From positions 1 to 53,081 of IMG/VR virus record IMGVR_UViG_3300046517_000961: a stretch of DNA of 53,081 nt; one strand, 5' to 3'. Source of the DNA: a virus. This document shows positions 1 to 53,081 of the stretch, piece after piece. The first letter of the stretch is position 1. The number at the start of each line of letters is the position of its first letter. The notes under the pieces are model-generated. The model searched no databases, was not told the DNA's origin, and saw only the letters and a program-made list of their open reading frames with translations. The position numbers were made by a program, and so were the translations under genes.

Positions 1-7
1 AATCCTG

Positions 8-133
8 GCAGCTTCGGCGAGATCCGACCGCAGAACCAGGCCTCACTCGGCATCGACGTACTCGAATTGAATCCGCGTCACGCGATCCGTCCGCCGGCTG
101 CCAGGATTGATCGCCCGAAACATCCGAAGAAAC
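8..133. repeat. Terminal direct repeat, left copy (circular closure)
   Basis: Bases 8-133 match 52956-53081 base for base (126 bp). A long identical overlap at both ends is what an assembler produces for a circular or circularly permuted molecule. It gives a unit of about 52,948 bp. Bases 1-7 do not match the corresponding right-hand sequence and are discussed as a finding. A true terminal redundancy is possible but is not needed to explain this. Confidence 0.9.
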
Positions 134-384
134 TCGTCGACCGTCATCGCCGGAAAGCCTTCGCGATGCACGTCTTGCGGCGTAATGTCGCCGAGCACGG
201 TCTGCGAGACGCTCACGACGCGAATCGGGCCGCCGATCGGCTCGACGTGCTCGCCGGCCTTCAGCCCTTGCGCCTTCAGGAACGGCTGCAGCAGCGCGCC
301 GGGCTGTAGATCTTTCCAGCCCTTCCGGCGCGTGACGGTCTTCGTCCGCCAGAAAACCTGTTGCGCCGTCGCTGCGAAACTCAT
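43..384 (-). CDS. ASCH-domain-like phage protein
   Basis: 113 aa from the ATG at 384; a GTG at 393 is possible but has a poorer start context. The opening FAATAQQ...RTKTVTRR.GW, the middle VVSVSQ..LGDITPQDV.REGFP and the closing VTRIQFEY follow a phage family resembling ASCH domains, small beta-barrels thought to bind RNA or modified nucleotides. The family match is from memory of its pattern, and the substrate is unknown. The stop overlaps by 11 bp the start of the gene at 52441-53001 once the circle is closed, so both genes are real and the operon crosses the contig ends. Confidence 0.75.
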   Translation of the reverse strand: MSFAATAQQVFWRTKTVTRRKGWKDLQPGALLQPFLKAQGLKAGEHVEPIGGPIRVVSVSQTVLGDITPQDVHREGFPAMTVDEFLRMFRAINPGSRRTDRVTRIQFEYVDAE

Positions 385-397
385 ATTCCGCACGACG

Positions 398-1630
398 TTA
401 CCAGTCGACGATCCGGCCGACGCCCTTCGGATGCGAGGCGAAGCGGGTCGGCGCGATCTGTCGCCAGGCCGGCGCGATGCCGGGCGGCAGCGCCGGCCGA
501 TCGCCGACGGCCGTCGTGTGCACGAGCGGCGCCGCGGCCGACCGGGCGAGCGCCACGGCCTCGAAGGCCGTCGCCAGCACGACGGGCCCGGGCGTCACGA
601 CCGCGCCGCCGTCCGGCAGGCGGCCGCCGTTGAGAAACGTCACGGGTACATCCGTCGGGCTGTCGCACGCGCAGCAGACGATCCCCTTTTGATCGCCGTA
701 GATCTCGAGCCGCTGATACGGGTTGTCCTGCTGCGCCTGCGCGTCGAGCTCGGCCGCGCAAAAGGCCTGATTCCGCATGAGCGAGATCACGACCTTGTGG
801 ATCCAGGCCTGCAGCGCGTCGACGGGCGCCTCGGTGTTCGCCTGGCCGTGGTGACAGTCGACGTACGCGGCCATGACGCGCTGATAACTCCAGCGGTCGC
901 AGATCCCGTACGTGTCGCAGGTGTTCGGCGAGTACCCGCAGTCGGCCGGATCCCACCATGCGCAGGCCTCGGCGCCCATCCAGTGAATCGAGACGAGGAT
1001 CCCCCTCGGATGCGCCCAGGCGGCGGCGTCCATTGCCGCCTTGACGAGATCCATCGGCGAGTAGTACCGATCGGCCTGCCAGCAGACGCAGACTTCGTCG
1101 ACGAGGCCCTCGGCGTGCAGCGCGTCGAGCCAGTCGACCGCATCCGAAAACGGCGCGCCGTCACTGATCGCCACGACGATATTCAGCATGCCGGCGGCCT
1201 TGCAGGCCCGCGTCGCGCGCTGCAGATCGACGAGCGCGCGCCCCATGTTGAGCGTCTGCGGCCGCGAGTGCACGGGATGCGTGTAGCCGGCCGCCCAGTA
1301 CGACGCGATCGAGAGCGCGAGCGCCGGCGGCGAGTAGCGGACCCAATCCCACGTGCAGGTGAGCTCCGGATCGTCGCTTTCGCCGCCTTCCGTCAGGCCC
1401 GCGACGCGATGCCCGAAAAAATTGCCCCGATGGATCCGGACGTTCGGCGTCAGGCCCCATCCCCCCGGCAGCGTCGTCTGATATGGCGTCTGCGCCCAAC
1501 AGGACGCGACCGGCGGCGGCGGTTGCGTGTCGGTCAGCCCGGGAAACGGCGGCAGCGCGGCGCGCGGCGGCGGCGGAAAGAGCGGCGTACCGGCCGCGCC
1601 CATCGTCGCGACGGCATGATGCAGGCCCAT
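398..1630 (-). CDS. Large protein of unknown function, possible TIM-barrel-like fold
   Basis: 410 aa. The N-terminus is proline-rich and low complexity for about 35 residues, followed by a well-structured, Trp- and Cys-rich region. Alternating predicted beta strands and helices (for example MLNIVVAISDG, DEVCVCWQADR, RGILVSIHWMG) resemble a glycosidase-type barrel, but I recognise no family or catalytic pair. It follows the gene at 1634-2590 after 3 bp, in a run of three sizeable unknown proteins (398-4114). It might be a virion or host-surface-directed enzyme; that is a guess from fold impression and size. Confidence 0.7.
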   Translation of the reverse strand: MGLHHAVATMGAAGTPLFPPPPRAALPPFPGLTDTQPPPPVASCWAQTPYQTTLPGGWGLTPNVRIHRGNFFGHRVAGLTEGGESDDPELTCTWDWVRYSPPALALSIASYWAAGYTHPVHSRPQTLNMGRALVDLQRATRACKAAGMLNIVVAISDGAPFSDAVDWLDALHAEGLVDEVCVCWQADRYYSPMDLVKAAMDAAAWAHPRGILVSIHWMGAEACAWWDPADCGYSPNTCDTYGICDRWSYQRVMAAYVDCHHGQANTEAPVDALQAWIHKVVISLMRNQAFCAAELDAQAQQDNPYQRLEIYGDQKGIVCCACDSPTDVPVTFLNGGRLPDGGAVVTPGPVVLATAFEAVALARSAAAPLVHTTAVGDRPALPPGIAPAWRQIAPTRFASHPKGVGRIVDW

Positions 1631-1633
1631 GAT

Positions 1634-2590
1634 CTACTCGGCCTTGCTCAGATCGAAGACGGCCGCGTTAAACCAGACGATCGGCTCGCCGTCATTCGAC
1701 GAGCGGACGGCGGCGAGATTCGACACGCTCGCCGGATTCGCGAGCAGAAAGGCCTCGAAGCGGCCGGCGCCCGTGCCGTACGCGACCCAGTCGAGCGAGC
1801 CGTCGCGCTGCACGCTGGCGACTTTGCTGCCGTCGGCCGGATCGACCAGGCAGACGTATTTTCCGCCGAGGCCTGACGGCTTCGTGCCGCGGTACGCGAA
1901 TGAGAGCTGCGCATTCATAGATTCGACTCCTTGTGTCGGATTGACGGGCGGAATGGGCGGCAGCGGCTCGAAGACGGCCGCGCCGGGCGTTTGACGGCAG
2001 ATCGTCTGCTGGAGCTCGGCATTGGCCGGCACTTGGCCGCCGTCGAGCCGATCCCAGGCGAAACAGAGCGCGGCCTTATGCTGCGGGCCGCGCGCGTTGA
2101 TATGGTCGACGCCGGCGACGGCGATCGCGCGCACGTCGGCCGCCGTGTAGAGCGGGCCCATCGTGTAGGCCTGCAGGATGTCGGCGAGATCGTAGCGCCA
2201 GCGCCGCTCGAGATCCTCGGCCTCAGCTTTCCAGCGTGCGACCGCGGCCGCGAGCGTCTCGCCGGCGTACCGATACAGCTCCTTGATCGGCAGGCCCCAT
2301 CGCGGCATCGTCGACAGCACGCTCGAGGGAAAGAATCCGGTCCCATCTTGCAGGAAGGCCGGCCGGACGCGATGCGCGGCCGCGGCCCGGAGTACCGTCG
2401 GCCAGTCGGGCTCGAGCTCCGTAAAGACGCCGAAGAAACACGGCCGACCGTCCGGCCAGGTCGCCGGCGGCGTGCGCGTCGTGAGCGACTTCACGTCGAC
2501 GAGCACACGACAGCCGACCGGCGTCACGTCGGCGAAGTCGACGCCGTTGCCGACGAGTACGATCGTACCGGGTGAGGCCGCGAGCATCAT
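1634..2590 (-). CDS. Hypothetical protein, possible barrel-like N-terminal domain
   Basis: 318 aa. The ATG at 2590 is preferred over an upstream ATG at 2626: it overlaps the TGA of the preceding gene as ATGA and has an AGAAGG ribosome site 4 bases away. Residues 1-210 alternate strands and helices (CFFGVFTELEPDW, RVRPAFLQDGTGF, KAALCFAWDRLDG). A proline-rich hinge (PLPPIPPVNP) leads to a beta-rich C-terminal domain of about 90 residues. No family recognised. Tightly coupled to neighbours in a long co-directional operon. Confidence 0.7.
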   Translation of the reverse strand: MMLAASPGTIVLVGNGVDFADVTPVGCRVLVDVKSLTTRTPPATWPDGRPCFFGVFTELEPDWPTVLRAAAAHRVRPAFLQDGTGFFPSSVLSTMPRWGLPIKELYRYAGETLAAAVARWKAEAEDLERRWRYDLADILQAYTMGPLYTAADVRAIAVAGVDHINARGPQHKAALCFAWDRLDGGQVPANAELQQTICRQTPGAAVFEPLPPIPPVNPTQGVESMNAQLSFAYRGTKPSGLGGKYVCLVDPADGSKVASVQRDGSLDWVAYGTGAGRFEAFLLANPASVSNLAAVRSSNDGEPIVWFNAAVFDLSKAE

Positions 2591-2844
2591 CGCGCCTTCT
2601 TTCCCGTCCGCCAATCCACGTTGCACCAGACGCAGACATGGCCGGCGGCCAAATCGCCCGACTTCTTAGAGAGGCCGCTCGTCGCCTGCAGGTGTTCGGA
2701 CCACGCATCTTTCAGGCGCGAGATCAGATTGCCGTACCCGTAGCGCGCGCCGAGCTCTCTCACGGTTCGGATCGCGTCCTGCTCTCCGGGAAAATACCGC
2801 GGGATCTCCGCCGCCGCCGCAACTTCTTTTTGCCGTTTTGTCAT
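2587..2844 (-). CDS. Small hypothetical protein with C-terminal CxxC
   Basis: 85 aa, starting MTKRQKEV at the ATG at 2844, which overlaps the preceding stop as ATGA. The longer in-frame extension upstream is low-complexity shadow of the neighbouring gene. The body is helical with many charges and the C-terminus carries VCVWCNVDW, a CxxC pair that could be half of a zinc site. No function assigned. Confidence 0.65.
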   Translation of the reverse strand: MTKRQKEVAAAAEIPRYFPGEQDAIRTVRELGARYGYGNLISRLKDAWSEHLQATSGLSKKSGDLAAGHVCVWCNVDWRTGKKAR

Positions 2845-3053
2845 GCGCGCGCCTTCAGCGGTCGCGAGGCGCGAGCGCCGCGGGCCTCGAGCCAAAAGAG
2901 ATCGCCCGTGTCGCGGCTGCGAAAGGCCTTCGCCGTCGCGAGCGCCTGCTCGACGGTAAAACAGTACGCGAAGACGCTGATCCGGCACGGCGGCGCCGGC
3001 GCGCCGAAGATGGGCCCGAATCGCTTCACGAGGATCGGCGCGTCGTATCGCAT
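2841..3053 (-). CDS. Small hypothetical protein
   Basis: 70 aa. Starts at the ATG at 3053, 2 bp after the stop of the gene at 3056-4114. Hydrophobic and aromatic residues are clustered (FGPIFG, ISVFAYCF), so the product may be a compact fold. The stop overlaps the next start by 4 bp. No recognised family. Confidence 0.6.
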   Translation of the reverse strand: MRYDAPILVKRFGPIFGAPAPPCRISVFAYCFTVEQALATAKAFRSRDTGDLFWLEARGARASRPLKARA

Positions 3054-3055
3054 GA

Positions 3056-4114
3056 TCAGCGGCTCGGAAACACGACGCCAGCGTCGAGGTTATGCGTAAA
3101 GGCCGGCACGTCGAGCGGCGGCGTCGTCAGGTTCACGAGCGGCAGCGGAAACGTCCGGCCGTTGATCGTGCAGTTCATCAGGGCGGCGTCGCACTGATAG
3201 ATCCGCGGCACGGTTTCGCCCTGATTCTCGCCGGCCGCGACGACGATCGACGCGTCGAACCGGGCGGCGATCATCGGATCGAAGTCGCGCCCGTCGCCCG
3301 AGAGCACGGATCCGAGCGGCGCCTCGTCGAGCCAGCCGACGCAGAGCCCGAAACCCGGTTGATAGCCCGCCCAGGCGATGCGGCCGCCGACGGCCGGGCC
3401 CATCGCCACGACGGCGCCGGCGGTCGGCAGCGCGACCCGCGACGGCGAGGCCGTCACGCGATCGAAGTTGACCTCGTAACACGGGCCGCCGGCATTGAGC
3501 AGCAGCAGCCCGTCGTCGGCATTCGTGACGGTTTCCTTGAAATAGGCGCCGAGCGCAAGCCGCGACTCGATGCCGCCGGCCGACCGCACGATGAGCGTCG
3601 TATAGTCGGGCGTCTGACAGAAGAGCCAATCGCCTTGTCTGGAGCTGCCGAGCGCCACGCGATCGGGCCAGTAATTCCCGTCGCTGTCGCGGGCCCCGTC
3701 GGTATGCGCGGTCAGCCGGCGGCCGCGGCCGTCCGTCCAGAGCCCGATCACGGTCTGCCAGCCGGCCGGCTCGAGATAGCTCGGCTGCGGATTCACGAGG
3801 GCGGCCCCGTAGAGGCCCGGGCCGGCTGAGCCGGCGACGATCGTCGCGCCCGGGCCCTGCAGGGCCTCGAGATGCGCCTGCGCGTGCGCCAGGGCCGCCG
3901 AGGCGCCCGGCACGGCCATCCGGACGGCCGGCGAGATCGCGGCCAGCCTGGCGACGAGCTGCGCCGTATTCCAGCCCCCGTAAAAGACGATCCCCTCGTC
4001 GACGAAGTCGGCGCCGCCGCTCGACAGGCCGGCGTTTGGCATGACCATTGCGCCGTTGAGCACGACGCCCTGCACGCCGCCGAGCACGTTGAGGCCGTCC
4101 GGGCTGAGTCTCAT
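3056..4114 (-). CDS. Beta-rich protein of unknown function
   Basis: 352 aa from the ATG at 4114 (ATGA overlap with the upstream stop; an ATG at 4159 in frame is rejected for that reason). After about 60 residues the sequence is dominated by short strands separated by Gly/Asp turns, such as TVIGLWTDGRG, DWLFCQTPDYTTLIVRS and GRIAWAGYQPGFGLCVGWL. This suggests a beta-propeller or other repetitive beta fold. No signal peptide or membrane segment. It sits with two other large unknowns; a role at the cell surface or in the virion is only a possibility. Confidence 0.7.
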   Translation of the reverse strand: MRLSPDGLNVLGGVQGVVLNGAMVMPNAGLSSGGADFVDEGIVFYGGWNTAQLVARLAAISPAVRMAVPGASAALAHAQAHLEALQGPGATIVAGSAGPGLYGAALVNPQPSYLEPAGWQTVIGLWTDGRGRRLTAHTDGARDSDGNYWPDRVALGSSRQGDWLFCQTPDYTTLIVRSAGGIESRLALGAYFKETVTNADDGLLLLNAGGPCYEVNFDRVTASPSRVALPTAGAVVAMGPAVGGRIAWAGYQPGFGLCVGWLDEAPLGSVLSGDGRDFDPMIAARFDASIVVAAGENQGETVPRIYQCDAALMNCTINGRTFPLPLVNLTTPPLDVPAFTHNLDAGVVFPSR

Positions 4115-4362
4115 GCGTCGTACCAGATAAAGAAATGCGTCGGATCGCCGCAGGTGCATCGATCGCTCTCCGTCGGCAGATCCGAGAGACGCCGGTACGT
4201 TCTGATGCCGCCGCAGATCATTGTCACCGTCAGCAGCGGCGCCGAGCGGTCGGCGCCGGATGCGAGGCCACGGCTTGCGGCCTGACCGAGCCAGTCGGCG
4301 AGCGTCTCACGGTCGGCCGCATAGACGCCGGCGGTTCGCTTGACGGTGATCTCGATCGTCAT
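4111..4362 (-). CDS. Small hypothetical protein with C-terminal CxCGxxxH motif
   Basis: 83 aa, start MTIEITVK at the ATG at 4362, in an ATGA overlap. The N-terminal half is predicted alpha/beta; the C-terminus reads RCTCGDPTHFF, which could bind a metal with C, C and H. A longer upstream frame is shadow. Function unknown; one of many tiny putative metal-binding proteins in this operon. Confidence 0.65.
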   Translation of the reverse strand: MTIEITVKRTAGVYAADRETLADWLGQAASRGLASGADRSAPLLTVTMICGGIRTYRRLSDLPTESDRCTCGDPTHFFIWYDA

Positions 4363-4595
4363 CGCTTGAAGGCCTGCCGATCGCGGCACGTCGACCAGTG
4401 GACGTCGGCCATATCGTAATGATTGATCAGCCGATGCGTCGCGCCCTCGTGCTCGGTCCTGAGCGCGACGGGCCGCCCGGAAAAACACATTTTTTTCCCG
4501 CTCGCGACGACTTCGGCCCAGGTGATCGTTTGCCGACACGTCGCGCCGCGGCAGGTCGCGACGCCGAGCGTGTCGGCGTAGACGGCGATCGTCAT
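4359..4595 (-). CDS. Small zinc-binding-like protein, paralogue of the 10114-10404 gene
   Basis: 78 aa, start MTIAVYADTL at the ATG at 4595 (ATGA overlap). Layout: YADTxxxxxCxxxxC, then AEVVASGKKMCFSG, then a His-rich stretch ending VHWSTCRD. Paired Cys near residues 15 and 20 and a later His/Cys set suggest one zinc site. The gene at 10114-10404 has the same order of motifs (ADT, CxxxxC, VARGK...F.G, VHFANC), so the two look like diverged copies. I recall similar phage proteins in this style but know no function. Confidence 0.7.
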   Translation of the reverse strand: MTIAVYADTLGVATCRGATCRQTITWAEVVASGKKMCFSGRPVALRTEHEGATHRLINHYDMADVHWSTCRDRQAFKR

Positions 4596-5017
4596 GCGCC
4601 CTTCAGCCCCAAAACGACCGCGACGACGGCCCTCGCATGCTGCCATGCTTCCTCGAATCGCTCGAGCAGCGCGACACGGGCCCGGAGTGCGACGATCTCG
4701 GCCGACGGATCGGCGGCGGCGGCATCCAAACGCCGCGCCGCCGTATTGAGCGCCATCTCGAGCTGTTGCATCCGAACATCATGCGCGCGGACGAAGTTGT
4801 CGAGCTCGTCGAGCACCTGCCAGAGCGGCGGCAGCGAGTCGGACGGAATCAGCAGCGTCGGCAGGACACGCGCGCGCAGGCCGTGCACAAAATCGTGCAC
4901 GTCGCGCGCGAGCGCCGAGTAATTTACGCAGACACGGGCGTACTCGCCGCGCGAGATCGGATTCGGATGTACGACCGTCGTCGCCGCGCGACGGCGGCCT
5001 CGAGCGCGGCGCTTCAT
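4592..5017 (-). CDS. Hypothetical protein with coiled-coil helix
   Basis: 141 aa. A basic N-terminus (MKRRARGRRR) is followed by a helical region; residues 70-125 show heptad-like spacing (LEMALNTAARRLDAAA, ALRARVALLERFEEAW), consistent with a coiled coil. The basic head could bind nucleic acid. Start ATG at 5017 overlaps the stop of the 50-aa gene upstream. No family recognised. Confidence 0.65.
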   Translation of the reverse strand: MKRRARGRRRAATTVVHPNPISRGEYARVCVNYSALARDVHDFVHGLRARVLPTLLIPSDSLPPLWQVLDELDNFVRAHDVRMQQLEMALNTAARRLDAAAADPSAEIVALRARVALLERFEEAWQHARAVVAVVLGLKGA

Positions 5018-5166
5018 GCCTGCGGCCTCGGCGGCGCGGCTTCCTGCAGGCCGGCGGCCCTGAGCAGTCGCGCGCCTTCAGGGCACAAATTGAAAGGCTC
5101 TGAGCAGCAGCGATCGCAGCGATCGAGATGATCGTGAAAGGCCGCGATCGGTATCTTCTGTGTCAT
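5014..5166 (-). CDS. Tiny zinc-binding-like protein (50 aa)
   Basis: Read by hand, because it is short. The ATG at 5166 overlaps the lipoprotein stop (ATGA) and its TGA overlaps the next ATG at 5017. The core is FHDHLDRCDRCC...FNLCPEGARLL, with His, CxxCC and a later CPEG: a plausible zinc knuckle of a type I have seen in other phage micro-proteins. Perfect coupling at both ends makes it a convincing gene. Function unknown. Confidence 0.7.
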   Translation of the reverse strand: MTQKIPIAAFHDHLDRCDRCCSEPFNLCPEGARLLRAAGLQEAAPPRPQA

Positions 5167-5504
5167 TGAATCCTCGATAGGAGCATTGTCGTTGTCGACG
5201 GCGGCGTCGTCCAGATCCCCGACGGGCTCAGCGTCGCGACGAGCGGCGCCGACGGCGGCGAGGCCGCGACGCTATTCGACGCGTGCACGACGAAGAGATG
5301 CACGCCGGGCGGAATCGTCGGCGGCAGCGTCCACGTCGGCGCCGTCGTCTGCGCGACCATGACGCCGTCGACGGACACGGCCCAGGACGTCGCCGTGCCG
5401 CCCTGCGTCCAGCTCAGCGCGTAGACGTGCGGCGGCGTCGGCGGTTTCGGATGGCCGCACGCGACGAGCCCGACGACGGCGAGGCCGACGAGCGCGCGTC
5501 TCAC
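5163..5504 (-). CDS. Small lipoprotein with Ig/Fn3-like domain
   Basis: 113 aa from a GTG at 5504 that overlaps the preceding TGA (GTGA). The N-terminus RRALVGLAVVGLVACG is a type II signal peptide with lipobox LVAC, so Cys17 should be lipidated. The rest is a beta-sandwich-like domain (WAVSVDGVMVAQT, GVHLFVVHASNSVAAS), typical of fibronectin III/Ig folds. It follows a second exported protein of the same fold type. A phage lipoprotein expressed from an early-looking operon might alter the infected cell surface, for instance in superinfection exclusion; that role is inferred. Confidence 0.7.
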   Translation of the reverse strand: MRRALVGLAVVGLVACGHPKPPTPPHVYALSWTQGGTATSWAVSVDGVMVAQTTAPTWTLPPTIPPGVHLFVVHASNSVAASPPSAPLVATLSPSGIWTTPPSTTTMLLSRIQ

Positions 5505-5896
5505 GGCAGGCTCGGCGGTAGGATCCGTAGGTTGGTCGGCGCCGGCGGCGCGACGATCACGGTGATCGCGAAGGCCGCGCTCTTCGGGCCCTCGCCGGCC
5601 GCATTGGCCGCGCTGAGCGTGATCGCATGCGGGCCGGGCGTCAGCGTCGGTAACGGCGCCTGACACGCGTACGGCGTCGCCGTGCCTGTGCAGGCCGGTC
5701 CGACGAGCACGACGCCCGTCGCGGCGCCGTCGACGTACGCCCGATAGGTGAAGGCCGAGACGCCGGCCGCGCTCGAGCCCGCGACGTCGAGCGTCCAGCC
5801 GAGGATCGCGCCAGGCCCGGCGACGGTCTGCCCGGCCGCGGGCCGCCCGACGAGCGCGCATACGACGAGCGCGAATACGACAATCGAGGTTCTCAT
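5501..5896 (-). CDS. Secreted Ig/Fn3-like protein
   Basis: 131 aa from the ATG at 5896 (ATGA overlap with the gene at 5893-6144). Residues 1-22 (MRTSIVVFALVVCALV...AAGQ) are a signal peptide with cleavage near AAGQ. The mature part has paired strands (FTYRAYVDG, GPHAITLSAANAAGEGP, FAITVIVAPPAPTNL) with the Ala-Pro-Thr-Asn linker seen between Fn3 modules. The next gene is a lipoprotein of the same design, so the pair may act together in the periplasm or at the surface. Confidence 0.7.
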   Translation of the reverse strand: MRTSIVVFALVVCALVGRPAAGQTVAGPGAILGWTLDVAGSSAAGVSAFTYRAYVDGAATGVVLVGPACTGTATPYACQAPLPTLTPGPHAITLSAANAAGEGPKSAAFAITVIVAPPAPTNLRILPPSLP

Positions 5897-6144
5897 GCTG
5901 TCTTCGCCTCTTTCTGCGTCGGCCGATGCAACGTGCCGGCCGGCATCGCCGTCCGCGTCGTTTTGTGAATCGCATGCGCGATCGCGTCGGCGAGCGAGCA
6001 CGGGTACTGATCGGCTTCGGTGAGCTGCGCGGCGAGCCGCTGCAGCGCGACGTGCGTCGCGACCGGCAGCAGTACCGAGAGCTGTACCGACTTGCCAGGA
6101 AAGCGGCTTTTCCGGCCGCGGACACGAGCGAGCGAATTCGGCAT
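5893..6144 (-). CDS. Putative ribbon-helix-helix-like small protein
   Basis: 83 aa from the ATG at 6144; an in-frame GTG at 6150 is an alternative. After a basic N-terminus (RVRGRKSRFPGK) comes SVQLSVLLPVATHVALQRL...YPCSLADAIAHAIH, a strand followed by two helices, as in ribbon-helix-helix DNA-binding proteins. A TATACT hexamer (6151-6156) lies 6 bases before the ATG but lacks a matching -35, so an extra promoter is doubtful. Function not established. Confidence 0.6.
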   Translation of the reverse strand: MPNSLARVRGRKSRFPGKSVQLSVLLPVATHVALQRLAAQLTEADQYPCSLADAIAHAIHKTTRTAMPAGTLHRPTQKEAKTA

Positions 6145-6166
6145 CGGCACAGTATATACCTATGAC

Positions 6167-6352
6167 CTATCGGACGCGTCCGCGTACCTCTTCGACGAGC
6201 CGCTGCACGCGGGCCTCGAGCCGCGTGATCCGATCGTCGGCGGCCTCGAAGACGGCCTCGAGCTCGGCCCGGCAGTCGGCATCGAAGTTAACGCCGGCTT
6301 TCTTGGCGGCCCGTTCCACGTGGTAGATCAACGTCTGCGCGAGCTCTTTCAT
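6167..6352 (-). CDS. Small helical protein
   Basis: 61 aa, rich in Glu, Arg and Ala and predicted to be nearly all helix (ELAQTLIYHVERAAKKAG...EAADDRITRLEARVQRLVEEV), with heptad-like Leu/Val spacing in the second half. Its coding sequence contains CTACCACGTGGAAC, a 12 of 14 match to the parS site at 40821. No family recognised. Confidence 0.6.
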   Translation of the reverse strand: MKELAQTLIYHVERAAKKAGVNFDADCRAELEAVFEAADDRITRLEARVQRLVEEVRGRVR

Positions 6353-6378
6353 ACGGTTTCCATACCCTATTCGCCCGC

Positions 6379-7125
6379 TCAGGACATTCCGAGCGGTAAC
6401 ACTTCCTGCTGCAAACGCTGCGCGGCGATCTCACAGTAGCGTTCTTCGATCTCGATTCCGATGGCTTGCCGGCCGAGATTCTTCGCGGCGACGAGCGCCG
6501 ATCCGCTTCCCATGAAAGGATCCAGAACCGTACCGGGTACCGCGCTGATGCACATCTCGATCACGCCGACAGGTTTCACGGTAGGATGGCCGATCACGTC
6601 CGACTGACGACGATTCCGAAACACCGTGCCCAAGTCATGACGGAGAAAGTTGTCGCCGGTTCCCTTGCTCGCGTGCAGGACGAATTCGGCCTGCTGGCGG
6701 AAGCCGTTCCCCATCCCAAAAGACATCTTGTCCCAAACGATCAAGGCCCGTGGCGACCACCCGGCGGCCTCGATCGCCCCTTGTAGAACCGGAAGCTGTC
6801 GCCAGTCGATAAAGCTGAAGAGATGCCCGTCCCGTACGACGACGCGCAACGTCTCGACGCCGAAGAGACGCACTAACATCGCGAAGCCGTGAGCCGTGAG
6901 ATTGTCGCTGCCAATCCAATGATCCGTCCCGAATGCGCCCTCGTCGCGCCGCATGGAGCCGCGGCCGCGCAACGTCGCGGCGTTTCGCGCGCCGCTGCTG
7001 TAAGGCGGATCCGTGAACACAATCCCGATGCTTTCACTCGGCAATTCGGCCAGGACCGCCAGCGCGTCGCCGTGAAAAATAGTCACGCCGTCGGCCTCAA
7101 AATACCGCCGGGCCGTCGAGCTCAT
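6379..7125 (-). CDS. Beta-class DNA amino-methyltransferase (N6-adenine or N4-cytosine)
   Basis: 248 aa from the ATG at 7125 (ATGA overlap; an upstream in-frame start is shadow). Motif IV DPPY is at residues 39-42 and motif I DPFMGSGS at 202-209. The order catalytic motif, target domain, AdoMet motif is that of beta-class enzymes. DPPY is usual for N6-adenine transfer. HPTVKPVGVIEMC and AIGIEIEERYCEIAAQRL are typical flanking segments. No restriction endonuclease partner is adjacent, so it is an orphan enzyme that probably protects phage DNA or alters regulation. Target sequence cannot be deduced. Confidence 0.92.
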   Translation of the reverse strand: MSSTARRYFEADGVTIFHGDALAVLAELPSESIGIVFTDPPYSSGARNAATLRGRGSMRRDEGAFGTDHWIGSDNLTAHGFAMLVRLFGVETLRVVVRDGHLFSFIDWRQLPVLQGAIEAAGWSPRALIVWDKMSFGMGNGFRQQAEFVLHASKGTGDNFLRHDLGTVFRNRRQSDVIGHPTVKPVGVIEMCISAVPGTVLDPFMGSGSALVAAKNLGRQAIGIEIEERYCEIAAQRLQQEVLPLGMS

Positions 7126-7391
7126 ATGGCCTTCTGATCGTCCGGCGCCGAGATCGTCGGCGACGTCGCCGCGGGCGCCGGCTTCCGAATCACCCATCCC
7201 TGATCCGTGCGCACCTGCTCGAGCTCGCCGGCCTCGAGTAGCGTCACGATGTCCCGGTGCATCTGCCGCAGCTTCGCGCGCGTCATCGAAGCCGCTTCGA
7301 TGGCGGCCTCAGACGGCCGGCGGCCGCCTTCGCCGACGAGCCAGCGTGCGACCGTGCCGCCCTGCGCGACCGGGCTATAGCGTTTCCTCAT
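7122..7391 (-). CDS. Small helical protein, possible winged-helix
   Basis: 89 aa. The N-terminal 30 residues are basic and flexible. Residues 35-70 (MTRAKLRQMHRDIVTLLEAGELEQVRTDQGWVIRKP) look like helix-helix-beta hairpin, as in winged-helix DNA-binding folds. Start and stop are both in ATGA overlaps, and the product immediately precedes the methyltransferase. Function unknown. Confidence 0.6.
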   Translation of the reverse strand: MRKRYSPVAQGGTVARWLVGEGGRRPSEAAIEAASMTRAKLRQMHRDIVTLLEAGELEQVRTDQGWVIRKPAPAATSPTISAPDDQKAI

Positions 7392-7579
7392 GATGTCGCC
7401 TCACGCGCGAGCCGCGCGCACGTGCCGGCGTAGGTCGCGAACCGGCCGACTTTGTCTTCATACCAGGCGGCCGCCTTCGCGTCGCCATCCTCGAGCGCGT
7501 GAAAGAAATTGATCAGCGCGAGCTGCGCGCGCTCGCCCCAGTATGCCGCCGACGCTTCGATGCTCTGTCGCGTGCCCAT
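7388..7579 (-). CDS. Small helical hypothetical protein
   Basis: 63 aa, mostly helical with aromatic residues (AAYWGERAQLALINFFHALEDG, AAAWYEDKVGRFATY). An AAGGGAG ribosome site lies 10 bases before the ATG at 7579. The stop overlaps the next ATG by 4 bp. No family recognised. Confidence 0.6.
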   Translation of the reverse strand: MGTRQSIEASAAYWGERAQLALINFFHALEDGDAKAAAWYEDKVGRFATYAGTCARLAREATS

Positions 7580-7583
7580 TGGT

Positions 7584-7835
7584 CTATGCTCCCTTGCGGT
7601 ACATCGCCCGCGGATCCTTGCCCTGATCGATCAAGTCCTGCAGCGTCGGAAAATGCTCGACAACGTGCGCGCGCAAATCCGCCATCGTTTCGCGTTTGCT
7701 CCCGCGCCACTCGCCGCCGGTCGACACGTTCTCGCCATCGATCCATCGCCAGCCGTCCGGCGTGCGCGACACGAAATACCGATCCGCGACCCGATACTCG
7801 CCCGGCGCGACGCGCGTCGTGTGTAATTTCCTCAT
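7584..7835 (-). CDS. Small hypothetical protein
   Basis: 83 aa. The N-terminal half alternates short strands (KLHTTRVAPGEYRVADRYFVSRTPDGWRW) and the C-terminal half is helical and acidic-basic mixed. Starts in an ATGA overlap with the gene at 7832-8131 and ends with TAG 4 bp before the next ATG. No signal peptide or known motif. Confidence 0.6.
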   Translation of the reverse strand: MRKLHTTRVAPGEYRVADRYFVSRTPDGWRWIDGENVSTGGEWRGSKRETMADLRAHVVEHFPTLQDLIDQGKDPRAMYRKGA

Positions 7836-8131
7836 GACGCGCTCACAATCTGCGCCGGCACGCCGGCGGCCTCGAGGGCCGCCAGCTTCGCGGCCGCGGC
7901 CTCGACGGTCGCGCAGGCCGTGAACGTGTCGAAGGCCTTCACGATGCGGCCCTCGGCGACGGCCAGGGCCCAGGCCGCGGAGCGGGCGGCGCGGGCCGCG
8001 CGCGCCTTCGTCATGCGACGGCGGCCATTCGCGCGATTAAAGGCGGCGCAGTTGACGCACGCGCAGCGGTGACGATTCCGGTTATTGAAAAGGCAGGGGA
8101 AGCGGGCGGCCAGCGTCGGCGTCTTCGTCAT
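7832..8131 (-). CDS. Small hypothetical protein with N-terminal Cys cluster, first gene of a promoter-led operon
   Basis: 99 aa from the ATG at 8131, 8 bases after the -10 box of the promoter at 8140-8167; translation would therefore be leaderless. A downstream ATG at 8014 (MTKARAAR) is an alternative and would give 60 aa. Residues 13-31 hold C, C, C and H residues (CLFNN...RCACVNCAAF), a possible zinc knuckle. The C-terminal half is an alpha/beta fragment (KAFDTFTACATVEAA...). No family recognised. Confidence 0.55.
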   Translation of the reverse strand: MTKTPTLAARFPCLFNNRNRHRCACVNCAAFNRANGRRRMTKARAARAARSAAWALAVAEGRIVKAFDTFTACATVEAAAAKLAALEAAGVPAQIVSAS

Positions 8132-8139
8132 GAGGTAAC

Positions 8140-8167
8140 TCTATACCGCACTATCAAGCACTGTCAA
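8140..8167 (-). promoter_or_regulatory. Sigma70-type promoter, GACAGTGC repeat family (copy a)
   Basis: On the minus strand: TTGACA (8167-8162), 16-bp spacer, TATAGA (8145-8140). The spacer begins GTGCTTGATAGTGC, so GACAGTGC and GATAGTGC are direct repeats 10 bp apart. The TGA stop of the upstream gene (8164-8166) lies inside TTGACA. The ATG at 8131 is 8 bases from the -10. Confidence 0.8.
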
Positions 8168-8388
8168 GCGTTATGTTTCGGGCCGGCCTCGAGGCCATCG
8201 GCCCGGTCGACCGCGACGAGCGTGTCGGCATTCCAGCGGGCCGACGGGCCAGCCGTGAAGCCGACGCGACAGACGGCGCGCCGGCTGCCGGCTTCGTGCC
8301 ACGGGATCCCGACGGCCGTTACCGTCCGGCCAGTCGGCCAGAGCGTATCGCCCGCCCGCAGCGCCCGCACCTTGATCGTCAGTCTCAT
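8164..8388 (-). CDS. Small beta-rich hypothetical protein
   Basis: 74 aa from the ATG at 8388, preceded by GGGGGA 9 bases upstream. Strands VKVRALRAGDTLWPTG, TVTAVGIPW and AVCRVGFTAG suggest a small beta barrel. It ends at a TGA that is part of the next operon's -35 box. The long upstream extension of the frame is shadow. No family recognised. Confidence 0.6.
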   Translation of the reverse strand: MRLTIKVRALRAGDTLWPTGRTVTAVGIPWHEAGSRRAVCRVGFTAGPSARWNADTLVAVDRADGLEAGPKHNA

Positions 8389-8390
8389 GC

Positions 8391-8609
8391 TCAATCCCCC
8401 GTATACGTGCCAGTGCGGCCCGGCAGCCGGCTCGGCGCCGCGCTCGGCACGTATGACGAGACGTACGGCCGAATCTGAAACCGCACGACTTCCCACGGGC
8501 CGCCGTCCATTTTCGCGCTCACGTTCACGATCGCGATCGCCTGTTCGCGCGTGAGACAGGGCTCGGTCTTCATCTTGCCGTTGCGACAGGTGATCTGTAG
8601 GTCGACCAT
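8391..8609 (-). CDS. Small hypothetical protein
   Basis: 72 aa, start MVDLQITCRNG at the ATG at 8609 with GGGGGA ribosome site about 6 bases upstream. An alternating pattern DLQITCRNGKMKTEPCLT, helix EQAIAIVNVSAKM, strand WEVVRFQIR is compatible with a small alpha/beta fold. No family recognised. Confidence 0.6.
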   Translation of the reverse strand: MVDLQITCRNGKMKTEPCLTREQAIAIVNVSAKMDGGPWEVVRFQIRPYVSSYVPSAAPSRLPGRTGTYTGD

Positions 8610-8620
8610 TGGATCCCCCG

Positions 8621-8854
8621 TTACTCGGTGAACGTCTGGAACGAGCACGACGGCTTCGACGCATCGGCGCGGAACCCTTCGGCGCCGAGCTGCGAGCATT
8701 GCCACCAGCCCGCGAGCGACAGATTGCGACGCAGCGCCGCGCCGCACGTCGGGCACGCGCCCGTCGCGACGATCGCCTGCGCGATCGCCTTCAGCTCGGC
8801 CATGCGCGCGCGATGCGCCGTGTTCGACTTCCGAGCCTGAATCGCTGACGCCAT
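8621..8854 (-). CDS. Zinc-ribbon protein, first gene behind an operator-controlled promoter
   Basis: 77 aa from the ATG at 8854, with AAGGGA 8 bases upstream. A helical N-terminus is followed by CPTCGAALRRN...WWQCSQLG and a further Cys near the end (CSFQTF): a four-Cys zinc ribbon. Such proteins often bind DNA or another protein. It is the first gene downstream of the promoter at 8904-8933, which carries a dyad operator, so it may be expressed in a controlled, early fashion. Confidence 0.7.
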   Translation of the reverse strand: MASAIQARKSNTAHRARMAELKAIAQAIVATGACPTCGAALRRNLSLAGWWQCSQLGAEGFRADASKPSCSFQTFTE

Positions 8855-8903
8855 CGCGGAATCCCTTCGAGTGTCGCGGGCCGAATCGCCCGCCGACTCA
8901 GGA

Positions 8904-8933
8904 AGGATACCAATACATAGTAGGTATTGTCAA
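8904..8933 (-). promoter_or_regulatory. Promoter with 19-bp dyad operator
   Basis: On the minus strand TTGACA (8933-8928), 18-bp spacer, TATCCT (8909-8904). The spacer and the edge of the -35 hold CAATACATAGTAGGTATTG (8911-8929), a near-palindrome in which 16 of 18 flanking positions pair around a central base. A repressor sitting there would block polymerase. It differs from the GACAGTGC promoter family, so it probably answers to a different regulator. A 12-bp perfect palindrome TGCTAATTAGCA lies nearby at 8974-8985. Confidence 0.7.
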
Positions 8934-9018
8934 CCGCGAAATGAGGCCCGTAAATGCTGAGGTTTTCGCGCCTTGCTAATTAGCAGCAGGCGACGGCGCG
9001 ACGGCCGGCGACGCCGGC

Positions 9019-9621
9019 TCAGCTCTTCGCCGTGGGGTTGTACTTCCGACCGCCGGCGGCGTCGGGCGGCGCGGCCGGCGACGAGATCGCACGATATGAC
9101 GCGACGCCGTCTGCGCGCAGCCAGCCGTGGCGCACAAGAAACGCGATCACGACGTCGACGCCGCCGATCAGGTGCGCGACGCCCGCCGACGCGTTGCGCG
9201 CCATAAAATCGCGCTGCTCGCTCGAGGGCTGCCCGTCGCCGGCCTTCACTTCGATCCAGAGCGCGACCGGCGTGTACGCCGGCACGCCGTCAGTCGGCGC
9301 GTACTGCGGCGGCCGCAAGATCGCGTACAGATCGGCGAGGCCTGGCGTCTGCCGAGTGCCTTGATCCGTCGTCACGGCGCCGCACGATCGGCAACGTTGC
9401 GCGCGCCGGCTGCCGAGTATGTAGACGTGCGCCTGCAGCGACTCGAGCAGTCGCACGATGCCGGCCTGCTCGGCTTTCTCGCGCTGCCGCGGCTTCGCGC
9501 GCGTACGCGGCGTACGCGTCTCGGCGGCGAGCACTCGCCCGCCGTGCAGGCGACAAAACCTCACGACGCGTCGGCGTTCGTTCGAGAATTCGCAGCCGCA
9601 CGGCCGGATCGTGACGCTCAC
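9019..9621 (-). CDS. VRR-NUC family nuclease (PD-(D/E)XK)
   Basis: 200 aa from a GTG at 9621 that overlaps the previous TGA (GTGA). N-terminal IRPCGC...RFCRLHG is a Cys/His cluster. The nuclease core runs from about residue 50: helix EQAGIVRLLE, then TPGLADLYAIL, then LWIEVKAGDGQPSSEQRDF. The D of the ADL turn and E and K of IEVK are the metal-binding triad of VRR-NUC domains, which in phages are stand-alone Holliday-junction or flap nucleases. It fits the recombination/replication block. Confidence 0.85.
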   Translation of the reverse strand: MSVTIRPCGCEFSNERRRVVRFCRLHGGRVLAAETRTPRTRAKPRQREKAEQAGIVRLLESLQAHVYILGSRRAQRCRSCGAVTTDQGTRQTPGLADLYAILRPPQYAPTDGVPAYTPVALWIEVKAGDGQPSSEQRDFMARNASAGVAHLIGGVDVVIAFLVRHGWLRADGVASYRAISSPAAPPDAAGGRKYNPTAKS

Positions 9622-9833
9622 GAGGGCCGCCGATTCTGTCCGGATGTCCAGGCCTTCCGATACCACGATCGGACGCGCACGGCCTCGGCCTCGAGCGACT
9701 GCCGATCACAGAGCGTCGCGAGGGCCTCGAGCTCGTCGAGCTCCGGACGCACGCGGCCGGCGTCGATCGCCGTGGCGAGGGCCTCGACGGCCTCGCGCAC
9801 GCGGGCCCGCAGACGTCGACGGCCGTCGCTCAC
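9618..9833 (-). CDS. Small helical hypothetical protein
   Basis: 71 aa, two or three helices (RRRLRARVREAVEALATAI, LDELEALATLCDRQSLEAEAV). Begins in an ATGA overlap with the acyl carrier protein gene and ends in a GTGA overlap with the nuclease gene, so it is translated with them. No family recognised. Confidence 0.6.
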   Translation of the reverse strand: MSDGRRRLRARVREAVEALATAIDAGRVRPELDELEALATLCDRQSLEAEAVRVRSWYRKAWTSGQNRRPS

Positions 9834-10102
9834 GCGGCCGCCGCCTTCCGCACGAGCGCGACGAGCTCGCCGAAGGTGCCGACTGCGTCGGCCGCCTCTT
9901 CGTCGATGCTGATCTTGTGCTGCTCTTCGGCGATCATGACGAGCTCGATGATGTCGAGACTATCGGCGCCGAGATCCTCGACGAGCCGACTGTCGGCCGT
10001 GATCTCGGCTTCGTCGCGATTCAAGTACTCGGCCGTCGCCTGGCGCAGACGCCGCTCGAGCTCGTCGAGCGGCCGCGCCGGCTTGGGCTGCTGTCGTCGC
10101 AT
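9830..10102 (-). CDS. Acyl carrier protein
   Basis: 90 aa from the ATG at 10102, with AAAGGGATC upstream. The core VEDLGADSLDIIELVMIAEE is the classic helix II of acyl carrier proteins; Ser48 in DSL is the 4'-phosphopantetheine attachment site. Helices I, III and IV are present and the domain is of normal length with a short basic N-terminal tail. No other fatty-acid gene lies nearby; the neighbours are a ParB-like protein and a nuclease. Host AcpS would have to activate it. It may divert host lipid metabolism or act through known ACP partners; neither is shown. Confidence 0.9.
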   Translation of the reverse strand: MRRQQPKPARPLDELERRLRQATAEYLNRDEAEITADSRLVEDLGADSLDIIELVMIAEEQHKISIDEEAADAVGTFGELVALVRKAAAA

Positions 10103-10113
10103 CGGGATCCCTT

Positions 10114-10404
10114 TCAGTCGTACCAGTCGCGCGACCGGGCCGCGACGTGCGCCGGACGGCTCACGGCCGGCGTCCCTTTACAGTTTGCAAAATGCACGCG
10201 GGCCTCGTCGATCTCCCAAATCGGCCGGCCCGTGCCGAGCTCGACATCGCGCCGTGTCGGCTGCGCCGGCCCGTCGAACGGAATCAGCTTCCCGCGCGCG
10301 ACCGTCTGCGCAAACCAGATCGGCGCCCGGCACTTCCGCCGGCGACAGCGCGCCGCCGAGCGGCTCACGGTATCGGCCCATATCCGGATCGTGCGGCCTG
10401 TCAT
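10114..10404 (-). CDS. Small zinc-binding-like protein, paralogue of the 4359-4595 gene
   Basis: 96 aa from the ATG at 10404 (ATGA overlap; the longer upstream frame is shadow). Motif order TIRIWADT, RCRRRKCR, VARGKLIPFDG, VHFANCKG matches the 78-aa protein at 4359-4595, with a longer C-terminal tail. C, C and a later H/C pair could hold one zinc. Function unknown. Confidence 0.65.
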   Translation of the reverse strand: MTGRTIRIWADTVSRSAARCRRRKCRAPIWFAQTVARGKLIPFDGPAQPTRRDVELGTGRPIWEIDEARVHFANCKGTPAVSRPAHVAARSRDWYD

Positions 10405-10724
10405 GGCGCCCGCTTGGCCTCGACCCATGACTCGCCGAGCCGCTTGATCACGCCGAGATCGTGCGTCTTGGCGGCCTCGACGAGCTCGCCGAAGCGATCC
10501 GGCTTGAAACACGCGAAGCAGCCCAGGCGCGCGAGGTTCGCGACGTCGCCGCCGGCCTTGTCGTACGCCGTGTCGTCGCACGTGACGGCCTGAAAGAGCG
10601 CGATCTGCACGCAGATCAGCAGCGCCCGCCAGGGATCCATCGGCCCGTACCGTGCCTGAGACAGCAGCAGCCGTTGATGCGTCAGGCACAGATCCGGCAT
10701 GACGATCGTCGGCCTCTCCGTCAC
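10401..10724 (-). CDS. Hypothetical protein with Cys pairs
   Basis: 107 aa. Early CLTH and central GCFACFKPD could together form a zinc site; the rest is helical (WRALLICVQIALFQAV, FGELVEAAKTHDLGVIKRLGESW). ATGA overlaps at both ends tie it to the ParB-like gene upstream. No family recognised. Confidence 0.65.
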   Translation of the reverse strand: MTERPTIVMPDLCLTHQRLLLSQARYGPMDPWRALLICVQIALFQAVTCDDTAYDKAGGDVANLARLGCFACFKPDRFGELVEAAKTHDLGVIKRLGESWVEAKRAP

Positions 10725-12121
10725 GCGCGCCCCTTTCGGGCCTTCGCCTTCGCCGGCGCCGCTTTCGTCTTGCCGACGAGCCGCGTCTTCATGCGTTCGG
10801 CTTTTTCCCAGGCCGCCAGGTCGAATCGGAATCGCTTGCCCGTCCGCGTCAAGTCAGCGCGCGAGCCGAGAGGATGCCGCGCGATCCCGTGCAGCGCGAG
10901 CACGGCGGCCGCGGTCGCGTCGCTGAGCTTGACGCCCGTTCGCTCTTGGACGTTCTTCACGTCATATTTGCCGAGGGCCTCGAGCACGAGCTCGGCTGTC
11001 AGCCGGGCATTCGAGACGATCGCCCTGATGAGCGCCGGCATCGCGGCGCGCTTCAGCTTGCCCCAGGCGAGATCGGCCTGCCGGCGTTTCTCATTCGCCG
11101 GATCGACGCGTCGCGCGCTCGCCGGTTCGCGCGCGTCGTCCTGCTGCAATTCCGGCCAGTGTTTCGCGCAGCTCTTGTCGCGGCAGACGTCGACGAGGCG
11201 CGTCGGGCCGGCGTGCACGACGACGGCCCTTTCGGTGTGATCGCACTTCTTATTCCCGACGCGGCCCGTCACGGGCCGATAGTCGCCGGCGGCCAGGACG
11301 CCCTTCGGCACTTCGAAGGCGCCCTCGGAGATCGTGAGGATCTTGCCGCCCGTGTCGTCGGCGCGCTTCACGAGGCCGGCGAGCTCCGGAATCGCCTCTT
11401 GCACGGCCTCGTCGCGCGGATCCGCGACCGTGTGATCTTGGATCCATCGTTGCAAGTCGCGCACGGGCCCGACGGCGTCGCGCAGCGCCGGCCAGTCGGC
11501 CGTCTCGATGCGCCGCAGCGCCTCACGCCCGAAGAGCGAGGTATAGCAGGCCGCCTGCAGGGCCTCGAGCTGCAGCCGTTCCGGCAGCCGCGACAGCAGC
11601 TCGGCCTGCTGCGTCGTGAGCGCGTCGGCGCCGAAGGCCTTGCGCGCCGTCGCGCCGAGGCTCGCCAGCTTCAGCCGGCGCCGCACGTGCGATTCCGGCA
11701 GCCCGATCCGGGCCGCGACGGCCGCCGGCGTGCGCAGCGCGCGATCGGCCGCCTGCAAGCTGGCGATGCCGTCCGCCTCGTCGAGCGGGTGCATATCCTT
11801 GCGTTGGATGTTTTCCTCGAGCGCGATCGCGAGCGCGTCGGCGTCGCTCAGCGTCCGGACGGCCGCCGGCACGCTCAACAGGCCGACGGCCAGGGCCGCG
11901 CGGTACCGCCGCTCGCCGCAGACAATGAGGTACTGCCCTGCCGCTTGCCCGACGTCCGTCTTCGGCCGCACGACAAGCGACTGCAAAATGCCATCCTTCG
12001 CGATGCTCGCCTGCAGCTTCGCCTCGTCGGCGTCATCATGCCGCCGCGCGCCTCGAGGATTCCGATCCCACGGCTTGATGTCGCTCACTTGGATCTGCTG
12101 CACGTCAACGGCTTCGATCAT
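10721..12121 (-). CDS. ParB-like partition protein (ParB/Spo0J N-terminal domain plus HTH)
   Basis: 466 aa. Residues 8-110 are a ParB/Srx-type domain with GERRYRAA at 69-76, the CTP/parS-dependent clamp motif, and ENIQRKDMHPLDEA at 103-116. An HTH follows (PAAVAARIGLPESHVRRRLKL, 132-152), as in chromosomal ParB. A Cys/His cluster (CDHTE...VCRDKSCAKH) lies in the middle and a Lys/Ala-rich tail ends the protein. No ParA gene was found. A perfect chromosomal-type parS lies at 40821-40838, which makes real partition or clamp loading plausible. Some phage ParB-like proteins are instead nucleases, so biochemical role is open. Confidence 0.85.
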   Translation of the reverse strand: MIEAVDVQQIQVSDIKPWDRNPRGARRHDDADEAKLQASIAKDGILQSLVVRPKTDVGQAAGQYLIVCGERRYRAALAVGLLSVPAAVRTLSDADALAIALEENIQRKDMHPLDEADGIASLQAADRALRTPAAVAARIGLPESHVRRRLKLASLGATARKAFGADALTTQQAELLSRLPERLQLEALQAACYTSLFGREALRRIETADWPALRDAVGPVRDLQRWIQDHTVADPRDEAVQEAIPELAGLVKRADDTGGKILTISEGAFEVPKGVLAAGDYRPVTGRVGNKKCDHTERAVVVHAGPTRLVDVCRDKSCAKHWPELQQDDAREPASARRVDPANEKRRQADLAWGKLKRAAMPALIRAIVSNARLTAELVLEALGKYDVKNVQERTGVKLSDATAAAVLALHGIARHPLGSRADLTRTGKRFRFDLAAWEKAERMKTRLVGKTKAAPAKAKARKGRA

Positions 12122-12366
12122 GACTCGCCCCCTTCAAATGGTAATGCCGGTTTTGGATTCACGTGGCCCCAGTCGTCGCCGTCGCGCTCGAGCGCCGGCA
12201 GGCCGTCGACGAGATCGGCCGGCGCCGTATAGCCGAGCAGGCCTGCGCAGCTCTGACAGCGTGCGATCTTCTGCGACGTGAGCAGGCAGACCGGGCTGCC
12301 GGCGACGACACGCTGGCCGCAGCCGTGACAGCCGATCTCGAGCCGCGCAATCGTCCAGACGGCCAT
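12118..12366 (-). CDS. Zinc-ribbon protein
   Basis: 82 aa from the ATG at 12366; the 166-aa frame upstream of that is shadow. CHGCGQRV and CQSCAGLL form two CxxC knuckles about 25 residues apart, a standard four-Cys zinc ribbon. The acidic C-terminus follows. The stop overlaps the parB-like start by 4 bp. It may help load or modulate ParB, but only position suggests this. Confidence 0.7.
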   Translation of the reverse strand: MAVWTIARLEIGCHGCGQRVVAGSPVCLLTSQKIARCQSCAGLLGYTAPADLVDGLPALERDGDDWGHVNPKPALPFEGGES

Positions 12367-12370
12367 CGGG

Positions 12371-12958
12371 TCAGCCCTTCGCGCCGCGCACGACCGCGTC
12401 GACCGCGCGGCCGACGAGGGCGCCCGAATACGGTAAGAGCGCCCGCGCGGCGTGCGTCTTGACGCGCTCGACGAGCTCGAAGCGGCGCCCGGCGTGCATC
12501 TGCTGCCGCTCGACGTGCGAGAGCTCGGCATAGGCGGCCGCGGCCAGCCGACGCAGCTCGGCGTGCAGCTCGGCCGCGCTGATCTCGGTCTGCCGGGCCC
12601 GGGCCTTCCGCGTCGCATCTTTCGCCCGCTGCGCGAGCACGCGGGCCCGCGAGGGCTGATGCTTCAGGTATTCCACGATCACGAAGCCGCCGGCCCCGTC
12701 GGCCTCGAGCCAGCCCGGCTCGCCGGACGGCAGCGGCAGCGCCATCGCGAAGAGCACGTCGGCCGGCCGGCGATCGCCTTTCAGGTATTTGACGCGCAGC
12801 GCGTCGACGTGTCCGTCGGTCAGACCGCGGTTACAGACGGCGTGCAGCTCGACGAGCAGCGCGAAGACGCGGCCGAGGCCGTTCGGGCCGAGCTGCCGCG
12901 CCGCGTGCAGCGTGCGGGCGTCGTCGTCGACGTCGTCAGACAGGCGGATCCAGGGCAT
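12371..12958 (-). CDS. Phage replication-organiser-like protein (winged-helix type)
   Basis: 195 aa. The opening MPWIRLSDDVDDDARTL, then GRVFALLVELHAVCNRGLTDGHV and WLEADGAGGFVIVEYLKHQPSRARVLAQRA, matches the pattern of phage replication-module proteins (a winged helix followed by a basic helix), which I recall as DnaD/replisome-organiser-like. The C-terminal half is helical and basic. It starts about 12 bases after the -10 of the promoter at 12971-12999, leaving a leader of only a few bases. Family assignment is moderate. Confidence 0.65.
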   Translation of the reverse strand: MPWIRLSDDVDDDARTLHAARQLGPNGLGRVFALLVELHAVCNRGLTDGHVDALRVKYLKGDRRPADVLFAMALPLPSGEPGWLEADGAGGFVIVEYLKHQPSRARVLAQRAKDATRKARARQTEISAAELHAELRRLAAAAYAELSHVERQQMHAGRRFELVERVKTHAARALLPYSGALVGRAVDAVVRGAKG

Positions 12959-12970
12959 CAGCGCGCGCCG

Positions 12971-12999
12971 AGCATAAAGGCACTATCTCGCACTGTCAA
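12971..12999 (-). promoter_or_regulatory. Sigma70-type promoter, GACAGTGC repeat family (copy b)
   Basis: Minus strand: TTGACA (12999-12994), 17-bp spacer GTGCGAGATAGTGCCTT, TATGCT (12976-12971). GACAGTGC and GATAGTGC repeat at 10-bp spacing. Here the upstream stop (13004-13006) lies just before the -35 rather than inside it. The downstream ATG is at 12958. Confidence 0.8.
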
Positions 13000-13003
13000 G
13001 ACG

Positions 13004-15592
13004 TCACGCCGTCGCCTCGGCCGTCTGCGGCCAGGTGATCGCGTCGTACGGCGGCAGCGTGACCGTGAGCCGGCCGCCTTGTACGAGGATCTGCGCATCG
13101 GCCTCGGCCGCCACGGCTGGATTGTGCGTCACGAAAAACACGTGATCGAAGCCGCCGCGCTCGTGCACGCGCCGAAGCATCGTCATATAGCGCAGGGCCG
13201 TATCGGGATACAGCGCGCTCGTCGTCTCGTCGCGGAAGCACGTCCGGATCGCGATGCGACTGTGATCGTTCACGTGCAGCGCGAGCGCGCACTTCACGGC
13301 CTCGTCGACGAGGATCTTTTCGCCGCCGCTGAGATCGCCGATGTCACGCGCGTGCCGGCTGTCGGTCGCATCCCATACTTTCATCTCGAAGACTTCTTTA
13401 AGGCCGCCTTTCGCGCGCGCGTCCTGCGTCACGATCTCGATCGTGAATCGCTGCGAGCCGTAGCACGTCGCCAGCAGATCATTCGCCCGCTCACTCACGA
13501 GCGGGCCCGCGGCGTCGATCTCGAGCGTCGGCAGCCCGTCGCGTGACGTCGCGGCCGCCAGAAACGACCATTCGACGAGCTCGCGATCGAGCGCGACGAG
13601 CGCGGCCTGCACGGCCTCGAGCTCGACGCGCCGGCGCTGAAAGTCGTCGACACGGGCCCGGGCGGCCGCAGCCTCGGCGGTCAGCCGGGCGCGCATCTCT
13701 ACGGCGGCCCGCTGCTCGGCCTCGCGCTGCGCGAGCTGCGCGATCGCGGCCGCCGCCCGGTCGGCGGCGCCGGCGTCGGCCGCGGCCTGGCCGGCGAGCT
13801 GCTCGAGCGCCCGCTCGGCCGTTTGGACGCGCTGCAGGGCCTCGGCACGCCGGGCCTTGATACCGTCGAGCCGGCCGACGTGCTCGGCCTGTAGGGCCGC
13901 TGCGGCCCGCTCAGCGTCCGCCAGGAAGTCGGCCCGGTCGGCCTCGAGCTGCTGCCGCTGCTCGGCCGCGATGGCCTTCGCGCTCGTCGCCGTGAGCGAC
14001 GAGATCGCGATCGCCTTCGTGAGCTCGACGTCGAGCGCCTCGAGATCCTTCGCGAGCTCGTCGGCCCGATCCTGCGCCGTCGCCAGGCGCGCGACACGGT
14101 CGCGGGTCTTATTGCGATCATGATCGAGGATGGCCGCTTCGGTGTCATAGAGCGCCACGTCCGCCGCGCTCAGCGCGGCCCGTGCGATGCGGAAGGCCTC
14201 GACGGCGCGCGCGAGTCTTGGCTGAGCCTCGTCGCAGCGTCGCTGCGTCGCCTCGAGCGCCGGAATCGAGGCACGGGCCTCGGCCGCTTGACGGACGAAG
14301 GCGCAGGCCGCTTCGGCGCATTTCGCCCCGAACGGCACGCGGTCAATCAAGGCCGCCGAGGCGCGCGCCGTCTCTAGCGTGCGACTCACGTCGAGATCGT
14401 GCACGGCCTGCTGCGCCGCGTCGCGTTCTCGGTTCCCCTGATCGACGGCCGCCTGCGCGTCGGCCAGCGTGCGCCGCTGCTGATCGCGCGTTGCCTCGAG
14501 CTGCGCGAGCGCGGCGCCGGCGGCCTTGATCTCTGCGGCCCGCGCCAAGATGTCGCGATTGTTCGCGAGCCGCGCCTCACGGTCGGCCCTGGCGACGCTA
14601 TGCGTCGTGCGCGCATCGCCGACGCGGGCCTCATGCCCGGCGTCGAGCGCCTCGTCGGTCGGCAGCCGGCGCCCCTGCTCGAGCAGCCGCTCGAGCAGCG
14701 TCTCGAGCCGGCCGGCCTGCGCACGGTTCGCCGTTTGATAGACGCCATGCTCGAGCACAAGATCGGCCTCGAGGCGCGTCACGTCGGCCTCGGCGCCGCG
14801 CTGCTGCTCCTGTAGACGCGTCCGCTCGGCGACGCGACCGGCGACGGCGTGCTGCTCGTCGACCGCGGCCGCGGCCGCCTGCCGGGCGTCGGCGACGTCG
14901 CGCACGAGCCGCTCGAGCCAGGCGCCGGCGTCGGTCAGCTCGACCTGTAGCCGCTGGCCGTCGGCCTCGAGGGCCGCGGCGAGCGCCGGCGCCGTCTCGG
15001 CGGCCAGCCGGGCGCCGAGTACCTCGAGCGCCGCCTTGCGTTTCTCGACGGCGCGCACGAGCTCGAGCGCGGCTATCGACCAGGCCTCATACTGGCCGAG
15101 GCCGAGCAGCTCTTGAAAGAGCTCCTTGCGCTCGCGCGCGCTCAGATCTGAAAACGAGCCGCGGCGATTCTGCGCCGCGAAGGCCGTCGCGAGCAGGACC
15201 GGCAGCGACGGAAACCGGCGATCGACTTCCGGCGCGTAGGTCGACACTTTGCCGTCGTTGAGCGGCCGCCAGCCGCCGGCGATCCACGCGGACAGCGTCG
15301 CCGCGCTCTTGTGCGTCTGCCCGTCGATATTCACCCGGGCCCGGTACGGCGTGTCGAGCGTATAGTCGGCTTCGATGTAGGCCTCACGCTGATTCGTGTA
15401 GTACGACAGGTCTTTCTCGCGCGTCGGGAATTGCCGATGCAGCGCCGCGATCGCGCATTCAATCAAGCCCGTTTTGCCTTCGCCGTTCGGGCCGACGATG
15501 GCGACGACGCCGCGCGGCAGCGTCGACGCGTCGAGCGTCACGGCCTCGCGAAACGTAAAGAGGCCCTTCACAGTCAGACGATCGAGTCTCAT
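13004..15592 (-). CDS. sbcC: SbcC/Rad50-like SMC-family ATPase
   Basis: 862 aa. Walker A GPNGEGKT near residues 34-41 follows the usual RLTVKGLFTFREAVTLD start. A long Ala/Arg/Glu-rich coiled coil occupies about 180-690. The ABC signature LSGGEK is near 780 and a Walker B-like segment, FRDETTSAL, follows, with VFFVTHNP as the His switch. The mid-coil Cys pair is CAEAAC, not the CxxC of a canonical zinc hook. With the SbcD-like gene it should process DNA ends or hairpins during replication and recombination. The small zinc protein between the two is unusual. Confidence 0.92.
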   Translation of the reverse strand: MRLDRLTVKGLFTFREAVTLDASTLPRGVVAIVGPNGEGKTGLIECAIAALHRQFPTREKDLSYYTNQREAYIEADYTLDTPYRARVNIDGQTHKSAATLSAWIAGGWRPLNDGKVSTYAPEVDRRFPSLPVLLATAFAAQNRRGSFSDLSARERKELFQELLGLGQYEAWSIAALELVRAVEKRKAALEVLGARLAAETAPALAAALEADGQRLQVELTDAGAWLERLVRDVADARQAAAAAVDEQHAVAGRVAERTRLQEQQRGAEADVTRLEADLVLEHGVYQTANRAQAGRLETLLERLLEQGRRLPTDEALDAGHEARVGDARTTHSVARADREARLANNRDILARAAEIKAAGAALAQLEATRDQQRRTLADAQAAVDQGNRERDAAQQAVHDLDVSRTLETARASAALIDRVPFGAKCAEAACAFVRQAAEARASIPALEATQRRCDEAQPRLARAVEAFRIARAALSAADVALYDTEAAILDHDRNKTRDRVARLATAQDRADELAKDLEALDVELTKAIAISSLTATSAKAIAAEQRQQLEADRADFLADAERAAAALQAEHVGRLDGIKARRAEALQRVQTAERALEQLAGQAAADAGAADRAAAAIAQLAQREAEQRAAVEMRARLTAEAAAARARVDDFQRRRVELEAVQAALVALDRELVEWSFLAAATSRDGLPTLEIDAAGPLVSERANDLLATCYGSQRFTIEIVTQDARAKGGLKEVFEMKVWDATDSRHARDIGDLSGGEKILVDEAVKCALALHVNDHSRIAIRTCFRDETTSALYPDTALRYMTMLRRVHERGGFDHVFFVTHNPAVAAEADAQILVQGGRLTVTLPPYDAITWPQTAEATA

Positions 15593-15822
15593 GATCGCTC
15601 CGATTCTTCGACTAATCGAAACACCTCGCGATCATTGACCACGTTCGGCCGCTCGCCAGGATTCAGAGCCGCATGAAGAAACCAGACAAAGGCCCCGCAC
15701 GCGTCGCAGCGGTGCGTCTGCGTGCCGTACCACTTCCACCTATGAGGACTACCAGTCATCGGACACGGATCCGTCGTGCGCCCTGCGTCAATCTTTATCA
15801 GTGGAATTAGTGGAATTCTCAT
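15589..15822 (-). CDS. Small zinc-binding protein inserted in the sbcDC operon
   Basis: 77 aa. CPMTG..H, then THRCDACGAFVWFLH gives Cys/His pairs compatible with one zinc site. ATGA overlaps on both sides place it between the SbcD-like and SbcC-like genes, so the three are translated together. It could be a complex subunit or specificity factor; no family is known to me for it. Confidence 0.7.
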   Translation of the reverse strand: MRIPLIPLIKIDAGRTTDPCPMTGSPHRWKWYGTQTHRCDACGAFVWFLHAALNPGERPNVVNDREVFRLVEESERS

Positions 15823-17177
15823 GGCAGCAGCTCCCGCCCAATTTCGGCAATGCGTGATAATGCCTCATGCTGCCAGTCTGCGCAAGGCCGATCGTCGAGC
15901 TGCGCCGCCTTGCCGGCCAGCGCCGGCGTCCACTCGAGGCCCTGCCGCCGGGCGTAGGCCTCGAGCTTCGCGACGAGCGTCGGCGCCGCGACGACGTCCG
16001 GCGCGCGGATCTCGCGATCCTGCGCCGGCACGGCCTCGATCTTCAGGCTACGCGCCTCGGCGAATTCGGCGTGAATGTGCGCGACGTTGAGCGCGGCCGC
16101 CTCGGCCCGTTTGTAGGTGTAGCGGACGCGCACGTCGGCGCCCGTGAACCTCGTCGGCAACGGATCGCCTAGTTCGATCGTGTGAACCGTGATCGGCGAT
16201 CCGCCGACGATCCGATATGTGAACCCAAACGGCGAGAGCTCGCCCTCGATCTGAAACATCGCCGGCACGTGCAGCGGCTCGAACCGCCAGCCGTTGAACG
16301 CCAGGCCCGGGCCCATCCGGTTCTCGCGCCAGCGTGCAACGACGACGCCCTTCGGCTCGAGCTCGCCGAAGTCCATGCGGCAGATCGATCCGGCATAGAC
16401 GGCGCGCCCGATCGCTTGATGCTTATGAATGTGATTCATCGCGACATAACAGTCGGGCGGCAGCCGCTCGAGCATCGCGGCGTCGAGCTCGATGTCATTC
16501 CCGATCTGCGGCTGTCCCACGCTCGAGATCGCGCCGGCGATATTCGCGTGCCCGGCGAAGACTTTCAGGGCCCACGGGCCCGCGGCCTCGAGCTCCGCGG
16601 CCGCCTGCACGACAAGGCCGTCGAGGGCCGCGCGCGCCGCCTGGCTGATCTCGTCGGGCGGCGTGCCGGCGGCGACGAGCGCGGCCTTGTTCGGATACGG
16701 CAGCGTGAAGACGGCGAGATCCATCCGGCGCGATGGCGCGTTGAGCGCATCGCCGTACCGATTCGGGCCGAGGATCGGCGTCTCGATCCGCAGCAGCTCC
16801 GGACGCTGCGACACGTAAATCGGGTGCAGGGTATTCAGCCGTGCGAAGACGTCGAGCTCGCCCGGCAGATCGTGATTCCCGCGCACGATCACGACCGGCG
16901 CGAGCTCGGCCATTGCGATCGCGCGCGCGTGCAGCGCGTTCCGCGTGTCCGGCTCGCTCACCGAATGAAATAGATCGCCGGGCCAGATCCAGGCGGCGAG
17001 GGCGCGCGCTGAGCCTGGCTCGCCGGCGGCATAGACGCGATCCGGCTCGACGTTCTCGAGCGCGATGCGTCGCCCGATGGCGAGGGCGGCGTCGAGCGCG
17101 GCGAGCTGATCGTGACTGCGGGCGTCGACGCGGGCGTGCGTGTCGCCGATATGAATGATCGCAATGCTTCCCGGCAT
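15819..17177 (-). CDS. sbcD: SbcD/Mre11-like nuclease (metallophosphoesterase)
   Basis: 452 aa. The five metallophosphoesterase motifs appear in order: GDTH (11-14), GDLF near 67, RGNHD near 98, AGHANIAGA near 205, and NHIHKHQ near 245. They bind two Mn ions and cut DNA ends. The C-terminal 150 residues form the capping domain. AAGGAG lies just before the ATG at 17177. It is followed by the zinc protein and the Rad50-like ATPase, its expected partner. Confidence 0.92.
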   Translation of the reverse strand: MPGSIAIIHIGDTHARVDARSHDQLAALDAALAIGRRIALENVEPDRVYAAGEPGSARALAAWIWPGDLFHSVSEPDTRNALHARAIAMAELAPVVIVRGNHDLPGELDVFARLNTLHPIYVSQRPELLRIETPILGPNRYGDALNAPSRRMDLAVFTLPYPNKAALVAAGTPPDEISQAARAALDGLVVQAAAELEAAGPWALKVFAGHANIAGAISSVGQPQIGNDIELDAAMLERLPPDCYVAMNHIHKHQAIGRAVYAGSICRMDFGELEPKGVVVARWRENRMGPGLAFNGWRFEPLHVPAMFQIEGELSPFGFTYRIVGGSPITVHTIELGDPLPTRFTGADVRVRYTYKRAEAAALNVAHIHAEFAEARSLKIEAVPAQDREIRAPDVVAAPTLVAKLEAYARRQGLEWTPALAGKAAQLDDRPCADWQHEALSRIAEIGRELLP

Positions 17178-17209
17178 GCGTTGCTCCTTGAAATTCCGAA
17201 CTAATTATT

Positions 17210-17283
17210 GTTGCCGGCGACTTCAGCGCGGGCCCGGCTTGCGCCGGTGATCCCCCCGCGCCGGCAGATCAGCCGCCGGCAAC
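17210..17283. repeat. Long inverted repeat between the annealing-like gene and the sbcD-like gene
   Basis: GTTGCCGGCG (17210-17219) and CGCCGGCAAC (17274-17283) are perfect 10-bp inverted arms enclosing 54 bp that holds further GC-rich complementarity (GCGCCGG/CCGGCGC). It fills most of the 113-bp gap before the sbcD-like gene. It might fold in RNA as an attenuator; no T-run follows, so a simple intrinsic terminator is unlikely. Confidence 0.5.
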
Positions 17284-17290
17284 AGGGAGA

Positions 17291-18766
17291 TTAGTACTTG
17301 TCTTCGCGATCGAAAGGCAAGTCGGGCTCGGTCCCGTCGTCGATCCGCAGGGCCTTCAGCTCGAGCTGTCCGGCGTATTTCTCGCTCGGCTCGGCCGTGT
17401 AGCGAATTGGCAGCTTGCCGACGCGTGCCCGCTCGGCGGTCGCGGCGAGCTCGTCGGAAAACGTCGTGAGCAGCTTGCCGGCCGACGTCGTGATCTTGCG
17501 CAGCGTCCACGGGCCGCGGGCGCCCTCGCCCTTCCGCTCGACGATGTCGGCGACGGTTTCGCCGGCCGGCGGCGGCACGGGCGTCGACGGCGCCTGGCCG
17601 GCGTACTCCATTTCGACGATCCAGGCCTCGCCGGCGCGCGTCTCGAGCGCGACGAAGACGGGCCGGCCGGCCGTGCAGACGTGCGCGGCCGCGCCGGCGA
17701 GCGTGTCGTCGGCGCGGCAGAGCTCGCCGCCATCGAGCACGACGGACGCGCCGCCGGCCTGATGCGAGTCGACCTTGATCACCGTACGGGCCCGGCGCGC
17801 CGGCTCGGCCGGCGTCGAGGGCTCGGCGTGCCCTGAATCCGACGCCGGCGCGCCCGGCTCTCCCCCTTTCGCCGGCACGTCTTGCGCCGCGTCGACGTCG
17901 GGCCCTTGCGCGACCGGCGCCGGATTCAGGGCAAGCTGCGGATAGAGCATCGCGAGCCCGCTGAGGTTATTCATGGTGACGAGCCGCTTGATCTCCGGAT
18001 CGCTCATATCCGGGACGTACGTCATGCGGAAACAGACAAACGGCTTGCGCAGCTCGGCGAGCGTGTAGACGTGCCGCAGGCCGATGTCGCGGATCGCGCG
18101 ATTCTTCGCGGCCGTCTCGGCGCGCTCGACGACCTTCTGCCGGGCGGCGCGCACGCGCTGCTCGGACCAGCCGCCGACCGACCAGTCGAGCTCGTCTTTC
18201 TTCGAGCCGGCCGAGAGCGCCGCCTTGTTTTTCGTCATCAGCTCGGCCCAGGCCGCCGGCGTCCAGCCGCCGATCTGCTCGCTCCCGTCGCTGAAGTCGA
18301 TCTCAGCCGTGCCCGTGAGATTCTGCACGGCGCCGTCGAACGTGCGATAAACGCCCGTCACGGCGAAGCGGCAGACGTGCGGCCGCCGGCCGTCGTCGAC
18401 GCGGCCGCAATTCTGCGGCAGCCACTCGATGCCGAGCGCGTTGGACAACTTCCGCAGCCCGACCTTGTTCGGCGCGCGCTGATCGGCCTTCATGAAACTT
18501 CCGCGGTAGGTTTCGGCGCCGTTGCCGTATTGGTCGACGTCCGGCTCGAGCGTGACGACGGCCATCGAGACGGCGAAGCCTTCGGCGAGATGGCTCGGCC
18601 GCTGGCCCCACGGCGACAGCACGGTCGCGACTCTTGTCATTTCCTGCATGCGGGCCGTGACGGCGTCGACCGTCGTCAACAGGCCGGCGACGACGGGCTC
18701 GAGCGGGCGCCCGGGCTCGAGCGTGGTAACGGGCGTTTTGGCGAGTGTGGTATTCTGCGGGCTCAT
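17291..18766 (-). CDS. Candidate single-strand annealing/recombination protein with OB-like C-terminus
   Basis: 491 aa. The N-terminal 280 residues include AARQKVVERAETAAKNRAIRDIG and YTLAELRKPFVCF, reminiscent of the conserved helix in Rad52/ERF-type annealing proteins. A Pro/Ala linker follows (about 285-330). Residues 330-470 look like one or two OB-folds (GPWTLRKITTSAGKLLTTF, LPIRYTAEP). The end, DDGTEPDLPFDREDKY, resembles the acidic tip that SSB proteins use to recruit partners. It precedes the SbcD/SbcC-like pair, as in phage recombination modules. Assignment is by pattern, not a firm family match. Confidence 0.6.
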   Translation of the reverse strand: MSPQNTTLAKTPVTTLEPGRPLEPVVAGLLTTVDAVTARMQEMTRVATVLSPWGQRPSHLAEGFAVSMAVVTLEPDVDQYGNGAETYRGSFMKADQRAPNKVGLRKLSNALGIEWLPQNCGRVDDGRRPHVCRFAVTGVYRTFDGAVQNLTGTAEIDFSDGSEQIGGWTPAAWAELMTKNKAALSAGSKKDELDWSVGGWSEQRVRAARQKVVERAETAAKNRAIRDIGLRHVYTLAELRKPFVCFRMTYVPDMSDPEIKRLVTMNNLSGLAMLYPQLALNPAPVAQGPDVDAAQDVPAKGGEPGAPASDSGHAEPSTPAEPARRARTVIKVDSHQAGGASVVLDGGELCRADDTLAGAAAHVCTAGRPVFVALETRAGEAWIVEMEYAGQAPSTPVPPPAGETVADIVERKGEGARGPWTLRKITTSAGKLLTTFSDELAATAERARVGKLPIRYTAEPSEKYAGQLELKALRIDDGTEPDLPFDREDKY

Positions 18767-18811
18767 TCGGTTCGGTCCTTTCGCTGCTGCGGCGTTTGGC
18801 TGATTCGTCCC

Positions 18812-18854
18812 GGGCTGCTCGGTTTCACCGACCGAGCGGCCCTTTCTTTTTTCT
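18812..18854 (+). terminator. Intrinsic terminator facing the plus direction
   Basis: On the plus strand GGGCTGCTCGGT (18812-18823), 7-nt loop, ACCGAGCGGCCC (18831-18842), pairs over 12 bp with one T-G wobble, followed by TTTCTTTTTTCT. In the minus direction the same hairpin is preceded by As but has no T-run after it. It lies between two minus-strand genes and would stop transcription running antisense to the operon. Confidence 0.75.
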
Positions 18855-19134
18855 ATCGGGCTGCGGTCGCGCGCCGCGGCCGCTTGGTATTCAGATCATC
18901 GCGGTAGAACGATTCCGACTTGCCGAGCGCGGCCGCGATCGCGACGACGACGGGCGGATTGTGAAACCGGCCGGCCAGGCAGCGCGCGACCGCGTCGTAG
19001 CTCAGCGCCGGCTGCGCCGGCTTTTGTTTCGCGCGCCAGGCATTCGCGGCGCGATGCACGTCGGCGATCCGCCAGCCGCGCGCGACGGCGTCGGACATCA
19101 TCGCGGCCAGGTTGTACCGTTGCAAGATTCGCAT
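18853..19134 (-). CDS. Putative HTH DNA-binding regulator
   Basis: 93 aa. Residues 45-80 (YDAVARCLAGRFHNPPVVVAIAAALGKSESFY) have the spacing of a helix-turn-helix. The end is basic (NTKRPRRATAAR). It starts only a few bases after the proposed promoter at 19144-19173, and a plus-facing terminator lies at its 3' end. It could be a Cro/CI-like regulator of the GACAGTGC promoters; this is inferred from position and fold. Confidence 0.6.
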   Translation of the reverse strand: MRILQRYNLAAMMSDAVARGWRIADVHRAANAWRAKQKPAQPALSYDAVARCLAGRFHNPPVVVAIAAALGKSESFYRDDLNTKRPRRATAAR

Positions 19135-19143
19135 AAGGGCCCC

Positions 19144-19173
19144 AGTCTTTCATGCACTATGCCGCGCTGTCAA
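19144..19173 (-). promoter_or_regulatory. Promoter, GACAGTGC repeat family (copy c, diverged)
   Basis: Minus strand: TTGACA (19173-19168) followed by GCGCGGCATAGTGCATGA. The second repeat unit is CATAGTGC and the first is GACAGCGC, each one change from the others. The -10 is weak: AAGACT at 19149-19144 with an 18-bp spacer matches TATAAT at three positions. The upstream TGA (19170-19172) lies inside TTGACA. The downstream ATG is at 19134. Confidence 0.6.
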
Positions 19174-19433
19174 GCGTCGCGGCGCCGGCGACGGATCGAC
19201 GTCACGGTCGCGGGCGGCGCCGGCCGCCGCTGCGCCTTCAGGCGATCGGCCGCCGTCAGCCGCGCCGCCTCGCGCATGCCGATCTCGTGCGCCGCCCGCG
19301 CGAGCACGGGCTCGAGCGTCCGGTCGCAGTCGTTACAGACGTAGACCGGCTGTCCGCCGGCGTCGCGCTCGCGCCTCGAGCTCGCATGCGGACACAAGCC
19401 GCACGCGCGCCGCAGCCAGGCCCATAGGCTCAC
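19170..19433 (-). CDS. Small zinc-finger protein
   Basis: 87 aa. CGLCPH, then YVCNDCDR, gives two Cys pairs typical of a zinc ribbon; a helical Arg-rich C-terminus follows (TVTSIRRRRRDA), which could bind nucleic acid. Its start overlaps the previous stop by 4 bp and its TGA is part of the next promoter's -35 box. Confidence 0.7.
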   Translation of the reverse strand: MSLWAWLRRACGLCPHASSRRERDAGGQPVYVCNDCDRTLEPVLARAAHEIGMREAARLTAADRLKAQRRPAPPATVTSIRRRRRDA

Positions 19434-19567
19434 GAGGCACGCTCCCGCTCGACGACGAGCCCGCCGAGCGCGCGCGCCGCGAAGTAATCCCGCTTCGAGA
19501 GGCCGGCGAGCTGCGGATCGCTCGGCCGTGAGAGCATCGGAAACGCCGGGCCGCCATTTGTGATCAT
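19430..19567 (-). CDS. Small phage protein of the TNGGPAFP...SKRDYFAA type
   Basis: 45 aa from the ATG at 19567, with GAGGAAA 8 bases upstream; the longer frame upstream is shadow. ITNGGPAFPM and GLSKRDYFAARAL match a short protein family that I recall from many phages of diverse hosts. Its function is unknown to me. It is coupled to both neighbours by ATGA overlaps. Confidence 0.75.
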   Translation of the reverse strand: MITNGGPAFPMLSRPSDPQLAGLSKRDYFAARALGGLVVERERAS

Positions 19568-19698
19568 CGGTAGAATTTCCTCACGATGCGGAAGGCTGTC
19601 CGCGACAGAGTCCGATTGTAGATCCGCTGCACGAGACGCCCGCGCCGGATGGCGCGAGCGTCCCGATAGAGTCGCAGGGCTCGAAAGAGCCAGCCCAT
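19564..19698 (-). CDS. Tiny, highly basic protein (44 aa)
   Basis: Read by hand. It starts MGWLFRALRLYRDARAI and ends RIVRKFYR, with 14 Arg in 44 residues. The ATG at 19698 overlaps the preceding stop as TAATG; the TGA overlaps the next ATG. I recall similar micro-proteins beginning MGxLFR in other phages. An amphipathic basic helix could bind membrane or RNA. No function assigned. Confidence 0.6.
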   Translation of the reverse strand: MGWLFRALRLYRDARAIRRGRLVQRIYNRTLSRTAFRIVRKFYR

Positions 19699-20102
19699 TA
19701 CTTTTTTCGCGCCTTCCGCTCGGCCGCGATCCGCCGGCCGTTGTTCCGCCGCTGCATCGTCGTGACGGCGTCACGCTGGCGCGCGAACGCGTCGGCGACT
19801 TCCGCCGGCAGCGCGACCCGAATCGGCGGCACGCCCGATCGGACCACCTGCAGGAAGATCACGTCGCGCGAGATCGTGCGCTCCTTGCCTTTCTTGTCGA
19901 GCGTCGTGTGCCACTGGCGCGCCGTCGTCACCGTGTAGAGCGTCGAGCCGCCGACGCCGAATAGCGGCATGACGGTAAAGATCGACGGCTTCGTTTTGAT
20001 CACCTGCTGCACGCCGTCGAGCGCGCCCAAGATGCGATCGTAATCGTCCGGCAGATTGCCGGACGGCTGATCGCTGCGATCGTGTCGTTCGTTGTCATTC
20101 AT
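19698..20102 (-). CDS. Hypothetical protein with central beta region
   Basis: 134 aa from the ATG at 20102 with AAGGGACG 9 bases upstream. The acidic N-terminus is followed by strands FTVMPLFGVGGSTLYTVTTAR, DVIFLQVV and RVALPAEVADAFARQRDA, then a basic tail RRNNGRRIAAERKARKK. That layout suits a small nucleic-acid-binding protein. Family not recognised. Confidence 0.65.
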   Translation of the reverse strand: MNDNERHDRSDQPSGNLPDDYDRILGALDGVQQVIKTKPSIFTVMPLFGVGGSTLYTVTTARQWHTTLDKKGKERTISRDVIFLQVVRSGVPPIRVALPAEVADAFARQRDAVTTMQRRNNGRRIAAERKARKK

Positions 20103-20373
20103 TCGATCGTCCCTTCGTGAAAGGCTCGAGACGCGACCATGCGCTCGAGCTGCTGCTGCTGCTGTCGACATCCGGATCCCACGCATTCATACCGCAGCGG
20201 CCGACGTAGACCGTCCGGCCGCGATGCTGAATCGAGTACGCCGTGCCGCGCGCCCATCGCTGGCCGGTCTGCACGTTGCCGCGGTCGGCGAGGCGACACG
20301 CGAGCATCAGCGACGGCGCCGTGCCCTCCCACTCGCCGGCGACGAAGAGAAAGAAATCGCGGCGCGCGCTCAT
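20095..20373 (-). CDS. Small hypothetical protein
   Basis: 92 aa, start MSARRDFFLFVAGEW at the ATG at 20373 (ATGA overlap); the 118-aa frame is shadow upstream. Strands RDFFLFVAGEWEG and TAYSIQHRGRTVYVGRCG suggest a small beta fold. A poly-Ser run of seven residues comes before the C-terminus (encoded by AGC-type repeats around 20150). Function unknown. Confidence 0.6.
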   Translation of the reverse strand: MSARRDFFLFVAGEWEGTAPSLMLACRLADRGNVQTGQRWARGTAYSIQHRGRTVYVGRCGMNAWDPDVDSSSSSSSAWSRLEPFTKGRSNE

Positions 20374-20726
20374 GACGCCCGCCGGCCGACGTTGATCCGG
20401 GCCGAGCTGTAACCGGCCGTCCCGCGCATGTTCGGCCGGCCGTGCGCCCATGCGCCGGCGCCGTTGGCCGCGTAGAATCCGCCTTCGTAGCTGATCGCTA
20501 GGCCCATCGCGCGGCCGAGAGGGCCCGCGTATTTCTTTGCCAGCCGCAGCGCGCGCGCCGCGCTCAGCGTCGGCGGATTCGACAGATCATCGGCCGTGAA
20601 ACTCCGCGCGATGCCCGTCCGCCGAACGCCGACGATCTCGCGCGCGATCGCGATCAGGCCGTCCGCCTCGTCGGCCGTGCAGCCCGTTCGCCCCATCATT
20701 GCCGCCCGCGTCTTGTCGATTCCCAT
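20370..20726 (-). CDS. Hypothetical protein, first gene of an operon, predicted leaderless
   Basis: 118 aa. The N-terminal half is helical (DEADGLIAIAREIVGV, LSAARALRLAKKYAG) and the end is Gly/Asn-rich (YEGGFYAANGAGAWAHGRPNM). The ATG at 20726 begins 6 bases after the -10 of the promoter at 20733-20761, so transcription should start at or next to the A of the ATG. No family recognised. Confidence 0.65.
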   Translation of the reverse strand: MGIDKTRAAMMGRTGCTADEADGLIAIAREIVGVRRTGIARSFTADDLSNPPTLSAARALRLAKKYAGPLGRAMGLAISYEGGFYAANGAGAWAHGRPNMRGTAGYSSARINVGRRAS

Positions 20727-20732
20727 GCCCTG

Positions 20733-20761
20733 ATCGTATACGCACTGTCCGGCACTGTCAA
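20733..20761 (-). promoter_or_regulatory. Sigma70-type promoter, GACAGTGC repeat family (copy d)
   Basis: Minus strand: TTGACA (20761-20756), 17-bp spacer GTGCCGGACAGTGCGTA, TACGAT (20738-20733). GACAGTGC occurs twice at 10-bp spacing with no change between the copies. A TGA in the frame of the small ORF upstream (20758-20760) lies inside TTGACA. The ATG at 20726 is 6 bases from the -10. Confidence 0.8.
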
Positions 20762-20943
20762 GCGTTCATTTCCGCGGCCGCGGCGCGCCGGATCTTCTCC
20801 CTAGCATGGTCCTGGCAGAGATGGCCGAGCCCGATCCGGATCTGCTCCGAGATCCGGATCGGTACAGAGAGAGAAAGAGAGGGGTACGGCAGACTCCGAT
20901 CCGGAGTCCGCCGCGGACATTCGTCGACGAGGCCCGGTTTCAT
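20758..20943 (-). CDS. Doubtful small ORF ending in the -35 box
   Basis: 61 aa from the ATG at 20943, with no good ribosome site; the same frame stays open to 21066 using a TTG start. The C-terminal part (RISEQIRIGLGHLCQDHAREKIRRAA) looks like plausible helix. Its TGA sits inside the TTGACA of copy d exactly as real genes do at copies a, c and e, which is the main argument for it. Against it, the sequence overlaps the GATCCGGA repeats of the putative origin. Confidence 0.35.
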   Translation of the reverse strand: MKPGLVDECPRRTPDRSLPYPSLSLSVPIRISEQIRIGLGHLCQDHAREKIRRAAAAEMNA

Positions 20944-21073
20944 TGGCTGCGCTGATCCGATGGCACGCGACTTGATCCACGCGCGGCAGCCCATAGCCCT
21001 GTGGAAAACCGGCGATCCGAGCGGCCGCGCGTGCTGTGGAAAACCTGTGGAAAACCTGTTAACCAACCAGGTT
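20833..21073. other. Candidate replication origin (DnaA-type boxes and repeats)
   Basis: Three copies of TGTGGAAAA (21000-21008, 21035-21043, 21046-21054) equal TTTTCCACA on the other strand and fit the DnaA-box consensus TTWTNCACA; the last two are 11 bp apart. Next to them is an AT-richer stretch with a dyad AACCTG...CAGGTT (21053-21073). At 20833-20907 lie GATCCGGATC twice and ACTCCGATCCGGAGT once, plus a purine tract. The region from 20762 to 21078 holds no other secure gene. Origin function is inferred. Confidence 0.55.
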
Positions 21074-21078
21074 GTAAA

Positions 21079-21300
21079 TCAGGCCGAGCGCCGCAGGTAG
21101 CGGAGCGGCCGCGTGTCGTACCGCCAGTCGCTTTCGGGCGTCCGGATGGCGCGGAAGTCCTTCGCGCAGCCGTGACAGAGAAAGCGATCGCCGCCGAGCG
21201 GCTCGAGCGGCAGCCGGCAGTCGCACGCCGGGCACTTCGGCGGCACGGCCGGCGCCGTCACCTGGCGCCGCCAGGTGCGCAGACGTTCAAGGAACGGCAT
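21079..21300 (-). CDS. Zinc-ribbon protein
   Basis: 73 aa. KCPACDCRLPLEPLGGDRFLCHGC can be read as two CxxC pairs about 20 residues apart, a standard zinc ribbon, with basic residues at both ends. It is the last gene of the lysis-side operon and abuts the putative origin. It may bind DNA; function not established. Confidence 0.7.
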   Translation of the reverse strand: MPFLERLRTWRRQVTAPAVPPKCPACDCRLPLEPLGGDRFLCHGCAKDFRAIRTPESDWRYDTRPLRYLRRSA

Positions 21301-21393
21301 GCCGGCATTATAGCCGGGCCCAGGGCCGACGATCGAGGCCTGGCACGAGGGAAACGCCGTAGCCGGCGCCGTGCGCGCGCCTGATGCCGTCCT

Positions 21394-21409
21394 GGCCCGT
21401 CCACGGGCC
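21394..21409 (-). terminator. GC-rich hairpin after the 21412-21714 gene
   Basis: GGCCCGT (21394-21400) and ACGGGCC (21403-21409) are perfect complementary arms directly downstream of the TAG at 21412. No T-run follows, so it is at best a weak or Rho-assisted terminator or an RNA end-stabiliser. The rest of the 110-bp gap to the next gene shows nothing recognisable. Confidence 0.35.
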
Positions 21410-21411
21410 GT

Positions 21412-21714
21412 CTAGACGGGCGGCAGCTCAGGCGGATCCGGCCGGACGGGCGCGCCCGGGCCGGCCGGCGATCCGCCCGCGACGGTCGGTACCGTCGAGA
21501 CAGCCGCGGCGCGCTCGGCGGCGATCGCCTCGAGCTCGGCCGTCGCCTGCGTCACGAGATCGCCGAGGGCGACATTCAGCTCGTCGTCGGTCGCGGTCGG
21601 ATGCGCCTGCCGAAAGAGGCCGACGACTTGCGTCGCGGCGAGGATGCCGGCCTGCACGAGCGGCTGCGCCGACGTCGCGAGCGCGACCCATTTCGCGATG
21701 GTATCCGGATTCAT
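21412..21714 (-). CDS. Helical protein with proline-rich tail
   Basis: 100 aa. Residues 1-70 form helices of alternating hydrophobic and Ala residues (IAKWVALATSAQPLVQAGILAAT, VTQATAELEAIAAERA). The last 28 residues are Pro/Gly-rich. It is coupled by ATGA overlap to the lipoprotein upstream, next to the lysis cassette. An outer-membrane lysis role is conceivable; no motif proves it. Confidence 0.6.
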   Translation of the reverse strand: MNPDTIAKWVALATSAQPLVQAGILAATQVVGLFRQAHPTATDDELNVALGDLVTQATAELEAIAAERAAAVSTVPTVAGGSPAGPGAPVRPDPPELPPV

Positions 21715-22145
21715 GATCCCCCCAGGGCTTTCAGGATGGCCTGCGCGTCGACGACGAGCGCCTGCGCCTTCAGGAGCGCCGGCTCAGTCGCCGGCAGGTT
21801 CGCGGCCTGCAGCGCCGCGACGACGGCCTGCGCGGCCGCCAGGTAGCCGGCGGCGTCGGCCGGCGCCGGCGCGCCGGGCGTCCAGAGCTGCAGCGCGTGC
21901 GCCGCGCTGATCTCGGCCTGCTGCGCGGTCGCGAGCGCGTCGAGGAAGGCGACGTGCTGCGTCAGCGTGATCCGGTTCGCCTTGAAGACGGCGAGCTCGG
22001 CGAGCCGCGCGTCTTTCATGACGACTTCCGAGGCCGTGAGCGTCGTCACGGCCTGTTGCTTCAGCGCGAGCCCGCTCGAGGCGCAGCTCGAGGCGACGAC
22101 GAGCAGGCAGCCGACGACGATTGATCGCGGAATGATCGGATTCAT
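21711..22145 (-). CDS. Lipoprotein in the lysis region
   Basis: 144 aa. MNPIIPRSIVVGCLLVVASSC is a type II signal peptide with lipobox VASSC, so Cys21 should be lipidated after cleavage. The mature part is Ala-rich and helical, with segments (AVVAALQAANLP, KAQALVVDAQAILKALGG) compatible with coiled coil. Small lipoproteins beside a holin and endolysin are often spanin outer-membrane subunits. This one is longer than usual, so spanin is only a hypothesis. Confidence 0.7.
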   Translation of the reverse strand: MNPIIPRSIVVGCLLVVASSCASSGLALKQQAVTTLTASEVVMKDARLAELAVFKANRITLTQHVAFLDALATAQQAEISAAHALQLWTPGAPAPADAAGYLAAAQAVVAALQAANLPATEPALLKAQALVVDAQAILKALGGS

Positions 22146-22150
22146 GACAT

Positions 22151-22348
22151 TTACCCCACTAACCCGCCGTATCCGGCGACGGCCGCGGCCGCGCTCACGG
22201 CGCCCTCGAGACAGCGCGCGACCGCGACGCCCCAGTCGTACGGCACGCCGTCTTTCCGCTGCATGTAGGCCCGCAGGTCGACGGCGAAGCCGGCCAGGAA
22301 GCCGCCGAGGGCGGCCTTCGTGATCGGATTGACGAGAAACGCGTGCAT
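22151..22348 (-). CDS. Small membrane protein, holin candidate
   Basis: 65 aa. Two weakly hydrophobic, Ala/Gly-rich segments (AALGGFLAGFAVDL and AVSAAAAVAGYGGLVG) are separated by a charged loop (RAYMQRKDGVPYDW). This is the size and topology of a small holin or pore-forming lysis protein. It lies next to the endolysin gene. No sequence family recognised. Confidence 0.6.
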   Translation of the reverse strand: MHAFLVNPITKAALGGFLAGFAVDLRAYMQRKDGVPYDWGVAVARCLEGAVSAAAAVAGYGGLVG

Positions 22349-22366
22349 CGGATCTCCTTGTGAGGT

Positions 22367-22810
22367 TTACCGCGGGCGTACGAAGACGGTCGACGGGCCG
22401 GCGGCGATCGCATGCTCGTAGACGCCGTCGCCGTTCACGCTCGAGCCGTCCGCGGACGTATTGCCCGCGATGCCGGCGAGCGGCGCCGTCGCCGTCACAA
22501 TGCCGACGTGGTGCGCGTGCCCGGTCGCGTCGAGAAAGAAATACAGATCGTCGACCGCTGGCTCGAGCACGCGAAAGCCTTTCGCGTCGGCATCGGCCAG
22601 CTTATCCGCGCAGGATCCCGTGCGCAGCGTCGGCGGCCGGCCGTCGTACGCAATCGACTCCACGAAACTTTCAAAGTCGCAGCACCACGGATCGCCAGGG
22701 CGGCCGTCGGTGAATCGCTGAAAGAAATCGACGAAGGCGCCGCGGTTTGGGCCTTCCGTCTCGCGCACGAAGAGGAAGTGACGCGCGACCGCTGAGAGGC
22801 TCGCCGGCAT
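22367..22810 (-). CDS. Endolysin, CHAP/cysteine-peptidase-like
   Basis: 147 aa. PWCCDFESFV places catalytic Cys43 or Cys44 at the start of a helix; HAHHVGIVTA (residues 98-105) supplies the His on a strand; AGNTSADGSS follows as the third part of the active site. This is the CHAP/NlpC-type arrangement found in phage amidases or endopeptidases that cut peptidoglycan. There is no signal peptide, so a holin must release it. The start ATG overlaps the previous TAA as TAATG. Confidence 0.8.
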   Translation of the reverse strand: MPASLSAVARHFLFVRETEGPNRGAFVDFFQRFTDGRPGDPWCCDFESFVESIAYDGRPPTLRTGSCADKLADADAKGFRVLEPAVDDLYFFLDATGHAHHVGIVTATAPLAGIAGNTSADGSSVNGDGVYEHAIAAGPSTVFVRPR

Positions 22811-23010
22811 TAGTGCGTCGCTTTCTGCAGCTCGTCAACGACGATCTTCCGAGCGGCCGGGCTGCGTTTCACTAATTCCTCGAGCAAATGCTCGATGCGG
22901 GCGAGGGTGATCGCCGTGACGGCCTCGGCATGCCGTGCGCGCCGCTCGAGCCACGCGTGCGCGATCAGCGTCGGCACGGTCAGCGCCAGCCATAAAGAGA
23001 ACCAGATCAC
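22810..23010 (-). CDS. Small single-span membrane protein of the lysis cassette
   Basis: 66 aa. Residues 1-20 (MIWFSLWLALTVPTLIAHAW) form one membrane span. The rest is a charged helix (RRARHAEAVTAITLARIEHLLEELVKR). The topology resembles an inner-membrane spanin or an antiholin. Start overlaps the previous stop (ATGA); stop overlaps the endolysin ATG. Confidence 0.65.
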   Translation of the reverse strand: MIWFSLWLALTVPTLIAHAWLERRARHAEAVTAITLARIEHLLEELVKRSPAARKIVVDELQKATH

Positions 23011-23435
23011 GGGCGATGCCGTCGACCGAAAAGAAAATTAACGCCGCTGATTAGGAGCTGCGCCAGCACCGTAAGGGCGATGCTCCGGTTAAATAGTTGA
23101 TTCGCGGCCGTGTCTTTGCCGATGTTCGCGATCTCGGCGTCGATGTTCGTCAAGCGGGTATCGAGCACGGCGATCCGCGTGTCCGGCTTCGAGCCCTCGA
23201 GCTCACTCAATCGGCGATCGAGGTTATTAATTTCCCAATCGAGCGGCGACTGCTGGCCGCTCACGAATGGGTTAATGAAGGTGCGAGAGGTTTGCGCGAC
23301 CGCGGTCGGATGGACGCGCACGCCCGCGACCACAAGCCAGGCCGACCACGGCGCGAGCACGACCAGTACCGGCAGCACGAGGAATTTCTTCAAGAAGACT
23401 TCCGTCGTCGTGACGATCGTCCCGACTGCCAGCAT
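23007..23435 (-). CDS. Membrane protein with two spans and a periplasmic coiled coil
   Basis: 142 aa. A hydrophobic segment near residues 17-40 (FLVLPVLVVLAPWSAWLVVAG) and another near 118-136 (SIALTVLAQLLISGVNFLF) enclose a loop containing NNLDRRLSELEG and VLDTRLTNIDAEIANIG, a likely coiled coil. The C-terminus is basic (GRRHRP). Probably part of the lysis apparatus (holin/antiholin or spanin-like); assignment rests on topology and position only. Confidence 0.65.
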   Translation of the reverse strand: MLAVGTIVTTTEVFLKKFLVLPVLVVLAPWSAWLVVAGVRVHPTAVAQTSRTFINPFVSGQQSPLDWEINNLDRRLSELEGSKPDTRIAVLDTRLTNIDAEIANIGKDTAANQLFNRSIALTVLAQLLISGVNFLFGRRHRP

Positions 23436-23466
23436 GGAAGGCTAGCCTATGACACGCGCACGCTGC

Positions 23467-23498
23467 GGCCGGGTTATGCCGTTGGAAAAACCCGGGCC
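23467..23498. repeat. Hairpin containing a 16-bp repeat shared with the 46.85-kb terminator
   Basis: GGCCGGGTT (23467-23475) pairs with AACCCGGGCC (23489-23498) with one bulge. Its loop includes TGCCGTTGGAAAAACC (23477-23492), identical to 46852-46867. The site lies in the 64-bp gap between two minus-strand genes. In the minus direction the T5 falls inside the hairpin, so a terminator here is uncertain. Confidence 0.5.
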
Positions 23499-23499
23499 G

Positions 23500-23892
23500 T
23501 TAGGGCTTCCGCCGGCGCGCGACGTGGCCCTCGGCGGCCTCGCGCGGCGCCGCGCGCAGCAGCGCGGCCGTCGGCCGCAGGTACCGCAGCACGGCGACGG
23601 GCTGCAGCATTGTCTCAGCGGCCTCGAGCGTCTGCTCGAGCACTTTGTACTGCGCGTCGGTCAGCGCGAGCTGCTGCGGGCCCGGCTTCAGGGCCCGGGC
23701 CTCTTCGACGTACGGCGCCCAGGACGTCGTTTCGTCCGGCGTGCTGATCTCGTGAAAGAGCTCGAGGATCTCGAGGTTCCGATTGATCTGATCGGTCGAC
23801 CGCTGCTCGGCCTTGCAGTTGAAGGCGCAGTAGAGCCAGCGAAACGCGAGCGCCTGCTCGGCCTGACGACTGTCGAAGCGAATAATCCGCAT
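23500..23892 (-). CDS. Hypothetical helical protein
   Basis: 130 aa. The N-terminal half is helical with aromatic and Cys residues (FRWLYCAFNCKAEQ, NLEILELFHEI); the C-terminal end is basic (RRRKP). It stops just before the 23467-23498 hairpin and starts 3 bp after the secreted-protein stop. No family recognised; a late position suggests lysis or tail accessory function. Confidence 0.6.
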   Translation of the reverse strand: MRIIRFDSRQAEQALAFRWLYCAFNCKAEQRSTDQINRNLEILELFHEISTPDETTSWAPYVEEARALKPGPQQLALTDAQYKVLEQTLEAAETMLQPVAVLRYLRPTAALLRAAPREAAEGHVARRRKP

Positions 23893-23895
23893 GAT

Positions 23896-24429
23896 CTACT
23901 CGTAGGCCGTGACGAACGGCTTCGGCGCCGAGCAGGCTTTCTGCGGTTCGCTGTCGACGCTCGGCAGGTGCGAGGCGCAGAATTGTACGACGTGCCGGCC
24001 GGGCCCGACGATCGACAGGTTGATCCACTGGCTCATACCGACGCAGTCATTGGCGACGATCGCGCCGCCCGGCGCGCCGGCCGCGCAGAAATGCGGCCCG
24101 GGGTCATCGCAGCCAAACCAGCCGGCGCCGCCGCCGAAGCCGTAGTATCGGCAGACGTCCGATCGATAGACCGGCCAAGCGCCGCCGACGTACCGCCCGT
24201 CAATGAAGATCGACTTTTCCGGCGTGAACCCTTCGCCGATCGCCCATCCCCCGACCCATAGCATAGGCGTGCCGTCGAGAAAGACGTACGGCTTGGCAAC
24301 GTCGACGGCGGCGGCCATCCGACCGAATCCGGCTTGTGCGTGCGCCGGGCGCGCGCCGGCGATCAAGGCGATGATCATCAGCAGGCCGATCGCGGCCTGG
24401 CGTGTGCGTCGTGCGAATCGTGGCGTCAT
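23896..24429 (-). CDS. Secreted protein of unknown function
   Basis: 177 aa from the ATG at 24429, with GGGAGAG 7 bases upstream. Residues 9-32 (RQAAIGLLMIIALIAGARPAHAQ) are a signal peptide ending AHAQ. The mature domain is beta-rich with TPMLWVGGWAIGE, FIDGRYVGGAW and paired Cys (CRYYG, CDDPG, CAAG, ANDCVG, QFCAS) that could form disulfides, plus a final GRHVVQF strand as in Ig-like folds. It is the first gene of the operon driven by promoter copy e. Confidence 0.65.
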   Translation of the reverse strand: MTPRFARRTRQAAIGLLMIIALIAGARPAHAQAGFGRMAAAVDVAKPYVFLDGTPMLWVGGWAIGEGFTPEKSIFIDGRYVGGAWPVYRSDVCRYYGFGGGAGWFGCDDPGPHFCAAGAPGGAIVANDCVGMSQWINLSIVGPGRHVVQFCASHLPSVDSEPQKACSAPKPFVTAYE

Positions 24430-24455
24430 GGTCTGTATTCTCTCCCGCTCGAGAG

Positions 24456-24483
24456 CCTATAACGCGGTATGCCGCACTGTCAA
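24456..24483 (-). promoter_or_regulatory. Sigma70-type promoter, GACAGTGC repeat family (copy e)
   Basis: Minus strand: TTGACA (24483-24478), 16-bp spacer GTGCGGCATACCGCGT, TATAGG (24461-24456). The second repeat unit is degenerate (CATACCGC). The TGA of the tail fibre gene (24480-24482) lies inside TTGACA. Unlike the others it has a leader of about 20 bases with GGGAGAG before the ATG at 24429. Confidence 0.75.
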
Positions 24484-26597
24484 GCGGCGCGCCGCTCGAG
24501 CGCCTCGAGCCGGGCATCGTGGTCCTGCCATCCGGCCGTGAGCGCCGGAATGAGCTCGACGGCGTGCGTCATCCACGGCCGACGGACGTCCGGATTCGTG
24601 GCCCAATCGGGATCCCCCGCCGTCACGATAAACGGCGCCTCGTGCATGACTTCCTGCGCGAAGAACATCGGGTACCGCATGCCGTCGGCCGCCCAGGCCG
24701 CATCATGCACGATCAGCCGTCGTAGCAGCGTCAGATCCACGCATCGGCCGTGATCACGCTTCAGCCGTTGATCCGACGTGGTATTGAACGCGATCGTGGT
24801 GCCGTTGACCTGCGTCACGCTGCCGTACTCAGCCGCGCTGGAGTTGCGAAACGACATCAGGTAATCACCGTTACTACCGTGTCGTTGGTAAATTGCCATC
24901 GGTGTACTCCCTGCTCCCGTCTGCGAAAACACGCTCAGGGCAATTCCGGAAGCATGGGTGAATTGCGAAACTCCTTCCGCCGTCACGCCGCCAGCGTTCA
25001 CGGTGAGTACGGCGCCGAACGTGCCGGCGCCCGTGACGCTCAGACTCGTTCCGCCCGGGTCCGTCGTATTGCCGATCGAGACGCCGCCCGACGCGTGAAA
25101 CCGAACGCGCTCGCCGCTATTCGTCGCGAAGGCGACGGCGTTCGTCGTCGCGAGATACATGCCGTTCGTCGGCACAGTCGACGAGGCCGGGATCAATGCG
25201 TTCGCGGTAATGTTGCCGACGAAGAGACTATTCCCGCTCAAGACGTTGATCGCGTAATTGTTCGTCGCGCCGGTCGGCCCGTCGACGCGGATCCCGCTCG
25301 CCGTCGTCGTGCCCGCGGCGGCCGCGAACGTATTGACGTCCATGCCGGCGGCGTCCGTCGTCGTCGCGCCGCCGTTCGTGATCGTGAGAATGATCCGCAG
25401 GGCCGCGAGCAGCGTGTGCGTGCCGCTCGCCGCTTCAACGATCGTCGGCGCCAGGCGGCATACAAACGCGTTGCGGCTCACGTCGGGCGACATCGTCGTC
25501 GTCAGCGACAATCCGGCGATGTATCCGAGCGTGTTCCCGCTATTCCCGGTAAAGGTGCCGGTCAGCGAAAACTGCGCGTCTGCCAAAATGCTGCCGACGC
25601 CGAGTTGATTATTGCCGGTCCCGATGAGAATGTTTCCGGTTCCGGCGGCCGTCGTCGTGCCGACGCTCACGCCGCCATTGAAGTAACTCGCCTTCGTCGT
25701 TTGATTGTAGAAGGCCCAATTCCCGGTGAACGTCGTATCGTCGCCGTAGAAGAATCCCGCCGAATTAGTGGAATAAGAACCGTAATCAATCGTGCCGAAG
25801 ACTGTCAGCCGAGTCAGGACCGCGCTCCCGCCCATTGCGATCCCGGCGCCGTAGTACGCGCGCAGATTCGCCGTCGTCGTCGACGCGGCCGTCGTGATCC
25901 CCATGTATACGCCGGTGATCGAGGCCGTCGCGGCGCTGGTCGCGACGAAATTGCCAAACTGTAAACCGCTCTGTCCGGTTCCGCCTGATGGCGACTGCGC
26001 GACGTTGATCAGGATCGACCCAGTGGCGGAAGTACCCAATCCGACGCGGCCGCTGCTGTCAAGGTTAAATCCCGCATTCGCCGATACCGCATTCGTCCCG
26101 CTCGCGTACATGACGTTGCCGGCCGCCGCCGCGTCGGCAATCGTGAGTGTCGACGAGACGTAATTAATACTATTGCCGCGCGGAAAGGTGCCGGTCGCGG
26201 CTGCGCTGTTGATCCGAAAGCCTGTGGTCGCGTTGATCACGGGCGAGGCGATCGACGCGGCGAAGAATCCGACGCCGCCCTGCTGTACGAAAAATTCATC
26301 CGTCACGCCGGACGCGCCGCCGAGGATCTGAAAGTACCGCGAGCCGGCGCCGGCCGCGGTTTCGGTGAAGACGTGCGACACGCCGACAAATGACACGCCG
26401 CCGGCGTTCCACGTTTGCGTGATCGTGTGCACGGGCCGCGACGTCGTCGTCGTGCCGTTGGCCCACGTCCAGGCGGCCGAGGCCGTCTTTGCGCCGCTGT
26501 CGAAGACGTCGGCGTACTGCGTTTCCCAATTATTCGCCTTCGTCGCCGTGACGACGTCGCCCGTGACCCAGGTTGTCGGTACGTAAGGGCTGCTCAT
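24480..26597 (-). CDS. Tail fibre/spike with C-terminal peptidase S74 chaperone
   Basis: 705 aa. Short repetitive beta segments rich in Thr, Ser, Ala and Gly (GTGNILIGTGNNQLGVG, SVGTTTAAGTG) fill residues 60-590, as in trimeric beta-helix fibres. Around 605-612 is TTSDQRLKRD, the Ser-Asp...Lys signature of the S74 intramolecular chaperone that cleaves itself off after trimer folding; a coiled-coil end (QDHDARLEALERRAA) matches the family. It probably contacts the host receptor. Its TGA lies inside the next promoter's -35. Confidence 0.85.
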   Translation of the reverse strand: MSSPYVPTTWVTGDVVTATKANNWETQYADVFDSGAKTASAAWTWANGTTTTSRPVHTITQTWNAGGVSFVGVSHVFTETAAGAGSRYFQILGGASGVTDEFFVQQGGVGFFAASIASPVINATTGFRINSAAATGTFPRGNSINYVSSTLTIADAAAAGNVMYASGTNAVSANAGFNLDSSGRVGLGTSATGSILINVAQSPSGGTGQSGLQFGNFVATSAATASITGVYMGITTAASTTTANLRAYYGAGIAMGGSAVLTRLTVFGTIDYGSYSTNSAGFFYGDDTTFTGNWAFYNQTTKASYFNGGVSVGTTTAAGTGNILIGTGNNQLGVGSILADAQFSLTGTFTGNSGNTLGYIAGLSLTTTMSPDVSRNAFVCRLAPTIVEAASGTHTLLAALRIILTITNGGATTTDAAGMDVNTFAAAAGTTTASGIRVDGPTGATNNYAINVLSGNSLFVGNITANALIPASSTVPTNGMYLATTNAVAFATNSGERVRFHASGGVSIGNTTDPGGTSLSVTGAGTFGAVLTVNAGGVTAEGVSQFTHASGIALSVFSQTGAGSTPMAIYQRHGSNGDYLMSFRNSSAAEYGSVTQVNGTTIAFNTTSDQRLKRDHGRCVDLTLLRRLIVHDAAWAADGMRYPMFFAQEVMHEAPFIVTAGDPDWATNPDVRRPWMTHAVELIPALTAGWQDHDARLEALERRAA

Positions 26598-26600
26598 GAT

Positions 26601-26987
26601 TTAGGATCCTTCGTCGTCGGCGGCCGCGGCCGCGCGCGAGAGCTGCGCCGGATGCTCGCCGAGCGCCAGCAGGGCGAGCTCGAGCCGGCTGATCGCCAAG
26701 ACGATCGGCGTCGGCAGGCCGCCGACATAGCCCGCGATGAGCGCGTCGACGTCGGGCCCCAGGGCGGCCCGCTCGTCGGCGATCTTCGCGCGGATCGCCG
26801 GCTCGTCGGCGCCCTCGAGCCAGTGCACGAAGTCGAGGCGCGCCGTCTGAAAGGTGTCCTCGTCGGCAAACGAGGCGATCGTCGCGCCGCCGAATCGCTT
26901 CACGACGATCGTCTTGGCGCGGATCGCCGCAATCATCTCGGCAATGTGTGCGGCCTTCAGCGCGAGCTCGTCGAGGCGGATCGGCAT
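26601..26987 (-). CDS. Hypothetical tail-region protein
   Basis: 128 aa, predicted largely helical (AAHIAEMIAAIRAKTIVV, DFVHWLEGADEPAIRAKIADERAAL, AISRLELALLALGEHP) with an acidic Asp/Glu end. It lies 3 bp upstream of the tail fibre gene in the transcript, a usual place for a fibre assembly protein or a minor virion protein. No family recognised. Confidence 0.6.
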   Translation of the reverse strand: MPIRLDELALKAAHIAEMIAAIRAKTIVVKRFGGATIASFADEDTFQTARLDFVHWLEGADEPAIRAKIADERAALGPDVDALIAGYVGGLPTPIVLAISRLELALLALGEHPAQLSRAAAAADDEGS

Positions 26988-26999
26988 GGCAGTTAGTCC

Positions 27000-27452
27000 C
27001 TACGCGGGCGCGAACGTCAGATCCCAGGCGAACGTAACCTCGATCGCCGATGTCTTGACGATCGTCGCGGCCAGCACGACGCGCGCGAACATCGTGCCGA
27101 CCGACGCCGCGTTGAAGAGGCCGGCCTCGGCGAGCGTGTTCCCGTTGGCTTGCGTGGTCGGAAGGAAATATTTCACGGTGAGCTCGGCCGTGCCCTTGAT
27201 CGTCTGCGTCACGGCATCGCGAAAGACTTCGGCCGCGAGCGTCGTATCGGTCGACGCGACGGGCGTCGTGCCCGTGCCGACCGCGAAGTACGTCAGGCCG
27301 GCGACGGCGTCGCCGTTGAGCAGATCCCGAATCAGATTCAGGCCGGTAGTGACGACGAGATTATGCTGCCGCTCGACGCGCAGGACGCGTCGCGTCGCGG
27401 CGTCGACCACGCAAACCGTCACATTGGCGCGGATCTCGAGGCCCTGTCGCAT
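27000..27452 (-). CDS. Tail-associated protein (HNLVVTTGLNLIRDLL type)
   Basis: 150 aa. The ATG at 27452, with GGGGAG about 10 bases upstream, is preferred over 27470. VVDAATRRVLRVERQHNLVVTTGLNLIRDLLNG, then YFAVGTGTTPVASTDTTL and TLAEAGLFNAASVGTMFAR, is a pattern I recall from many phage tail modules, where it is called a minor tail or collar-like protein. It is beta-rich and probably part of the baseplate or fibre base. Confidence 0.65.
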   Translation of the reverse strand: MRQGLEIRANVTVCVVDAATRRVLRVERQHNLVVTTGLNLIRDLLNGDAVAGLTYFAVGTGTTPVASTDTTLAAEVFRDAVTQTIKGTAELTVKYFLPTTQANGNTLAEAGLFNAASVGTMFARVVLAATIVKTSAIEVTFAWDLTFAPA

Positions 27453-27453
27453 C

Positions 27454-29019
27454 TCAGCCGATCTCCCCATAGCCGATCATCATGAAGCCGATCCGCGTCT
27501 CGACGCCGCCCGTCGTCGCCGTCAAGACGTCGTGCACCGTCACGCCGTCGATCACGTTCCGCACGAGCAGCAGCAGATCACTCGCCGGCGACATCGCCTG
27601 AATCCGCGCCTGCGCCAGTCGCAGGAAGTACTGAATCCAGCCGCCGACCGCCGTGCCGCTGGCCGCGGTGATGGTATACCGCCAGCGGCCGATCCCCAAG
27701 TCCGCCGTGTGTACGGACGTGATCAGGAATTGCCCGGAGACGCCCTCGCGCGTGCGCGTCACGGTTAAGAGCTGGCCGGCCCGGGCGCCGGGCGTGTCCG
27801 TCGAGATCGTCAGGATCGTTTTAATGGGGAATTGATCGAGCAGCGCCAAGACGGACATTTGCGCCAGGTCCGAACTATTCACCTGCGGCTGATTCTCGAT
27901 CGCATCGTACCAGCCGGTCCCGCCCTCGACGGCGCGCCGCGCGGCGATCGAGCTGTCGTTCTGACCGAACGCGAGGATCGGAAACAGGCCGATGTAAATC
28001 ACGGCGAGCGTATCGGACGTCGTCAGCGCGCTCGCGCCCGTGTCTTGATTGATCTGATTCGTGTTTTTCGACCAGTACCAGTCTTTCCCGCTGTCGACGC
28101 CGCGAATGCCGACCGTCTTGCTGCTGCCGTTGACGGTGATCGTCGGTACGCTGTTGAGGGGAAATTTCGTGGTAAAGGTTTGGCGCGTCCCATCCCCGAC
28201 GAAGTGCTCAGTTTGCGTGTTCGTCGTGTCGTTGCCGGCGCGCACGTACTGCCGGTTCCGATACTGATCGCGGCCGATCGACCGCGTCAGGGTAATGAAA
28301 TTCGCCGCCGCATCGGTGCAGGAAAACGCGCAGACGATCGCGGCGCGCGATCGGACGTGCAGCACGAGCAGCTCGTCGATCCACCAGCCCAGGCCGAGCA
28401 GCGTGCAGAGCGCGTCGAGCGCGTCGCGCACGTACAGATAATTCGCGACGAAGGTCGGAATCACTGTGACCGTCGGACAATCGACCGTGACGCCGTCGAC
28501 GTCGAGGCCGCCTTGCACGACGAGATCCGCGACGATAAAGGCCGCCGTCTGCGCCGTGTAAATCGTGGCGACGATCTTCCGGTCGGCGAGCTGCGACCGA
28601 TCGACGCAGGTCAGCGTGACGAAGACGGTATGAATTGACTGCGCGGGCCCGTCGTCGTCGACCGGCCAAGTCGCGTCGACTTTGTCGATCGTGCCGCCGA
28701 AGACGTGCACGCTCTGCGGATCGTACAGGTCGATCGCCTGGCCCGCGCTCGGCATCGGCAACAGGCCGAGGAAGCCGGCGACGTCGACGAGCCGGATCGT
28801 GACGGTCGACCGTGCGCTCAGATTGTCGGTAAAGGCGATGCCGGTCGGATCGACGATGTAATCGGTATAGTCGACGCCGGCGATCCGCAGCAGCTCGCGC
28901 GGCCGATCGGACCCGGCGCCGGTCAGCGCGACCGGGCCGAGCGTGACGGCGAGCGTGCCCGTAACCGAGGCGCCGCCGCTGCCGCCGAGCGTGACCGGAT
29001 CGAGCGTCCCGCCTGGCAT
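27454..29019 (-). CDS. Baseplate hub-like/tail protein
   Basis: 521 aa. After a Gly/Thr-rich N-terminus (repeat discussed as a finding), segments such as IAGVDYTDYI, STVTIRLVDVAGFLG and FVANYLYVRDALDALCTLLGLGWWID match the pattern of siphovirus hub/tail-associated proteins. FPIKTILTISTDTPGARAGQLLTV and GQFLITSVHTAD are the later repeated-domain strands. It lies between the tape measure and the fibre genes, as hub proteins do. No peptidoglycan-cutting motif was seen. Confidence 0.7.
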   Translation of the reverse strand: MPGGTLDPVTLGGSGGASVTGTLAVTLGPVALTGAGSDRPRELLRIAGVDYTDYIVDPTGIAFTDNLSARSTVTIRLVDVAGFLGLLPMPSAGQAIDLYDPQSVHVFGGTIDKVDATWPVDDDGPAQSIHTVFVTLTCVDRSQLADRKIVATIYTAQTAAFIVADLVVQGGLDVDGVTVDCPTVTVIPTFVANYLYVRDALDALCTLLGLGWWIDELLVLHVRSRAAIVCAFSCTDAAANFITLTRSIGRDQYRNRQYVRAGNDTTNTQTEHFVGDGTRQTFTTKFPLNSVPTITVNGSSKTVGIRGVDSGKDWYWSKNTNQINQDTGASALTTSDTLAVIYIGLFPILAFGQNDSSIAARRAVEGGTGWYDAIENQPQVNSSDLAQMSVLALLDQFPIKTILTISTDTPGARAGQLLTVTRTREGVSGQFLITSVHTADLGIGRWRYTITAASGTAVGGWIQYFLRLAQARIQAMSPASDLLLLVRNVIDGVTVHDVLTATTGGVETRIGFMMIGYGEIG

Positions 29020-29020
29020 G

Positions 29021-29836
29021 TTACTGCAGCGTTCCCGTCACGAGCGCGCCGGCCGTCGCCGACGGCGTCACGGCCGACAGCGTCGGCGTCGACGTGCCGG
29101 TGACAGCCGCGGCGCCCGTGGCCGACTCCGTGACGGCGCCGAGCGTGGTCGCGAGTGTGCCGGATCGGATCGCCCGTTTGTAGGTCGCGATCGCGGCCGT
29201 CCATTGCGTGATCCCGGTCAGCGTCGACGACCAGGTGCAGCTCGACGTCTCGGTCGCGGTGACTTCTTTCTCGGCGCCCTCGTGCCCGACGAAATTATTG
29301 ACGTCGTTTTGCACGCCGATCGCATCGGTGTAGCCGCTCGGCGGATTCGAGATCGCCGCATTCGAGCTCGTGCCGTCGAGCGTCGTCACGGCCGCGACGA
29401 CGTCGGCCGGAAAGCCGTTAGCGCCCGTGGCCGTCACGCTCGATTGCGTCGATCCGACGTGGCTCGCCGTGCCGCTCTGATCAAACCAGGTCGTGAGATC
29501 GAGATCGCTCCGCTCAGCGACGCTGCAGACGATCGTATGACCCGTCGTCCCGACGTGCACGGTGATCGTGAAGGTGCCGCTGGCCTTCGTGACGTGACAA
29601 GAAAAGATCGACGAGACGATCGCGTCGGCGCCGGGCGTGCCGATGCCGACTTCGGCGTCCTTCTGATAGGTGTTTCCGCCCGTCGCTTGATTGTCGGTGA
29701 CGCTCGAGATCGACGTATTGCTGTACGCCGAAATGTGCAAAATGAGGTGATTCCCGACGACGGGCGTCCCGGTCAGCGTGACGGCAAGATTGCCGTTGCC
29801 CGTGACGCTCTTCGTTTGAACGATCGACGCAGACAT
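29021..29836 (-). CDS. Tail structural protein, beta-rich
   Basis: 271 aa with low charge and many Thr, Ser and Val. NLAVTLTGTPVVGNHLILHISA and KASGTFTITVHVGTTGHT are beta-sandwich segments. The last 45 residues consist of degenerate VTGTxxxTLxxVT repeats that continue at the start of the next protein. Probably a distal tail or minor tail protein; role inferred from position after the tape measure. Confidence 0.65.
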   Translation of the reverse strand: MSASIVQTKSVTGNGNLAVTLTGTPVVGNHLILHISAYSNTSISSVTDNQATGGNTYQKDAEVGIGTPGADAIVSSIFSCHVTKASGTFTITVHVGTTGHTIVCSVAERSDLDLTTWFDQSGTASHVGSTQSSVTATGANGFPADVVAAVTTLDGTSSNAAISNPPSGYTDAIGVQNDVNNFVGHEGAEKEVTATETSSCTWSSTLTGITQWTAAIATYKRAIRSGTLATTLGAVTESATGAAAVTGTSTPTLSAVTPSATAGALVTGTLQ

Positions 29837-29845
29837 CGGCGCGCC

Positions 29846-30247
29846 TTACGCGTTGCCGTCGGTCAGTGTGAACGTCGAGATCGTGATCGTCTGCCCGTCG
29901 GCGACGACGTTGTTGTCGAGCGAGAGATCGCCGCTGCCGAGGCCGACCGTGCCTTGAATGTGACAGGTCGATCCGCCGGAGTCGTAGATCCGGAAATGGG
30001 CGATCGTGCCGCCGCCGCCGCTCGCCGTGCCGCTCCAGACGCCCGACTTGGCCTTCGCGCCGCTCGCCGCGGCCGCCATCCAGTCAGATGGCAGCGTCAT
30101 GCTACAGAGCACGGTCCCGGAATCGGCCGCGCCGCAATTCGCCGGCGGCGCGCCCGTGCGCAGCTTCAAGATCGGCGACGTGCCGATCTCGGTTTCGATC
30201 GCGTCGAGCCGAGAATTGCGCGTGGTGGTCGCAAGTTGTACGGACAT
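29846..30247 (-). CDS. Minor tail protein candidate
   Basis: 133 aa. SRLDAIETEIGTSPILKLRTGAPP followed by beta segments (TIAHFRIYDSGGSTCHIQG, NNVVADGQTITISTF) is a pattern I recall from small proteins encoded between tape measure and fibre genes. It may be a tail-tip or adhesin component. No catalytic motif seen. Confidence 0.6.
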   Translation of the reverse strand: MSVQLATTTRNSRLDAIETEIGTSPILKLRTGAPPANCGAADSGTVLCSMTLPSDWMAAAASGAKAKSGVWSGTASGGGGTIAHFRIYDSGGSTCHIQGTVGLGSGDLSLDNNVVADGQTITISTFTLTDGNA

Positions 30248-30271
30248 CAGATCATCCTCTCCAAAAGCGGG

Positions 30272-33200
30272 TTAGGTCGGCACGCCCATCAGACGCGTAA
30301 TCTCGCCGGTATGCTCGATCACGACCATTGTCAGCAGCCGGCCGTCGACGTTCACGGCGAGCGGCGTCTGCCGCACGCCGCCGCCGCCGCCCGCGGCCGC
30401 CGGTGCGCCGCCGCGCATCATCTCGTCGTAGCGATCGAGCGGCACGACGGCTTCGGGCCCGGCTTCGCCGAAGAGGCCGAGCATCGGGCCGAAGGTGATC
30501 CCGCCTTCGGCGAGGCCGGGATACAGCGCCTTGTACTGCGTCCACGCGTTCGGCTGATTCGCCGGATCGTTCGGATCGATCCCCTCGGCGACGAGCTCTT
30601 CGAAGAGGCGATCGGCCTCTTTCCGCTGATCGGCGATGTTCGCCTGCTCCGGATCGCCCGTGCCTTTTGACTTGTACAGTTCCCAGGCGAGGATCGCGGC
30701 GCCGATGCCGGTCGCGACCGACGCCCATACGCTCACGGCGGCCGCGCCGTCGCTCGCGATGGCCGCGCTCGAGGTAGCCGACGTCGCCTCGGCCGTCGTG
30801 GCGGCCGTGTCGACCACGACCGCGTCTTCGCTGACGGTCTTCGTAATGTCCGTAAACGCTTTGCCCCATCCCCCCGACACGTCGAGCGCCCAGGCGAGCA
30901 GCTTTTGTACCACGGCCTTTTCGAAGTACGAGATAAAGTCGTCGAGCACTTGCTTTGCGGCCGACTTGAACGATTGCCAGCCGCCGATCAGCCCATTGAT
31001 CAGCTTTTCGCCGTTCGCCGACGCGTCGCCGAGAAAACTATCCCATGCGCCCTTGAATCCGCCGACGGCCTCGCCGGCGTCCTTCTCGTATTTCTGCCAT
31101 TGCGCGATCAGCTCGCCGGACGTGAATTCGCCCGATTCCTTCATCTGATCGAAGTCGCTTTTCGCGCGGTCGGCGATGCTGTCGAGCGCGTCTTTCGTCT
31201 TCACGCCGGCGTCGGACATCCGACGGATGAGCGTGTCGGCCGTGCCGTTGATCAGGTCGCGCTGTATCTGCGCATTGGTTTGCACGGCGTCCGTCGCCTT
31301 GCCGTGCGCGTCGGCGTACGCCGCCGGCACGAGCCCGAGCTTCGTGATCTCGTTCGCGAATTTGCCATCGATCGTCGTCTTCTGCGCCGCGGCCTCGTCG
31401 TTGACCTTTCGCGTCTCGGCCGTGCGCGCCTCTTCGCTGGCGTACTCCGTATTCGCGATCTTATTGAGCTCCGCCGTGACCCGGGCGTCGATCGCATCCT
31501 CGGCCGACTTCTGCGCGGCGACGATGGCGTCGCGGGCCGCGTTGTAGGCCGTCGCGTAGGCGTCCGGCAGCGGGCCGAGCTTTTCGATCTCTTTCGTGAG
31601 CCGCGCGTCGACGAGGGCGAGCTGCGCATCGGCGCCGACTTGCGTCGCCGCCACGATCTGCGCCTGCACGTCGGTCGCCGTCGTGACGAGCGTCTTCTGA
31701 TTCGCGTTCAGTTTGCCGAGGCTCGAGGCCGCGAGCTGCGCCGCGCCCTCGAAGCCTTTCGCGACGGCGTCCTGTACTTTGACCATCGTATCGAGCGTCG
31801 TCTGCTCGACTTTGGAATTCGTGATCGCTTCCGACCAGTACGCGATCGCGTCCGGCATCGAGAGCCCGAACTCTTTCGCCTTCAGCGTCAGGTCGGCGAT
31901 CTCGCCGCCGTGTATTTTCTCGATGTCGGTCAGCGTCAGGTGATTCCGCTCGGCATCGAGCAGGCTCGCATTGAGATCGGTGAGTTTTTTCGTGACGTCG
32001 AGGATCGTCTGCGCGTGCGCGTCCGACTTGTCTTTCGCGTCGCCTGTCGCCGCCGTGACGCGTTTCGTCGCGTCCTCTTGCACGTCGCCCGCGGCGGCCG
32101 CCTCGATCATCTTCGCGCGGACCTTGTCGATCGCGTCATGCATGCCGTCGAAGGCCTGAATATGCTTCGAGGCCGAATCCAGATTGTCGTTCGCGCTCTT
32201 GATCAGGATCTGCCGCTGCTGCTCGGCCAGATCGGCGTTCTGCTGAAACACGGCGCCGAGGCCCTTGAACTTGTCGCCCATGCCGGGCACTTTGTCGGCG
32301 ACGTCGGCGATCGTCGCGACGACTTTCGAGACGCCCTCGGAGACGCTCAGCAGGCCGATCAGCAGATAGTCGAAAAGGATCTTGATGCCGTCCCAGGCCT
32401 CGACGATAAACTTCGCGCCCGTGACGGCCGTCTCGGCGGCGCCGGCGACAAAGATCGCGAACTTGTCGACGTACGACACGATCGTCGCGATGCTTTGCTT
32501 GCTATCCTCGCCGAAGGCCTTCGCGATGCTCGATTCGATCGTGTCGAGCGCCGCATTCAGCGCCGGCGAGCGCGCGATCGCGACCGAAAGTTGATCGGTG
32601 AAGTTGGTAAAGGAAACCTTCGCGACCGTGATCTTTTCGCCGAAGTCGAGCGACTGATTCCCGGTTTTCTCGACGATCAGCCGCAGCGCGTCCATGATCG
32701 CGCCGCGTTTCGCGTCAATGTCGGCGCCCGTCGTCGTCTCTTCGTTGAGCTGGCGAAGCGTGTCCTTCAGATCGGCATTCGCGCCCTTGACGTCGGACAC
32801 TACGCCGTAATTTCGGAGCAGCGCCTTCGTCATGCCGCTGTCGAGCGCGTTCGTCAGATCCTCGAAGGCTTGCTTCGTCTCGACGCCGGCCTGCTTCGCC
32901 ATGATGCGCGAGGCCTCGCCAACGAGCGTGAAGTCATCGGCGGTCAGCTTCAGGCCGGCCGACATCGCCTTCGTCGTGTCCTTCATCAGCGTGAAGTCGT
33001 CGACGAGGCCGGCCGTGCCGGTGCGCAGGTTTTGGAGCGCCGTGCCGCCGGCGATGCCGAGGCCCTGCGCGAACGCGTCAAACGACTTCGTAACGTCGTC
33101 GACCTTCGCGCCCTCGTCGCCGAAACTGATGATCTCGGCCGTGATCCCGGCGACGGCCGCGGCGGCCGCCACGCCGGCGCCGACCATGACGGCGAAGCCG

Positions 33201-33361
33201 GTCGCGATGCCGGACGCGATCGAGGCGCCGCTCGCCTCGAGCTCGCCGAGCATCTTGCCGATCTCGCCGAAGGCGGCCCCGAATTCGTTTTTGAGCTCGG
33301 TGAAGTCGGCCTTAATTGAGACGAAGGCGTCGCCGAGGGATCCGAGGTTGTCGTCAGCCAC
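30272..33361 (-). CDS. Tape measure protein
   Basis: 1029 aa from a GTG at 33361. A hydrophobic segment near residues 48-78 (GIATGFAVMVGAGVAAAAAV) is followed by long helical regions of charged and Ala-rich repeats (DARLTKEIEKLGPLPDAYATAYNAARD and KFANEITKLGLVPAAYADAHGKA are variants of one unit). A second hydrophobic segment is near 880-930. At typical spacing this size predicts a tail of about 150 nm. It directly follows the frameshifted chaperone gene, as expected. The tail end carries a Gly-rich stretch (AAAGGGGGVRQT). Confidence 0.9.
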   Translation of the reverse strand: MADDNLGSLGDAFVSIKADFTELKNEFGAAFGEIGKMLGELEASGASIASGIATGFAVMVGAGVAAAAAVAGITAEIISFGDEGAKVDDVTKSFDAFAQGLGIAGGTALQNLRTGTAGLVDDFTLMKDTTKAMSAGLKLTADDFTLVGEASRIMAKQAGVETKQAFEDLTNALDSGMTKALLRNYGVVSDVKGANADLKDTLRQLNEETTTGADIDAKRGAIMDALRLIVEKTGNQSLDFGEKITVAKVSFTNFTDQLSVAIARSPALNAALDTIESSIAKAFGEDSKQSIATIVSYVDKFAIFVAGAAETAVTGAKFIVEAWDGIKILFDYLLIGLLSVSEGVSKVVATIADVADKVPGMGDKFKGLGAVFQQNADLAEQQRQILIKSANDNLDSASKHIQAFDGMHDAIDKVRAKMIEAAAAGDVQEDATKRVTAATGDAKDKSDAHAQTILDVTKKLTDLNASLLDAERNHLTLTDIEKIHGGEIADLTLKAKEFGLSMPDAIAYWSEAITNSKVEQTTLDTMVKVQDAVAKGFEGAAQLAASSLGKLNANQKTLVTTATDVQAQIVAATQVGADAQLALVDARLTKEIEKLGPLPDAYATAYNAARDAIVAAQKSAEDAIDARVTAELNKIANTEYASEEARTAETRKVNDEAAAQKTTIDGKFANEITKLGLVPAAYADAHGKATDAVQTNAQIQRDLINGTADTLIRRMSDAGVKTKDALDSIADRAKSDFDQMKESGEFTSGELIAQWQKYEKDAGEAVGGFKGAWDSFLGDASANGEKLINGLIGGWQSFKSAAKQVLDDFISYFEKAVVQKLLAWALDVSGGWGKAFTDITKTVSEDAVVVDTAATTAEATSATSSAAIASDGAAAVSVWASVATGIGAAILAWELYKSKGTGDPEQANIADQRKEADRLFEELVAEGIDPNDPANQPNAWTQYKALYPGLAEGGITFGPMLGLFGEAGPEAVVPLDRYDEMMRGGAPAAAGGGGGVRQTPLAVNVDGRLLTMVVIEHTGEITRLMGVPT

Positions 33362-33403
33362 GCGCGATCACGGCCCTTGCTTTCCCGGCAGCGGGCGATC
33401 CCG

Positions 33404-34119
33404 TCAATTCAGCGTACGCCCCAGGCGCAGGGCCTCGGCCTGCGCGACGACGGCCTCGTGATCCCGCGCCGCCTGCTCGAGCTCTTGCGGCCCGGGCGTC
33501 GGCCATAAGAGCGACCGCAGGGACGGCATACGCGGCTGTCTGGACAGCGCCGCCGTCCACCATGCCGCCGTGAGCCTCGCGACGTCGTCGCGCCGCCTGG
33601 CGGCCCGTACGGCCCGCTCCGCTTCGCCCAGGGTCAGCCCCCAGGCGCGCGATTCTGTTAGCCCGGCGCCGAGGCAGACGTCGAGGTACTCGCGCCAGAA
33701 TCGCGCCCGTCCAAAGGGCTTGGGTCGAGCTCCTTCGCCGGCGGCGGCGGCGACGCCGGCGGCGTGTCCGGCTTCGGCCCGACGAGCGCCTCGAGCAGCG
33801 CCCGCGTGATCATCGTGCCGTGCTGGCCGACCCAGTCCTCGAGCGACGGCGCCTCGGCCCCATCGAAGAGGCCGGCCGTCCGCTCGAGCGTCCAAATCGG
33901 ATGCCGATTGAACATCCGCAGCCGGGCGCCCTCGAGGCCGGCGGCGATGAGCGCGATCGTGTCGCGGAGTCGAATGCCGCCCGATCGCATCCGGTCGCGA
34001 AACGTCCAGAAGGCTTCGTCGGTCAGCTCTTCGAGATGGCACAAGGCCGCCGTCGTAAAGACGATCTTGTACGTGTCGTCGCCGATCGGTAGATCCTGTA
34101 GCTTGCCCTGCATCCCCAT
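33404..34119 (-). CDS. Tail assembly chaperone, long form made by -1 frameshift (G-T type)
   Basis: Joined product of about 238 aa: 136 codons of the 33658-34119 frame, then a -1 shift at CCCTTTG (33712-33718) and 102 codons to 33404. The second part (ARFWREYLDVCLGAGLTESRAWGLTLGEAE...) has clear coding character but no start of its own; the 212-aa frame in which it lies begins with low-complexity shadow. This is the lambda G/GT arrangement. The long form should bind the tape measure and tube subunits during tail assembly. The tape measure gene follows in the transcript. Confidence 0.85.
33658..34119 (-). CDS. Tail assembly chaperone, short form (G type)
   Basis: 153 aa from the ATG at 34119 with GGGAG upstream. 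IVFTTAALCHLEELTDEAFWTFRDRM and IRLRDTIALIAAGLEGARL match the helical chaperone pattern found before tape measure genes. The last 28 residues are low-complexity (GASTSTSASAPG) after a proline-rich stretch, which is what one expects downstream of a frameshift site. It is the majority product that coats the tape measure. Confidence 0.85.
   Translation of the reverse strand: MGMQGKLQDLPIGDDTYKIVFTTAALCHLEELTDEAFWTFRDRMRSGGIRLRDTIALIAAGLEGARLRMFNRHPIWTLERTAGLFDGAEAPSLEDWVGQHGTMITRALLEALVGPKPDTPPASPPPPAKELDPSPLDGRDSGASTSTSASAPG
33712..33718 (-). promoter_or_regulatory. -1 ribosomal frameshift site CCCTTTG
   Basis: In the chaperone frame the reading is AGC CCT TTG, giving an X XXY YYZ heptamer (C CCT TTG). 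Both tRNAs can re-pair one base back on CCC and TTT. After the shift reading continues as GGA CGG GCG, entering the long open frame to 33404. Downstream RNA structure was not calculated. Confidence 0.8.
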
Positions 34120-34161
34120 AACGTCACGACTCCCGGCGTGCCTGTTGACCGATCGAGGATT

Positions 34162-34572
34162 CTACTGCCAGGCGCCGTCGACGGCCAAGCCGATCGAGAT
34201 CACGGCCGCGCCCTGATCGGGGAAATTCCCGTCGAGCGATGTCACGATCGCGCTCGACTGCTCGAGCTTGCTCCCGCCCTGATAGCGGCCGACCGTGATC
34301 GCCGTGCCGGCGCGCATCGCATCGCGGAGTCGGCCGTAGCCGCTCGCCGTCGGCACGTAGAGATGCGACAGCGTGACGTCTGAGCTGTAGCGCCCGGCGA
34401 TGATCCGCCGGTTCCGACTGATCTTGCTCGACACGTCGATCGCCGCGGTCGCTTCCTTAAAATCGACGTTCCGCTGCGACCCGACGACGACGAGCGTCCC
34501 GAAGCCGTTGTCGACGTACAGCAGGACGTCGGTACCATTCATTTCGCCGAACGGGCCCGTGGGTAGAGGCAT
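34162..34572 (-). CDS. Major tail tube protein, copy 1 (downstream)
   Basis: 136 aa, start MPLPTGPFGEMNGTDVLLYVD. LVVVGSQRNVDFKEATAAIDVSSKISRN and SSDVTLSHLYVPTASGYGRL follow the TP901-1/phi13-type tail tube pattern: beta strands with a hairpin rich in Ser and Asp. It differs from the gene at 34617-35027 at only two residues (Ala for Asn and Gln for Glu near residues 95-101). It lies just before the chaperones, the normal location for the tube gene. Confidence 0.85.
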   Translation of the reverse strand: MPLPTGPFGEMNGTDVLLYVDNGFGTLVVVGSQRNVDFKEATAAIDVSSKISRNRRIIAGRYSSDVTLSHLYVPTASGYGRLRDAMRAGTAITVGRYQGGSKLEQSSAIVTSLDGNFPDQGAAVISIGLAVDGAWQ

Positions 34573-34616
34573 GGCGCGTGATCTCCCTTACTGATCCCCG
34601 GCTCGCTTGTAGTGTG

Positions 34617-35027
34617 TTACTGCCAGGCGCCGTCGACGGCCAGCCCGATCGAGATCACGGCCGCGCCCTGATCGGGGAAATTCCCGTCGAGCGACGTCAC
34701 GATCGCGCTCGACTGCTCGAGCTTGCTGCCGCCTTCGTAGCGACCGACCGTGATCGCCGTGCCGTTGCGCATCGCATCGCGCAGTCGGCCGTAACCGCTC
34801 GCCGTCGGCACGTAGAGATGCGACAGCGTGACGTCTGAGCTGTAGCGCCCGGCGATGATCCGCCGGTTCCGGCTGATCTTGCTCGACACGTCGATCGCCG
34901 CGGTCGCTTCCTTAAAATCGACGTTCCGCTGCGACCCGACGACGACGAGCGTCCCGAAGCCGTTGTCGACGTACAGCAGGACGTCGGTACCGTTCATTTC
35001 ACCGAATGGGCCCGTGGGTAGAGGCAT
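34617..35027 (-). CDS. Major tail tube protein, copy 2 (upstream)
   Basis: 136 aa, 134 identical to the adjacent copy at a shift of 455 bp. By hand I count about 17 base differences in 411, mostly third-position, including TAA versus TAG stops. So the copies are old enough to have silent changes but the proteins are held constant. Both have intact starts and stops. Mixed tubes or gene dosage are possible reasons for keeping both. Confidence 0.85.
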   Translation of the reverse strand: MPLPTGPFGEMNGTDVLLYVDNGFGTLVVVGSQRNVDFKEATAAIDVSSKISRNRRIIAGRYSSDVTLSHLYVPTASGYGRLRDAMRNGTAITVGRYEGGSKLEQSSAIVTSLDGNFPDQGAAVISIGLAVDGAWQ

Positions 35028-35060
35028 GGCGTACTCGCTCCTTGAATCCCGGCTCAGTCT

Positions 35061-35513
35061 CTAAGGCAGCGCGCGGAAGATCCATCGCGCGTGAATCGTC
35101 CGGCCGATCAGCGTCTCGTCGGTCGGCGCGACGATGGGCGGCCCGGCTTTCGAGATGAGATTCTGAAAGCCGGACACGTCCAAGTAAAATTTGTGCAGGA
35201 GCGACCAGACCCGATACGCGATCGGCGCGACGACGCGCGAGGTGCCGTCGACGTCCGCGACAGAGAGAATATCAGATTCGACCTCGAAGCCGGGCCGATC
35301 TTTCGTATCGAAGTTATCGCCCATCGTGAAGCCGGCCAGCACGACCCAGGGCCGCGCGGCCTTCGGCGGTACGGGCGCATTCATGAAGAGCGCCGGCGTG
35401 ACCGTGCCGCCGCTGTCGGTGTAGGTCGCGAGCATATTCGTGAGCGTGGTATCGCTGATCAGCCGCGCGTAAACGGCATTCTTGACGACGTTCTCGAGAT
35501 CGACGTCCGTCAT
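35061..35513 (-). CDS. Tail terminator/completion protein
   Basis: 150 aa. DLENVVKNAVYARLISDTTLTNML...GGTVTPALFM, then PWVVLAGFTMGDNFDTKDRPGFEVESDILSV and ARWIFRAL fit the DUF3168-like tail completion family that caps the tail at the head end. It lies between the gp10-like gene and the tube genes, its usual place. The start overlaps the preceding stop by 4 bp. Confidence 0.7.
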   Translation of the reverse strand: MTDVDLENVVKNAVYARLISDTTLTNMLATYTDSGGTVTPALFMNAPVPPKAARPWVVLAGFTMGDNFDTKDRPGFEVESDILSVADVDGTSRVVAPIAYRVWSLLHKFYLDVSGFQNLISKAGPPIVAPTDETLIGRTIHARWIFRALP

Positions 35514-35935
35514 ACGCCGCCAGAGATCGGCGTGCCGCCGAGCTCCCGTTTCACGGCCTCAGACGATTCGCGAAACGCGGGCCGCAGGTACGGCCGCGGG
35601 CCCTGCTGCACGTTGCGGCCGGCGCGGTCGGTCCCGACGAAGCCGAGCTCGAGGCGCCGCGCGTAAATCACCTTCGAGCCGACGAGGCCGATCACGAGCG
35701 ATCCGGCCGTATAGACCTTCGTCACGATCGACTGAAAGAGCCGCGTCGAGACTTTATGCGGCGGTTCGCCTTCCATCGAGGGAAAGGCCGCCGTCCCGCC
35801 GACGTTGATCTTTTCTTTCACGGCCCGCTGCACGACGAGCACGGCGCGATTCATTTTCACGATCATGGACCGTTGCGCCGCCCCTTGCACGCCGCCGAAA
35901 TCAAGCGAGAAGCGCGGCACGTTCCACCTGCTCAC
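35510..35935 (-). CDS. HK97 gp10-like tail completion protein
   Basis: 141 aa from a GTG at 35935 (GAAGG upstream), with a GTG at 35920 as alternative. RSMIVKMNRAVLVVQRAVKEKIN, then AAFPSMEGEPPHKVSTRLFQSIV, YARRLELGFVG and QGPRPYLRPAFRES are the four segments of the gp10 family. The start overlaps the end of the upstream gene by 35 bp. It joins head and tail. Confidence 0.8.
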   Translation of the reverse strand: MSRWNVPRFSLDFGGVQGAAQRSMIVKMNRAVLVVQRAVKEKINVGGTAAFPSMEGEPPHKVSTRLFQSIVTKVYTAGSLVIGLVGSKVIYARRLELGFVGTDRAGRNVQQGPRPYLRPAFRESSEAVKRELGGTPISGGV

Positions 35936-36263
35936 AAACGGCCTTCATATGCGACTGCGGAATGCTCGGCGCCTGCGTCGAGATCACGCGGTACGTGATC
36001 CCGTCGACGATCAGCCGATCGTTCCGCTGCAGCGGCGTCAGCGGCTCACAGTAAATCGAGAAAAAGTTTTGCGCGACGTTCTCGTCGCCGAACCCCGGAT
36101 CGAAGCCGCCGGCCTTCGACGGCTTCGAGGTTTCGACGCTCACGCGGCACGGCAGCGAGGCCGCCAGCGTGACGGGCGTCGTCGCGTGCTGGCCCTGATC
36201 CGAGCTCGTCGCCGACCGCTGCCAGATCGCCGACCGATTGAGCAGGTGCGAGATTTGGCTCAC
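35901..36263 (-). CDS. Head-tail joining protein
   Basis: 120 aa from a GTG at 36263 that overlaps the preceding TGA (GTGA). The frame upstream of it is shadow. FFSIYCEPLTPLQRNDRLIVDGITYRVISTQ is the beta-barrel core found in head completion/stopper proteins (SPP1 gp16-like, lambda FII-like). It is between the connector and gp10-like genes, as in HK97-type phages. Confidence 0.7.
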   Translation of the reverse strand: MSQISHLLNRSAIWQRSATSSDQGQHATTPVTLAASLPCRVSVETSKPSKAGGFDPGFGDENVAQNFFSIYCEPLTPLQRNDRLIVDGITYRVISTQAPSIPQSHMKAVCEQVERAALLA

Positions 36264-37162
36264 AGATCCCCGCTCATGCTGCGACCGAACGCATACAGCC
36301 ACTCGTCGAGCAGCTCTTGCGGAATGGTGTACAGCCCGGGCGTGAGCGTGTACGAGTAGTCGCCGATCGACTCGGCCGTGATCCGCGGATCGGGCCGGTA
36401 TGTCGCGTTGTACCAGGCCTTGACAACCTTCGCGGCGATCGCGCTCGCGCTCGGCGGCAGCGTTTGCACGGCGACGCTCGAGCTCGCGTCGCCGACGTCG
36501 TCGGCGAGCAGCTCGAGGAACGTCACGACGTCGTCGCTGCGCGCGAGCACGGTGAACGGCCCGGCATTGTGCGGAAAGGCGACGACGACGCTGTCGCCGC
36601 TCACGAGCAGCGGCCAAACCGGCGCGCCGACGCGTCGCGTGATCGTGCGGCCGCTCGCGCTCACGAGATAGCCCGATGCCGCGACGTTGTCGCCCGGCAG
36701 CAGGTACCCGCCCCAGTACGTGAACTTCCAATCTTCGCGGCTGCGGCCCGGCAGCGCGTCGCGCACGATGCCGACCGGCAGATAGCCGGTCGCGACCCAG
36801 GTTTGATACCGAAAGAGCAGGCCGGCCGCCGGATCGATGAGCTCCCATTGCGGGATGTCCGGATCGTCGGTGTTTTCGATCGGATCGTTGCGCCAGATCA
36901 CCGAGTCGAGCTCGACGACGGGCGTCAGCGACAGCAGCATGGACGTGCTGTCGGTCCCTTGCTTCGCTTCGCGCACCTGGCCGCGGGCGAGCTGCCGGCC
37001 GCCCTGGCGCGGCAGCGCGTCGGACGCTTCGACAATGAGCTGCTGCAGGAACGCATCGCGCGCCGCGTCGACGCTGTCGCTGGCGATGCGGAGCTCTTGC
37101 TTCACGCGCGCGAGCGTCGTGATCGCCGTCGTCTGCGGCCGGGTGAGGTAAACGATATTCAC
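36260..37162 (-). CDS. Head-tail connector (adaptor) protein, extended
   Basis: 300 aa from a GTG at 37162 (GTGA overlap with the 40-aa gene). ITTLARVKQELRIASDSVDAARDAFLQQLIVEASDAL is the helical start of gp6/adaptor-like connectors, and IPQELLDEWLYAFGRSM is a closing helix. The 160-residue middle is beta-rich (FTYWGGYLLPGDN, DSVVVAFPHNAGPFTVL) and makes it about twice the usual adaptor length. The insert may be an external domain. Confidence 0.75.
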   Translation of the reverse strand: MNIVYLTRPQTTAITTLARVKQELRIASDSVDAARDAFLQQLIVEASDALPRQGGRQLARGQVREAKQGTDSTSMLLSLTPVVELDSVIWRNDPIENTDDPDIPQWELIDPAAGLLFRYQTWVATGYLPVGIVRDALPGRSREDWKFTYWGGYLLPGDNVAASGYLVSASGRTITRRVGAPVWPLLVSGDSVVVAFPHNAGPFTVLARSDDVVTFLELLADDVGDASSSVAVQTLPPSASAIAAKVVKAWYNATYRPDPRITAESIGDYSYTLTPGLYTIPQELLDEWLYAFGRSMSGDL

Positions 37163-37281
37163 TTGGGCGCCTTCGGCGTCGGCTGCGGCGGCCGCGCCGG
37201 CGGCGGAATGTCCGACTTCGGCCCGGGCCGCTTGATCGCCGGCGACGGCATTTGTCGATTCACGGGCGGCGTATAGCTCAT
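37159..37281 (-). CDS. Proline-rich micro-protein (40 aa)
   Basis: Read by hand: MSYTPPVNRQMPSPAIKRPG and a tail of PPP, PP and KAPK, about one third proline. The ATG at 37281 overlaps the glycosyltransferase stop (ATGA) and the TGA overlaps the connector GTG (GTGA). It is probably disordered. I know no function. Confidence 0.6.
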   Translation of the reverse strand: MSYTPPVNRQMPSPAIKRPGPKSDIPPPARPPQPTPKAPK

Positions 37282-38486
37282 GCGGCCGCCTGCGGCCGCG
37301 CCGCCCAGGCGAGCTCACGCCCGATCACCTGCTCGAATTGATCGGCGACGTTATCCCAGTCGTAGGCCGACTGCGTCGCGACCCGGTACGCCGCCTCGCC
37401 GAGTGCGGCACGCCGGGCCGGATCGCGATAGAGCCGGTCGATCGCCTCGGCGACGTCGTCGACCGCCGGCGCGCCGCCGATCGTATTGATGCCGTCGCCC
37501 GTCACCATGAAGTCGCGCGCCGGCACGAATTCGGCCGCGCCGTCGAGCCACTCGCCGAGCGCCGAGTAACGCGTCACGAGCTGCGCGATCCGGCAGGCGG
37601 CGCCCTCGAGATGCGGCAGGCCCCATCCTTCCCCGTACCCGGTATTGAGCTGCACGTCGAGCGCGCTGTAAATCAGCCGCATGACGTGCTCCTTGACGCC
37701 GCAGCCGGGCTGATGCTGCGTCGAGCTGAAGATCACGCGCCCCGTCCCACGGCTGCCGGTCAGCCGGCAGAGTCTCGAGCGCGCCAGGGCGGCCAGGTCG
37801 GCGCCGTCGTCGGCGTTCGCGCAATGCAAAAACAAATGGGCATCCGACGGCCGGCCGGCCGCATGCCACCACGCCGCGAACGCGCGGACGGTAATGTCGA
37901 GCCGCTTGCGCCGCGAATTCCGATTGACGTTGCCGACGACGAAGGCGTCCGGCGCGATCGGCAGCTTCAGCAGGCGGCGCGCCTCGAGGCGATCGACCGG
38001 GAAGTACTGCGCCAGGTCGACCGCATGCGGAATGATGGCCGACGGGCCGACGTACCCCTCGCGCTCGGCTTCGGCCTGGCCGAATCGGGTGTACCAGACC
38101 GCGCAGGCGAGGCCGTTGAGATCGCGGGCCCGCTTCATAGACGGCGCGTCGACCGGCAGATAGCCGATCAGCGGCACGCCCATCTTGCGCGTCACGATGA
38201 GGAATTCCGCCACGATCCACGGATCGTTATTGATCACGATCACGTCGGGCCGCACGCGCTGAATCGTGGCCGGCAAGATGCCGAGGCCGAACGCATCGCC
38301 GCCGAGCGTGACCGGGTGAATATCGTACGGATAGTGCCGCGCGGCCGCGTCGCCGTAATAGTTCACGCCGAGCACGCTCACGTCGAGGCCGCCGGCCGCG
38401 ACGAGCCGGTCGACGACGTTGTGCGTGATCCGGGCAAACCCCGTATGCTTCACGGCGTCGCCGATCCAGAGCACTTTCTTACGCAT
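37278..38486 (-). CDS. Glycosyltransferase, GT4-like (GT-B fold)
   Basis: 402 aa. The N-terminal domain begins KVLWIGDAVKHTGFARITHNVV; the C-terminal domain has FVVGNVNRNSRRKRLDITV and GEGWGLPHLEGAACR, the E-x7-E-type nucleotide-sugar motif of GT4 enzymes. The final helix is DQFEQVIGRELAW. Acceptor and sugar cannot be read. It is one of four glycosyltransferase-like genes inserted between the decoration-like protein and the connector. Confidence 0.85.
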   Translation of the reverse strand: MRKKVLWIGDAVKHTGFARITHNVVDRLVAAGGLDVSVLGVNYYGDAAARHYPYDIHPVTLGGDAFGLGILPATIQRVRPDVIVINNDPWIVAEFLIVTRKMGVPLIGYLPVDAPSMKRARDLNGLACAVWYTRFGQAEAEREGYVGPSAIIPHAVDLAQYFPVDRLEARRLLKLPIAPDAFVVGNVNRNSRRKRLDITVRAFAAWWHAAGRPSDAHLFLHCANADDGADLAALARSRLCRLTGSRGTGRVIFSSTQHQPGCGVKEHVMRLIYSALDVQLNTGYGEGWGLPHLEGAACRIAQLVTRYSALGEWLDGAAEFVPARDFMVTGDGINTIGGAPAVDDVAEAIDRLYRDPARRAALGEAAYRVATQSAYDWDNVADQFEQVIGRELAWAARPQAAA

Positions 38487-39393
38487 CGAGCAGCTCAGTC
38501 CAGAAACGCGCCGCCAGCGTCGGCCAGTCGAACCGTTGCCGCACGTGCTCGCGTTCGGCCGCCCTCACGCGCCGATACGGGCCGTCGAGCACGCGCCCGA
38601 CGCCCTCGAGGATCGTCGGCGTGTCGCCCTCGGCGATGTATTCCGCATGCTCGCAAAACCAGCGCCGATAATGCGGCGCGTCGAAACAGATCGGCCGCGT
38701 GCCGCAGACGAGGCCCTCGAGCGCCGGCAGCTCGAAGCCTTCGATCCGCCGCAGGCCGGACACGTACCGACATTCCTGCCAGCGCCGCGCCAGGCAGCCG
38801 TCGGAAATCCCGAGCATTGACGTGACGTGTCCGCCGAGGCCGAGATCGGGCCCGAGGTGAAACATCTCGAGGCCGCGCGCGCCGCAGGCGGCCGCGACCG
38901 CGTCGACCGACTCGTCGCCGGCGAGAAAACCGGACGTGCCGACCGCATAGCGGCCGAAGGCCGGCGCCGCGTCGCCGGCGGCCGCGAAGGCCGCGTCGAC
39001 GCCGAGCGGCTGCATGAGAAAGCGCGGCGTCTCGTAGGCCTGGCCGTCGACGTGCGGCGGCAGCTCGTCGCGCAGCACGCCGGCCAGATCGTAATAGCTC
39101 CAGACGAGCCGCGCCGCCGCCCAGTACGGCAGCCAGGCGGCCGCGGTCGGCGTTTCGCTCGTGCGGAAACAGTATTGAATGATCGCGATCTCGCGATCGA
39201 AGACGGGCTCGGCCGGCACGCAGCCGCGGCCGATCACGTGCAGGATCTCGAGCTCGGCCTGCTCGCGCCGCGGCATGATCACGACGCCCGCCGGCGCGTG
39301 CCGGGTGAGCGCCTGCGCGACGCGTTGAATGCCGAGGCTAATACCAGGCCGCGGCGCCAGAAAGACGCGCAGCGGGCCGCGTGCGCCCGTCAC
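38479..39393 (-). CDS. Glycosyltransferase-like protein (GT-B)
   Basis: 304 aa from a GTG at 39393 (GTGA overlap); the 90 residues the frame adds upstream are shadow. LRVFLAPRPGISLGIQRVAQALTRHAPAGVVIM is an N-terminal Rossmann start. RYVSGLRRIEGFELPALEGLVCGTRPICFD contains the GFELPALEG nucleotide-sugar signature. The N-terminal domain is short. Probably acts with the adjacent transferases. Confidence 0.75.
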   Translation of the reverse strand: MTGARGPLRVFLAPRPGISLGIQRVAQALTRHAPAGVVIMPRREQAELEILHVIGRGCVPAEPVFDREIAIIQYCFRTSETPTAAAWLPYWAAARLVWSYYDLAGVLRDELPPHVDGQAYETPRFLMQPLGVDAAFAAAGDAAPAFGRYAVGTSGFLAGDESVDAVAAACGARGLEMFHLGPDLGLGGHVTSMLGISDGCLARRWQECRYVSGLRRIEGFELPALEGLVCGTRPICFDAPHYRRWFCEHAEYIAEGDTPTILEGVGRVLDGPYRRVRAAEREHVRQRFDWPTLAARFWTELLDA

Positions 39394-40064
39394 AGGTGCA
39401 CCACGCGACGCGTCGGATCGACCCACAACGATCCGCCCTGCTCGTAAATCGAGCGGCCGAGGCCGCGCACGAGATCGTCGGGCCCAAACCGCACGGCCCG
39501 GGCGAGCGCGCCCGTCATGACTTGGCACGAGCCGGCCGAGTCGATCTGCGTCAGGCCGGCCTCGAGGGCCCGGTGATAGGGCGGAAACGGCCCGAAATTC
39601 TCGCCGTTTTTGATATGGCCCCAAATGTCGTAGAAGTCGCCGACGGCGGTAAAACACATCGGCGCGATGGCCGGGTGCGCCGCGTCGAGCTGATCGATCA
39701 GGCCGATCATGGTCGCGGCATCCCAGGCGAGATCCATCTCGACGTAGACGAAGACGTCGACGGTCGGCTCGAGGGCCTCGAGCACGCCGTTACAGACCCA
39801 CGATAGGGCCTTCCAACGGGCCGGATCGTCGACGCTGCCCCAGGCCGGGCCGCCGTGCGCCCGTTTGATCACCTGCGCGCGTCGGCCGGCCGTGAAGTCG
39901 TGCAGACGTGACCAGGTATCGTCGAGGCTGTCACCTTCGGCGATCACGAGCACGAGCTGATCGCCGCGGGCGGCGAGCGAAGCCTCGAGCGCGTCGACCT
40001 GGCCGAAGTACCGCGGCAGATAGTGCGCGCCGTTGCGGACCATGCCGCCGAGCGCGACGATCAT
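39390..40064 (-). CDS. Glycosyltransferase-like protein (GT-A)
   Basis: 224 aa. MIVALGGMVRNGAHYLPRYF, LVLVIAEGDSLDDTW and VFVYVEMDLAWDAATMIG form the strand-DxD-like arrangement of GT-A enzymes, with EMD as the likely metal site. GHIKNGENFGPFPPYHR and QVMTGALARAVRFG follow. It resembles the capsule-associated mannosyltransferase-like group. ATGA overlap with the GT2-like gene. Confidence 0.7.
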   Translation of the reverse strand: MIVALGGMVRNGAHYLPRYFGQVDALEASLAARGDQLVLVIAEGDSLDDTWSRLHDFTAGRRAQVIKRAHGGPAWGSVDDPARWKALSWVCNGVLEALEPTVDVFVYVEMDLAWDAATMIGLIDQLDAAHPAIAPMCFTAVGDFYDIWGHIKNGENFGPFPPYHRALEAGLTQIDSAGSCQVMTGALARAVRFGPDDLVRGLGRSIYEQGGSLWVDPTRRVVHL

Positions 40065-40792
40065 GCCGTCACCTGCTCAGCGGCGCCGCTGCGAATGATG
40101 TCGTCGAGGCCGAGCGGCTCGCAGAGCCGCAGGAAGTCGTACGAGTGCGACTGGCGCCAGATCCCGCGGCCGATCGTATTGCCGCCGAACGTCACCTCGC
40201 GCCGCCATTTCCGCTCGTAATTGACGCGCGCGATCTCATGCCGGTGATGATACTCGCCAATCTGATCGGGCGCGTAGCCTTTCATGGTCCCGTTACACAA
40301 ATGCTGAATCCCGCACGTCGCGACCGTCGGGTGAATGCCGGCGAGCGCGAGCCGGTCTTCGTAGTCGACGTCGACGTACCGAAAGTACAACGGGCTGATC
40401 GTCGGATCGTAGAGGCCGACGAGCTCCCGGCAGCGATCGCGGTACGTCATGACGCCGAGCGAGTCGTCGATCAGAAAGTCGCCGGGCGTCGCGACGAATC
40501 GCGCGAGGCTGTCGGGCGCGAAGACGACGTCCTCGTGCGCGATCACGCGCTCTTCGCCGACGTGCTGGAGGTACCAATTCACGGCGGCCGCCTCGCAGCC
40601 CCTCGAGGCGCCCAGGTCGATCCGCGTGATCGGACACGTGACGACGTCGAGCGCGGCCTCGAGCCGTTCGGGTGAGGCCGCCTGATCGATCAGGTACATC
40701 CGATCCGGCCGCAGCGTGCCCTCGAAGACTGAGCGCAGCATGCCGGCGAGTAAGTCTTGTCGATTGAACGTGGTAACGCAGAGATTGATCAC
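40061..40792 (-). CDS. Glycosyltransferase family 2-like protein
   Basis: 243 aa. INLCVTTFNRQDLLAGMLRSVFEGTLRPDRMYLIDQA is the standard GT2 opening. RGCEAAAVNWYLQHV and VIAHEDVVF, with D as the metal-binding acid, follow. FRYVDVDYEDRLALAGI matches the later acceptor-site region. It begins the four-gene glycosyltransferase run just after the parS site. The acceptor could be a virion protein or a host glycan. Confidence 0.8.
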   Translation of the reverse strand: MINLCVTTFNRQDLLAGMLRSVFEGTLRPDRMYLIDQAASPERLEAALDVVTCPITRIDLGASRGCEAAAVNWYLQHVGEERVIAHEDVVFAPDSLARFVATPGDFLIDDSLGVMTYRDRCRELVGLYDPTISPLYFRYVDVDYEDRLALAGIHPTVATCGIQHLCNGTMKGYAPDQIGEYHHRHEIARVNYERKWRREVTFGGNTIGRGIWRQSHSYDFLRLCEPLGLDDIIRSGAAEQVTA

Positions 40793-40820
40793 GGGCCCGA
40801 CTCCCCCTCGAGGCCGGCAG

Positions 40821-40838
40821 GTGTTCCACGTGGAACAC
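40821..40838. promoter_or_regulatory. parS-type ParB binding site
   Basis: GTGTTCCACGTGGAACAC is a perfect 18-bp palindrome. Its core TGTTCCACGTGGAACA (40822-40837) is of the chromosomal parS class (B. subtilis consensus TGTTNCACGTGAAACA). It lies in the 109-bp gap between the decoration-like and GT2-like genes, beside a strong hairpin. The phage encodes a ParB-like protein at 10721-12121. I found no second perfect copy. Confidence 0.9.
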
Positions 40839-40839
40839 A

Positions 40840-40871
40840 GCGGCGGCCCGCATTGTATGCCGGGCCGCCGC
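40840..40871. repeat. Strong hairpin beside parS
   Basis: GCGGCGGCCCG (40840-40850) and CGGGCCGCCGC (40861-40871) are perfect 11-bp complementary arms with a 10-nt loop that can pair further through CAT/ATG. It starts 2 bp from parS. There is no T-run on either side, so a role as RNA processing or transcription attenuator is uncertain. Confidence 0.55.
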
Positions 40872-40901
40872 CGTCGTGCTAACTGATTCTGCCGTCGACG
40901 C

Positions 40902-41402
40902 TTACGTCGTCGCGGCAGCGTTCGGCAGCGCCTCGAGCCCGCCCAGGGCGGCCGCGGCCGAGAACTTGACCGTATCCGTCCCCGACCGGCTCAGCGTCGG
41001 CGTCAGCGACAGCCGGACGTATTCGCTCGCCGCGCCCAGGTCGACGTCGACCTCGATCTCAGCGTAGACGACGCTGCCGTCGTTGTTGCCCGTGATCGTC
41101 GTCGCGGCCGGATCGTTCACGCCGTCGACGCCGTAATCGGTGTACGTCGAGTCGTCCGGGCTCGACTCGACGACGGGCTGCACGATCGCCGTCTGCCCCG
41201 ATCCGAGCGTCGCCGCCGCGACGATGATGTACTTCAGCGACATTGGCAGACGATTCAGAAATCGGTCGATGCTCTGCCCGACTTGCTTCACGCCCGATCC
41301 GCCGTTGCCCGCGCCGACCGTGATCGGTGCGAGTGCGTTCTTGCCCTTGAGGTACGCGCCGACGTTCTGCGCGACCGATCCCCCGGCTCCCGGTTCTTTC
41401 AT
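40902..41402 (-). CDS. Probable capsid decoration/minor virion protein
   Basis: 166 aa. AAGGAG lies 7 bases before the ATG at 41402, a strong ribosome site that implies high expression. The N-terminal half is helical, followed by YIIVAAATLGSGQTAIVQP and SVVYAEIEVDVDLGAASEYVRLSLTPTLS, a beta-sandwich. A gene placed directly after the major capsid gene with such a site is usually a head decoration or tail tube-like protein. Family not recognised. Confidence 0.6.
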   Translation of the reverse strand: MKEPGAGGSVAQNVGAYLKGKNALAPITVGAGNGGSGVKQVGQSIDRFLNRLPMSLKYIIVAAATLGSGQTAIVQPVVESSPDDSTYTDYGVDGVNDPAATTITGNNDGSVVYAEIEVDVDLGAASEYVRLSLTPTLSRSGTDTVKFSAAAALGGLEALPNAAATT

Positions 41403-41418
41403 GGCTCACTCCTTCAAG

Positions 41419-41470
41419 AAAAAAAATGTGTCCGCTTCCCTTGTGTGCCCGAGTGCGCCGCATGCGGCGC
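41419..41470 (-). terminator. Possible weak terminator/attenuator after the major capsid gene
   Basis: In the minus direction a perfect 16-bp palindrome GCGCCGCATGCGGCGC (41470-41455) follows the capsid stop, and a run of eight T lies about 30 bases further on (41426-41419). The gap is too large for a classic intrinsic terminator. It may reduce read-through or protect the capsid mRNA. Confidence 0.3.
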
Positions 41471-41476
41471 CGGGAT

Positions 41477-42685
41477 TTACCAGGCGACGTCTTTCAGAAT
41501 CGCGATCGCGAGATCGTGTCGCGCGACGAGATCCACTTCGTTGATCACGCGGAGCAGCGTGAGATCGCGCTGAAACGCCGAGATCGTCTTGCCGGCCGCG
41601 TCGACGAATGTCGCGTCCTCGGAGAGCGCGATCTGGAGCTGCGGCCCCTGGCCGAGCGCGAGCTCGTCGCCGTCGGCGAGATAGACCTCGCTCTTGACGT
41701 TGCCGGCGCCGAGGTTCACGGGTACCTGCGTCGAGACTTCGTACGGGATCCCGAAGAGCGTCCCCTTCGAGAGCTCGTCGCGATAGACGAAGGCGCCCGT
41801 CGTCGTCTGGATCCCCATCAGCGCGTTGAGCGACCGCGGGGAAAACGTCCACCACGGCTTTGTCATGGCGACGTTAGCCTGCATGAGCTTCGTGATCAGC
41901 CCGAGCAGATCCGGCGTGATCGTCGCGTTCGTGATCCCCGTCGACGCGACGACGTTCGCCGCGTTGGCCCAGTAGCGCAGCCCCTTCGGCGCCGAGCCCG
42001 TGCCATCGCCGCGCAGGAACTTCGAGTCTTCACCGATCGTCATCTGACGCAGCGCGTCATTCCGCACGATGGCCTGCACGCGCGGGCCGCCGCGACGCAT
42101 GAGCGTGTTCGAGACAGGAATCAAGACTTTTTCCTGCTTCGCGATCAGCGCGACTTGACCGAAGGCCTGCTCGGTTTCCGCGATCGCCGCGACTTCCGCG
42201 CCCCACGACACGGCCGCGCCGCTCGTGAGCTTCGGGACGTTGACTTGTCCGGACGAGAGCTCTTGCACGTTGTCGATATGCTTCCGTACCGTCGTGCGCG
42301 GCAGCAGCAGATCGATGATCTCGTCGGACATTTCCGGCGCGAGCAGGAAGCCGCCCGACGCCGCATCGCCCGACGTGAGCGCCTTCGCGATCATCGGATC
42401 GGCCTTGAAGTCTTTCGCGCCCTTCGTCGCCAGGTCGATCGCCTGGCCGACGTTGCCCTTCGTCAGCGCGAGGGCCGCGCAGACGCCGCCGAACGCCAGG
42501 CCGGCGCCCGACGCCGCCTTGCCACGCGCCGCGCTGTCGCGCTCGGCGAGCTCGCGCACCTGATCGGCGCCGCGGGCCCCGATCGTGTCCTGCACGTCTT
42601 TGAGCGCCTTCGCCACGGCCGCCCCGCATTCGTTGCGAATGAAGGCCTGCAGGTCGCTCTTTGTGAGTCTCTTCTCTTCTGCCAT
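41477..42685 (-). CDS. Major capsid protein, HK97 fold
   Basis: 402 aa. A charged helical N-terminal domain of about 100 residues (delta-domain-like, removed by the protease) precedes GGFLLAPEMSDEIIDLLLPRTTVRKHIDNVQEL. Then come WGAEVAAIAETEQAFGQVALIAKQEKVLIPVS, the spine helix and P-loop-type segments of HK97-fold proteins, and FLRGDGTGSAPKGL. GGGAGA lies before the ATG. It follows the protease/scaffold gene, as expected. Confidence 0.92.
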   Translation of the reverse strand: MAEEKRLTKSDLQAFIRNECGAAVAKALKDVQDTIGARGADQVRELAERDSAARGKAASGAGLAFGGVCAALALTKGNVGQAIDLATKGAKDFKADPMIAKALTSGDAASGGFLLAPEMSDEIIDLLLPRTTVRKHIDNVQELSSGQVNVPKLTSGAAVSWGAEVAAIAETEQAFGQVALIAKQEKVLIPVSNTLMRRGGPRVQAIVRNDALRQMTIGEDSKFLRGDGTGSAPKGLRYWANAANVVASTGITNATITPDLLGLITKLMQANVAMTKPWWTFSPRSLNALMGIQTTTGAFVYRDELSKGTLFGIPYEVSTQVPVNLGAGNVKSEVYLADGDELALGQGPQLQIALSEDATFVDAAGKTISAFQRDLTLLRVINEVDLVARHDLAIAILKDVAW

Positions 42686-42761
42686 CGGTGTATCTCCCGT
42701 TCAAGCGAGCGCCCCAGGCGCCCGCGGGTGTAGTGCGTCCCTTCCGGAATCGTGCTCCCGG

Positions 42762-43742
42762 CTAGTCGACGATGCGGCCGCGCGCCGCGTCGATCGAATC
42801 TTTCACGGCGTCGTGAATGCTCGCGCGGAATTCGTCGCGCGGCATCCCGAGAAACTGCTCGAAGTCGTCGAGCTCTTCGGGCTCGTCGTCGAGCAGGCCG
42901 CCGAAATCGGCGTCGTCGCTGAGCGACGCCACGCGCGCCGACTTCTGATCGTCCGTCTCGTCTGCCGGCGTGTCGGCCTCTTCCTGATCGGCCGGATCCT
43001 CGTCGGCGGCCGCCATCGGATCCGCGAAGCCGAGCTCGACGAGCGTGCCGTGCGCGTCGCGCATGCACTTCGCCGCGGCCTTGCCGGCGGCCAGGTCGGC
43101 CGCCGAGTGCCGCGCGCCGGCCTTCGCGGCCTTGTCGGCCGCGTCATCATCGGCCGGCTTGTCGCCGCTCTTCGGCGGTTTCGCGAAGCCGAGCTCGACC
43201 ATCTTGCCGTGCGCGTCGACGACGTGCTGCGCGGCTTTCTTGCCGAGCGCGAGATCCGCGGCCGAGTGCCGGGCGCCCGACTTGCGGCGCGCCTCGAGGC
43301 TGCGCATCCCGATCGAGACGTCGTCGGCTTCGCCCTGCATGCAGGCCATGACGATCGACTCGAGGCTCGCGATCGAGCCGTGGAGCTGCGCGCAATGTCC
43401 GAGCAGGACCGAGCAGCGGGCGTCCTCGACGGCCTCTTCGGCCGCTTCGCCGTCGGGCGTGTCGGTCGGCGATTCGGTTTCGGCCGCGATGAGCGCGTTC
43501 ACCTGCTCGAGCGCCGACGCGACGACGCTCGCGTGCAGCACGAGCTGCGCCTTCATGGCCTGATACTGCACGAGCTCGGCCGCCTCTTCGCCGGCCTCGT
43601 CGTTGCCGGCGGCATCCTTCCGCGGCGTCTCGACCTTGACGACGTCGCACGTCTGCGCCTCGAGCGCCGTCTTGTGCCCGTGCCCCTGCGCGCACGCGTA
43701 CGGATAGTCCGCGTCGACCGAAGCGACGTGTTTCGCAGTCAT
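42762..43742 (-). CDS. Putative nested scaffold protein (in-frame internal start)
   Basis: 326 aa if translation begins at the in-frame ATG at 43742 (MTAKHVASVDADYP). GAAAGGG lies 8 bases upstream, as good a ribosome site as those of independent genes here. It would encode only the helical, acidic C-terminal half of the protease gene, as lambda Nu3 does inside C. Proposed from the start signal and domain boundary; not proven. Confidence 0.55.
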   Translation of the reverse strand: MTAKHVASVDADYPYACAQGHGHKTALEAQTCDVVKVETPRKDAAGNDEAGEEAAELVQYQAMKAQLVLHASVVASALEQVNALIAAETESPTDTPDGEAAEEAVEDARCSVLLGHCAQLHGSIASLESIVMACMQGEADDVSIGMRSLEARRKSGARHSAADLALGKKAAQHVVDAHGKMVELGFAKPPKSGDKPADDDAADKAAKAGARHSAADLAAGKAAAKCMRDAHGTLVELGFADPMAAADEDPADQEEADTPADETDDQKSARVASLSDDADFGGLLDDEPEELDDFEQFLGMPRDEFRASIHDAVKDSIDAARGRIVD

Positions 43743-44504
43743 GCTGTCAGCCCTTTCGATGGATGGGGGAAACTTCAGATCGCCGATCGTGAGCACGAGC
43801 GACCGGCCGGCCGGATCGGTGGCGGCGCGCAGCCGCTCGACGGTGTCGCGTTCGCGACGGTCGCGCTGATCGTGCGATTCGCACGTGTCGAGCCATCGCT
43901 CGGCCCAGGCCTTCATCGGCGTGAGCTCGATCCGGGCCGCCTTCGCCTGCGCGAGCGCCTCGGCATTCGCCGGCACGGGCACGCAGCTCCACTCGAGCAG
44001 CTCTTGCCGCTTGAAGTCGATCCCGCCCTTGCGGTCGCTCGACATCTCGTAATCGGTCGGCCGGAAGCCGACGCTGGCCGCGCGCATGTAGCGCCCGGCG
44101 TAGAGCTGAAACATCATGAAGGCAAACGGATAGATCTCGCGCTCGACAAATTGCGCGCGGGCCCAGAGCTCGCCCGGCGTGCCCGGTACATTCCAGACCT
44201 TCACCGATTGCGCAACGGGCGGATTCCATTGATCGTGTCCGAAGAGCACGACCGGATTTTCGATGTAATTCTCGAGCTGCCAGCCGTCGAGCGCGATCGT
44301 GTCTTCCATGCGATCGACGCTGTCGGTCGAAATGCAAATATCGAGCAGCCGATTGACCTTATCGATCGCCCTGACTTCGCGCAGCGCGCCCGACTTCAGC
44401 ACGGCGAGATCGTCGCAGGCCTTCGGCTCGAGGCGTCCGGCCGCGATGCCGAGCGCGAGCTCGTGGAATTTCTGATCCGAGACGAAATTCAAGCGGCTTG
44501 CCAT
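42762..44504 (-). CDS. Prohead protease (S78-like) fused to scaffold-like C-terminus
   Basis: 580 aa from the ATG at 44504 (AAAGGGGA upstream). NPVVLFGHDQWN (about 82-93) supplies the catalytic His, RAASVGFRP (about 138-146) the Ser, and ELLEWSCVPVPANAEAL is the closing family motif. Residues 255-580 are helical and acidic and contain two copies of an ARHSAADL..GK.AA unit, ending LDDFEQFLGMPRDEFRASI. The C-terminal part is scaffold-like, and an internal ATG at 43742 may start a separate scaffold. Confidence 0.88.
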   Translation of the reverse strand: MASRLNFVSDQKFHELALGIAAGRLEPKACDDLAVLKSGALREVRAIDKVNRLLDICISTDSVDRMEDTIALDGWQLENYIENPVVLFGHDQWNPPVAQSVKVWNVPGTPGELWARAQFVEREIYPFAFMMFQLYAGRYMRAASVGFRPTDYEMSSDRKGGIDFKRQELLEWSCVPVPANAEALAQAKAARIELTPMKAWAERWLDTCESHDQRDRRERDTVERLRAATDPAGRSLVLTIGDLKFPPSIERADSMTAKHVASVDADYPYACAQGHGHKTALEAQTCDVVKVETPRKDAAGNDEAGEEAAELVQYQAMKAQLVLHASVVASALEQVNALIAAETESPTDTPDGEAAEEAVEDARCSVLLGHCAQLHGSIASLESIVMACMQGEADDVSIGMRSLEARRKSGARHSAADLALGKKAAQHVVDAHGKMVELGFAKPPKSGDKPADDDAADKAAKAGARHSAADLAAGKAAAKCMRDAHGTLVELGFADPMAAADEDPADQEEADTPADETDDQKSARVASLSDDADFGGLLDDEPEELDDFEQFLGMPRDEFRASIHDAVKDSIDAARGRIVD

Positions 44505-46690
44505 GCGATCCCCTTTTTCTGCGCGTGCGCAAACGCGGCCAGGACGGCCGCGCGCTGCTGAGAGAACCCGCGGCGCAGCGCGGCCGTGAGCTGTTTCTCG
44601 AAGGCCCGCCGATCGCTGTCAAATGACTTCCAATGTGCGACGCGCTGCACGGCCTCGGCCTTGCCCGGTATGACGGGAATCACGCCGCATCGGCAATTAC
44701 AATCTTCCGCCGGCACGCCGAAGTCGCCCGGGTACATGGCTTGTTCGCCGCTCGCCGGATCCTCGAAGACGTCGTCGATCGCGACGATCTGCGCATCGAG
44801 ATCGACGTGACTCGCCTCGTCGGTATCGCGCACGCGGCCGTCTTGCGTCGAGAGCCACTCTTTTTCCTCGACGTCGCCCTGGCGCATCGCCTCGACGGCG
44901 GCGAAGTTGGACGCGCGCACGATCTCGGTGCGGGCGATCAACAGGGCCCGAGCGCCGCTCGCCTGATCGAAGACGTCGCCGATCGCCGTGGCGATCTGAT
45001 CCATCGTGTCGCCGTCTTTCAGGCCCGACGTAATCGCGCCGCGGATCGCCGTCTTCGTCGTCTCGTTCACGAGGCCCGTAATCCGATCGCCGCCCCAGTC
45101 GTCGAGGAAGCTGCGGACCTTCGGATCCTCGACGTCGAAGTCCTCGCTCGAGAGCTCGTCGGCGGTCGCGGCATCCTGGCCGGCCTTCCGGCCTGGCCTC
45201 GAGGCCTTCGGCGCGATCAGGCCCATCGTCGCGTTGCCGAAATGCGCGACGGTCGCGTCGATGGCCGGCTGCGCCTGATCGATCAGCAGATCCGGATCGC
45301 ACGCGTTCGCGACCGTGGCCGCGCTCGAGGCCGTGAGCGCCCGCCGGCGTCGGCCGCTCTTGTTCGGCGGCACGTCGGACGCCGGCACGTCGGCGACGGG
45401 CGCCGGCAGCGCCGGCTCGTCGGGCGTCAGCCGACGCACGATCGACTGCGCGAACGGAATCGCGAAGACATCGCCGCCGGCGTTCGCGAGACTCGCGAGG
45501 CCCATCTTCGCCCGCCACTCGTCGATCTTCGCGGCCCAGGGCTGCGCCTTCATGACCTCGAGCTCGAACGTGCGATCTTCCTGTACGGGCGTGTCATACA
45601 GCAGCACGATCCGCTCGTCGAATTGCGGCACGAGCGTTTTCTGCCAGGTCGCGCGCAGGAACTCGAGCCGCGGCACGGTGACAAAGCGGCCCATCATGTA
45701 GTCGGCCGCGTCGATCGTGCTGCGATTTGAATTCTCGACAATGCCGAAGCATTCCGGCGGCACGCCCCACGTCTGGATCACGATGTCGCGCTCGTGCTTT
45801 CGCAGCTCGATCAACTGCATATTCTCGAACGTCTGCGAGAGCGGCTGTACCGTCACCTCGCGATTCAAGAAAAGCGGCAGCCAGTGTTTCATGTAGCCCT
45901 GAAAGCGATTTTTCCAGCTCGTTTCGATGCGCGTCCGCTCGGTTTCGTCAAATTTGCCCGTGATCAAAACTTCCGGCATCGCGCGATTTGTAAACCACGT
46001 TTTAACGTGCTTCGCGGTGTACTCGTCCGTCTCGAGCTCGTCGCCGAGCGTCATGCCGAGGCCGCTGCCGCGGCTGTAGGGATTCTGCGGATCCGGGTGA
46101 TAGTGCCAGAGCACTTGATCCGTCGGGATCTCCGTACTCCCGCCGGGCGCGAAGATTTGAAACGTGTTCCGGTCCTTCGTCGGGATCTGGATCACCCAGG
46201 TTGCCGGAATCGGGTAGCACGCGATCGGCATGTTGAGCGCGTCGCGCTCGATGAGCCAGGCGGCCTCGCCGATCAGATCGAGGTACTGCGTCGTCAGCTC
46301 GCGAATCGTGTGCCCGTGGAAAAACGGATTTGTCGCGCCGCCGTCGAGGAAGTCGAGGATCGGGTGATTCGGCAGCTCGCGCAGCTCGCCCTGATCCTTC
46401 AAGCGGCCGAGCAGCTTCGCGCGCTCGACGAGGCCGGCGCGCTGCAGCCGGCGATCGAGTACGGCCTTGCCCTTCGACGTCGGCACGCAGGCATGCCAGG
46501 CGACGTGTCCGACGGCGCGGCCGGTCTTATCCGCGACGGCCCGCAGCCAGGGGAGCTCGTTGTATGCCCGCAAAAGCTGGCGCGTGCCGAGCCGCGGCAT
46601 CCGGCCGTAGGCCTGGCCGGCATACAGCACGGCCGACAGGACATCGGATCCGAGCGTCTTGACGGCGGCCTTCGCGAGCCATTCACGCAT
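44489..46690 (-). CDS. Portal protein fused to MuF-like head morphogenesis domain
   Basis: 733 aa. Residues 1-430 are portal (YNELPWLRAVADKTGRAVG, WHYHPDPQNPYSRGSGLGMTLGDELE, VIQTWGVPPECFGI). After a basic linker, residues 540-690 are a Mu gpF/SPP1 gp7-like domain: ARTEIVRASNFAAVEAMR (near 583), EKEWLSTQDGRVRD and EDCNCRCG (near 663). These are usually two adjacent genes. The stop overlaps the protease start by 16 bp. No strong ribosome site was seen before the ATG at 46690. Confidence 0.88.
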   Translation of the reverse strand: MREWLAKAAVKTLGSDVLSAVLYAGQAYGRMPRLGTRQLLRAYNELPWLRAVADKTGRAVGHVAWHACVPTSKGKAVLDRRLQRAGLVERAKLLGRLKDQGELRELPNHPILDFLDGGATNPFFHGHTIRELTTQYLDLIGEAAWLIERDALNMPIACYPIPATWVIQIPTKDRNTFQIFAPGGSTEIPTDQVLWHYHPDPQNPYSRGSGLGMTLGDELETDEYTAKHVKTWFTNRAMPEVLITGKFDETERTRIETSWKNRFQGYMKHWLPLFLNREVTVQPLSQTFENMQLIELRKHERDIVIQTWGVPPECFGIVENSNRSTIDAADYMMGRFVTVPRLEFLRATWQKTLVPQFDERIVLLYDTPVQEDRTFELEVMKAQPWAAKIDEWRAKMGLASLANAGGDVFAIPFAQSIVRRLTPDEPALPAPVADVPASDVPPNKSGRRRRALTASSAATVANACDPDLLIDQAQPAIDATVAHFGNATMGLIAPKASRPGRKAGQDAATADELSSEDFDVEDPKVRSFLDDWGGDRITGLVNETTKTAIRGAITSGLKDGDTMDQIATAIGDVFDQASGARALLIARTEIVRASNFAAVEAMRQGDVEEKEWLSTQDGRVRDTDEASHVDLDAQIVAIDDVFEDPASGEQAMYPGDFGVPAEDCNCRCGVIPVIPGKAEAVQRVAHWKSFDSDRRAFEKQLTAALRRGFSQQRAAVLAAFAHAQKKGIAWQAA

Positions 46691-46860
46691 GGGTTAGTCG
46701 GGCGGTACGTCGCAAGCGGCGATTATTGGAGCCGTCGCCCGCGTCGTGCACTCGGCCGGGAAAAGACGAGGCCGACCGACCAGGCGACGGGCCCTCAGCC
46801 GCTCCTGCGACGTCGGAGAGTATGACGGACACGCGCGCGTGCCCCGTATTTTGCCGTTGG

Positions 46861-46880
46861 AAAAACCGTAGCCCCTACGG
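46861..46880 (-). terminator. Intrinsic terminator after the 46888-47157 gene
   Basis: In the minus direction CCGTAG, loop GGG, CTACGG, then TTTTT (stem 46880-46866, T-run 46865-46861). It lies 8 bases after the stop at 46888 and should end the packaging transcript, so head genes need their own promoter in 46691-46860. I see no convincing promoter there; that 170-bp stretch is otherwise empty. The T-run belongs to a 16-bp repeat shared with 23477-23492. Confidence 0.85.
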
Positions 46881-46887
46881 CTTGCGG

Positions 46888-47157
46888 TCAGCCGACGACG
46901 AGCGGGCCGCCGTCGCCGTTGTCCGGATCGTCGGGCGGCCGGACGGCTTGCCCTTCTCGGCGCAGCCGCGCGATCGCGGCGCCGCGCAGCCACTCGGCGA
47001 TCGATTCGCCCTGCCGGTCGGCCGCCTTGCAGATCGCATCGTGCAGCCGCGCCGGCATCTCGAGGCCCAGGTCCGACCACGGCTCGAGCCGCGTGCGCGG
47101 CCGCCCGGGCGGATTCGCCGGCGGTTTCGGATCCTCAGCCACGGCCAAACCGTTCAC
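46888..47157 (-). CDS. Small ribbon-helix-helix-like protein
   Basis: 89 aa from a GTG at 47157; a GTG at 47142 is also possible. A proline-rich head is followed by LGLEMPARLHDAICKAADRQGESIAEWLRGAAIARLRR, a strand plus two helices as in Arc/CopG-type DNA binders. It is the last gene before the terminator at 46861-46880. Could be a small regulator or a chaperone-like packaging factor. Confidence 0.6.
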   Translation of the reverse strand: MNGLAVAEDPKPPANPPGRPRTRLEPWSDLGLEMPARLHDAICKAADRQGESIAEWLRGAAIARLRREGQAVRPPDDPDNGDGGPLVVG

Positions 47158-47371
47158 AGCGCCCGGGCCGCACGGAGCTCAGGCCGACGCCGACGGCCCA
47201 CTCGAGGCCGTGCGGCGCGACGCGTTCGACGATCACGAGCTCGCCGAGAAAGCCGCCGCCATCATCGAGCACGGTCTGCCGGTAGTACCGCCAGAGCCCG
47301 CCGTGCGGCAGCGCGGTCGCACGCTCGCACGTGAACGGTAGCGGCGCGCCATCCGGATCGCGGCGCGTCAC
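47135..47371 (-). CDS. Small hypothetical protein
   Basis: 78 aa from a GTG at 47371 that overlaps the HNH stop (GTGA). Alternating strands (GGLWRYYRQTVLDDGGGFLGELVIVERVAPHGLEWAVGVG) suggest a small beta barrel. No family recognised. Confidence 0.55.
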   Translation of the reverse strand: MTRRDPDGAPLPFTCERATALPHGGLWRYYRQTVLDDGGGFLGELVIVERVAPHGLEWAVGVGLSSVRPGRCERFGRG

Positions 47372-47892
47372 TCTGATCGCCCCGTCCAGGCCGCGAGCCG
47401 GGTCTTCGCCTTCAGGTCGCGCCGTTCACGCGCGCGACGCGCCGCGAGCTCGGCCGTGACGGCGCGATGGCAACGAAGGCAGAGCGTCCGATAGCCCTCG
47501 AGGCCGCAATTTCCGCCGCCCTCGACGACTGGCGTCACGTGATCGGCTTCCCATAGGTGCGACGAAAGATGCTGCCGCCCGGTTGTCGCGCGATAGAGGA
47601 AGAGAGCGGCGGCGCGTCGCTCGAGGCGATCGGCCTCGAGCTCGCGCCAGGCTTCAAGATGTCGGATCGCGCGCTCGATCGGCCGCGTATGGATCTCGCA
47701 TCGTGCGCAGACGCCGGCGTCGCGTTTCTCGAGCTCACGCCGGACGATCTGCGGATCGCCGGCGCGGATCTGCGCGTTGACGACACAGCGATCCGAGCAC
47801 CACGTCCGGCGCCGCTTCGGCACTTCGCCGCCGCAGCCGCGGCAGCGGCCTCGAGGCGCCCAGGGTATCGACGTGCGGCGATCGAATGTCAT
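47368..47892 (-). CDS. HNH endonuclease next to the terminase
   Basis: 174 aa. CRGCGG...WCSDRC near the N-terminus is a zinc site; CARCEIH follows. The HNH core is LWEADHVTPVVEGGG...GYRTLCLRCHR: Asp-His, Asn-containing loop and Cys-His. HNH proteins beside TerL in HK97-type phages are needed for cutting at cos during packaging. The start overlaps the TerL stop by 4 bp. Confidence 0.9.
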   Translation of the reverse strand: MTFDRRTSIPWAPRGRCRGCGGEVPKRRRTWCSDRCVVNAQIRAGDPQIVRRELEKRDAGVCARCEIHTRPIERAIRHLEAWRELEADRLERRAAALFLYRATTGRQHLSSHLWEADHVTPVVEGGGNCGLEGYRTLCLRCHRAVTAELAARRARERRDLKAKTRLAAWTGRSE

Positions 47893-49457
47893 CCGACGAC
47901 GAGCTCGCCTTCAGGCTGATGCTCGATCAGCCAGTTATAGCCATTGGCCGCGCCGTCGACTTGATCGTCGTTCGAGCCCTTCGGAAACGCGCAGAGCTCG
48001 TCGATAAAGGTTTGATTCCACGGCCCGCGCACGAGCCACACATCGCCGTTTTCGCACGCGCCGCGAAACGGCCGCGCCTTCGTGACTTTGTCGGTCCCGG
48101 CGGTCGCGTACTCGTACGAGAGGCCGGCGTGCGTGAAGTCGTTCGCGTGCGCGTTGCAAATCTTTTTCCCCGCGCTGCCGGGCTCTTGCTCTTCAAATTG
48201 CGCGCACGTCGGCCCGTCGAGCTTCGCTTGCCGCAGCATTTCGCGATCGCCCTCGCCCGGGCCCCACTGGCCGCGCAGCGCGTGCTCGACGTAGACGCGC
48301 CCGTCCTTCGCCCAGGCCATCTTGACGCCGGCCGTGTAGTCGCCGTCGTCTTGTGTCGCGGCGGCATCCCAGGACCGTACGCGGATCGCGTCGGTCGGCA
48401 CGGCGTCGACGAATTGGCCGAACCATTCCCGCTTGAAGAGGTTGCCGGATTCGGGGAGCGGATCTTGATTCTGCTGCGCGGAGAATTCGCCCTTGAGCAG
48501 CTTGCGCGCGGCCGCGACGGCGCCCGGGCCCATCCGTTCCGGACAGAGCAGCGCGCCCTCGTCGCGCCGCGGATCTTGCCAGCCGAGCGACGTCTTCGGC
48601 GGCGTGATCTTCGCGCCGCCCTCGATCGTGATCTGCCGTTTCTTGGAGTATTCCTGCGGCAGCACGAGCAGCTCGTACTCGCCGGTCGCGGCCAGGTGGC
48701 CGATCAGATCGTCAGTATGGATCCGCTGGCCGATCACGGCGCGGCCGCCGTGCTCGAGATCGTCGAGCCGGCCAAACCAGACGGTATCATGCCACTCGAT
48801 CACGGCCTTTCGAACGGTTTCGCTATGCCGCTCTTCGATGTTATGCGGATCGTCGAGCACGGTGAGATCGCCGCCCTTGCCCGTGCCGCCGCCGACGTGC
48901 GTCGTGATCCGGTACCCGCCGGCCGTCGTCTCGTAATAGTCCTTTTCGTTTTGATCGTCGCGCAGCCGCACGAGCTCGCCGAAATGCCGTTGATACCAGA
49001 GCGACGAGATCACCGTCCGCGCGCGCACGGCATGCTCGAGGCCCGGGCCGCCGGGAAACGACGCGGCCAGCACGCGCCGGCGCGGATCGCGCGTCCAGAG
49101 CCAGCTCGGCAGGCCGATCGACCACGTCGACGACTTGGTAAACCGCGGCGGAATCGCGATCAGGATGTTCTGAATTTGTCTGAGTGCGAAGGCCTGCGCA
49201 TGGTCGCAGAGCGCGTCGAAAAAGAATCCGCCGATGAGCGGGAATCGCGGCTCGATGATCGGCCAGATCGCCCGCATGTAGACGCGCAGGCTGCCGCGGG
49301 CCTCGTCGGCGGCGCGCCGTTCGTCGTCGGTCAGTTGTGCGCTCCCAAGATCCGCCATCGGCGCATCAGGCGGCGTCAGTCGGTGCGCGAGCTCCCGAAT
49401 CAAGAAGTCCCGAGAGAGCGACGACCACGGCAGTAACCTCTGACGGATTTTGTACAT
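47889..49457 (-). CDS. terL: Terminase large subunit
   Basis: 522 aa from the ATG at 49457; an ATG at 49358 just after the small-subunit stop is an alternative. The ATPase P-loop is PPRFTKSS (103-110), with Thr where Gly is usual. Walker B LTVLDD is at 198-203. The RNase H-like nuclease has SWDAAAT near 365 and NDDQVDGAANGY near 492-503. It packages DNA through the portal. The HNH neighbour suggests a cos-type mechanism, although I could not locate cos. Confidence 0.93.
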   Translation of the reverse strand: MYKIRQRLLPWSSLSRDFLIRELAHRLTPPDAPMADLGSAQLTDDERRAADEARGSLRVYMRAIWPIIEPRFPLIGGFFFDALCDHAQAFALRQIQNILIAIPPRFTKSSTWSIGLPSWLWTRDPRRRVLAASFPGGPGLEHAVRARTVISSLWYQRHFGELVRLRDDQNEKDYYETTAGGYRITTHVGGGTGKGGDLTVLDDPHNIEERHSETVRKAVIEWHDTVWFGRLDDLEHGGRAVIGQRIHTDDLIGHLAATGEYELLVLPQEYSKKRQITIEGGAKITPPKTSLGWQDPRRDEGALLCPERMGPGAVAAARKLLKGEFSAQQNQDPLPESGNLFKREWFGQFVDAVPTDAIRVRSWDAAATQDDGDYTAGVKMAWAKDGRVYVEHALRGQWGPGEGDREMLRQAKLDGPTCAQFEEQEPGSAGKKICNAHANDFTHAGLSYEYATAGTDKVTKARPFRGACENGDVWLVRGPWNQTFIDELCAFPKGSNDDQVDGAANGYNWLIEHQPEGELVVG

Positions 49458-50118
49458 GACGTCTCACGATCTCGACGAGCTGCGCGATCACTTCGAGCAC
49501 TTGGCCCTGCGTCAACATTTGGTGCGTATCGCGTAGGATCCGCGCCTGCGACGTCGCGAGCCGTCGCTTCAAGTCGAGCTGATCCGTGAGCGCCAGGTCG
49601 ATCGCGGCCGTCGCGCGTTTCGAGGCCTTCGAGGCCTTCGCCGGCTGCGCGAGGCGCCGCTGCTCGAGCGCGTCGACGATGCGGGCTTCGGTCAGCGCGA
49701 GCTCGGCGCCAAGATTGAGCAGCTCCGGATCCGAAACGGCGCGGGTGTAGGCCGTCGCCATCTCGCCGAAGAGATGCCCGACGTACTTCGAGCGGCCGCC
49801 GTGCCGATACGTGCCGGACGCTGAGCCCTTCGCGGCGTGCATGCCGTGATACCGACACGCGCCATTCGGGCCGACCGGCTGCGTACACGGCAGCGGATCG
49901 AAGGCCTGGCAGGTGCAGCCCTTCCGCGTGCAGGGCCCGCGATTATTGACGTGTTCGGAGCGATGATGGCGGCCCATGCCGCGTTTGCCGCAGCTACACG
50001 TCTTCGTTTGGCGGCCGCAGGCCGGCGTCGGCGCCGCGCCGGTCGCGCGCGGCCGCGCGGGCCCGGGCGCCGGCACGGATGGCGGCGCCGCCGGTTTACG
50101 CGTCCGGCGCCGCGCCAT
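49366..50118 (-). CDS. Probable terminase small subunit with Cys/His N-terminus
   Basis: 250 aa. Residues 34-95 contain many Cys/His (CSCGKRG, HHRSEH, CTRKGCTCQ, CRYHGMHAA), consistent with one or two zinc sites. YRHGGRSKYV is followed by helical TRAVSDPELLNLGAELALTEARIVDALE, like the HGGR-type proteins that stand before TerL in several phages. It should bind the packaging site. Overlaps the TerL frame by 92 bp if TerL starts at 49457. Confidence 0.75.
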   Translation of the reverse strand: MARRRTRKPAAPPSVPAPGPARPRATGAAPTPACGRQTKTCSCGKRGMGRHHRSEHVNNRGPCTRKGCTCQAFDPLPCTQPVGPNGACRYHGMHAAKGSASGTYRHGGRSKYVGHLFGEMATAYTRAVSDPELLNLGAELALTEARIVDALEQRRLAQPAKASKASKRATAAIDLALTDQLDLKRRLATSQARILRDTHQMLTQGQVLEVIAQLVEIVRRHVQNPSEVTAVVVALSGLLDSGARAPTDAA

Positions 50119-50479
50119 GCCCCGTCGACGACGCTCGAGGATAGACGGCGAGCGGCCAGAGCGACTCGTCGACGTAGGAGCGGCCGACCGTGACCGGCAC
50201 GAAGAAATGCTCGGCCGACGTGCAGCGCGCGTCGGCGATGGCCTCGCTCTGCTCGAGGCCGAGGTACTGCCAGATCGCGGCGCCGCCGCCCGTCGTGCCG
50301 AGCCAGAGCCCGACGAGCCACAACGGCCAGCCGGTCAGATCGGCCGGACCCTCGACGCCGATCGCCGCCTTCGGACAGCGATTGTCGGCGTACCGCGTGC
50401 CCTTCAGGGCCCGGCAGGCCGTGCACTCGTCGCCGATCCAGGTGTGCGACGGATGGCCGGGCGCGCCCTTACGTGACAC
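50096..50479 (-). CDS. Hypothetical protein with central hydrophobic segment
   Basis: 127 aa from a GTG at 50479. GDECTACRALKGTRYADNRC is a possible zinc knuckle, and WPLWLVGLWLGTTGGGAAIW is hydrophobic enough for a membrane span. Overlaps its upstream neighbour by 11 bp and the small terminase candidate by 23 bp. No family recognised. Confidence 0.6.
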   Translation of the reverse strand: MSRKGAPGHPSHTWIGDECTACRALKGTRYADNRCPKAAIGVEGPADLTGWPLWLVGLWLGTTGGGAAIWQYLGLEQSEAIADARCTSAEHFFVPVTVGRSYVDESLWPLAVYPRASSTGHGAAPDA

Positions 50480-51422
50480 AAGCGATCTCCGGTCGACGTT
50501 GGTACCGTCGCTCGAGGCCGACCGACCGGATCCCGACTTGGCCGCTGCGCACGAGCTCGCCGAGCACGGCCCGTACCTGCTCGAAGCTGGCGGTCGGCGG
50601 CGACGCGTCGCTCAGGGCCTTGAAGTCGTGCGCCGCGCCGTCGTTCAAGACGGCGACGCAGGCCCGGCGAATCAGCGCGAGCCGATCGGGCCGCTCGCCG
50701 GCCGGGCTCGAGGCCGTCGGCCGCGGCCGCCAATCCCTCGACGGCACGAGATCGGCGACGGCCAGGCGGATCGTCCGATAGCCGCTCTGCGTCGTCGACG
50801 GCCGGCCGCCCGGGCCGGCCTTTTCGACGCGGCCGGCGGCCATCAGACGCCCGATCGCGTCCTCGATGCCGGCCTGGCCGTAGCCGTATCCGCCCTTGCC
50901 CCTCGCCCGGACAGCCGGCCGAACCTCGGTCAGCGGCCGCCAGTCGTGCGACAGCTCGGCCAAGACGTCAGCCTCGATCCGCGACTGTCGCGACGCGATG
51001 GCGGCCTCGAGCTGCTCGCAGCGGCCGGCCGGCGCCGTCTTCGGCGTCGCCGCGGCCATCATCGCCGCGACGGTCGCCTCGCGCGACTCGACGACGGTCG
51101 CCGGCGCGGCCGGCGGCGCGACGGCCGGCACGGCGGCGCCCTCACGGCCGATCCGCCGATACCCGTTCTCAATTTGATCGATCACGTCAGGCGCGGCCGG
51201 CTCGGCCTCGAGCGCCGGCCCGTCTTTGAGCGGCACGGCAATTCCCGGCGATAGGTTGAGCCCGATCAGCGCCGCGGGCCGCTCGAGCTCGTCGGCCTGG
51301 CGCGTCATGTTGTCGAGCCAGTCATGGAAGATCGCAACGAGCCGCGCGAGCGGCACGTCAGCGTCGACGGCCAAGCTGCCGCGCAGCCCGCCGCGGGTGA
51401 TCTCTGCGGTAAGACGTGGCAT
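50469..51422 (-). CDS. Hypothetical protein with winged-helix-like domains
   Basis: 317 aa. After an alpha/beta N-terminus and a long Ala/Pro linker (about 85-130), residues 145-210 (IEADVLAELSHDWRPLTEVRPAV...GIEDAIGRLMAAGRVEKAG) and 250-315 (IRRACVAVLNDGAAHDFKALSDA...VRAVLGELVRSGQVGIRS) each read as helix-helix-wing. Two DNA-binding winged helices are therefore likely. It might be an additional packaging or regulatory protein. Confidence 0.65.
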   Translation of the reverse strand: MPRLTAEITRGGLRGSLAVDADVPLARLVAIFHDWLDNMTRQADELERPAALIGLNLSPGIAVPLKDGPALEAEPAAPDVIDQIENGYRRIGREGAAVPAVAPPAAPATVVESREATVAAMMAAATPKTAPAGRCEQLEAAIASRQSRIEADVLAELSHDWRPLTEVRPAVRARGKGGYGYGQAGIEDAIGRLMAAGRVEKAGPGGRPSTTQSGYRTIRLAVADLVPSRDWRPRPTASSPAGERPDRLALIRRACVAVLNDGAAHDFKALSDASPPTASFEQVRAVLGELVRSGQVGIRSVGLERRYQRRPEIACVT

Positions 51423-51498
51423 GGTCAGGAGCGACCTTTCGCAAACGAGCGCCCGCGGCCGCCAGCATGGGCGCGGCCGCGGGCCCGAGACGAGCGTG

Positions 51499-51930
51499 CT
51501 ATGCCGGCGGCGGTTCCGGCGTCGGTGTCGTGCCGGTTTCGGTCGGCGTGTCGCCGGCGACGGTCTGCAGGCGCGTCGAGAGCGCGTCGAGCTGATCGGC
51601 GATCACGCCGGCATCGGTCGACGACAGGCCGCCCGCGGCCGCGGCCGCGGCGAGCTGCGCCTTCAGGTCGGCGAGCTCGCCGGCGATCTTGTTCGTTTCG
51701 GCGTTTGCGAGCGCCATTGCGGCATTCAATCGTTCGAGTAACGTCATGATGGGCCCTTTCGGTGAGACGGCCGCCAGGATGCGAGCGATCGCGTCGTCAG
51801 GGCGGCGAGCCGCGACGCGCCGGGGAGCGGAGAGCGTGAGGCCGATCAGGACGCCGACGAGCACGGCGATCCCGATGAGCAGCCCGACGTCGAGCCTGTC
51901 GAGCGAATCGAGGAAGGCGGCGATAGACAC
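51499..51930 (-). CDS. Membrane-anchored coiled-coil protein
   Basis: 143 aa from a GTG at 51930 with GGGAGAT 9 bases upstream. Residues 12-34 (LDVGLLIGIAVLVGVLIGLTL) are a membrane span. Residues 70-115 form a coiled coil (AETNKIAGELADLKAQLAAAAAA, VIADQLDALSTRLQTV) and the end is Pro/Thr-rich. An internal ATG at 51747 with AAAGGG upstream could make an 82-aa soluble form. Function unknown. Confidence 0.6.
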   Translation of the reverse strand: MSIAAFLDSLDRLDVGLLIGIAVLVGVLIGLTLSAPRRVAARRPDDAIARILAAVSPKGPIMTLLERLNAAMALANAETNKIAGELADLKAQLAAAAAAGGLSSTDAGVIADQLDALSTRLQTVAGDTPTETGTTPTPEPPPA

Positions 51931-51962
51931 GGCGGCAGATCTCCCGGCAAATCCTCGGCGCG

Positions 51963-52034
51963 TCACGCGACGAGATACGCGATCGTGATCGCGGCGAGGC
52001 CGAGCGCGAGCAGATTCAACAGAAATGCACGCAT
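51963..52034 (-). CDS. 23-aa hydrophobic micropeptide
   Basis: Read by hand: MRAFLLNLLALGLAAITIAYLVA, one membrane span. GAGGGCC lies 8 bases before the ATG at 52034. It immediately precedes the membrane-anchored protein. Very small, so coding status is uncertain, but the hydrophobic profile and ribosome site are suggestive. Confidence 0.4.
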   Translation of the reverse strand: MRAFLLNLLALGLAAITIAYLVA

Positions 52035-52087
52035 GCGACGAGGCCCTCGGCGATTCCGGATGTAGCATGACGCGGCCGGATGTCCGG

Positions 52088-52444
52088 TCAGACGCGCCGG
52101 CCGCAGTCTAGGCCCTTCGCCCGTCGGCCGTCAACGGCTTTTCCGCTGTCGTCGTCGTCGGTCAGCGGCCGATCACCACGGCCGACGACGGAATCCGACC
52201 GCCAGCGCAGCCGCGAATACAAGACGCATTGATCCTCGAGGCCCGGTCGAACCTCGATCACGCCGCCGATCCGCCGAATCACGGCCAGGTCGCGGCGTAC
52301 GGTGCGATTGTGCACGCCGAGGGCCCGCGCGAGCTGATAGAGCGTGAAGGCCCGCTCAGACCGCAGCAGCCGAATGAGCCGCAGGGCCCGCTCGAGGTTC
52401 CGGCCGCGTTTGGCCTCGTTCACGCGACAGCCGGGCGGCGTCAT
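52088..52444 (-). CDS. Winged-helix transcription regulator (DeoR/HTH_11-like)
   Basis: 118 aa. LERALRLIRLLRSERAFTLYQLARALGVHNRTVRRDLAVIRRIGGVIEVR is an HTH_11/DeoR-type N-terminal domain with wing. The short acidic-basic tail lacks a sugar-binding domain, so it is a minimal DNA binder. ATGA overlap with the gene at 52441-53001. It could act on the phage's own promoters. Confidence 0.8.
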   Translation of the reverse strand: MTPPGCRVNEAKRGRNLERALRLIRLLRSERAFTLYQLARALGVHNRTVRRDLAVIRRIGGVIEVRPGLEDQCVLYSRLRWRSDSVVGRGDRPLTDDDDSGKAVDGRRAKGLDCGRRV

Positions 52445-53001
52445 GAGAGCATCGGCTCGAGCGGCCCGGCGTCCTGGCGCGCCGGTCGCGCCGGTCGCGT
52501 CCGGTACTCCGAGTCGTGCGGACAGTCGCGCGTCGTGAGAAAGCCGGCGAGATCCGGCTCGCGCTCGAGGATCCGCCGTGCGTAAAATGCCCGGTAATTG
52601 TTATTCAGCTTGTAGACGTCGCCCGTCGTCTCGAGGTAGCGGAAGCGAAGAATTTCCCAGGCCGCCCCGATGCCAAACCGCGGCAGCCCGCGATCCCGCA
52701 TGTAGCGCAGCACGCGGCACGCCATCCGGTACACCTGCGGATTGAGCGCGTGAAACCGCTCGGCCCGCTCGATGAGTGTGCCGGCGCGCGGATCCGGATC
52801 CTCGGCGAGCGGGATCAGGTCGGCCGCGTCGAAGACGAGCGCGAGCTGCTCGGCCGCCGGCGGCGCGTCGGCATCCCAAAACACGGGCTCGTCGTGCTGC
52901 ACCAGATAGCCGCGATGCCGGCCGCCGTGGCCCGGTTCACGGTCGCAGGCGAGCCGCAGCTTCGGCGAGATCCGACCGCAGAACCAGGCCTCACTCGGCA
53001 T
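52441..53001 (-). CDS. Conserved phage protein of unknown function (KLNNNYRAFYAR type)
   Basis: 186 aa. FCGRISP...LACDREPGHGGRH near residues 7-29 is a CG...C..PxGHxGxH zinc-type motif. ALNPQVYRMACRVLRYMRDRGLPRFGIGAAWEILRF and TGDVYKLNNNYRAFYARRI is a pattern I recall from many phage genomes near replication or packaging genes, with no assigned function. Its start lies in the terminal repeat (same as base 53), so it joins the ASCH-like gene operon across the circle. Confidence 0.75.
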   Translation of the reverse strand: MPSEAWFCGRISPKLRLACDREPGHGGRHRGYLVQHDEPVFWDADAPPAAEQLALVFDAADLIPLAEDPDPRAGTLIERAERFHALNPQVYRMACRVLRYMRDRGLPRFGIGAAWEILRFRYLETTGDVYKLNNNYRAFYARRILEREPDLAGFLTTRDCPHDSEYRTRPARPARQDAGPLEPMLS

Positions 53002-53081
53002 CGACGTACTCGAATTGAATCCGCGTCACGCGATCCGTCCGCCGGCTGCCAGGATTGATCGCCCGAAACATCCGAAGAAAC
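52956..53081. repeat. Terminal direct repeat, right copy (circular closure)
   Basis: Identical to 8-133. It includes the first 46 bp of the gene at 52441-53001 and part of the ASCH-like gene, so the two ends should be merged when the genome is drawn. Confidence 0.9.

Follow-up and report, generated by a model that had tools for sequence, protein, structure and literature searches.

Five intergenic promoters of a 53-kb phage genome carry paired direct-repeat units 10 bp apart: a candidate tandem operator set

Five similar sequences recur between the genes of this uncultured phage, and they raise the question of whether each is simply a promoter or also an operator through which a single protein could control several operons together. 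The window analyzed here is the entire virus DNA record of 53,081 bp (67.8% G+C). Its two ends have 126 bp in common and another assembly spans the junction; the genome is therefore complete or almost complete. Positions 1-18, the bases preceding the end repeat, mismatch the other end and resemble a small assembly artefact. Every predicted gene is carried by the minus strand, with the terminase/portal (structural) half at about 27-50 kb and the non-structural half at 1-27 kb. On the tail side, two adjacent genes for 126-aa proteins (34162-34542 and 34617-34997) with about 96% DNA identity are a recent tandem duplication.

The pattern CTTGACAGYGC-N3-(A)YAGYGC is present in five copies on the coding (minus) strand, at 8167, 12999, 19173, 20761 and 24483 (sites 1 to 5), all oriented with transcription. 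Read in that direction, the sites are CGCTTGACAGTGCTTGATAGTGCGGTATAGAGT (site 1), GTCTTGACAGTGCGAGATAGTGCCTTTATGCT (site 2), CGCTTGACAGCGCGGCATAGTGCATGAAAGACT (site 3), CGCTTGACAGTGCCGGACAGTGCGTATACGAT (site 4) and CGCTTGACAGTGCGGCATACCGCGTTATAGGCT (site 5). All five occupy intergenic spacers, which make up 6.9% of window positions, and at three of them (8167, 19173 and 24483) the upstream gene has its TGA stop within TTGACA. A motif derived from these five sequences reaches 32.7-35.0 at its own sites, and the next best score in the window is 16.7, at unit 2 of site 1. When each site is held out in turn, it scores 23.6-29.2, whereas the maxima among 100 Markov genomes are 20.0-23.7. The sequence TTGACAGTGC with at most one mismatch has six matches in the window, all on the minus strand (the five sites plus unit 2 of site 1), and in shuffled sequences the mean is 1.2 and six is never reached. 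Similarly, every one of the eight minus-strand occurrences of A[CT]AGTGC lies within the five sites. The original prediction of five repeated intergenic sites, with no copy in the head and tail genes of the window, is thus borne out on both counts.

Each site consists of two units followed by a -10 hexamer, all on the minus strand. In site 1 (8138-8167), unit 1 (TTGACAGTGC, 8158-8167) includes the -35 element and is followed by unit 2 (TTGATAGTGC, 8148-8157) and the -10 hexamer TAGAGT (8138-8143; spacer 18). Site 2 (12971-12999) has unit 1 TTGACAGTGC at 12990-12999, unit 2 GAGATAGTGC at 12980-12989 and TATGCT at 12971-12976 (spacer 17). Site 3 (19144-19173) has unit 1 TTGACAGCGC at 19164-19173, unit 2 GGCATAGTGC at 19154-19163 and AAGACT at 19144-19149 (spacer 18), and site 4 (20733-20761) has unit 1 TTGACAGTGC at 20752-20761, unit 2 CGGACAGTGC at 20742-20751 and TACGAT at 20733-20738 (spacer 17). 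In site 5, unit 1 TTGACAGTGC (24474-24483) precedes a degenerate unit 2, GGCATACCGC (24464-24473), and TAGGCT (24454-24459; spacer 18). The predicted start of this last site at 24483 holds, and its end moves from 24456 to 24454, where its -10 hexamer ends.

Unit 2 repeats the last seven bases of unit 1, and the unit-to-unit spacing is exactly 10 bp in five of five sites, in agreement with the prediction of a second unit one helical turn away. At this offset the two units agree at 6, 6, 5, 7 and 4 of 7 positions in sites 1 to 5, respectively, and among offsets from 4 to 21 only 10 gives high unit-unit identity in all five. Neither the likeness of unit 2 to unit 1 nor the conservation of unit 2 is reached in any of 100,000 spacer shuffles (p<1e-5). 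The core columns that are fully identical comprise the C preceding TTGACA, TTGACAG, the final GC of unit 1, and the A-A and GC of unit 2. The second unit had been described as GAYAGTGC-like, and GAYAGTGC proper is found in three of the five sites, with CATAGTGC at site 3 and CATACCGC at site 5. There may also be a weaker third repeat ahead of the -35 element, where CGC or a close form places a GC 10 bp ahead of the GC of unit 1.

The same sites have the geometry of sigma-70-type promoters. The -35 element is a perfect TTGACA (6/6) in all five, and the expected -10 follows the units in every case as a hexamer with A2 and T6 at a spacing of 17 or 18 bp, an arrangement with a chance of about 3e-7. 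TTGACA occurs eight times on the minus strand, twice within genes, five times in the sites and once at 8933, where it forms a sixth promoter (8904-8933, minus strand; TTGACA-18-TATCCT) devoid of AYAGTGC tandem units. The spacer of the 8933 promoter contains an AATAC-N7-GTATT inverted repeat (8912-8928) that is single in the window, and at least one such repeat occurs in 9 of 100 shuffles; this promoter is perhaps under a different regulator. No clear sigma-70-like promoter was found in the window upstream of the head genes, and it is speculation that transcripts from 8167 continue round the circle into them.

Given perfect -35 elements and good -10 geometry in all five sites, the whole 20 bp could represent the strong promoter that the host prefers, with a sequence preference in the spacer and no operator function. 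Promoters with similar units in a phage family of 36% GC and a few other contigs agree with this explanation, which we nevertheless regard as improbable. The 8933 promoter lies in the same genome and lacks the units, which marks them as an addition to the promoter, and the conservation of unit 2 within the spacer goes beyond what a promoter alone requires. Furthermore, a scan of 84,980 bacterial and archaeal genomes gave only five stretches with the pattern, close to a rough estimate of the chance number, which means that none of the sampled hosts employs it as a common promoter. A second explanation is that a promoter cassette was recently copied and that the sites are alike by descent rather than by selection for an operator. 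The core is indeed very alike in all five, but both flanks, except for the C ahead of TTGACA and a partial CGC, are unrelated, the -10 lies at a varying distance, and identity ends at the functional core. Recent copying is therefore very improbable.

The genes downstream of the sites belong to the non-structural half. Site 1 is followed by a gene for a 99-aa protein (7832-8131), whose ATG lies 6 nt past the -10 with no Shine-Dalgarno sequence, and its operon contains small genes and a DNA methyltransferase. Site 2 precedes a gene for a replication-initiation-like protein (12371-12958; phrog_2447, 1e-15) with its ATG 12 nt past the -10, and the operon continues with ParB (10721-12121), an acyl carrier protein and a nuclease-like gene. 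The location of the acyl carrier protein gene (9830-10102) within a phage replication operon is recorded as a separate observation. Below site 3 are a gene for a 93-aa protein (18853-19134), the gene at 17291-18766 (phrog_13782), and SbcD-like and SbcC-like genes. Site 4 (20761) precedes small genes of unassigned function, beginning with a 118-aa reading frame (20370-20726) whose ATG is 6 nt past the -10. Site 5 is located directly after a tail-fibre-like gene and leads to lysis-side genes (CHAP/endolysin-like, 22367-22810), the first gene below it encoding a 177-aa protein with an apparent signal peptide (23896-24429). This position before lysis-side genes and right after the tail fibre leaves the earlier designation of the set as 'early' promoters unsupported. 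The sites do head the non-structural operons, in agreement with the original prediction of a set that would coordinate replication, regulatory and lysis-side operons.

At four of the five sites, the start codons (8131, 12958, 19134 and 20726) are only 6-12 nt past the -10 and lack a Shine-Dalgarno sequence, so these promoters are predicted to yield leaderless or near-leaderless mRNAs. Site 5 has a normal leader of 24 nt that includes GGGAGAG. Across the genome, a Shine-Dalgarno sequence is present in 37 of 77 genes versus 23% of all minus-strand ATGs.

The reading that we favor, and hold to be somewhat more probable than not, is that sigma-70-type host promoters are fused to a two-unit operator through which one phage regulator, probably a repressor, co-controls the non-structural operons. 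Units, fixed spacing, promoter geometry, positions and orientation are all directly observed. Each site would combine a host sigma-70-type promoter with an operator of two AYAGYGC direct repeats that, at 10 bp apart, are on the same helix face and cover the -35 element and the upstream half of the spacer. The unit spacing remains at 10 bp while the distance from unit 2 to the -10 is 3 or 4 and the leaders differ, which suggests that a factor other than the polymerase reads both units. A single phage-coded DNA-binding protein would most likely contact the two units head to tail and, as they overlap the -35 element, the bound protein is expected to block RNA polymerase, silencing the five non-structural operons together. 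Removal or titration of the regulator would then release all five simultaneously. From these features we infer protein binding, the phage origin of the binder and repression. The earlier proposal of a promoter and tandem operator in one sequence is thus the best reading of the fixed 10-bp spacing, the variable -10 distance and leader, and the unit-free promoter at 8933, with the repressive action proposed here from the overlap with the -35. Searches of this phage for an integrase, a resolvase or ParA found none, and the missing integrase and resolvase count against the repressor reading, since a lysogenic state that would call for a repressor is only hypothetical.

An activator would use the same sites with the opposite outcome: a phage protein bound head to tail around the -35 element, as lambda CII is, would turn the five operons on as a set. 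Lambda CII is among the listed direct-repeat binders (PMC4752584), the -35 element is flanked by a 10-bp repeat made up of CGC in front and GTGC behind, and the agreement of the -10 hexamers with the consensus is only 3-4 of 6 positions. However, a perfect TTGACA, as found in five of five sites, normally needs no activator, unit 2 sits in the spacer beneath the polymerase, and TTGC-N6-TTGC is absent from the window. Activation is accordingly considered unlikely, if the most tenable of the other explanations.

Since the phage encodes ParB and a replication-initiation-like protein, the repeats could instead be ParB, replication or packaging sites that overlap promoters by accident. A perfect parS-type palindrome, TGTTCCACGTGGAACA, is however located elsewhere, at an intergenic position in the structural half (40822-40837), and each of the five repeats keeps exact register with a -35 and a -10 element; we give this explanation hardly any credence. 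The combination of ParB and a parS-type site, with no ParA or integrase found, suggests that the prophage is plasmid-like or that the phage uses the host partition system.

Under the operator reading, three phage proteins were considered for the role of regulator. The original prediction named two small HTH proteins, of which that at 52088-52444 (minus strand) is a clear winged-HTH protein (HTH_11, 37 bits with a cut-off of 25) and a possible regulator. The other, encoded at 18853-19134 directly below site 3, is a candidate self-regulated regulator that looks XRE-like by eye only; it has no family match in profile searches and no homologue in the phage collection. Its single-sequence AlphaFold2 model is all-helical with five helices (pLDDT 67), and Foldseek matches to HigA, ClgR and C-protein are not significant (E at least 0.66). 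A further candidate is the product of 5893-6150, which by eye only resembles a ribbon-helix-helix protein. Both this protein and that of 18853-19134 were folded without an alignment, and the models are of too low quality to be decisive.

Searches for the motif elsewhere returned no independent phage with the five-site set, and no sufficiently close relative covering the site region, in the collections searched. The numbers expected by chance in these collections are rough estimates. Relatives sought by terminase, portal, SbcC, SbcD, the 17291-18766 protein and Rep are the same phage, a 6-kb structural fragment at 72% (L060, sample 3300047319) or remote matches only. The IMG/VR assemblies with the exact pattern, 3300046516 and 3300046718, contain the same phage at 99.99-100% identity and are not independent evidence. 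In 3300002930 the matches fall within a duplicated coding gene of a 46% GC phage and have no -10. The 36% GC phage family has the pattern with a -10, as TTGACAGTGCAACATAGTGCATATAATAT between divergent genes, and shares no protein with this phage; its independent lineages are no more than chance allows by rough estimate. In bacterial genomes the five stretches include one that is CIRCE-like and form no regulon. With a relaxed pattern, three perfect tandem TTGACAGAGC decamers are found in an unrelated phage, where they overlie a possible -35 (L061:5848-5877, also L063 and L065), and a TTGACAGGGCAACATAGGGC promoter precedes a gene for a 55-aa protein with a ribbon-helix-helix look by eye (L067:7291-7510). 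These matches come from a search that required the pattern and are suggestive only. Outside this phage the hits resemble chance matches or promoters with no relation to these, and as far as can be seen the motif is private to this phage.

By analogy, the set most likely operates in the manner of the asymmetric operators dispersed in P1 and in L5/Bxb1, a modest variation on a known strategy, although by sequence the five sites belong to none of the systems tested (L5 stoperator, P1 C1, lambda CII and CIRCE). The L5 and Bxb1 phages (Cluster A) have 24 and 34 operator/stoperator sites (PMC3029335), which are likewise asymmetric, intergenic, in one orientation relative to transcription and a phage-private set, and the reverse complement of the L5 site GGTGGMTGTCAAG (PMC3029335) begins with CTTGACA, as do the sites here. 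In contrast to those 24-34 sites, and to a pattern of more than 20 sites with many off promoters, this phage has five, all at promoters and each with two units 10 bp apart. The 13-bp L5 consensus GGTGGMTGTCAAG at 3 mismatches gives 12 matches in the window versus 15 expected, none at the five sites. The P1 C1 operators, 22 sites with the 17-bp sequence ATTGCTCTAATAAATTT (PMC8546580), are also asymmetric and dispersed and belong to a plasmid prophage, comparable to the ParB, parS-type site and lack of a detected integrase here, but there are 22 sites rather than 5 and the tandem units are particular to this phage; ATTGCTCTAATAAATTT has no match in the window at up to 3 mismatches.

Direct repeats instead of palindromes at a promoter are shared with lambda CII, P2 C and BldC. 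Binders of direct repeats include P2 C, lambda CII and omega (PMC4752584), and like units at a fixed spacing of about one turn, as in such an operator, are present here in five of five sites at 10 bp. The P2 C repeats are 22 bp apart (PMC4752584) rather than 10 bp, whereas BldC reads 9-bp AT-rich direct repeats about one turn apart (PMC5859096) and so resembles the present sites in spacing. HrcA/CIRCE shares AGTGC with the motif, and the hit of this motif in genome L050 looks CIRCE-like, but the five sites contain no inverted repeat and CIRCE (TTAGCACTC-N9-GAGTGCTAA) has no match in the window at up to 3 mismatches. The stronger claim, that this plasmid-like phage has a master regulator of a new type which binds head to tail on tandem decamers that also serve as the -35 element and spacer, and which switches operons for lysis, replication and recombination in a single step with leaderless mRNAs as the product, is in our judgment doubtful.

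The five promoters and their expected single regulator make up a compact, testable regulon in a phage for which the collections searched yielded no close relative. Should a phage protein prove to bind the sites, a direct-repeat operator with one-turn spacing would be added to the few dispersed operator systems known from phages, and the motif could then help to locate operons on fragmentary sequences of this phage group.

Follow-up and report, generated by a model that had tools for sequence, protein, structure and literature searches.

What do four glycosyltransferase (GT) genes do inside the virion operon of a phage, and what do their products glycosylate? The window examined here is the whole of IMG/VR record IMGVR_UViG_3300046517_000961 (53,081 bases), a metagenomic sequence in which open reading frames were called mechanically. 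Its late operon runs on the minus strand through terminase, portal, protease, capsid, a 166-aa protein, GT1, GT2, GT3 and GT4, and then through a 40-aa ORF into the head–tail adaptor, the neck and the tail genes. The products of the four genes probably coat the particle with sugar chains, since dozens of uncultured phages carry related GT sets close to genes of this kind. We put at roughly 0.6 the probability that, late in infection, GT1 to GT4 assemble a short glycan attached to a virion protein.

The cluster occupies positions 37278–40792 on the minus strand between the capsid and decoration genes and the head–tail adaptor, as the initial annotation had proposed, and the ORFs and domain matches bear this out. 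The major capsid protein (41477–42685, minus strand) is of the HK97 type (PF05065, 9.4e-39). The upstream boundary of the cassette is the 166-aa head or decoration-like protein (40902–41402, minus strand). Its position makes the earlier label of decoration-like protein plausible, but it has no annotated homologue, only a match to phrog_5707 (7.6e-6), a family of unknown function. The same slot is also filled in the related loci L008, L009, L097, L099, L101, L112 and L191. The downstream boundary is the head–tail adaptor (36260–37162, minus strand; phrog_442 1.9e-10, PF05135 6.6e-4), and the proline-rich 40-aa ORF, recognized from its sequence, lies just before it (37159–37281, minus strand). 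IMG/VR also holds a near-identical 17-kb contig, L010, with proteins that are 100% identical, and a 6-kb relative, L008, in which the capsid is 89%, GT1 72% and GT2 75% identical.

The GT genes had been described as coupled by 4-bp overlaps. This holds for GT1/GT2 (ATGA) and GT2/GT3 (GTGA), whereas GT3 and GT4 share 8 bp. The overlapping run continues, with 4 bp shared between GT4 and the 40-aa ORF and 4 bp between that ORF and the adaptor. A promoter-like site was sought on the minus strand in the gap between the 166-aa gene and GT1, and none was found. The GC content of the cassette is 65–72%, against 63–68% for the operon; a recent gain of the cassette, as would be inferred from odd base composition, was rejected because the two are so close.

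The enzymes were predicted to be two of GT-A and two of GT-B type, and sequence profiles agree, giving GT-A folds for GT1 and GT2 and GT-B folds for GT3 and GT4, with the signature residues of the respective families retained in all four. GT1 (40061–40792, minus strand, 243 aa, GTG start) is probably a family-2-like GT-A enzyme. Its match to PF00535 (E-value 0.0016, 18.9 bits) falls under the curated cut-off of 23.3 bits, and a second match is to phrog_29879 (0.0022); a relative in L025 passes the PF00535 cut-off (9e-6, 26.2 bits). A metal-site-like HED is found at residues 86–88 and a DxD at 141–143, and D88, D141, D143, H164 and H182 are invariant across eight relatives. No relative of GT1 turned up when isolated phages were searched. 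GT2 (39390–40064, minus strand, 224 aa) is a GT-A enzyme of the CAP59/Anp1 kind, an assignment made via its family only, as the window protein alone has no match below 0.1. Among the 24 family members, PF11735 (CAP59) matches 16, PF00535 matches 13 and PF03452 (Anp1) matches four, the best at 4e-11. In its E-x-D motif at 109–111, D111 is conserved in 24/24 members and E109 in 22/24.

GT3 (38479–39393, minus strand, 304 aa, GTG start) likewise gains definition from its family. Alone it matches weakly (PF00534 0.12, phrog_4356 0.001), and the family profile matches a solved GT-B enzyme, PDB 7qsg, at 2.5e-10, and the GT4 family in a profile–profile comparison at 7.7e-9 over the C-terminal part. 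The E-x7-E motif, EGFELPALE at 218–226, is kept throughout the family (E226 27/27, E218 26/27). GT4 (37278–38486, minus strand, 402 aa) is a family-4 GT-B enzyme, with matches to phrog_2170 (2e-23) and PF13524 (4e-8) and its E-x7-E residues, E286 and E294, in EGWGLPHLE at 286–294. Its closest solved structure is PDB 3oy2, chlorovirus B736L (4.8e-15 by phmmer with the single sequence, 7e-44 by profile). No strong hydrophobic segment was found in any of the four proteins (highest 19-residue mean 1.28), and from their sequences they look soluble.

To see how widely this arrangement occurs, IMG/VR loci were recovered by family profiles (GT4 80, GT3 80, GT2 46), all of their ORFs were labelled with profiles built in this analysis, and the maps were compared. 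Pfam capsid and portal models matched none or few of the relatives' records, and for that reason our own profiles and PHROGs were used for them. GT2-GT3-GT4 is a recurrent block in viral contigs. The gene after it is mostly a neck (phrog_5), connector (phrog_2595) or adaptor (phrog_442) gene, and a tape measure protein gene lies farther downstream. A head–tail connector on the same strand lies no more than five genes downstream of 47 of the 67 distinct GT3 genes found, the other 20 having none in range. With at least 4 kb of downstream sequence the count is 33/44; a connector is similarly placed for 25% of the ordinary genes from these loci (Fisher 4e-10) and for 12/49 GT4-family genes without GT2 or GT3 (Fisher 1e-6), these p-values being descriptive only because the contigs are related to each other and the counts are not independent. 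The exact 4-bp overlap is conserved at GT2>GT3 in 26/32 cases and at GT3>GT4 in 28/37. The longer order GT1-GT2-x-GT3-GT4 also recurs, as in L116 (adaptor-x-GT1-GT2-x-GT3-GT4-neck), and the virion-gene context of the cassette is kept across phages with different head modules. Judged from these maps, the arrangement exceeds chance, since dozens of relatives retain both the coupling and the location. The initial annotation also held that such a pathway is unusual for a 53-kb phage, and here it fails, with equivalent cassettes present in dozens of viral contigs.

The GTs might instead alter a glycan on the host surface, whether late in the infection or in carrier cells, serving superinfection exclusion or release, with the late operon providing only the timing. 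Serotype-conversion modules of the gtr type carry a flippase and a bactoprenol-sugar enzyme. No enzyme of either kind was noticed beside the GTs here, the membrane flippase and membrane GTs of such modules are not features of the cassette, and its neighbours are virion genes. The lack of a strong hydrophobic segment in GT1 to GT4, the retention of the head–tail slot in relatives and the absence of an integrase, which was sought, also speak against a host target. In its favour, phage GTs that change the host serotype are well known (PMC12619734), and the GT3 scan of bacterial genomes yielded only five loci, all distant relatives, in surface-polysaccharide or surface-protein glycan clusters. On balance we consider a host-surface role unlikely.

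The relationships of the cassette to its surroundings are modular. We compared loci on a backbone of the window's type, consisting of protease, capsid, decoration-like protein and, further along, adaptor, most of them with the portal within reach too. On this backbone the cassette is GT1-GT2-GT3-GT4 in the window, methyltransferase-radical SAM-GT3-GT4 in L097, L099 and L101, aminotransferase-hexapeptide enzyme-GT2-GT3-GT4 in L191 and aminotransferase-GT2-GT3-GT4 in L112. The front halves were identified by domain (aminotransferase phrog_3139, hexapeptide PF00132, methyltransferase PF13578, radical SAM). In a distant relative of the backbone, L009 (capsid 36% identical), a 166-aa-type gene is followed by the connector with no GT between. 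Because front halves differ on one backbone and L009 lacks the GTs, the cassette is an exchangeable and dispensable insert of which the GT3-GT4 core is the stable part. Since L009 has no GTs there, glycosylation is not essential to such heads, a point against the virion-protein reading. An aminotransferase and a hexapeptide acyltransferase are the usual pair making acylated amino sugars, and the occurrence of amino-sugar and methylation genes in the front halves fits a decorated glycan.

The same modularity could mean that the head–tail junction is a tolerant moron slot, in which case the GTs would have varied targets and their position would say nothing about substrate. The different front modules in one slot, the empty slot in L009 and the location of some GT3 homologues away from the head–tail slot are all as expected from this. 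Morons usually come with their own promoter and terminator. The genes here, however, overlap into the adaptor, the gap before GT1 has no promoter-like match, the base composition is near that of the operon, and the same GT families recur instead of a random gene mix. We think this a little less probable still than a host-surface role, and return to the reading in which a virion protein is the target.

A virion target is favoured because the cassette is linked to head–tail genes and its overlaps run through the 40-aa ORF into the adaptor. The cassette would then be a phage-borne glycan-assembly unit produced alongside the late virion proteins. GT1 or GT2 would act in the cytoplasm and put the first sugar on a freshly synthesized structural protein, the candidate acceptors being the capsid, the adjacent decoration-like protein and the tail tube. 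The other GTs would lengthen it into a short, possibly branched chain. From the gene count we infer a four-step chain. Host nucleotide sugars presumably serve as donors, since no sugar-synthesis gene adjoins the cassette here. The finished particle would bear a glycan coat that alters adsorption, stability or recognition.

There is precedent for such a system in mycobacteriophages. According to PMC12363180, PMC12619734 and PMC11600133, which cite Freeman et al. 2023, GTs encoded by phages Che8, Corndog and Myrna themselves add glycans to the capsid and tail tube, the glycans are at the C-termini of both capsid and tail-tube subunits, and cluster O phages have an O-methyltransferase followed by three tandem GTs. 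The Che8 gp108-110 and Corndog gp38 clusters resemble the window in being tandem phage GTs with 4-bp overlaps, sometimes with a methyltransferase, and the proposed or proven target is capsid plus tail tube (Freeman et al. 2023, as cited in PMC12363180, PMC11600133 and PMC11256854). The Che8 sequence itself shows gp108-110 to be three GTs with 4-bp overlaps at the right end of the genome. They differ from the window's in this far-right location, as opposed to between capsid and connector, and in number, the window having four GTs of which two are GT-B. Since the Che8 GT genes are far from the head genes, location by head genes is no requirement for virion glycosylation. Orthology of GT1 to GT4 to Che8 gp108-110 was rejected by profile comparison. 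The GT1, GT3 and GT4 profiles found no match among the three Che8 proteins, and GT2 reached only 13.5 bits against gp109 in that three-protein search and an hhalign probability of 31% over 36 columns. By analogy, the best explanation is that the cassette works like the Che8 and Corndog systems while belonging to gene families other than those of the Che8 GTs.

Other relatives of GT4 show several gene contexts. The chlorovirus enzyme B736L/PBCV-1 A546L (PDB 3oy2) is a virus-encoded GT-B, and the virus it comes from, a giant algal virus and not a tailed phage, builds its own capsid glycan, though the donor and acceptor of B736L are unproven (PMC9614988). In Microcystis phage Mae-JY09, a GT of putative role (WWT39943.1), 26% identical to GT4, occupies the same slot, following portal, capsid and a small protein and with the head–tail adaptor four genes on, but unlike in the window no homologues of GT1 to GT3 were recognized. 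Synechococcus phage S-CBS4 gp014-gp016 comprise a GT4 homologue, a GT1-profile homologue annotated as a galactosyl transferase and a methyltransferase, about 30% identical and in a different order; they lie ahead of the capsid gene, in the interval from portal to head protease. The GT4 relative of TJE1 is upstream of terminase near nucleotide-sugar genes. Against the head–tail link, members of the GT4 family are also found away from virion genes, as in S-EIVl, where the GT4 relative is beside primase. Glycosylation of modified bases in the phage DNA is improbable: although hypermodification of DNA is a frequent role of phage GTs (Pyle et al. 2024, cited in PMC12619734) and profile searches also show a resemblance between B736L and the DNA glucosyltransferases of T4 (PMC6024577), the GTs here are linked to structural and not replication genes, and a thymidylate synthase/hydroxymethylase-family gene (PF00303) is absent from the record, so there is no obvious hydroxymethylated base to take the sugar.

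The suggestion that the GTs sugar-coat virion proteins thus stands in part. It has on its side the embedding in the late operon with no promoter-like site of its own, the conserved virion-gene context, the soluble-looking enzymes and the mycobacteriophage precedent, but no acceptor is singled out. The alignment of the decoration-like protein held no acceptor feature whose presence follows that of the cassette, such as a Ser/Thr-rich insert or tail, and its C-terminal tails do not separate loci with GTs from those without.

In the literature compared, the only phage particles documented as glycosylated are those of a few mycobacteriophages. Virion glycosylation by the cassette would make sugar-coated virions common among environmental phages, with coats changed by exchange of gene blocks while the capsid stays constant. 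This would affect phage recognition, sticking to mucus or biofilm, and the reading of host range and stability from genomes, and GT3 beside connector genes would be a marker for finding such phages. More tentatively, and with somewhat less than even odds, a widespread modular cassette, with a GT3-GT4 core and interchangeable front ends of the amino-sugar, methylation or GT kind, may be a standing part of the head–tail block in many uncultured phages, with virion glycan coats varied by swapping on a constant capsid in a serotype-like manner.

Two further features were observed in the gap upstream of GT1. A strong hairpin (40837–40874) lies between the 166-aa gene and GT1, and after it, just upstream of GT1, comes a perfect 16-bp palindrome, TGTTCCACGTGGAACA (40822–40837), which appears to match the parS consensus of chromosomal ParB proteins. 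L008 retains a 14-bp core of the palindrome at the corresponding position, there preceded by an unrelated hairpin. As a raw count, the full 16-mer of the window occurs in at least 120 viral-contig stretches. The window codes for a ParB, in which ParB_N and HTH domains and a GERRYRA box are recognizable, but PF13614 detected no ParA-type ATPase. A predicted N4/N6 methylase, suggestive of simple DNA methylation, is also encoded in the record.

The gap between dec, the decoration-like gene, and GT1 of the glycosyltransferase cassette contains a perfect palindrome, TGTTCCACGTGGAACA (window 40822-40837), a candidate parS-like site. Immediately upstream is a GC-rich hairpin (40837-40874). When the window is compared with its 6-kb relative L008, the palindrome core is kept (L008 4691-4704), and a GC-rich hairpin likewise lies directly upstream of it (about 4654-4684), with a sequence different from that in the window. 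A T run is absent, so these hairpins are not plain terminators. A GERRYRA box is present in the ParB that the window encodes (10721-12121, minus strand); neither a ParA-type ATPase (PF13614 search) nor an integrase was found in the record. SMC/AAA_23-like (13004-15592) and metallophosphoesterase (15819-17177) genes, close to one another and both on the minus strand, resemble an SbcC/SbcD-type pair.

On a single contig (L012), GT4-family genes flank the head-tail adaptor gene, one on either side (351-1889 and 2930-4225), and a dec homologue precedes the set. In Cytobacillus massiliigabonensis (L208 3094-20843), a distant GT3 relative belongs to a sugar-nucleotide cluster adjoining a collagen-like repeat protein, which suggests surface-protein glycosylation in a bacterium too.

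The remaining virion genes described here are on the minus strand. The portal gene (44489-46690) is a fusion that also carries a Mu F-like head morphogenesis domain (matches to PF04860 and PF04233). Ahead of the tape measure gene, two frames overlap (33404-34119) and contain a CCCTTTG slippery heptamer (near 33712-33718) whose register suits a -1 shift; this is probably a tail assembly chaperone frameshift. Tandem tail-tube genes (34162-34572 and 34617-35027) are identical at 394 of 411 bases, and their proteins differ only at residues 88 and 98.

Follow-up and report, generated by a model that had tools for sequence, protein, structure and literature searches.

A chromosome-type parS site in the virion operon of a phage and its possible use as a loading site for host ParB

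Why a phage should carry, among its virion genes, a site spelled like the centromere of bacterial chromosomes, and which ParB would read it there, are the questions raised by this locus. The window analysed here is the whole stretch of 53,081 bases. Its ends share an exact 126-bp repeat (8-133 = 52956-53081), which makes it probable that the contig represents a complete circular genome, approximately 52.95 kb in length. No tRNA genes were found in the window, and no relatives were found in genome contigs with capsid alignment and portal queries.

A pattern scan of the window located GTGTTCCACGTGGAACAC, a perfect 18-bp palindrome at 40821-40838, with no second match at up to three mismatches; 100 shuffles average 0.01 matches. 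General chromosomal parS is the 16-bp palindrome TGTTYCACGTGRAACA. The 16-bp core of the window site is an exact TGTTCCACGTGGAACA, from which the palindrome extends to 18 bp, and it matches the chromosomal parS form. The assignment to the parS class made in the first-pass annotation is therefore upheld, and the match is exact and unique. Palindromes of at least 18 bp are expected by chance in such DNA (mean of 1.4 and maximum of 4 in 40 simulations of the GC-rich window); the unusual point is that the palindrome spells parS, not the 18-bp palindromy itself. Judged by its sequence, the window site is a genuine chromosome-type parS, single and non-random. The site and its surroundings comprise the following features:

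40821..40838, strand (.): parS palindrome GTGTTCCACGTGGAACAC, from the pattern scan, with a 15-nt core kept in contig L134
40839..40874, (-) strand: strong GC-rich stem-loop, immediately 5' of parS in the transcript, from folding (z -3.2)
40061..40792, (-) strand: glycosyltransferase-family-2-like protein of 243 aa with a GTG start, 3' of parS (Pfam Glycos_transf_2, E 0.0016)
40902..41402, (-) strand: 166-aa protein, 5' of parS and adjoining the capsid gene (phrog_5707, E 7.6e-6; PHROG category: unknown function)
41477..42685, (-) strand: major capsid protein of the HK97-type family (Pfam Phage_capsid, E 9.4e-39)

The parS is intergenic, lying in the virion operon in a 109-base gap (40793-40901) between 40902-41402 (-) and 40061-40792 (-). 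The Glycos_transf_2 match of the latter is under the curated cut-off, with no PHROG match, and a role of the 166-aa protein as a decoration protein is a guess. The predicted stem of the stem-loop intrudes 2 nt into parS, and a U-run is absent afterwards. Elsewhere in the window, tandem major-tail-protein-like genes (34162-34572 and 34617-35027, (-) strand; family assigned from the first copy) are 96% identical across 414 bases, and a 160-base stretch is doubled at 42971-43288, with copies 74% identical, within the protease/head gene 42762-44504.

Relatives were sought in viral contigs using the ParB, capsid, terminase and 166-aa proteins as queries. The same phage recurs in L122 and L133, the compared DNA of which is 100% identical to the window, in L136 and L137 (terminase protein 100%) and in L161 (166-aa protein 100%). 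The only independent relative found, L134, is a 6-kb contig with 78% nucleotide identity, a capsid protein 89% identical and a counterpart of the 166-aa protein 86% identical; this fragment is without the parB region. In L134, the intergenic gap flanked by the corresponding genes carries TGTTCCACGTGGAAC at offset 64 from the upstream stop, the same offset as in the window. A search for the 16-mer in related phages, as the first-pass annotation had proposed, is thereby answered in part, the site being kept at 15 of the 16 core bases with one core base changed. Beyond TGTTCCACGTGGAAC, 36 of the 86 aligned bases of the two gaps are identical (approximately 42%) and the next longest common word is 6 nt; in 2,000 shuffles, a common word never exceeded 12 nt. 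A stem-loop of unrelated sequence stands at the same place before the L134 site and is weak (z -1.65, against -3.2 in the window). No site at up to two mismatches was detected in the DNA covered of L135 (capsid 36%) and of the ParB-bearing L123-L132, which are distant and partly covered and have no bearing on the site in close relatives.

Across the virus contigs of IMG/VR, the exact 16-mer TGTTCCACGTGGAACA is present in at least 120 stretches, whereas two scrambled palindromes matched to it in composition and CACGTG core occur in 2 stretches each. These counts bear on the reading of the site as a chance palindrome, or as an RNA hairpin without a protein partner. About 1.4 palindromes of this length are expected, and the transcript would fold at the site; yet parS is kept base by base in L134 where the neighbouring stem-loop sequence differs, and scrambles that are just as palindromic turn up in the virus collection at least 60 times less often. 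On the L134 conservation and the scramble counts together a chance palindrome is rejected, and because the sequence rather than merely the pairing is conserved, a hairpin as the sole reason is rejected as well, leaving this reading extremely improbable.

A candidate partner for the site is encoded by the phage itself, close to a replication gene:

10721..12121, (-) strand: ParB-like protein of 466 aa (ParB_N, HTH_ParB, TIGR00180, motifs)
12371..12958, (-) strand: replication-initiation-like protein, close to parB (phrog_2447, E 1.4e-15)

The product of 10721-12121 matches Pfam ParB_N (E 4.7e-21) and HTH_ParB (E 1.9e-6), with TIGR00180 above cut-off, and carries the ParB CTPase motifs GERRYRAA and ENIQRKDMHP, which contain GERR and ENxQR, respectively; the first-pass description of a ParB-like gene with GERRYRAA and a helix-turn-helix (HTH) is confirmed. 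The protein comprises a ParB_N CTPase fold, a diverged ParB HTH and a C-terminal half without a family match, for which no plasmid match was detected at E 0.01. Neither ParA (PF13614) nor a tyrosine integrase (PF00589) was matched in six frames of the window at E up to 1, which bears out, as far as these two models reach, the earlier statement that neither was found; no ParA was found among the scanned window proteins either, a subset of the genes. SbcC-like and SbcD-like genes lie near the parB-like gene (13004-17177, (-) strand); the SbcC/SbcD complex cuts hairpins formed at palindromes.

The presence of parS and a ParB-like gene in one genome, the latter with both CTPase motifs and a ParB-type HTH, would fit a ParA-less ParB/parS clamp that organises or partitions the phage genome. 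The contact residues argue otherwise. For Caulobacter ParB, the available text of Jalal et al. 2020 (PMC7383237) gives eight parS-contact residues (Q162, G170, K171, S172, R173, N178, G201 and R204), and terms R173 and G201 absolutely conserved across extant ParB orthologs. Aligned with Caulobacter ParB, the phage protein has P162, G170, L171, P172, E173, R178, Q201 and E204, and keeps one of the eight (G170), whereas Bacillus subtilis ParB keeps eight and Thermus ParB seven. Moreover, the gene lies approximately 29 kb from the site as written (approximately 23 kb around the circle the other way), so that parS is not close to parAB as it is in a ParABS locus. The translation, inspected by eye, is without an N-terminal ParA-binding motif of the LGRGL-like form described in the available text of PMC12704722. 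With one of eight contact residues kept, the phage ParB-like protein is probably not the partner of the window parS, and the mismatch makes it more likely that it reads a different site; the clamp formed with the phage's own protein is accordingly rated as quite unlikely. An own site was sought by eye among 19 perfect palindromes of at least 14 bp, and no repeated family tied to ParB was found. Phage ParB-like proteins may read DNA via residues other than those mapped in Caulobacter. The first-pass annotation had implied that parS and the phage protein form a pair, and had offered spreading of phage or host ParB on the DNA. The substitutions (among them R173 to E, G201 to Q, N178 to R and K171 to L) and the scarcity of ParB_N in parS carriers (1 of 120 listed) tell against the pair; spreading of host ParB is the favoured reading.

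That scarcity was determined in the 120 listed IMG/VR records with the exact site, in which ParB_N was matched in 0 of 40, 1 of 50 (G060, locus L020) and 0 of 30, one in the 120 listed; L134, also searched, gave 0 matches. The same search is positive in 10 of 14 control genomes, and since the carriers vary in length and include many fragments, absence of ParB_N there is weak evidence. The L020 ParB showed no BLAST match with Caulobacter ParB. Terminase_6N, one among several terminase families, was detected in 18 of the 59 listed carriers longer than 22 kb, 15 of them above cut-off. That contamination by host chromosomes accounts for every virus match was rejected on the single ParB_N match among the 120 listed and on the finding that in several groups parS has a terminase, capsid or portal gene as its neighbour; contamination by host DNA is likely in some records.

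The 120 loci listed hold 127 sites. By a crude ORF tiling rather than annotation, 52 of the 127 lie mostly outside tiled ORFs, compared with 11% of random positions, and 75 lie at least half within one. Within the DNA covered, 116 of the 120 loci listed have a single exact site. A further match at up to three mismatches is present in 20 of 121 loci (the 120 listed and L134), sorted by eye into 4 with an exact site again, 10 with a parS-type variant and 6 with neither; the variant TGTTTCACGTGAAACA is found in 6 of the 10, and 4 of those 6 are near-identical relatives. Two arrangements stand apart. In L105 (4324-10457), five exact parS sites fall in 6 kb of a virus contig, the first within a helicase-like gene preceded by one that is glycosyltransferase-like. 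In L071 (3372-3411), L049, L099, L108 and L109, two different parS variants lie 23-24 bp apart, the pair being upstream of a terminase gene in L049, L071, L108 and L109.

The position relative to virion genes recurs in groups of carriers. Among loci with homologs of the L029 capsid protein (identities as low as 56%), parS follows the capsid gene in 9 of 9, within 25-60 nt in 8 of 9. Homologs of the L071 terminase occur in 16 loci, and in 8 of them parS precedes the gene by 36-162 nt, four of the eight being near-identical and two coming from partial alignments; for homologs of the L071 portal protein, parS is at most 125 nt away in 4 of 15 loci. All of these loci were chosen for an exact parS, and the fractions apply to carriers. 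The first-pass annotation had placed the site in the virion operon and called the position odd for a partition locus: the place stands, intergenic and near the capsid gene, and similar positions recur in these contigs and in the named phages KPP25 and Arian described below.

Such positions could point to an effect on transcription or chromatin, with ParB in the late operon acting as a roadblock, silencer or anti-silencer of the genes after parS and the stem-loop marking an operon boundary. The window parS between a stem-loop and a gene start would suit this, as would the sites shortly after capsid genes and before terminase genes, and the ParB relatives KorB and VirB act on transcription in the available text of the sources. 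Taken by itself, the intergenic place in the virion operon fits a transcription role equally well. However, the parS of other carriers lies inside ORFs or apart from recognised virion genes, and we regard this role as very unlikely to be the main one.

Named phages were searched with an N-padded 18-mer per variant by blastn against 50,697 phage records (INPHARED). The TGTTCC-type 18-mer matched 108 records and the TGTTTC-type 315, counts that include numerous close relatives and duplicates; the scramble matched none. As single 18-mer matches have E of 0.6 to 8, they prove nothing one by one, and the contrast with the scramble carries the result. The leading hosts are Mycobacterium (27) and Pseudomonas (20) for the TGTTCC type, and Listeria (87), Microbacterium (62), Arthrobacter (34) and Gordonia (25) for the TGTTTC type, the leading hosts of either variant missing from the ten commonest names of the other. 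The TGTTCC matches include the Microbacterium phage Tyrumbra, and Microviridae occur with both variants (15 records for TGTTCC, 14 for TGTTTC). In the available text of a Pseudomonas aeruginosa study, the altered ParB half-sites are 23 GTTCCAC and 2 GTTTCAC (PMC10419367).

Escherichia is outside the ten commonest names of both lists, despite at least 399 Escherichia records in the collection, and the TGTTTC-type 18-mer went unmatched across 20,395 E. coli records, a search near the E-value limit in which only the full 18-mer is detectable. To our knowledge, E. coli is without chromosomal ParABS, and so is Klebsiella. Against this host rule, the TGTTCC site is present in 10 Klebsiella phage records; most are relatives of approximately 345 kb with the site in a gene, and these sites may therefore reflect chance or borrowed use. 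Klebsiella phage RaK2 and its relatives (JQ513383.1, AB897757.1 and others) have the exact TGTTCCACGTGGAACA within genes, for example that of the baseplate wedge. Many short records bear the name 'Listeria phage LM 4-11-1 / 4-14-1'; in one of them, OR846756.1, parS was counted at ten places over both strands and a ParB match is present, so that these records look like pieces of bacterial chromosome.

Fourteen named phage records, picked by choice and not randomly, were inspected. All 14 have a site at up to one mismatch (that of Prince is mismatched to the 16-mer), and ParB_N was matched in 0 of the 14. The matched site is intergenic in 8 of the 13 annotated records, namely KPP25 (with ORF018 on one side and the gene of the major structural protein on the other), Arian (following the gene of the major tail protein), Lana, Woes, Bacchae, DSS3P8, BcoS-136 and bajarodino virus 3, and in or overlapping a gene in 5 (Tunturi_2, Prince, B103, P100plus and the Xenohaliotis phage); XD2 is without annotation there. 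The inovirus bajarodino virus 3 (L157, PQ006097.1) holds six exact TGTTTCACGTGAAACA in 6,183 bases, with no ParB_N match.

Carriers thus include Bacchae and P100plus (Herelleviridae; Listeria/Lactobacillus) and the phi29-like Bacillus phage B103. We take the Herelleviridae of Listeria and Lactobacillus and the phi29-like phages to be lytic groups, which, together with the lack of a ParA or tyrosine integrase match in the window, makes prophage partition unlikely as a general reason for phage parS; a partitioned circular replicon had been the other reading offered by the first-pass annotation. The same phages would suit a decoy, in which replicated phage genomes titrate host ParB off the chromosomal origin and disturb segregation, SMC loading or division to the gain of the phage. 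An inovirus with six sites would fit, and in the available text on Salmonella genomic island 1 (SGI1), extra parS-like copies destabilise the helper plasmid (PMC10954446). From a decoy one might expect arrays, though, and a single exact site is the rule in 116 of the 120 loci listed; we consider it unlikely.

The explanation we favour, and hold to be moderately probable, is that the window parS is an orphan copy of the host chromosomal centromere that would load host ParB onto phage DNA. It draws on the site, its conservation in one relative and the enrichment in the virus collection, on how seldom carriers have ParB_N, and on how poorly the contact residues of the phage ParB-like protein match. 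Host ParB with CTP would recognise the window parS in the infected cell, close as a clamp and slide over the neighbouring virion genes, and the phage genome, coated with host ParB, would be handled as cargo by the segregation machinery (ParA gradient, SMC loading). The likeliest use would be to distribute the copies of the phage genome through the cell and keep them positioned and organised; alternatively, copies could be passed to daughters in a slow or carrier-state infection by a phage with no partition system of its own. Binding of the site by host ParB, which would require a host ParB of matching specificity, is by itself likely. Given binding, a benefit through positioning or segregation, as opposed to titration or gene control, is plausible but short of probable. 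It is ranked first, with titration and gene control after it, because ParB is known to act in this way and SGI1 does likewise with a plasmid ParABS.

By a narrow balance, we also lean towards a broader reading, in which a host centromere without a matching partition gene would be a general phage strategy among double-stranded DNA tailed phages, filamentous phages and microviruses. The site would recruit host ParB (with ParA and SMC), would lie beside capsid or terminase genes in several groups and would be a parS variant tuned to the host lineage, with the window phage as one member. Should orphan parS sites indeed load host ParB onto phage genomes, the chromosome segregation machinery would be a host factor for many phages, non-lysogenising ones included; parS would be a sequence-readable marker of ParB interaction; the parS variant would help to assign hosts to uncultured phages; and the effect of ParB, ParA or SMC on phage yield would be open to a simple test. 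Bacillus phage B103, with two parS sites and B. subtilis as host, offers a laboratory system.

The components of this explanation are already known: parS itself, the ParB clamp, and a mobile element that mimics parS. Titles and abstract starts of the literature covered, which did not extend to preprints and most subscription journals, gave no account of phages with an orphan chromosomal parS; a prior report may exist, for instance as a preprint.

Compared with known systems, the window phage shares with chromosomal ParABS the identical 16-bp palindrome, but its parS is on a phage, single, far from parAB and in a virion operon. With plasmid-prophages, such as P1 and the extrachromosomal mycobacteriophages, it shares a parS on phage DNA. 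Those phages encode their own parA/parB; the window phage, by contrast, gave no ParA match, and its ParB-like protein is mismatched to parS. Staphylococcus phage Lacachita resembles it in having a ParB-like gene with no ParA or integrase found, and differs in that no chromosomal parS is reported on it in the available text (PMC10286716). The closest parallel to an orphan mimic, that is, a parS without a cognate ParB gene, is SGI1, the parS mimics of which borrow the ParABS of IncC plasmids (PMC10954446, available text); in the window phage a ParB-like gene is present, with its contact residues mismatched. SGI1 mimics a plasmid parS, whereas the parS of the window phage is of the chromosomal type and known from sequence. 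Both are mobile elements with a parS, and the borrowing of another replicon's ParB, shown for SGI1, is what we propose here.
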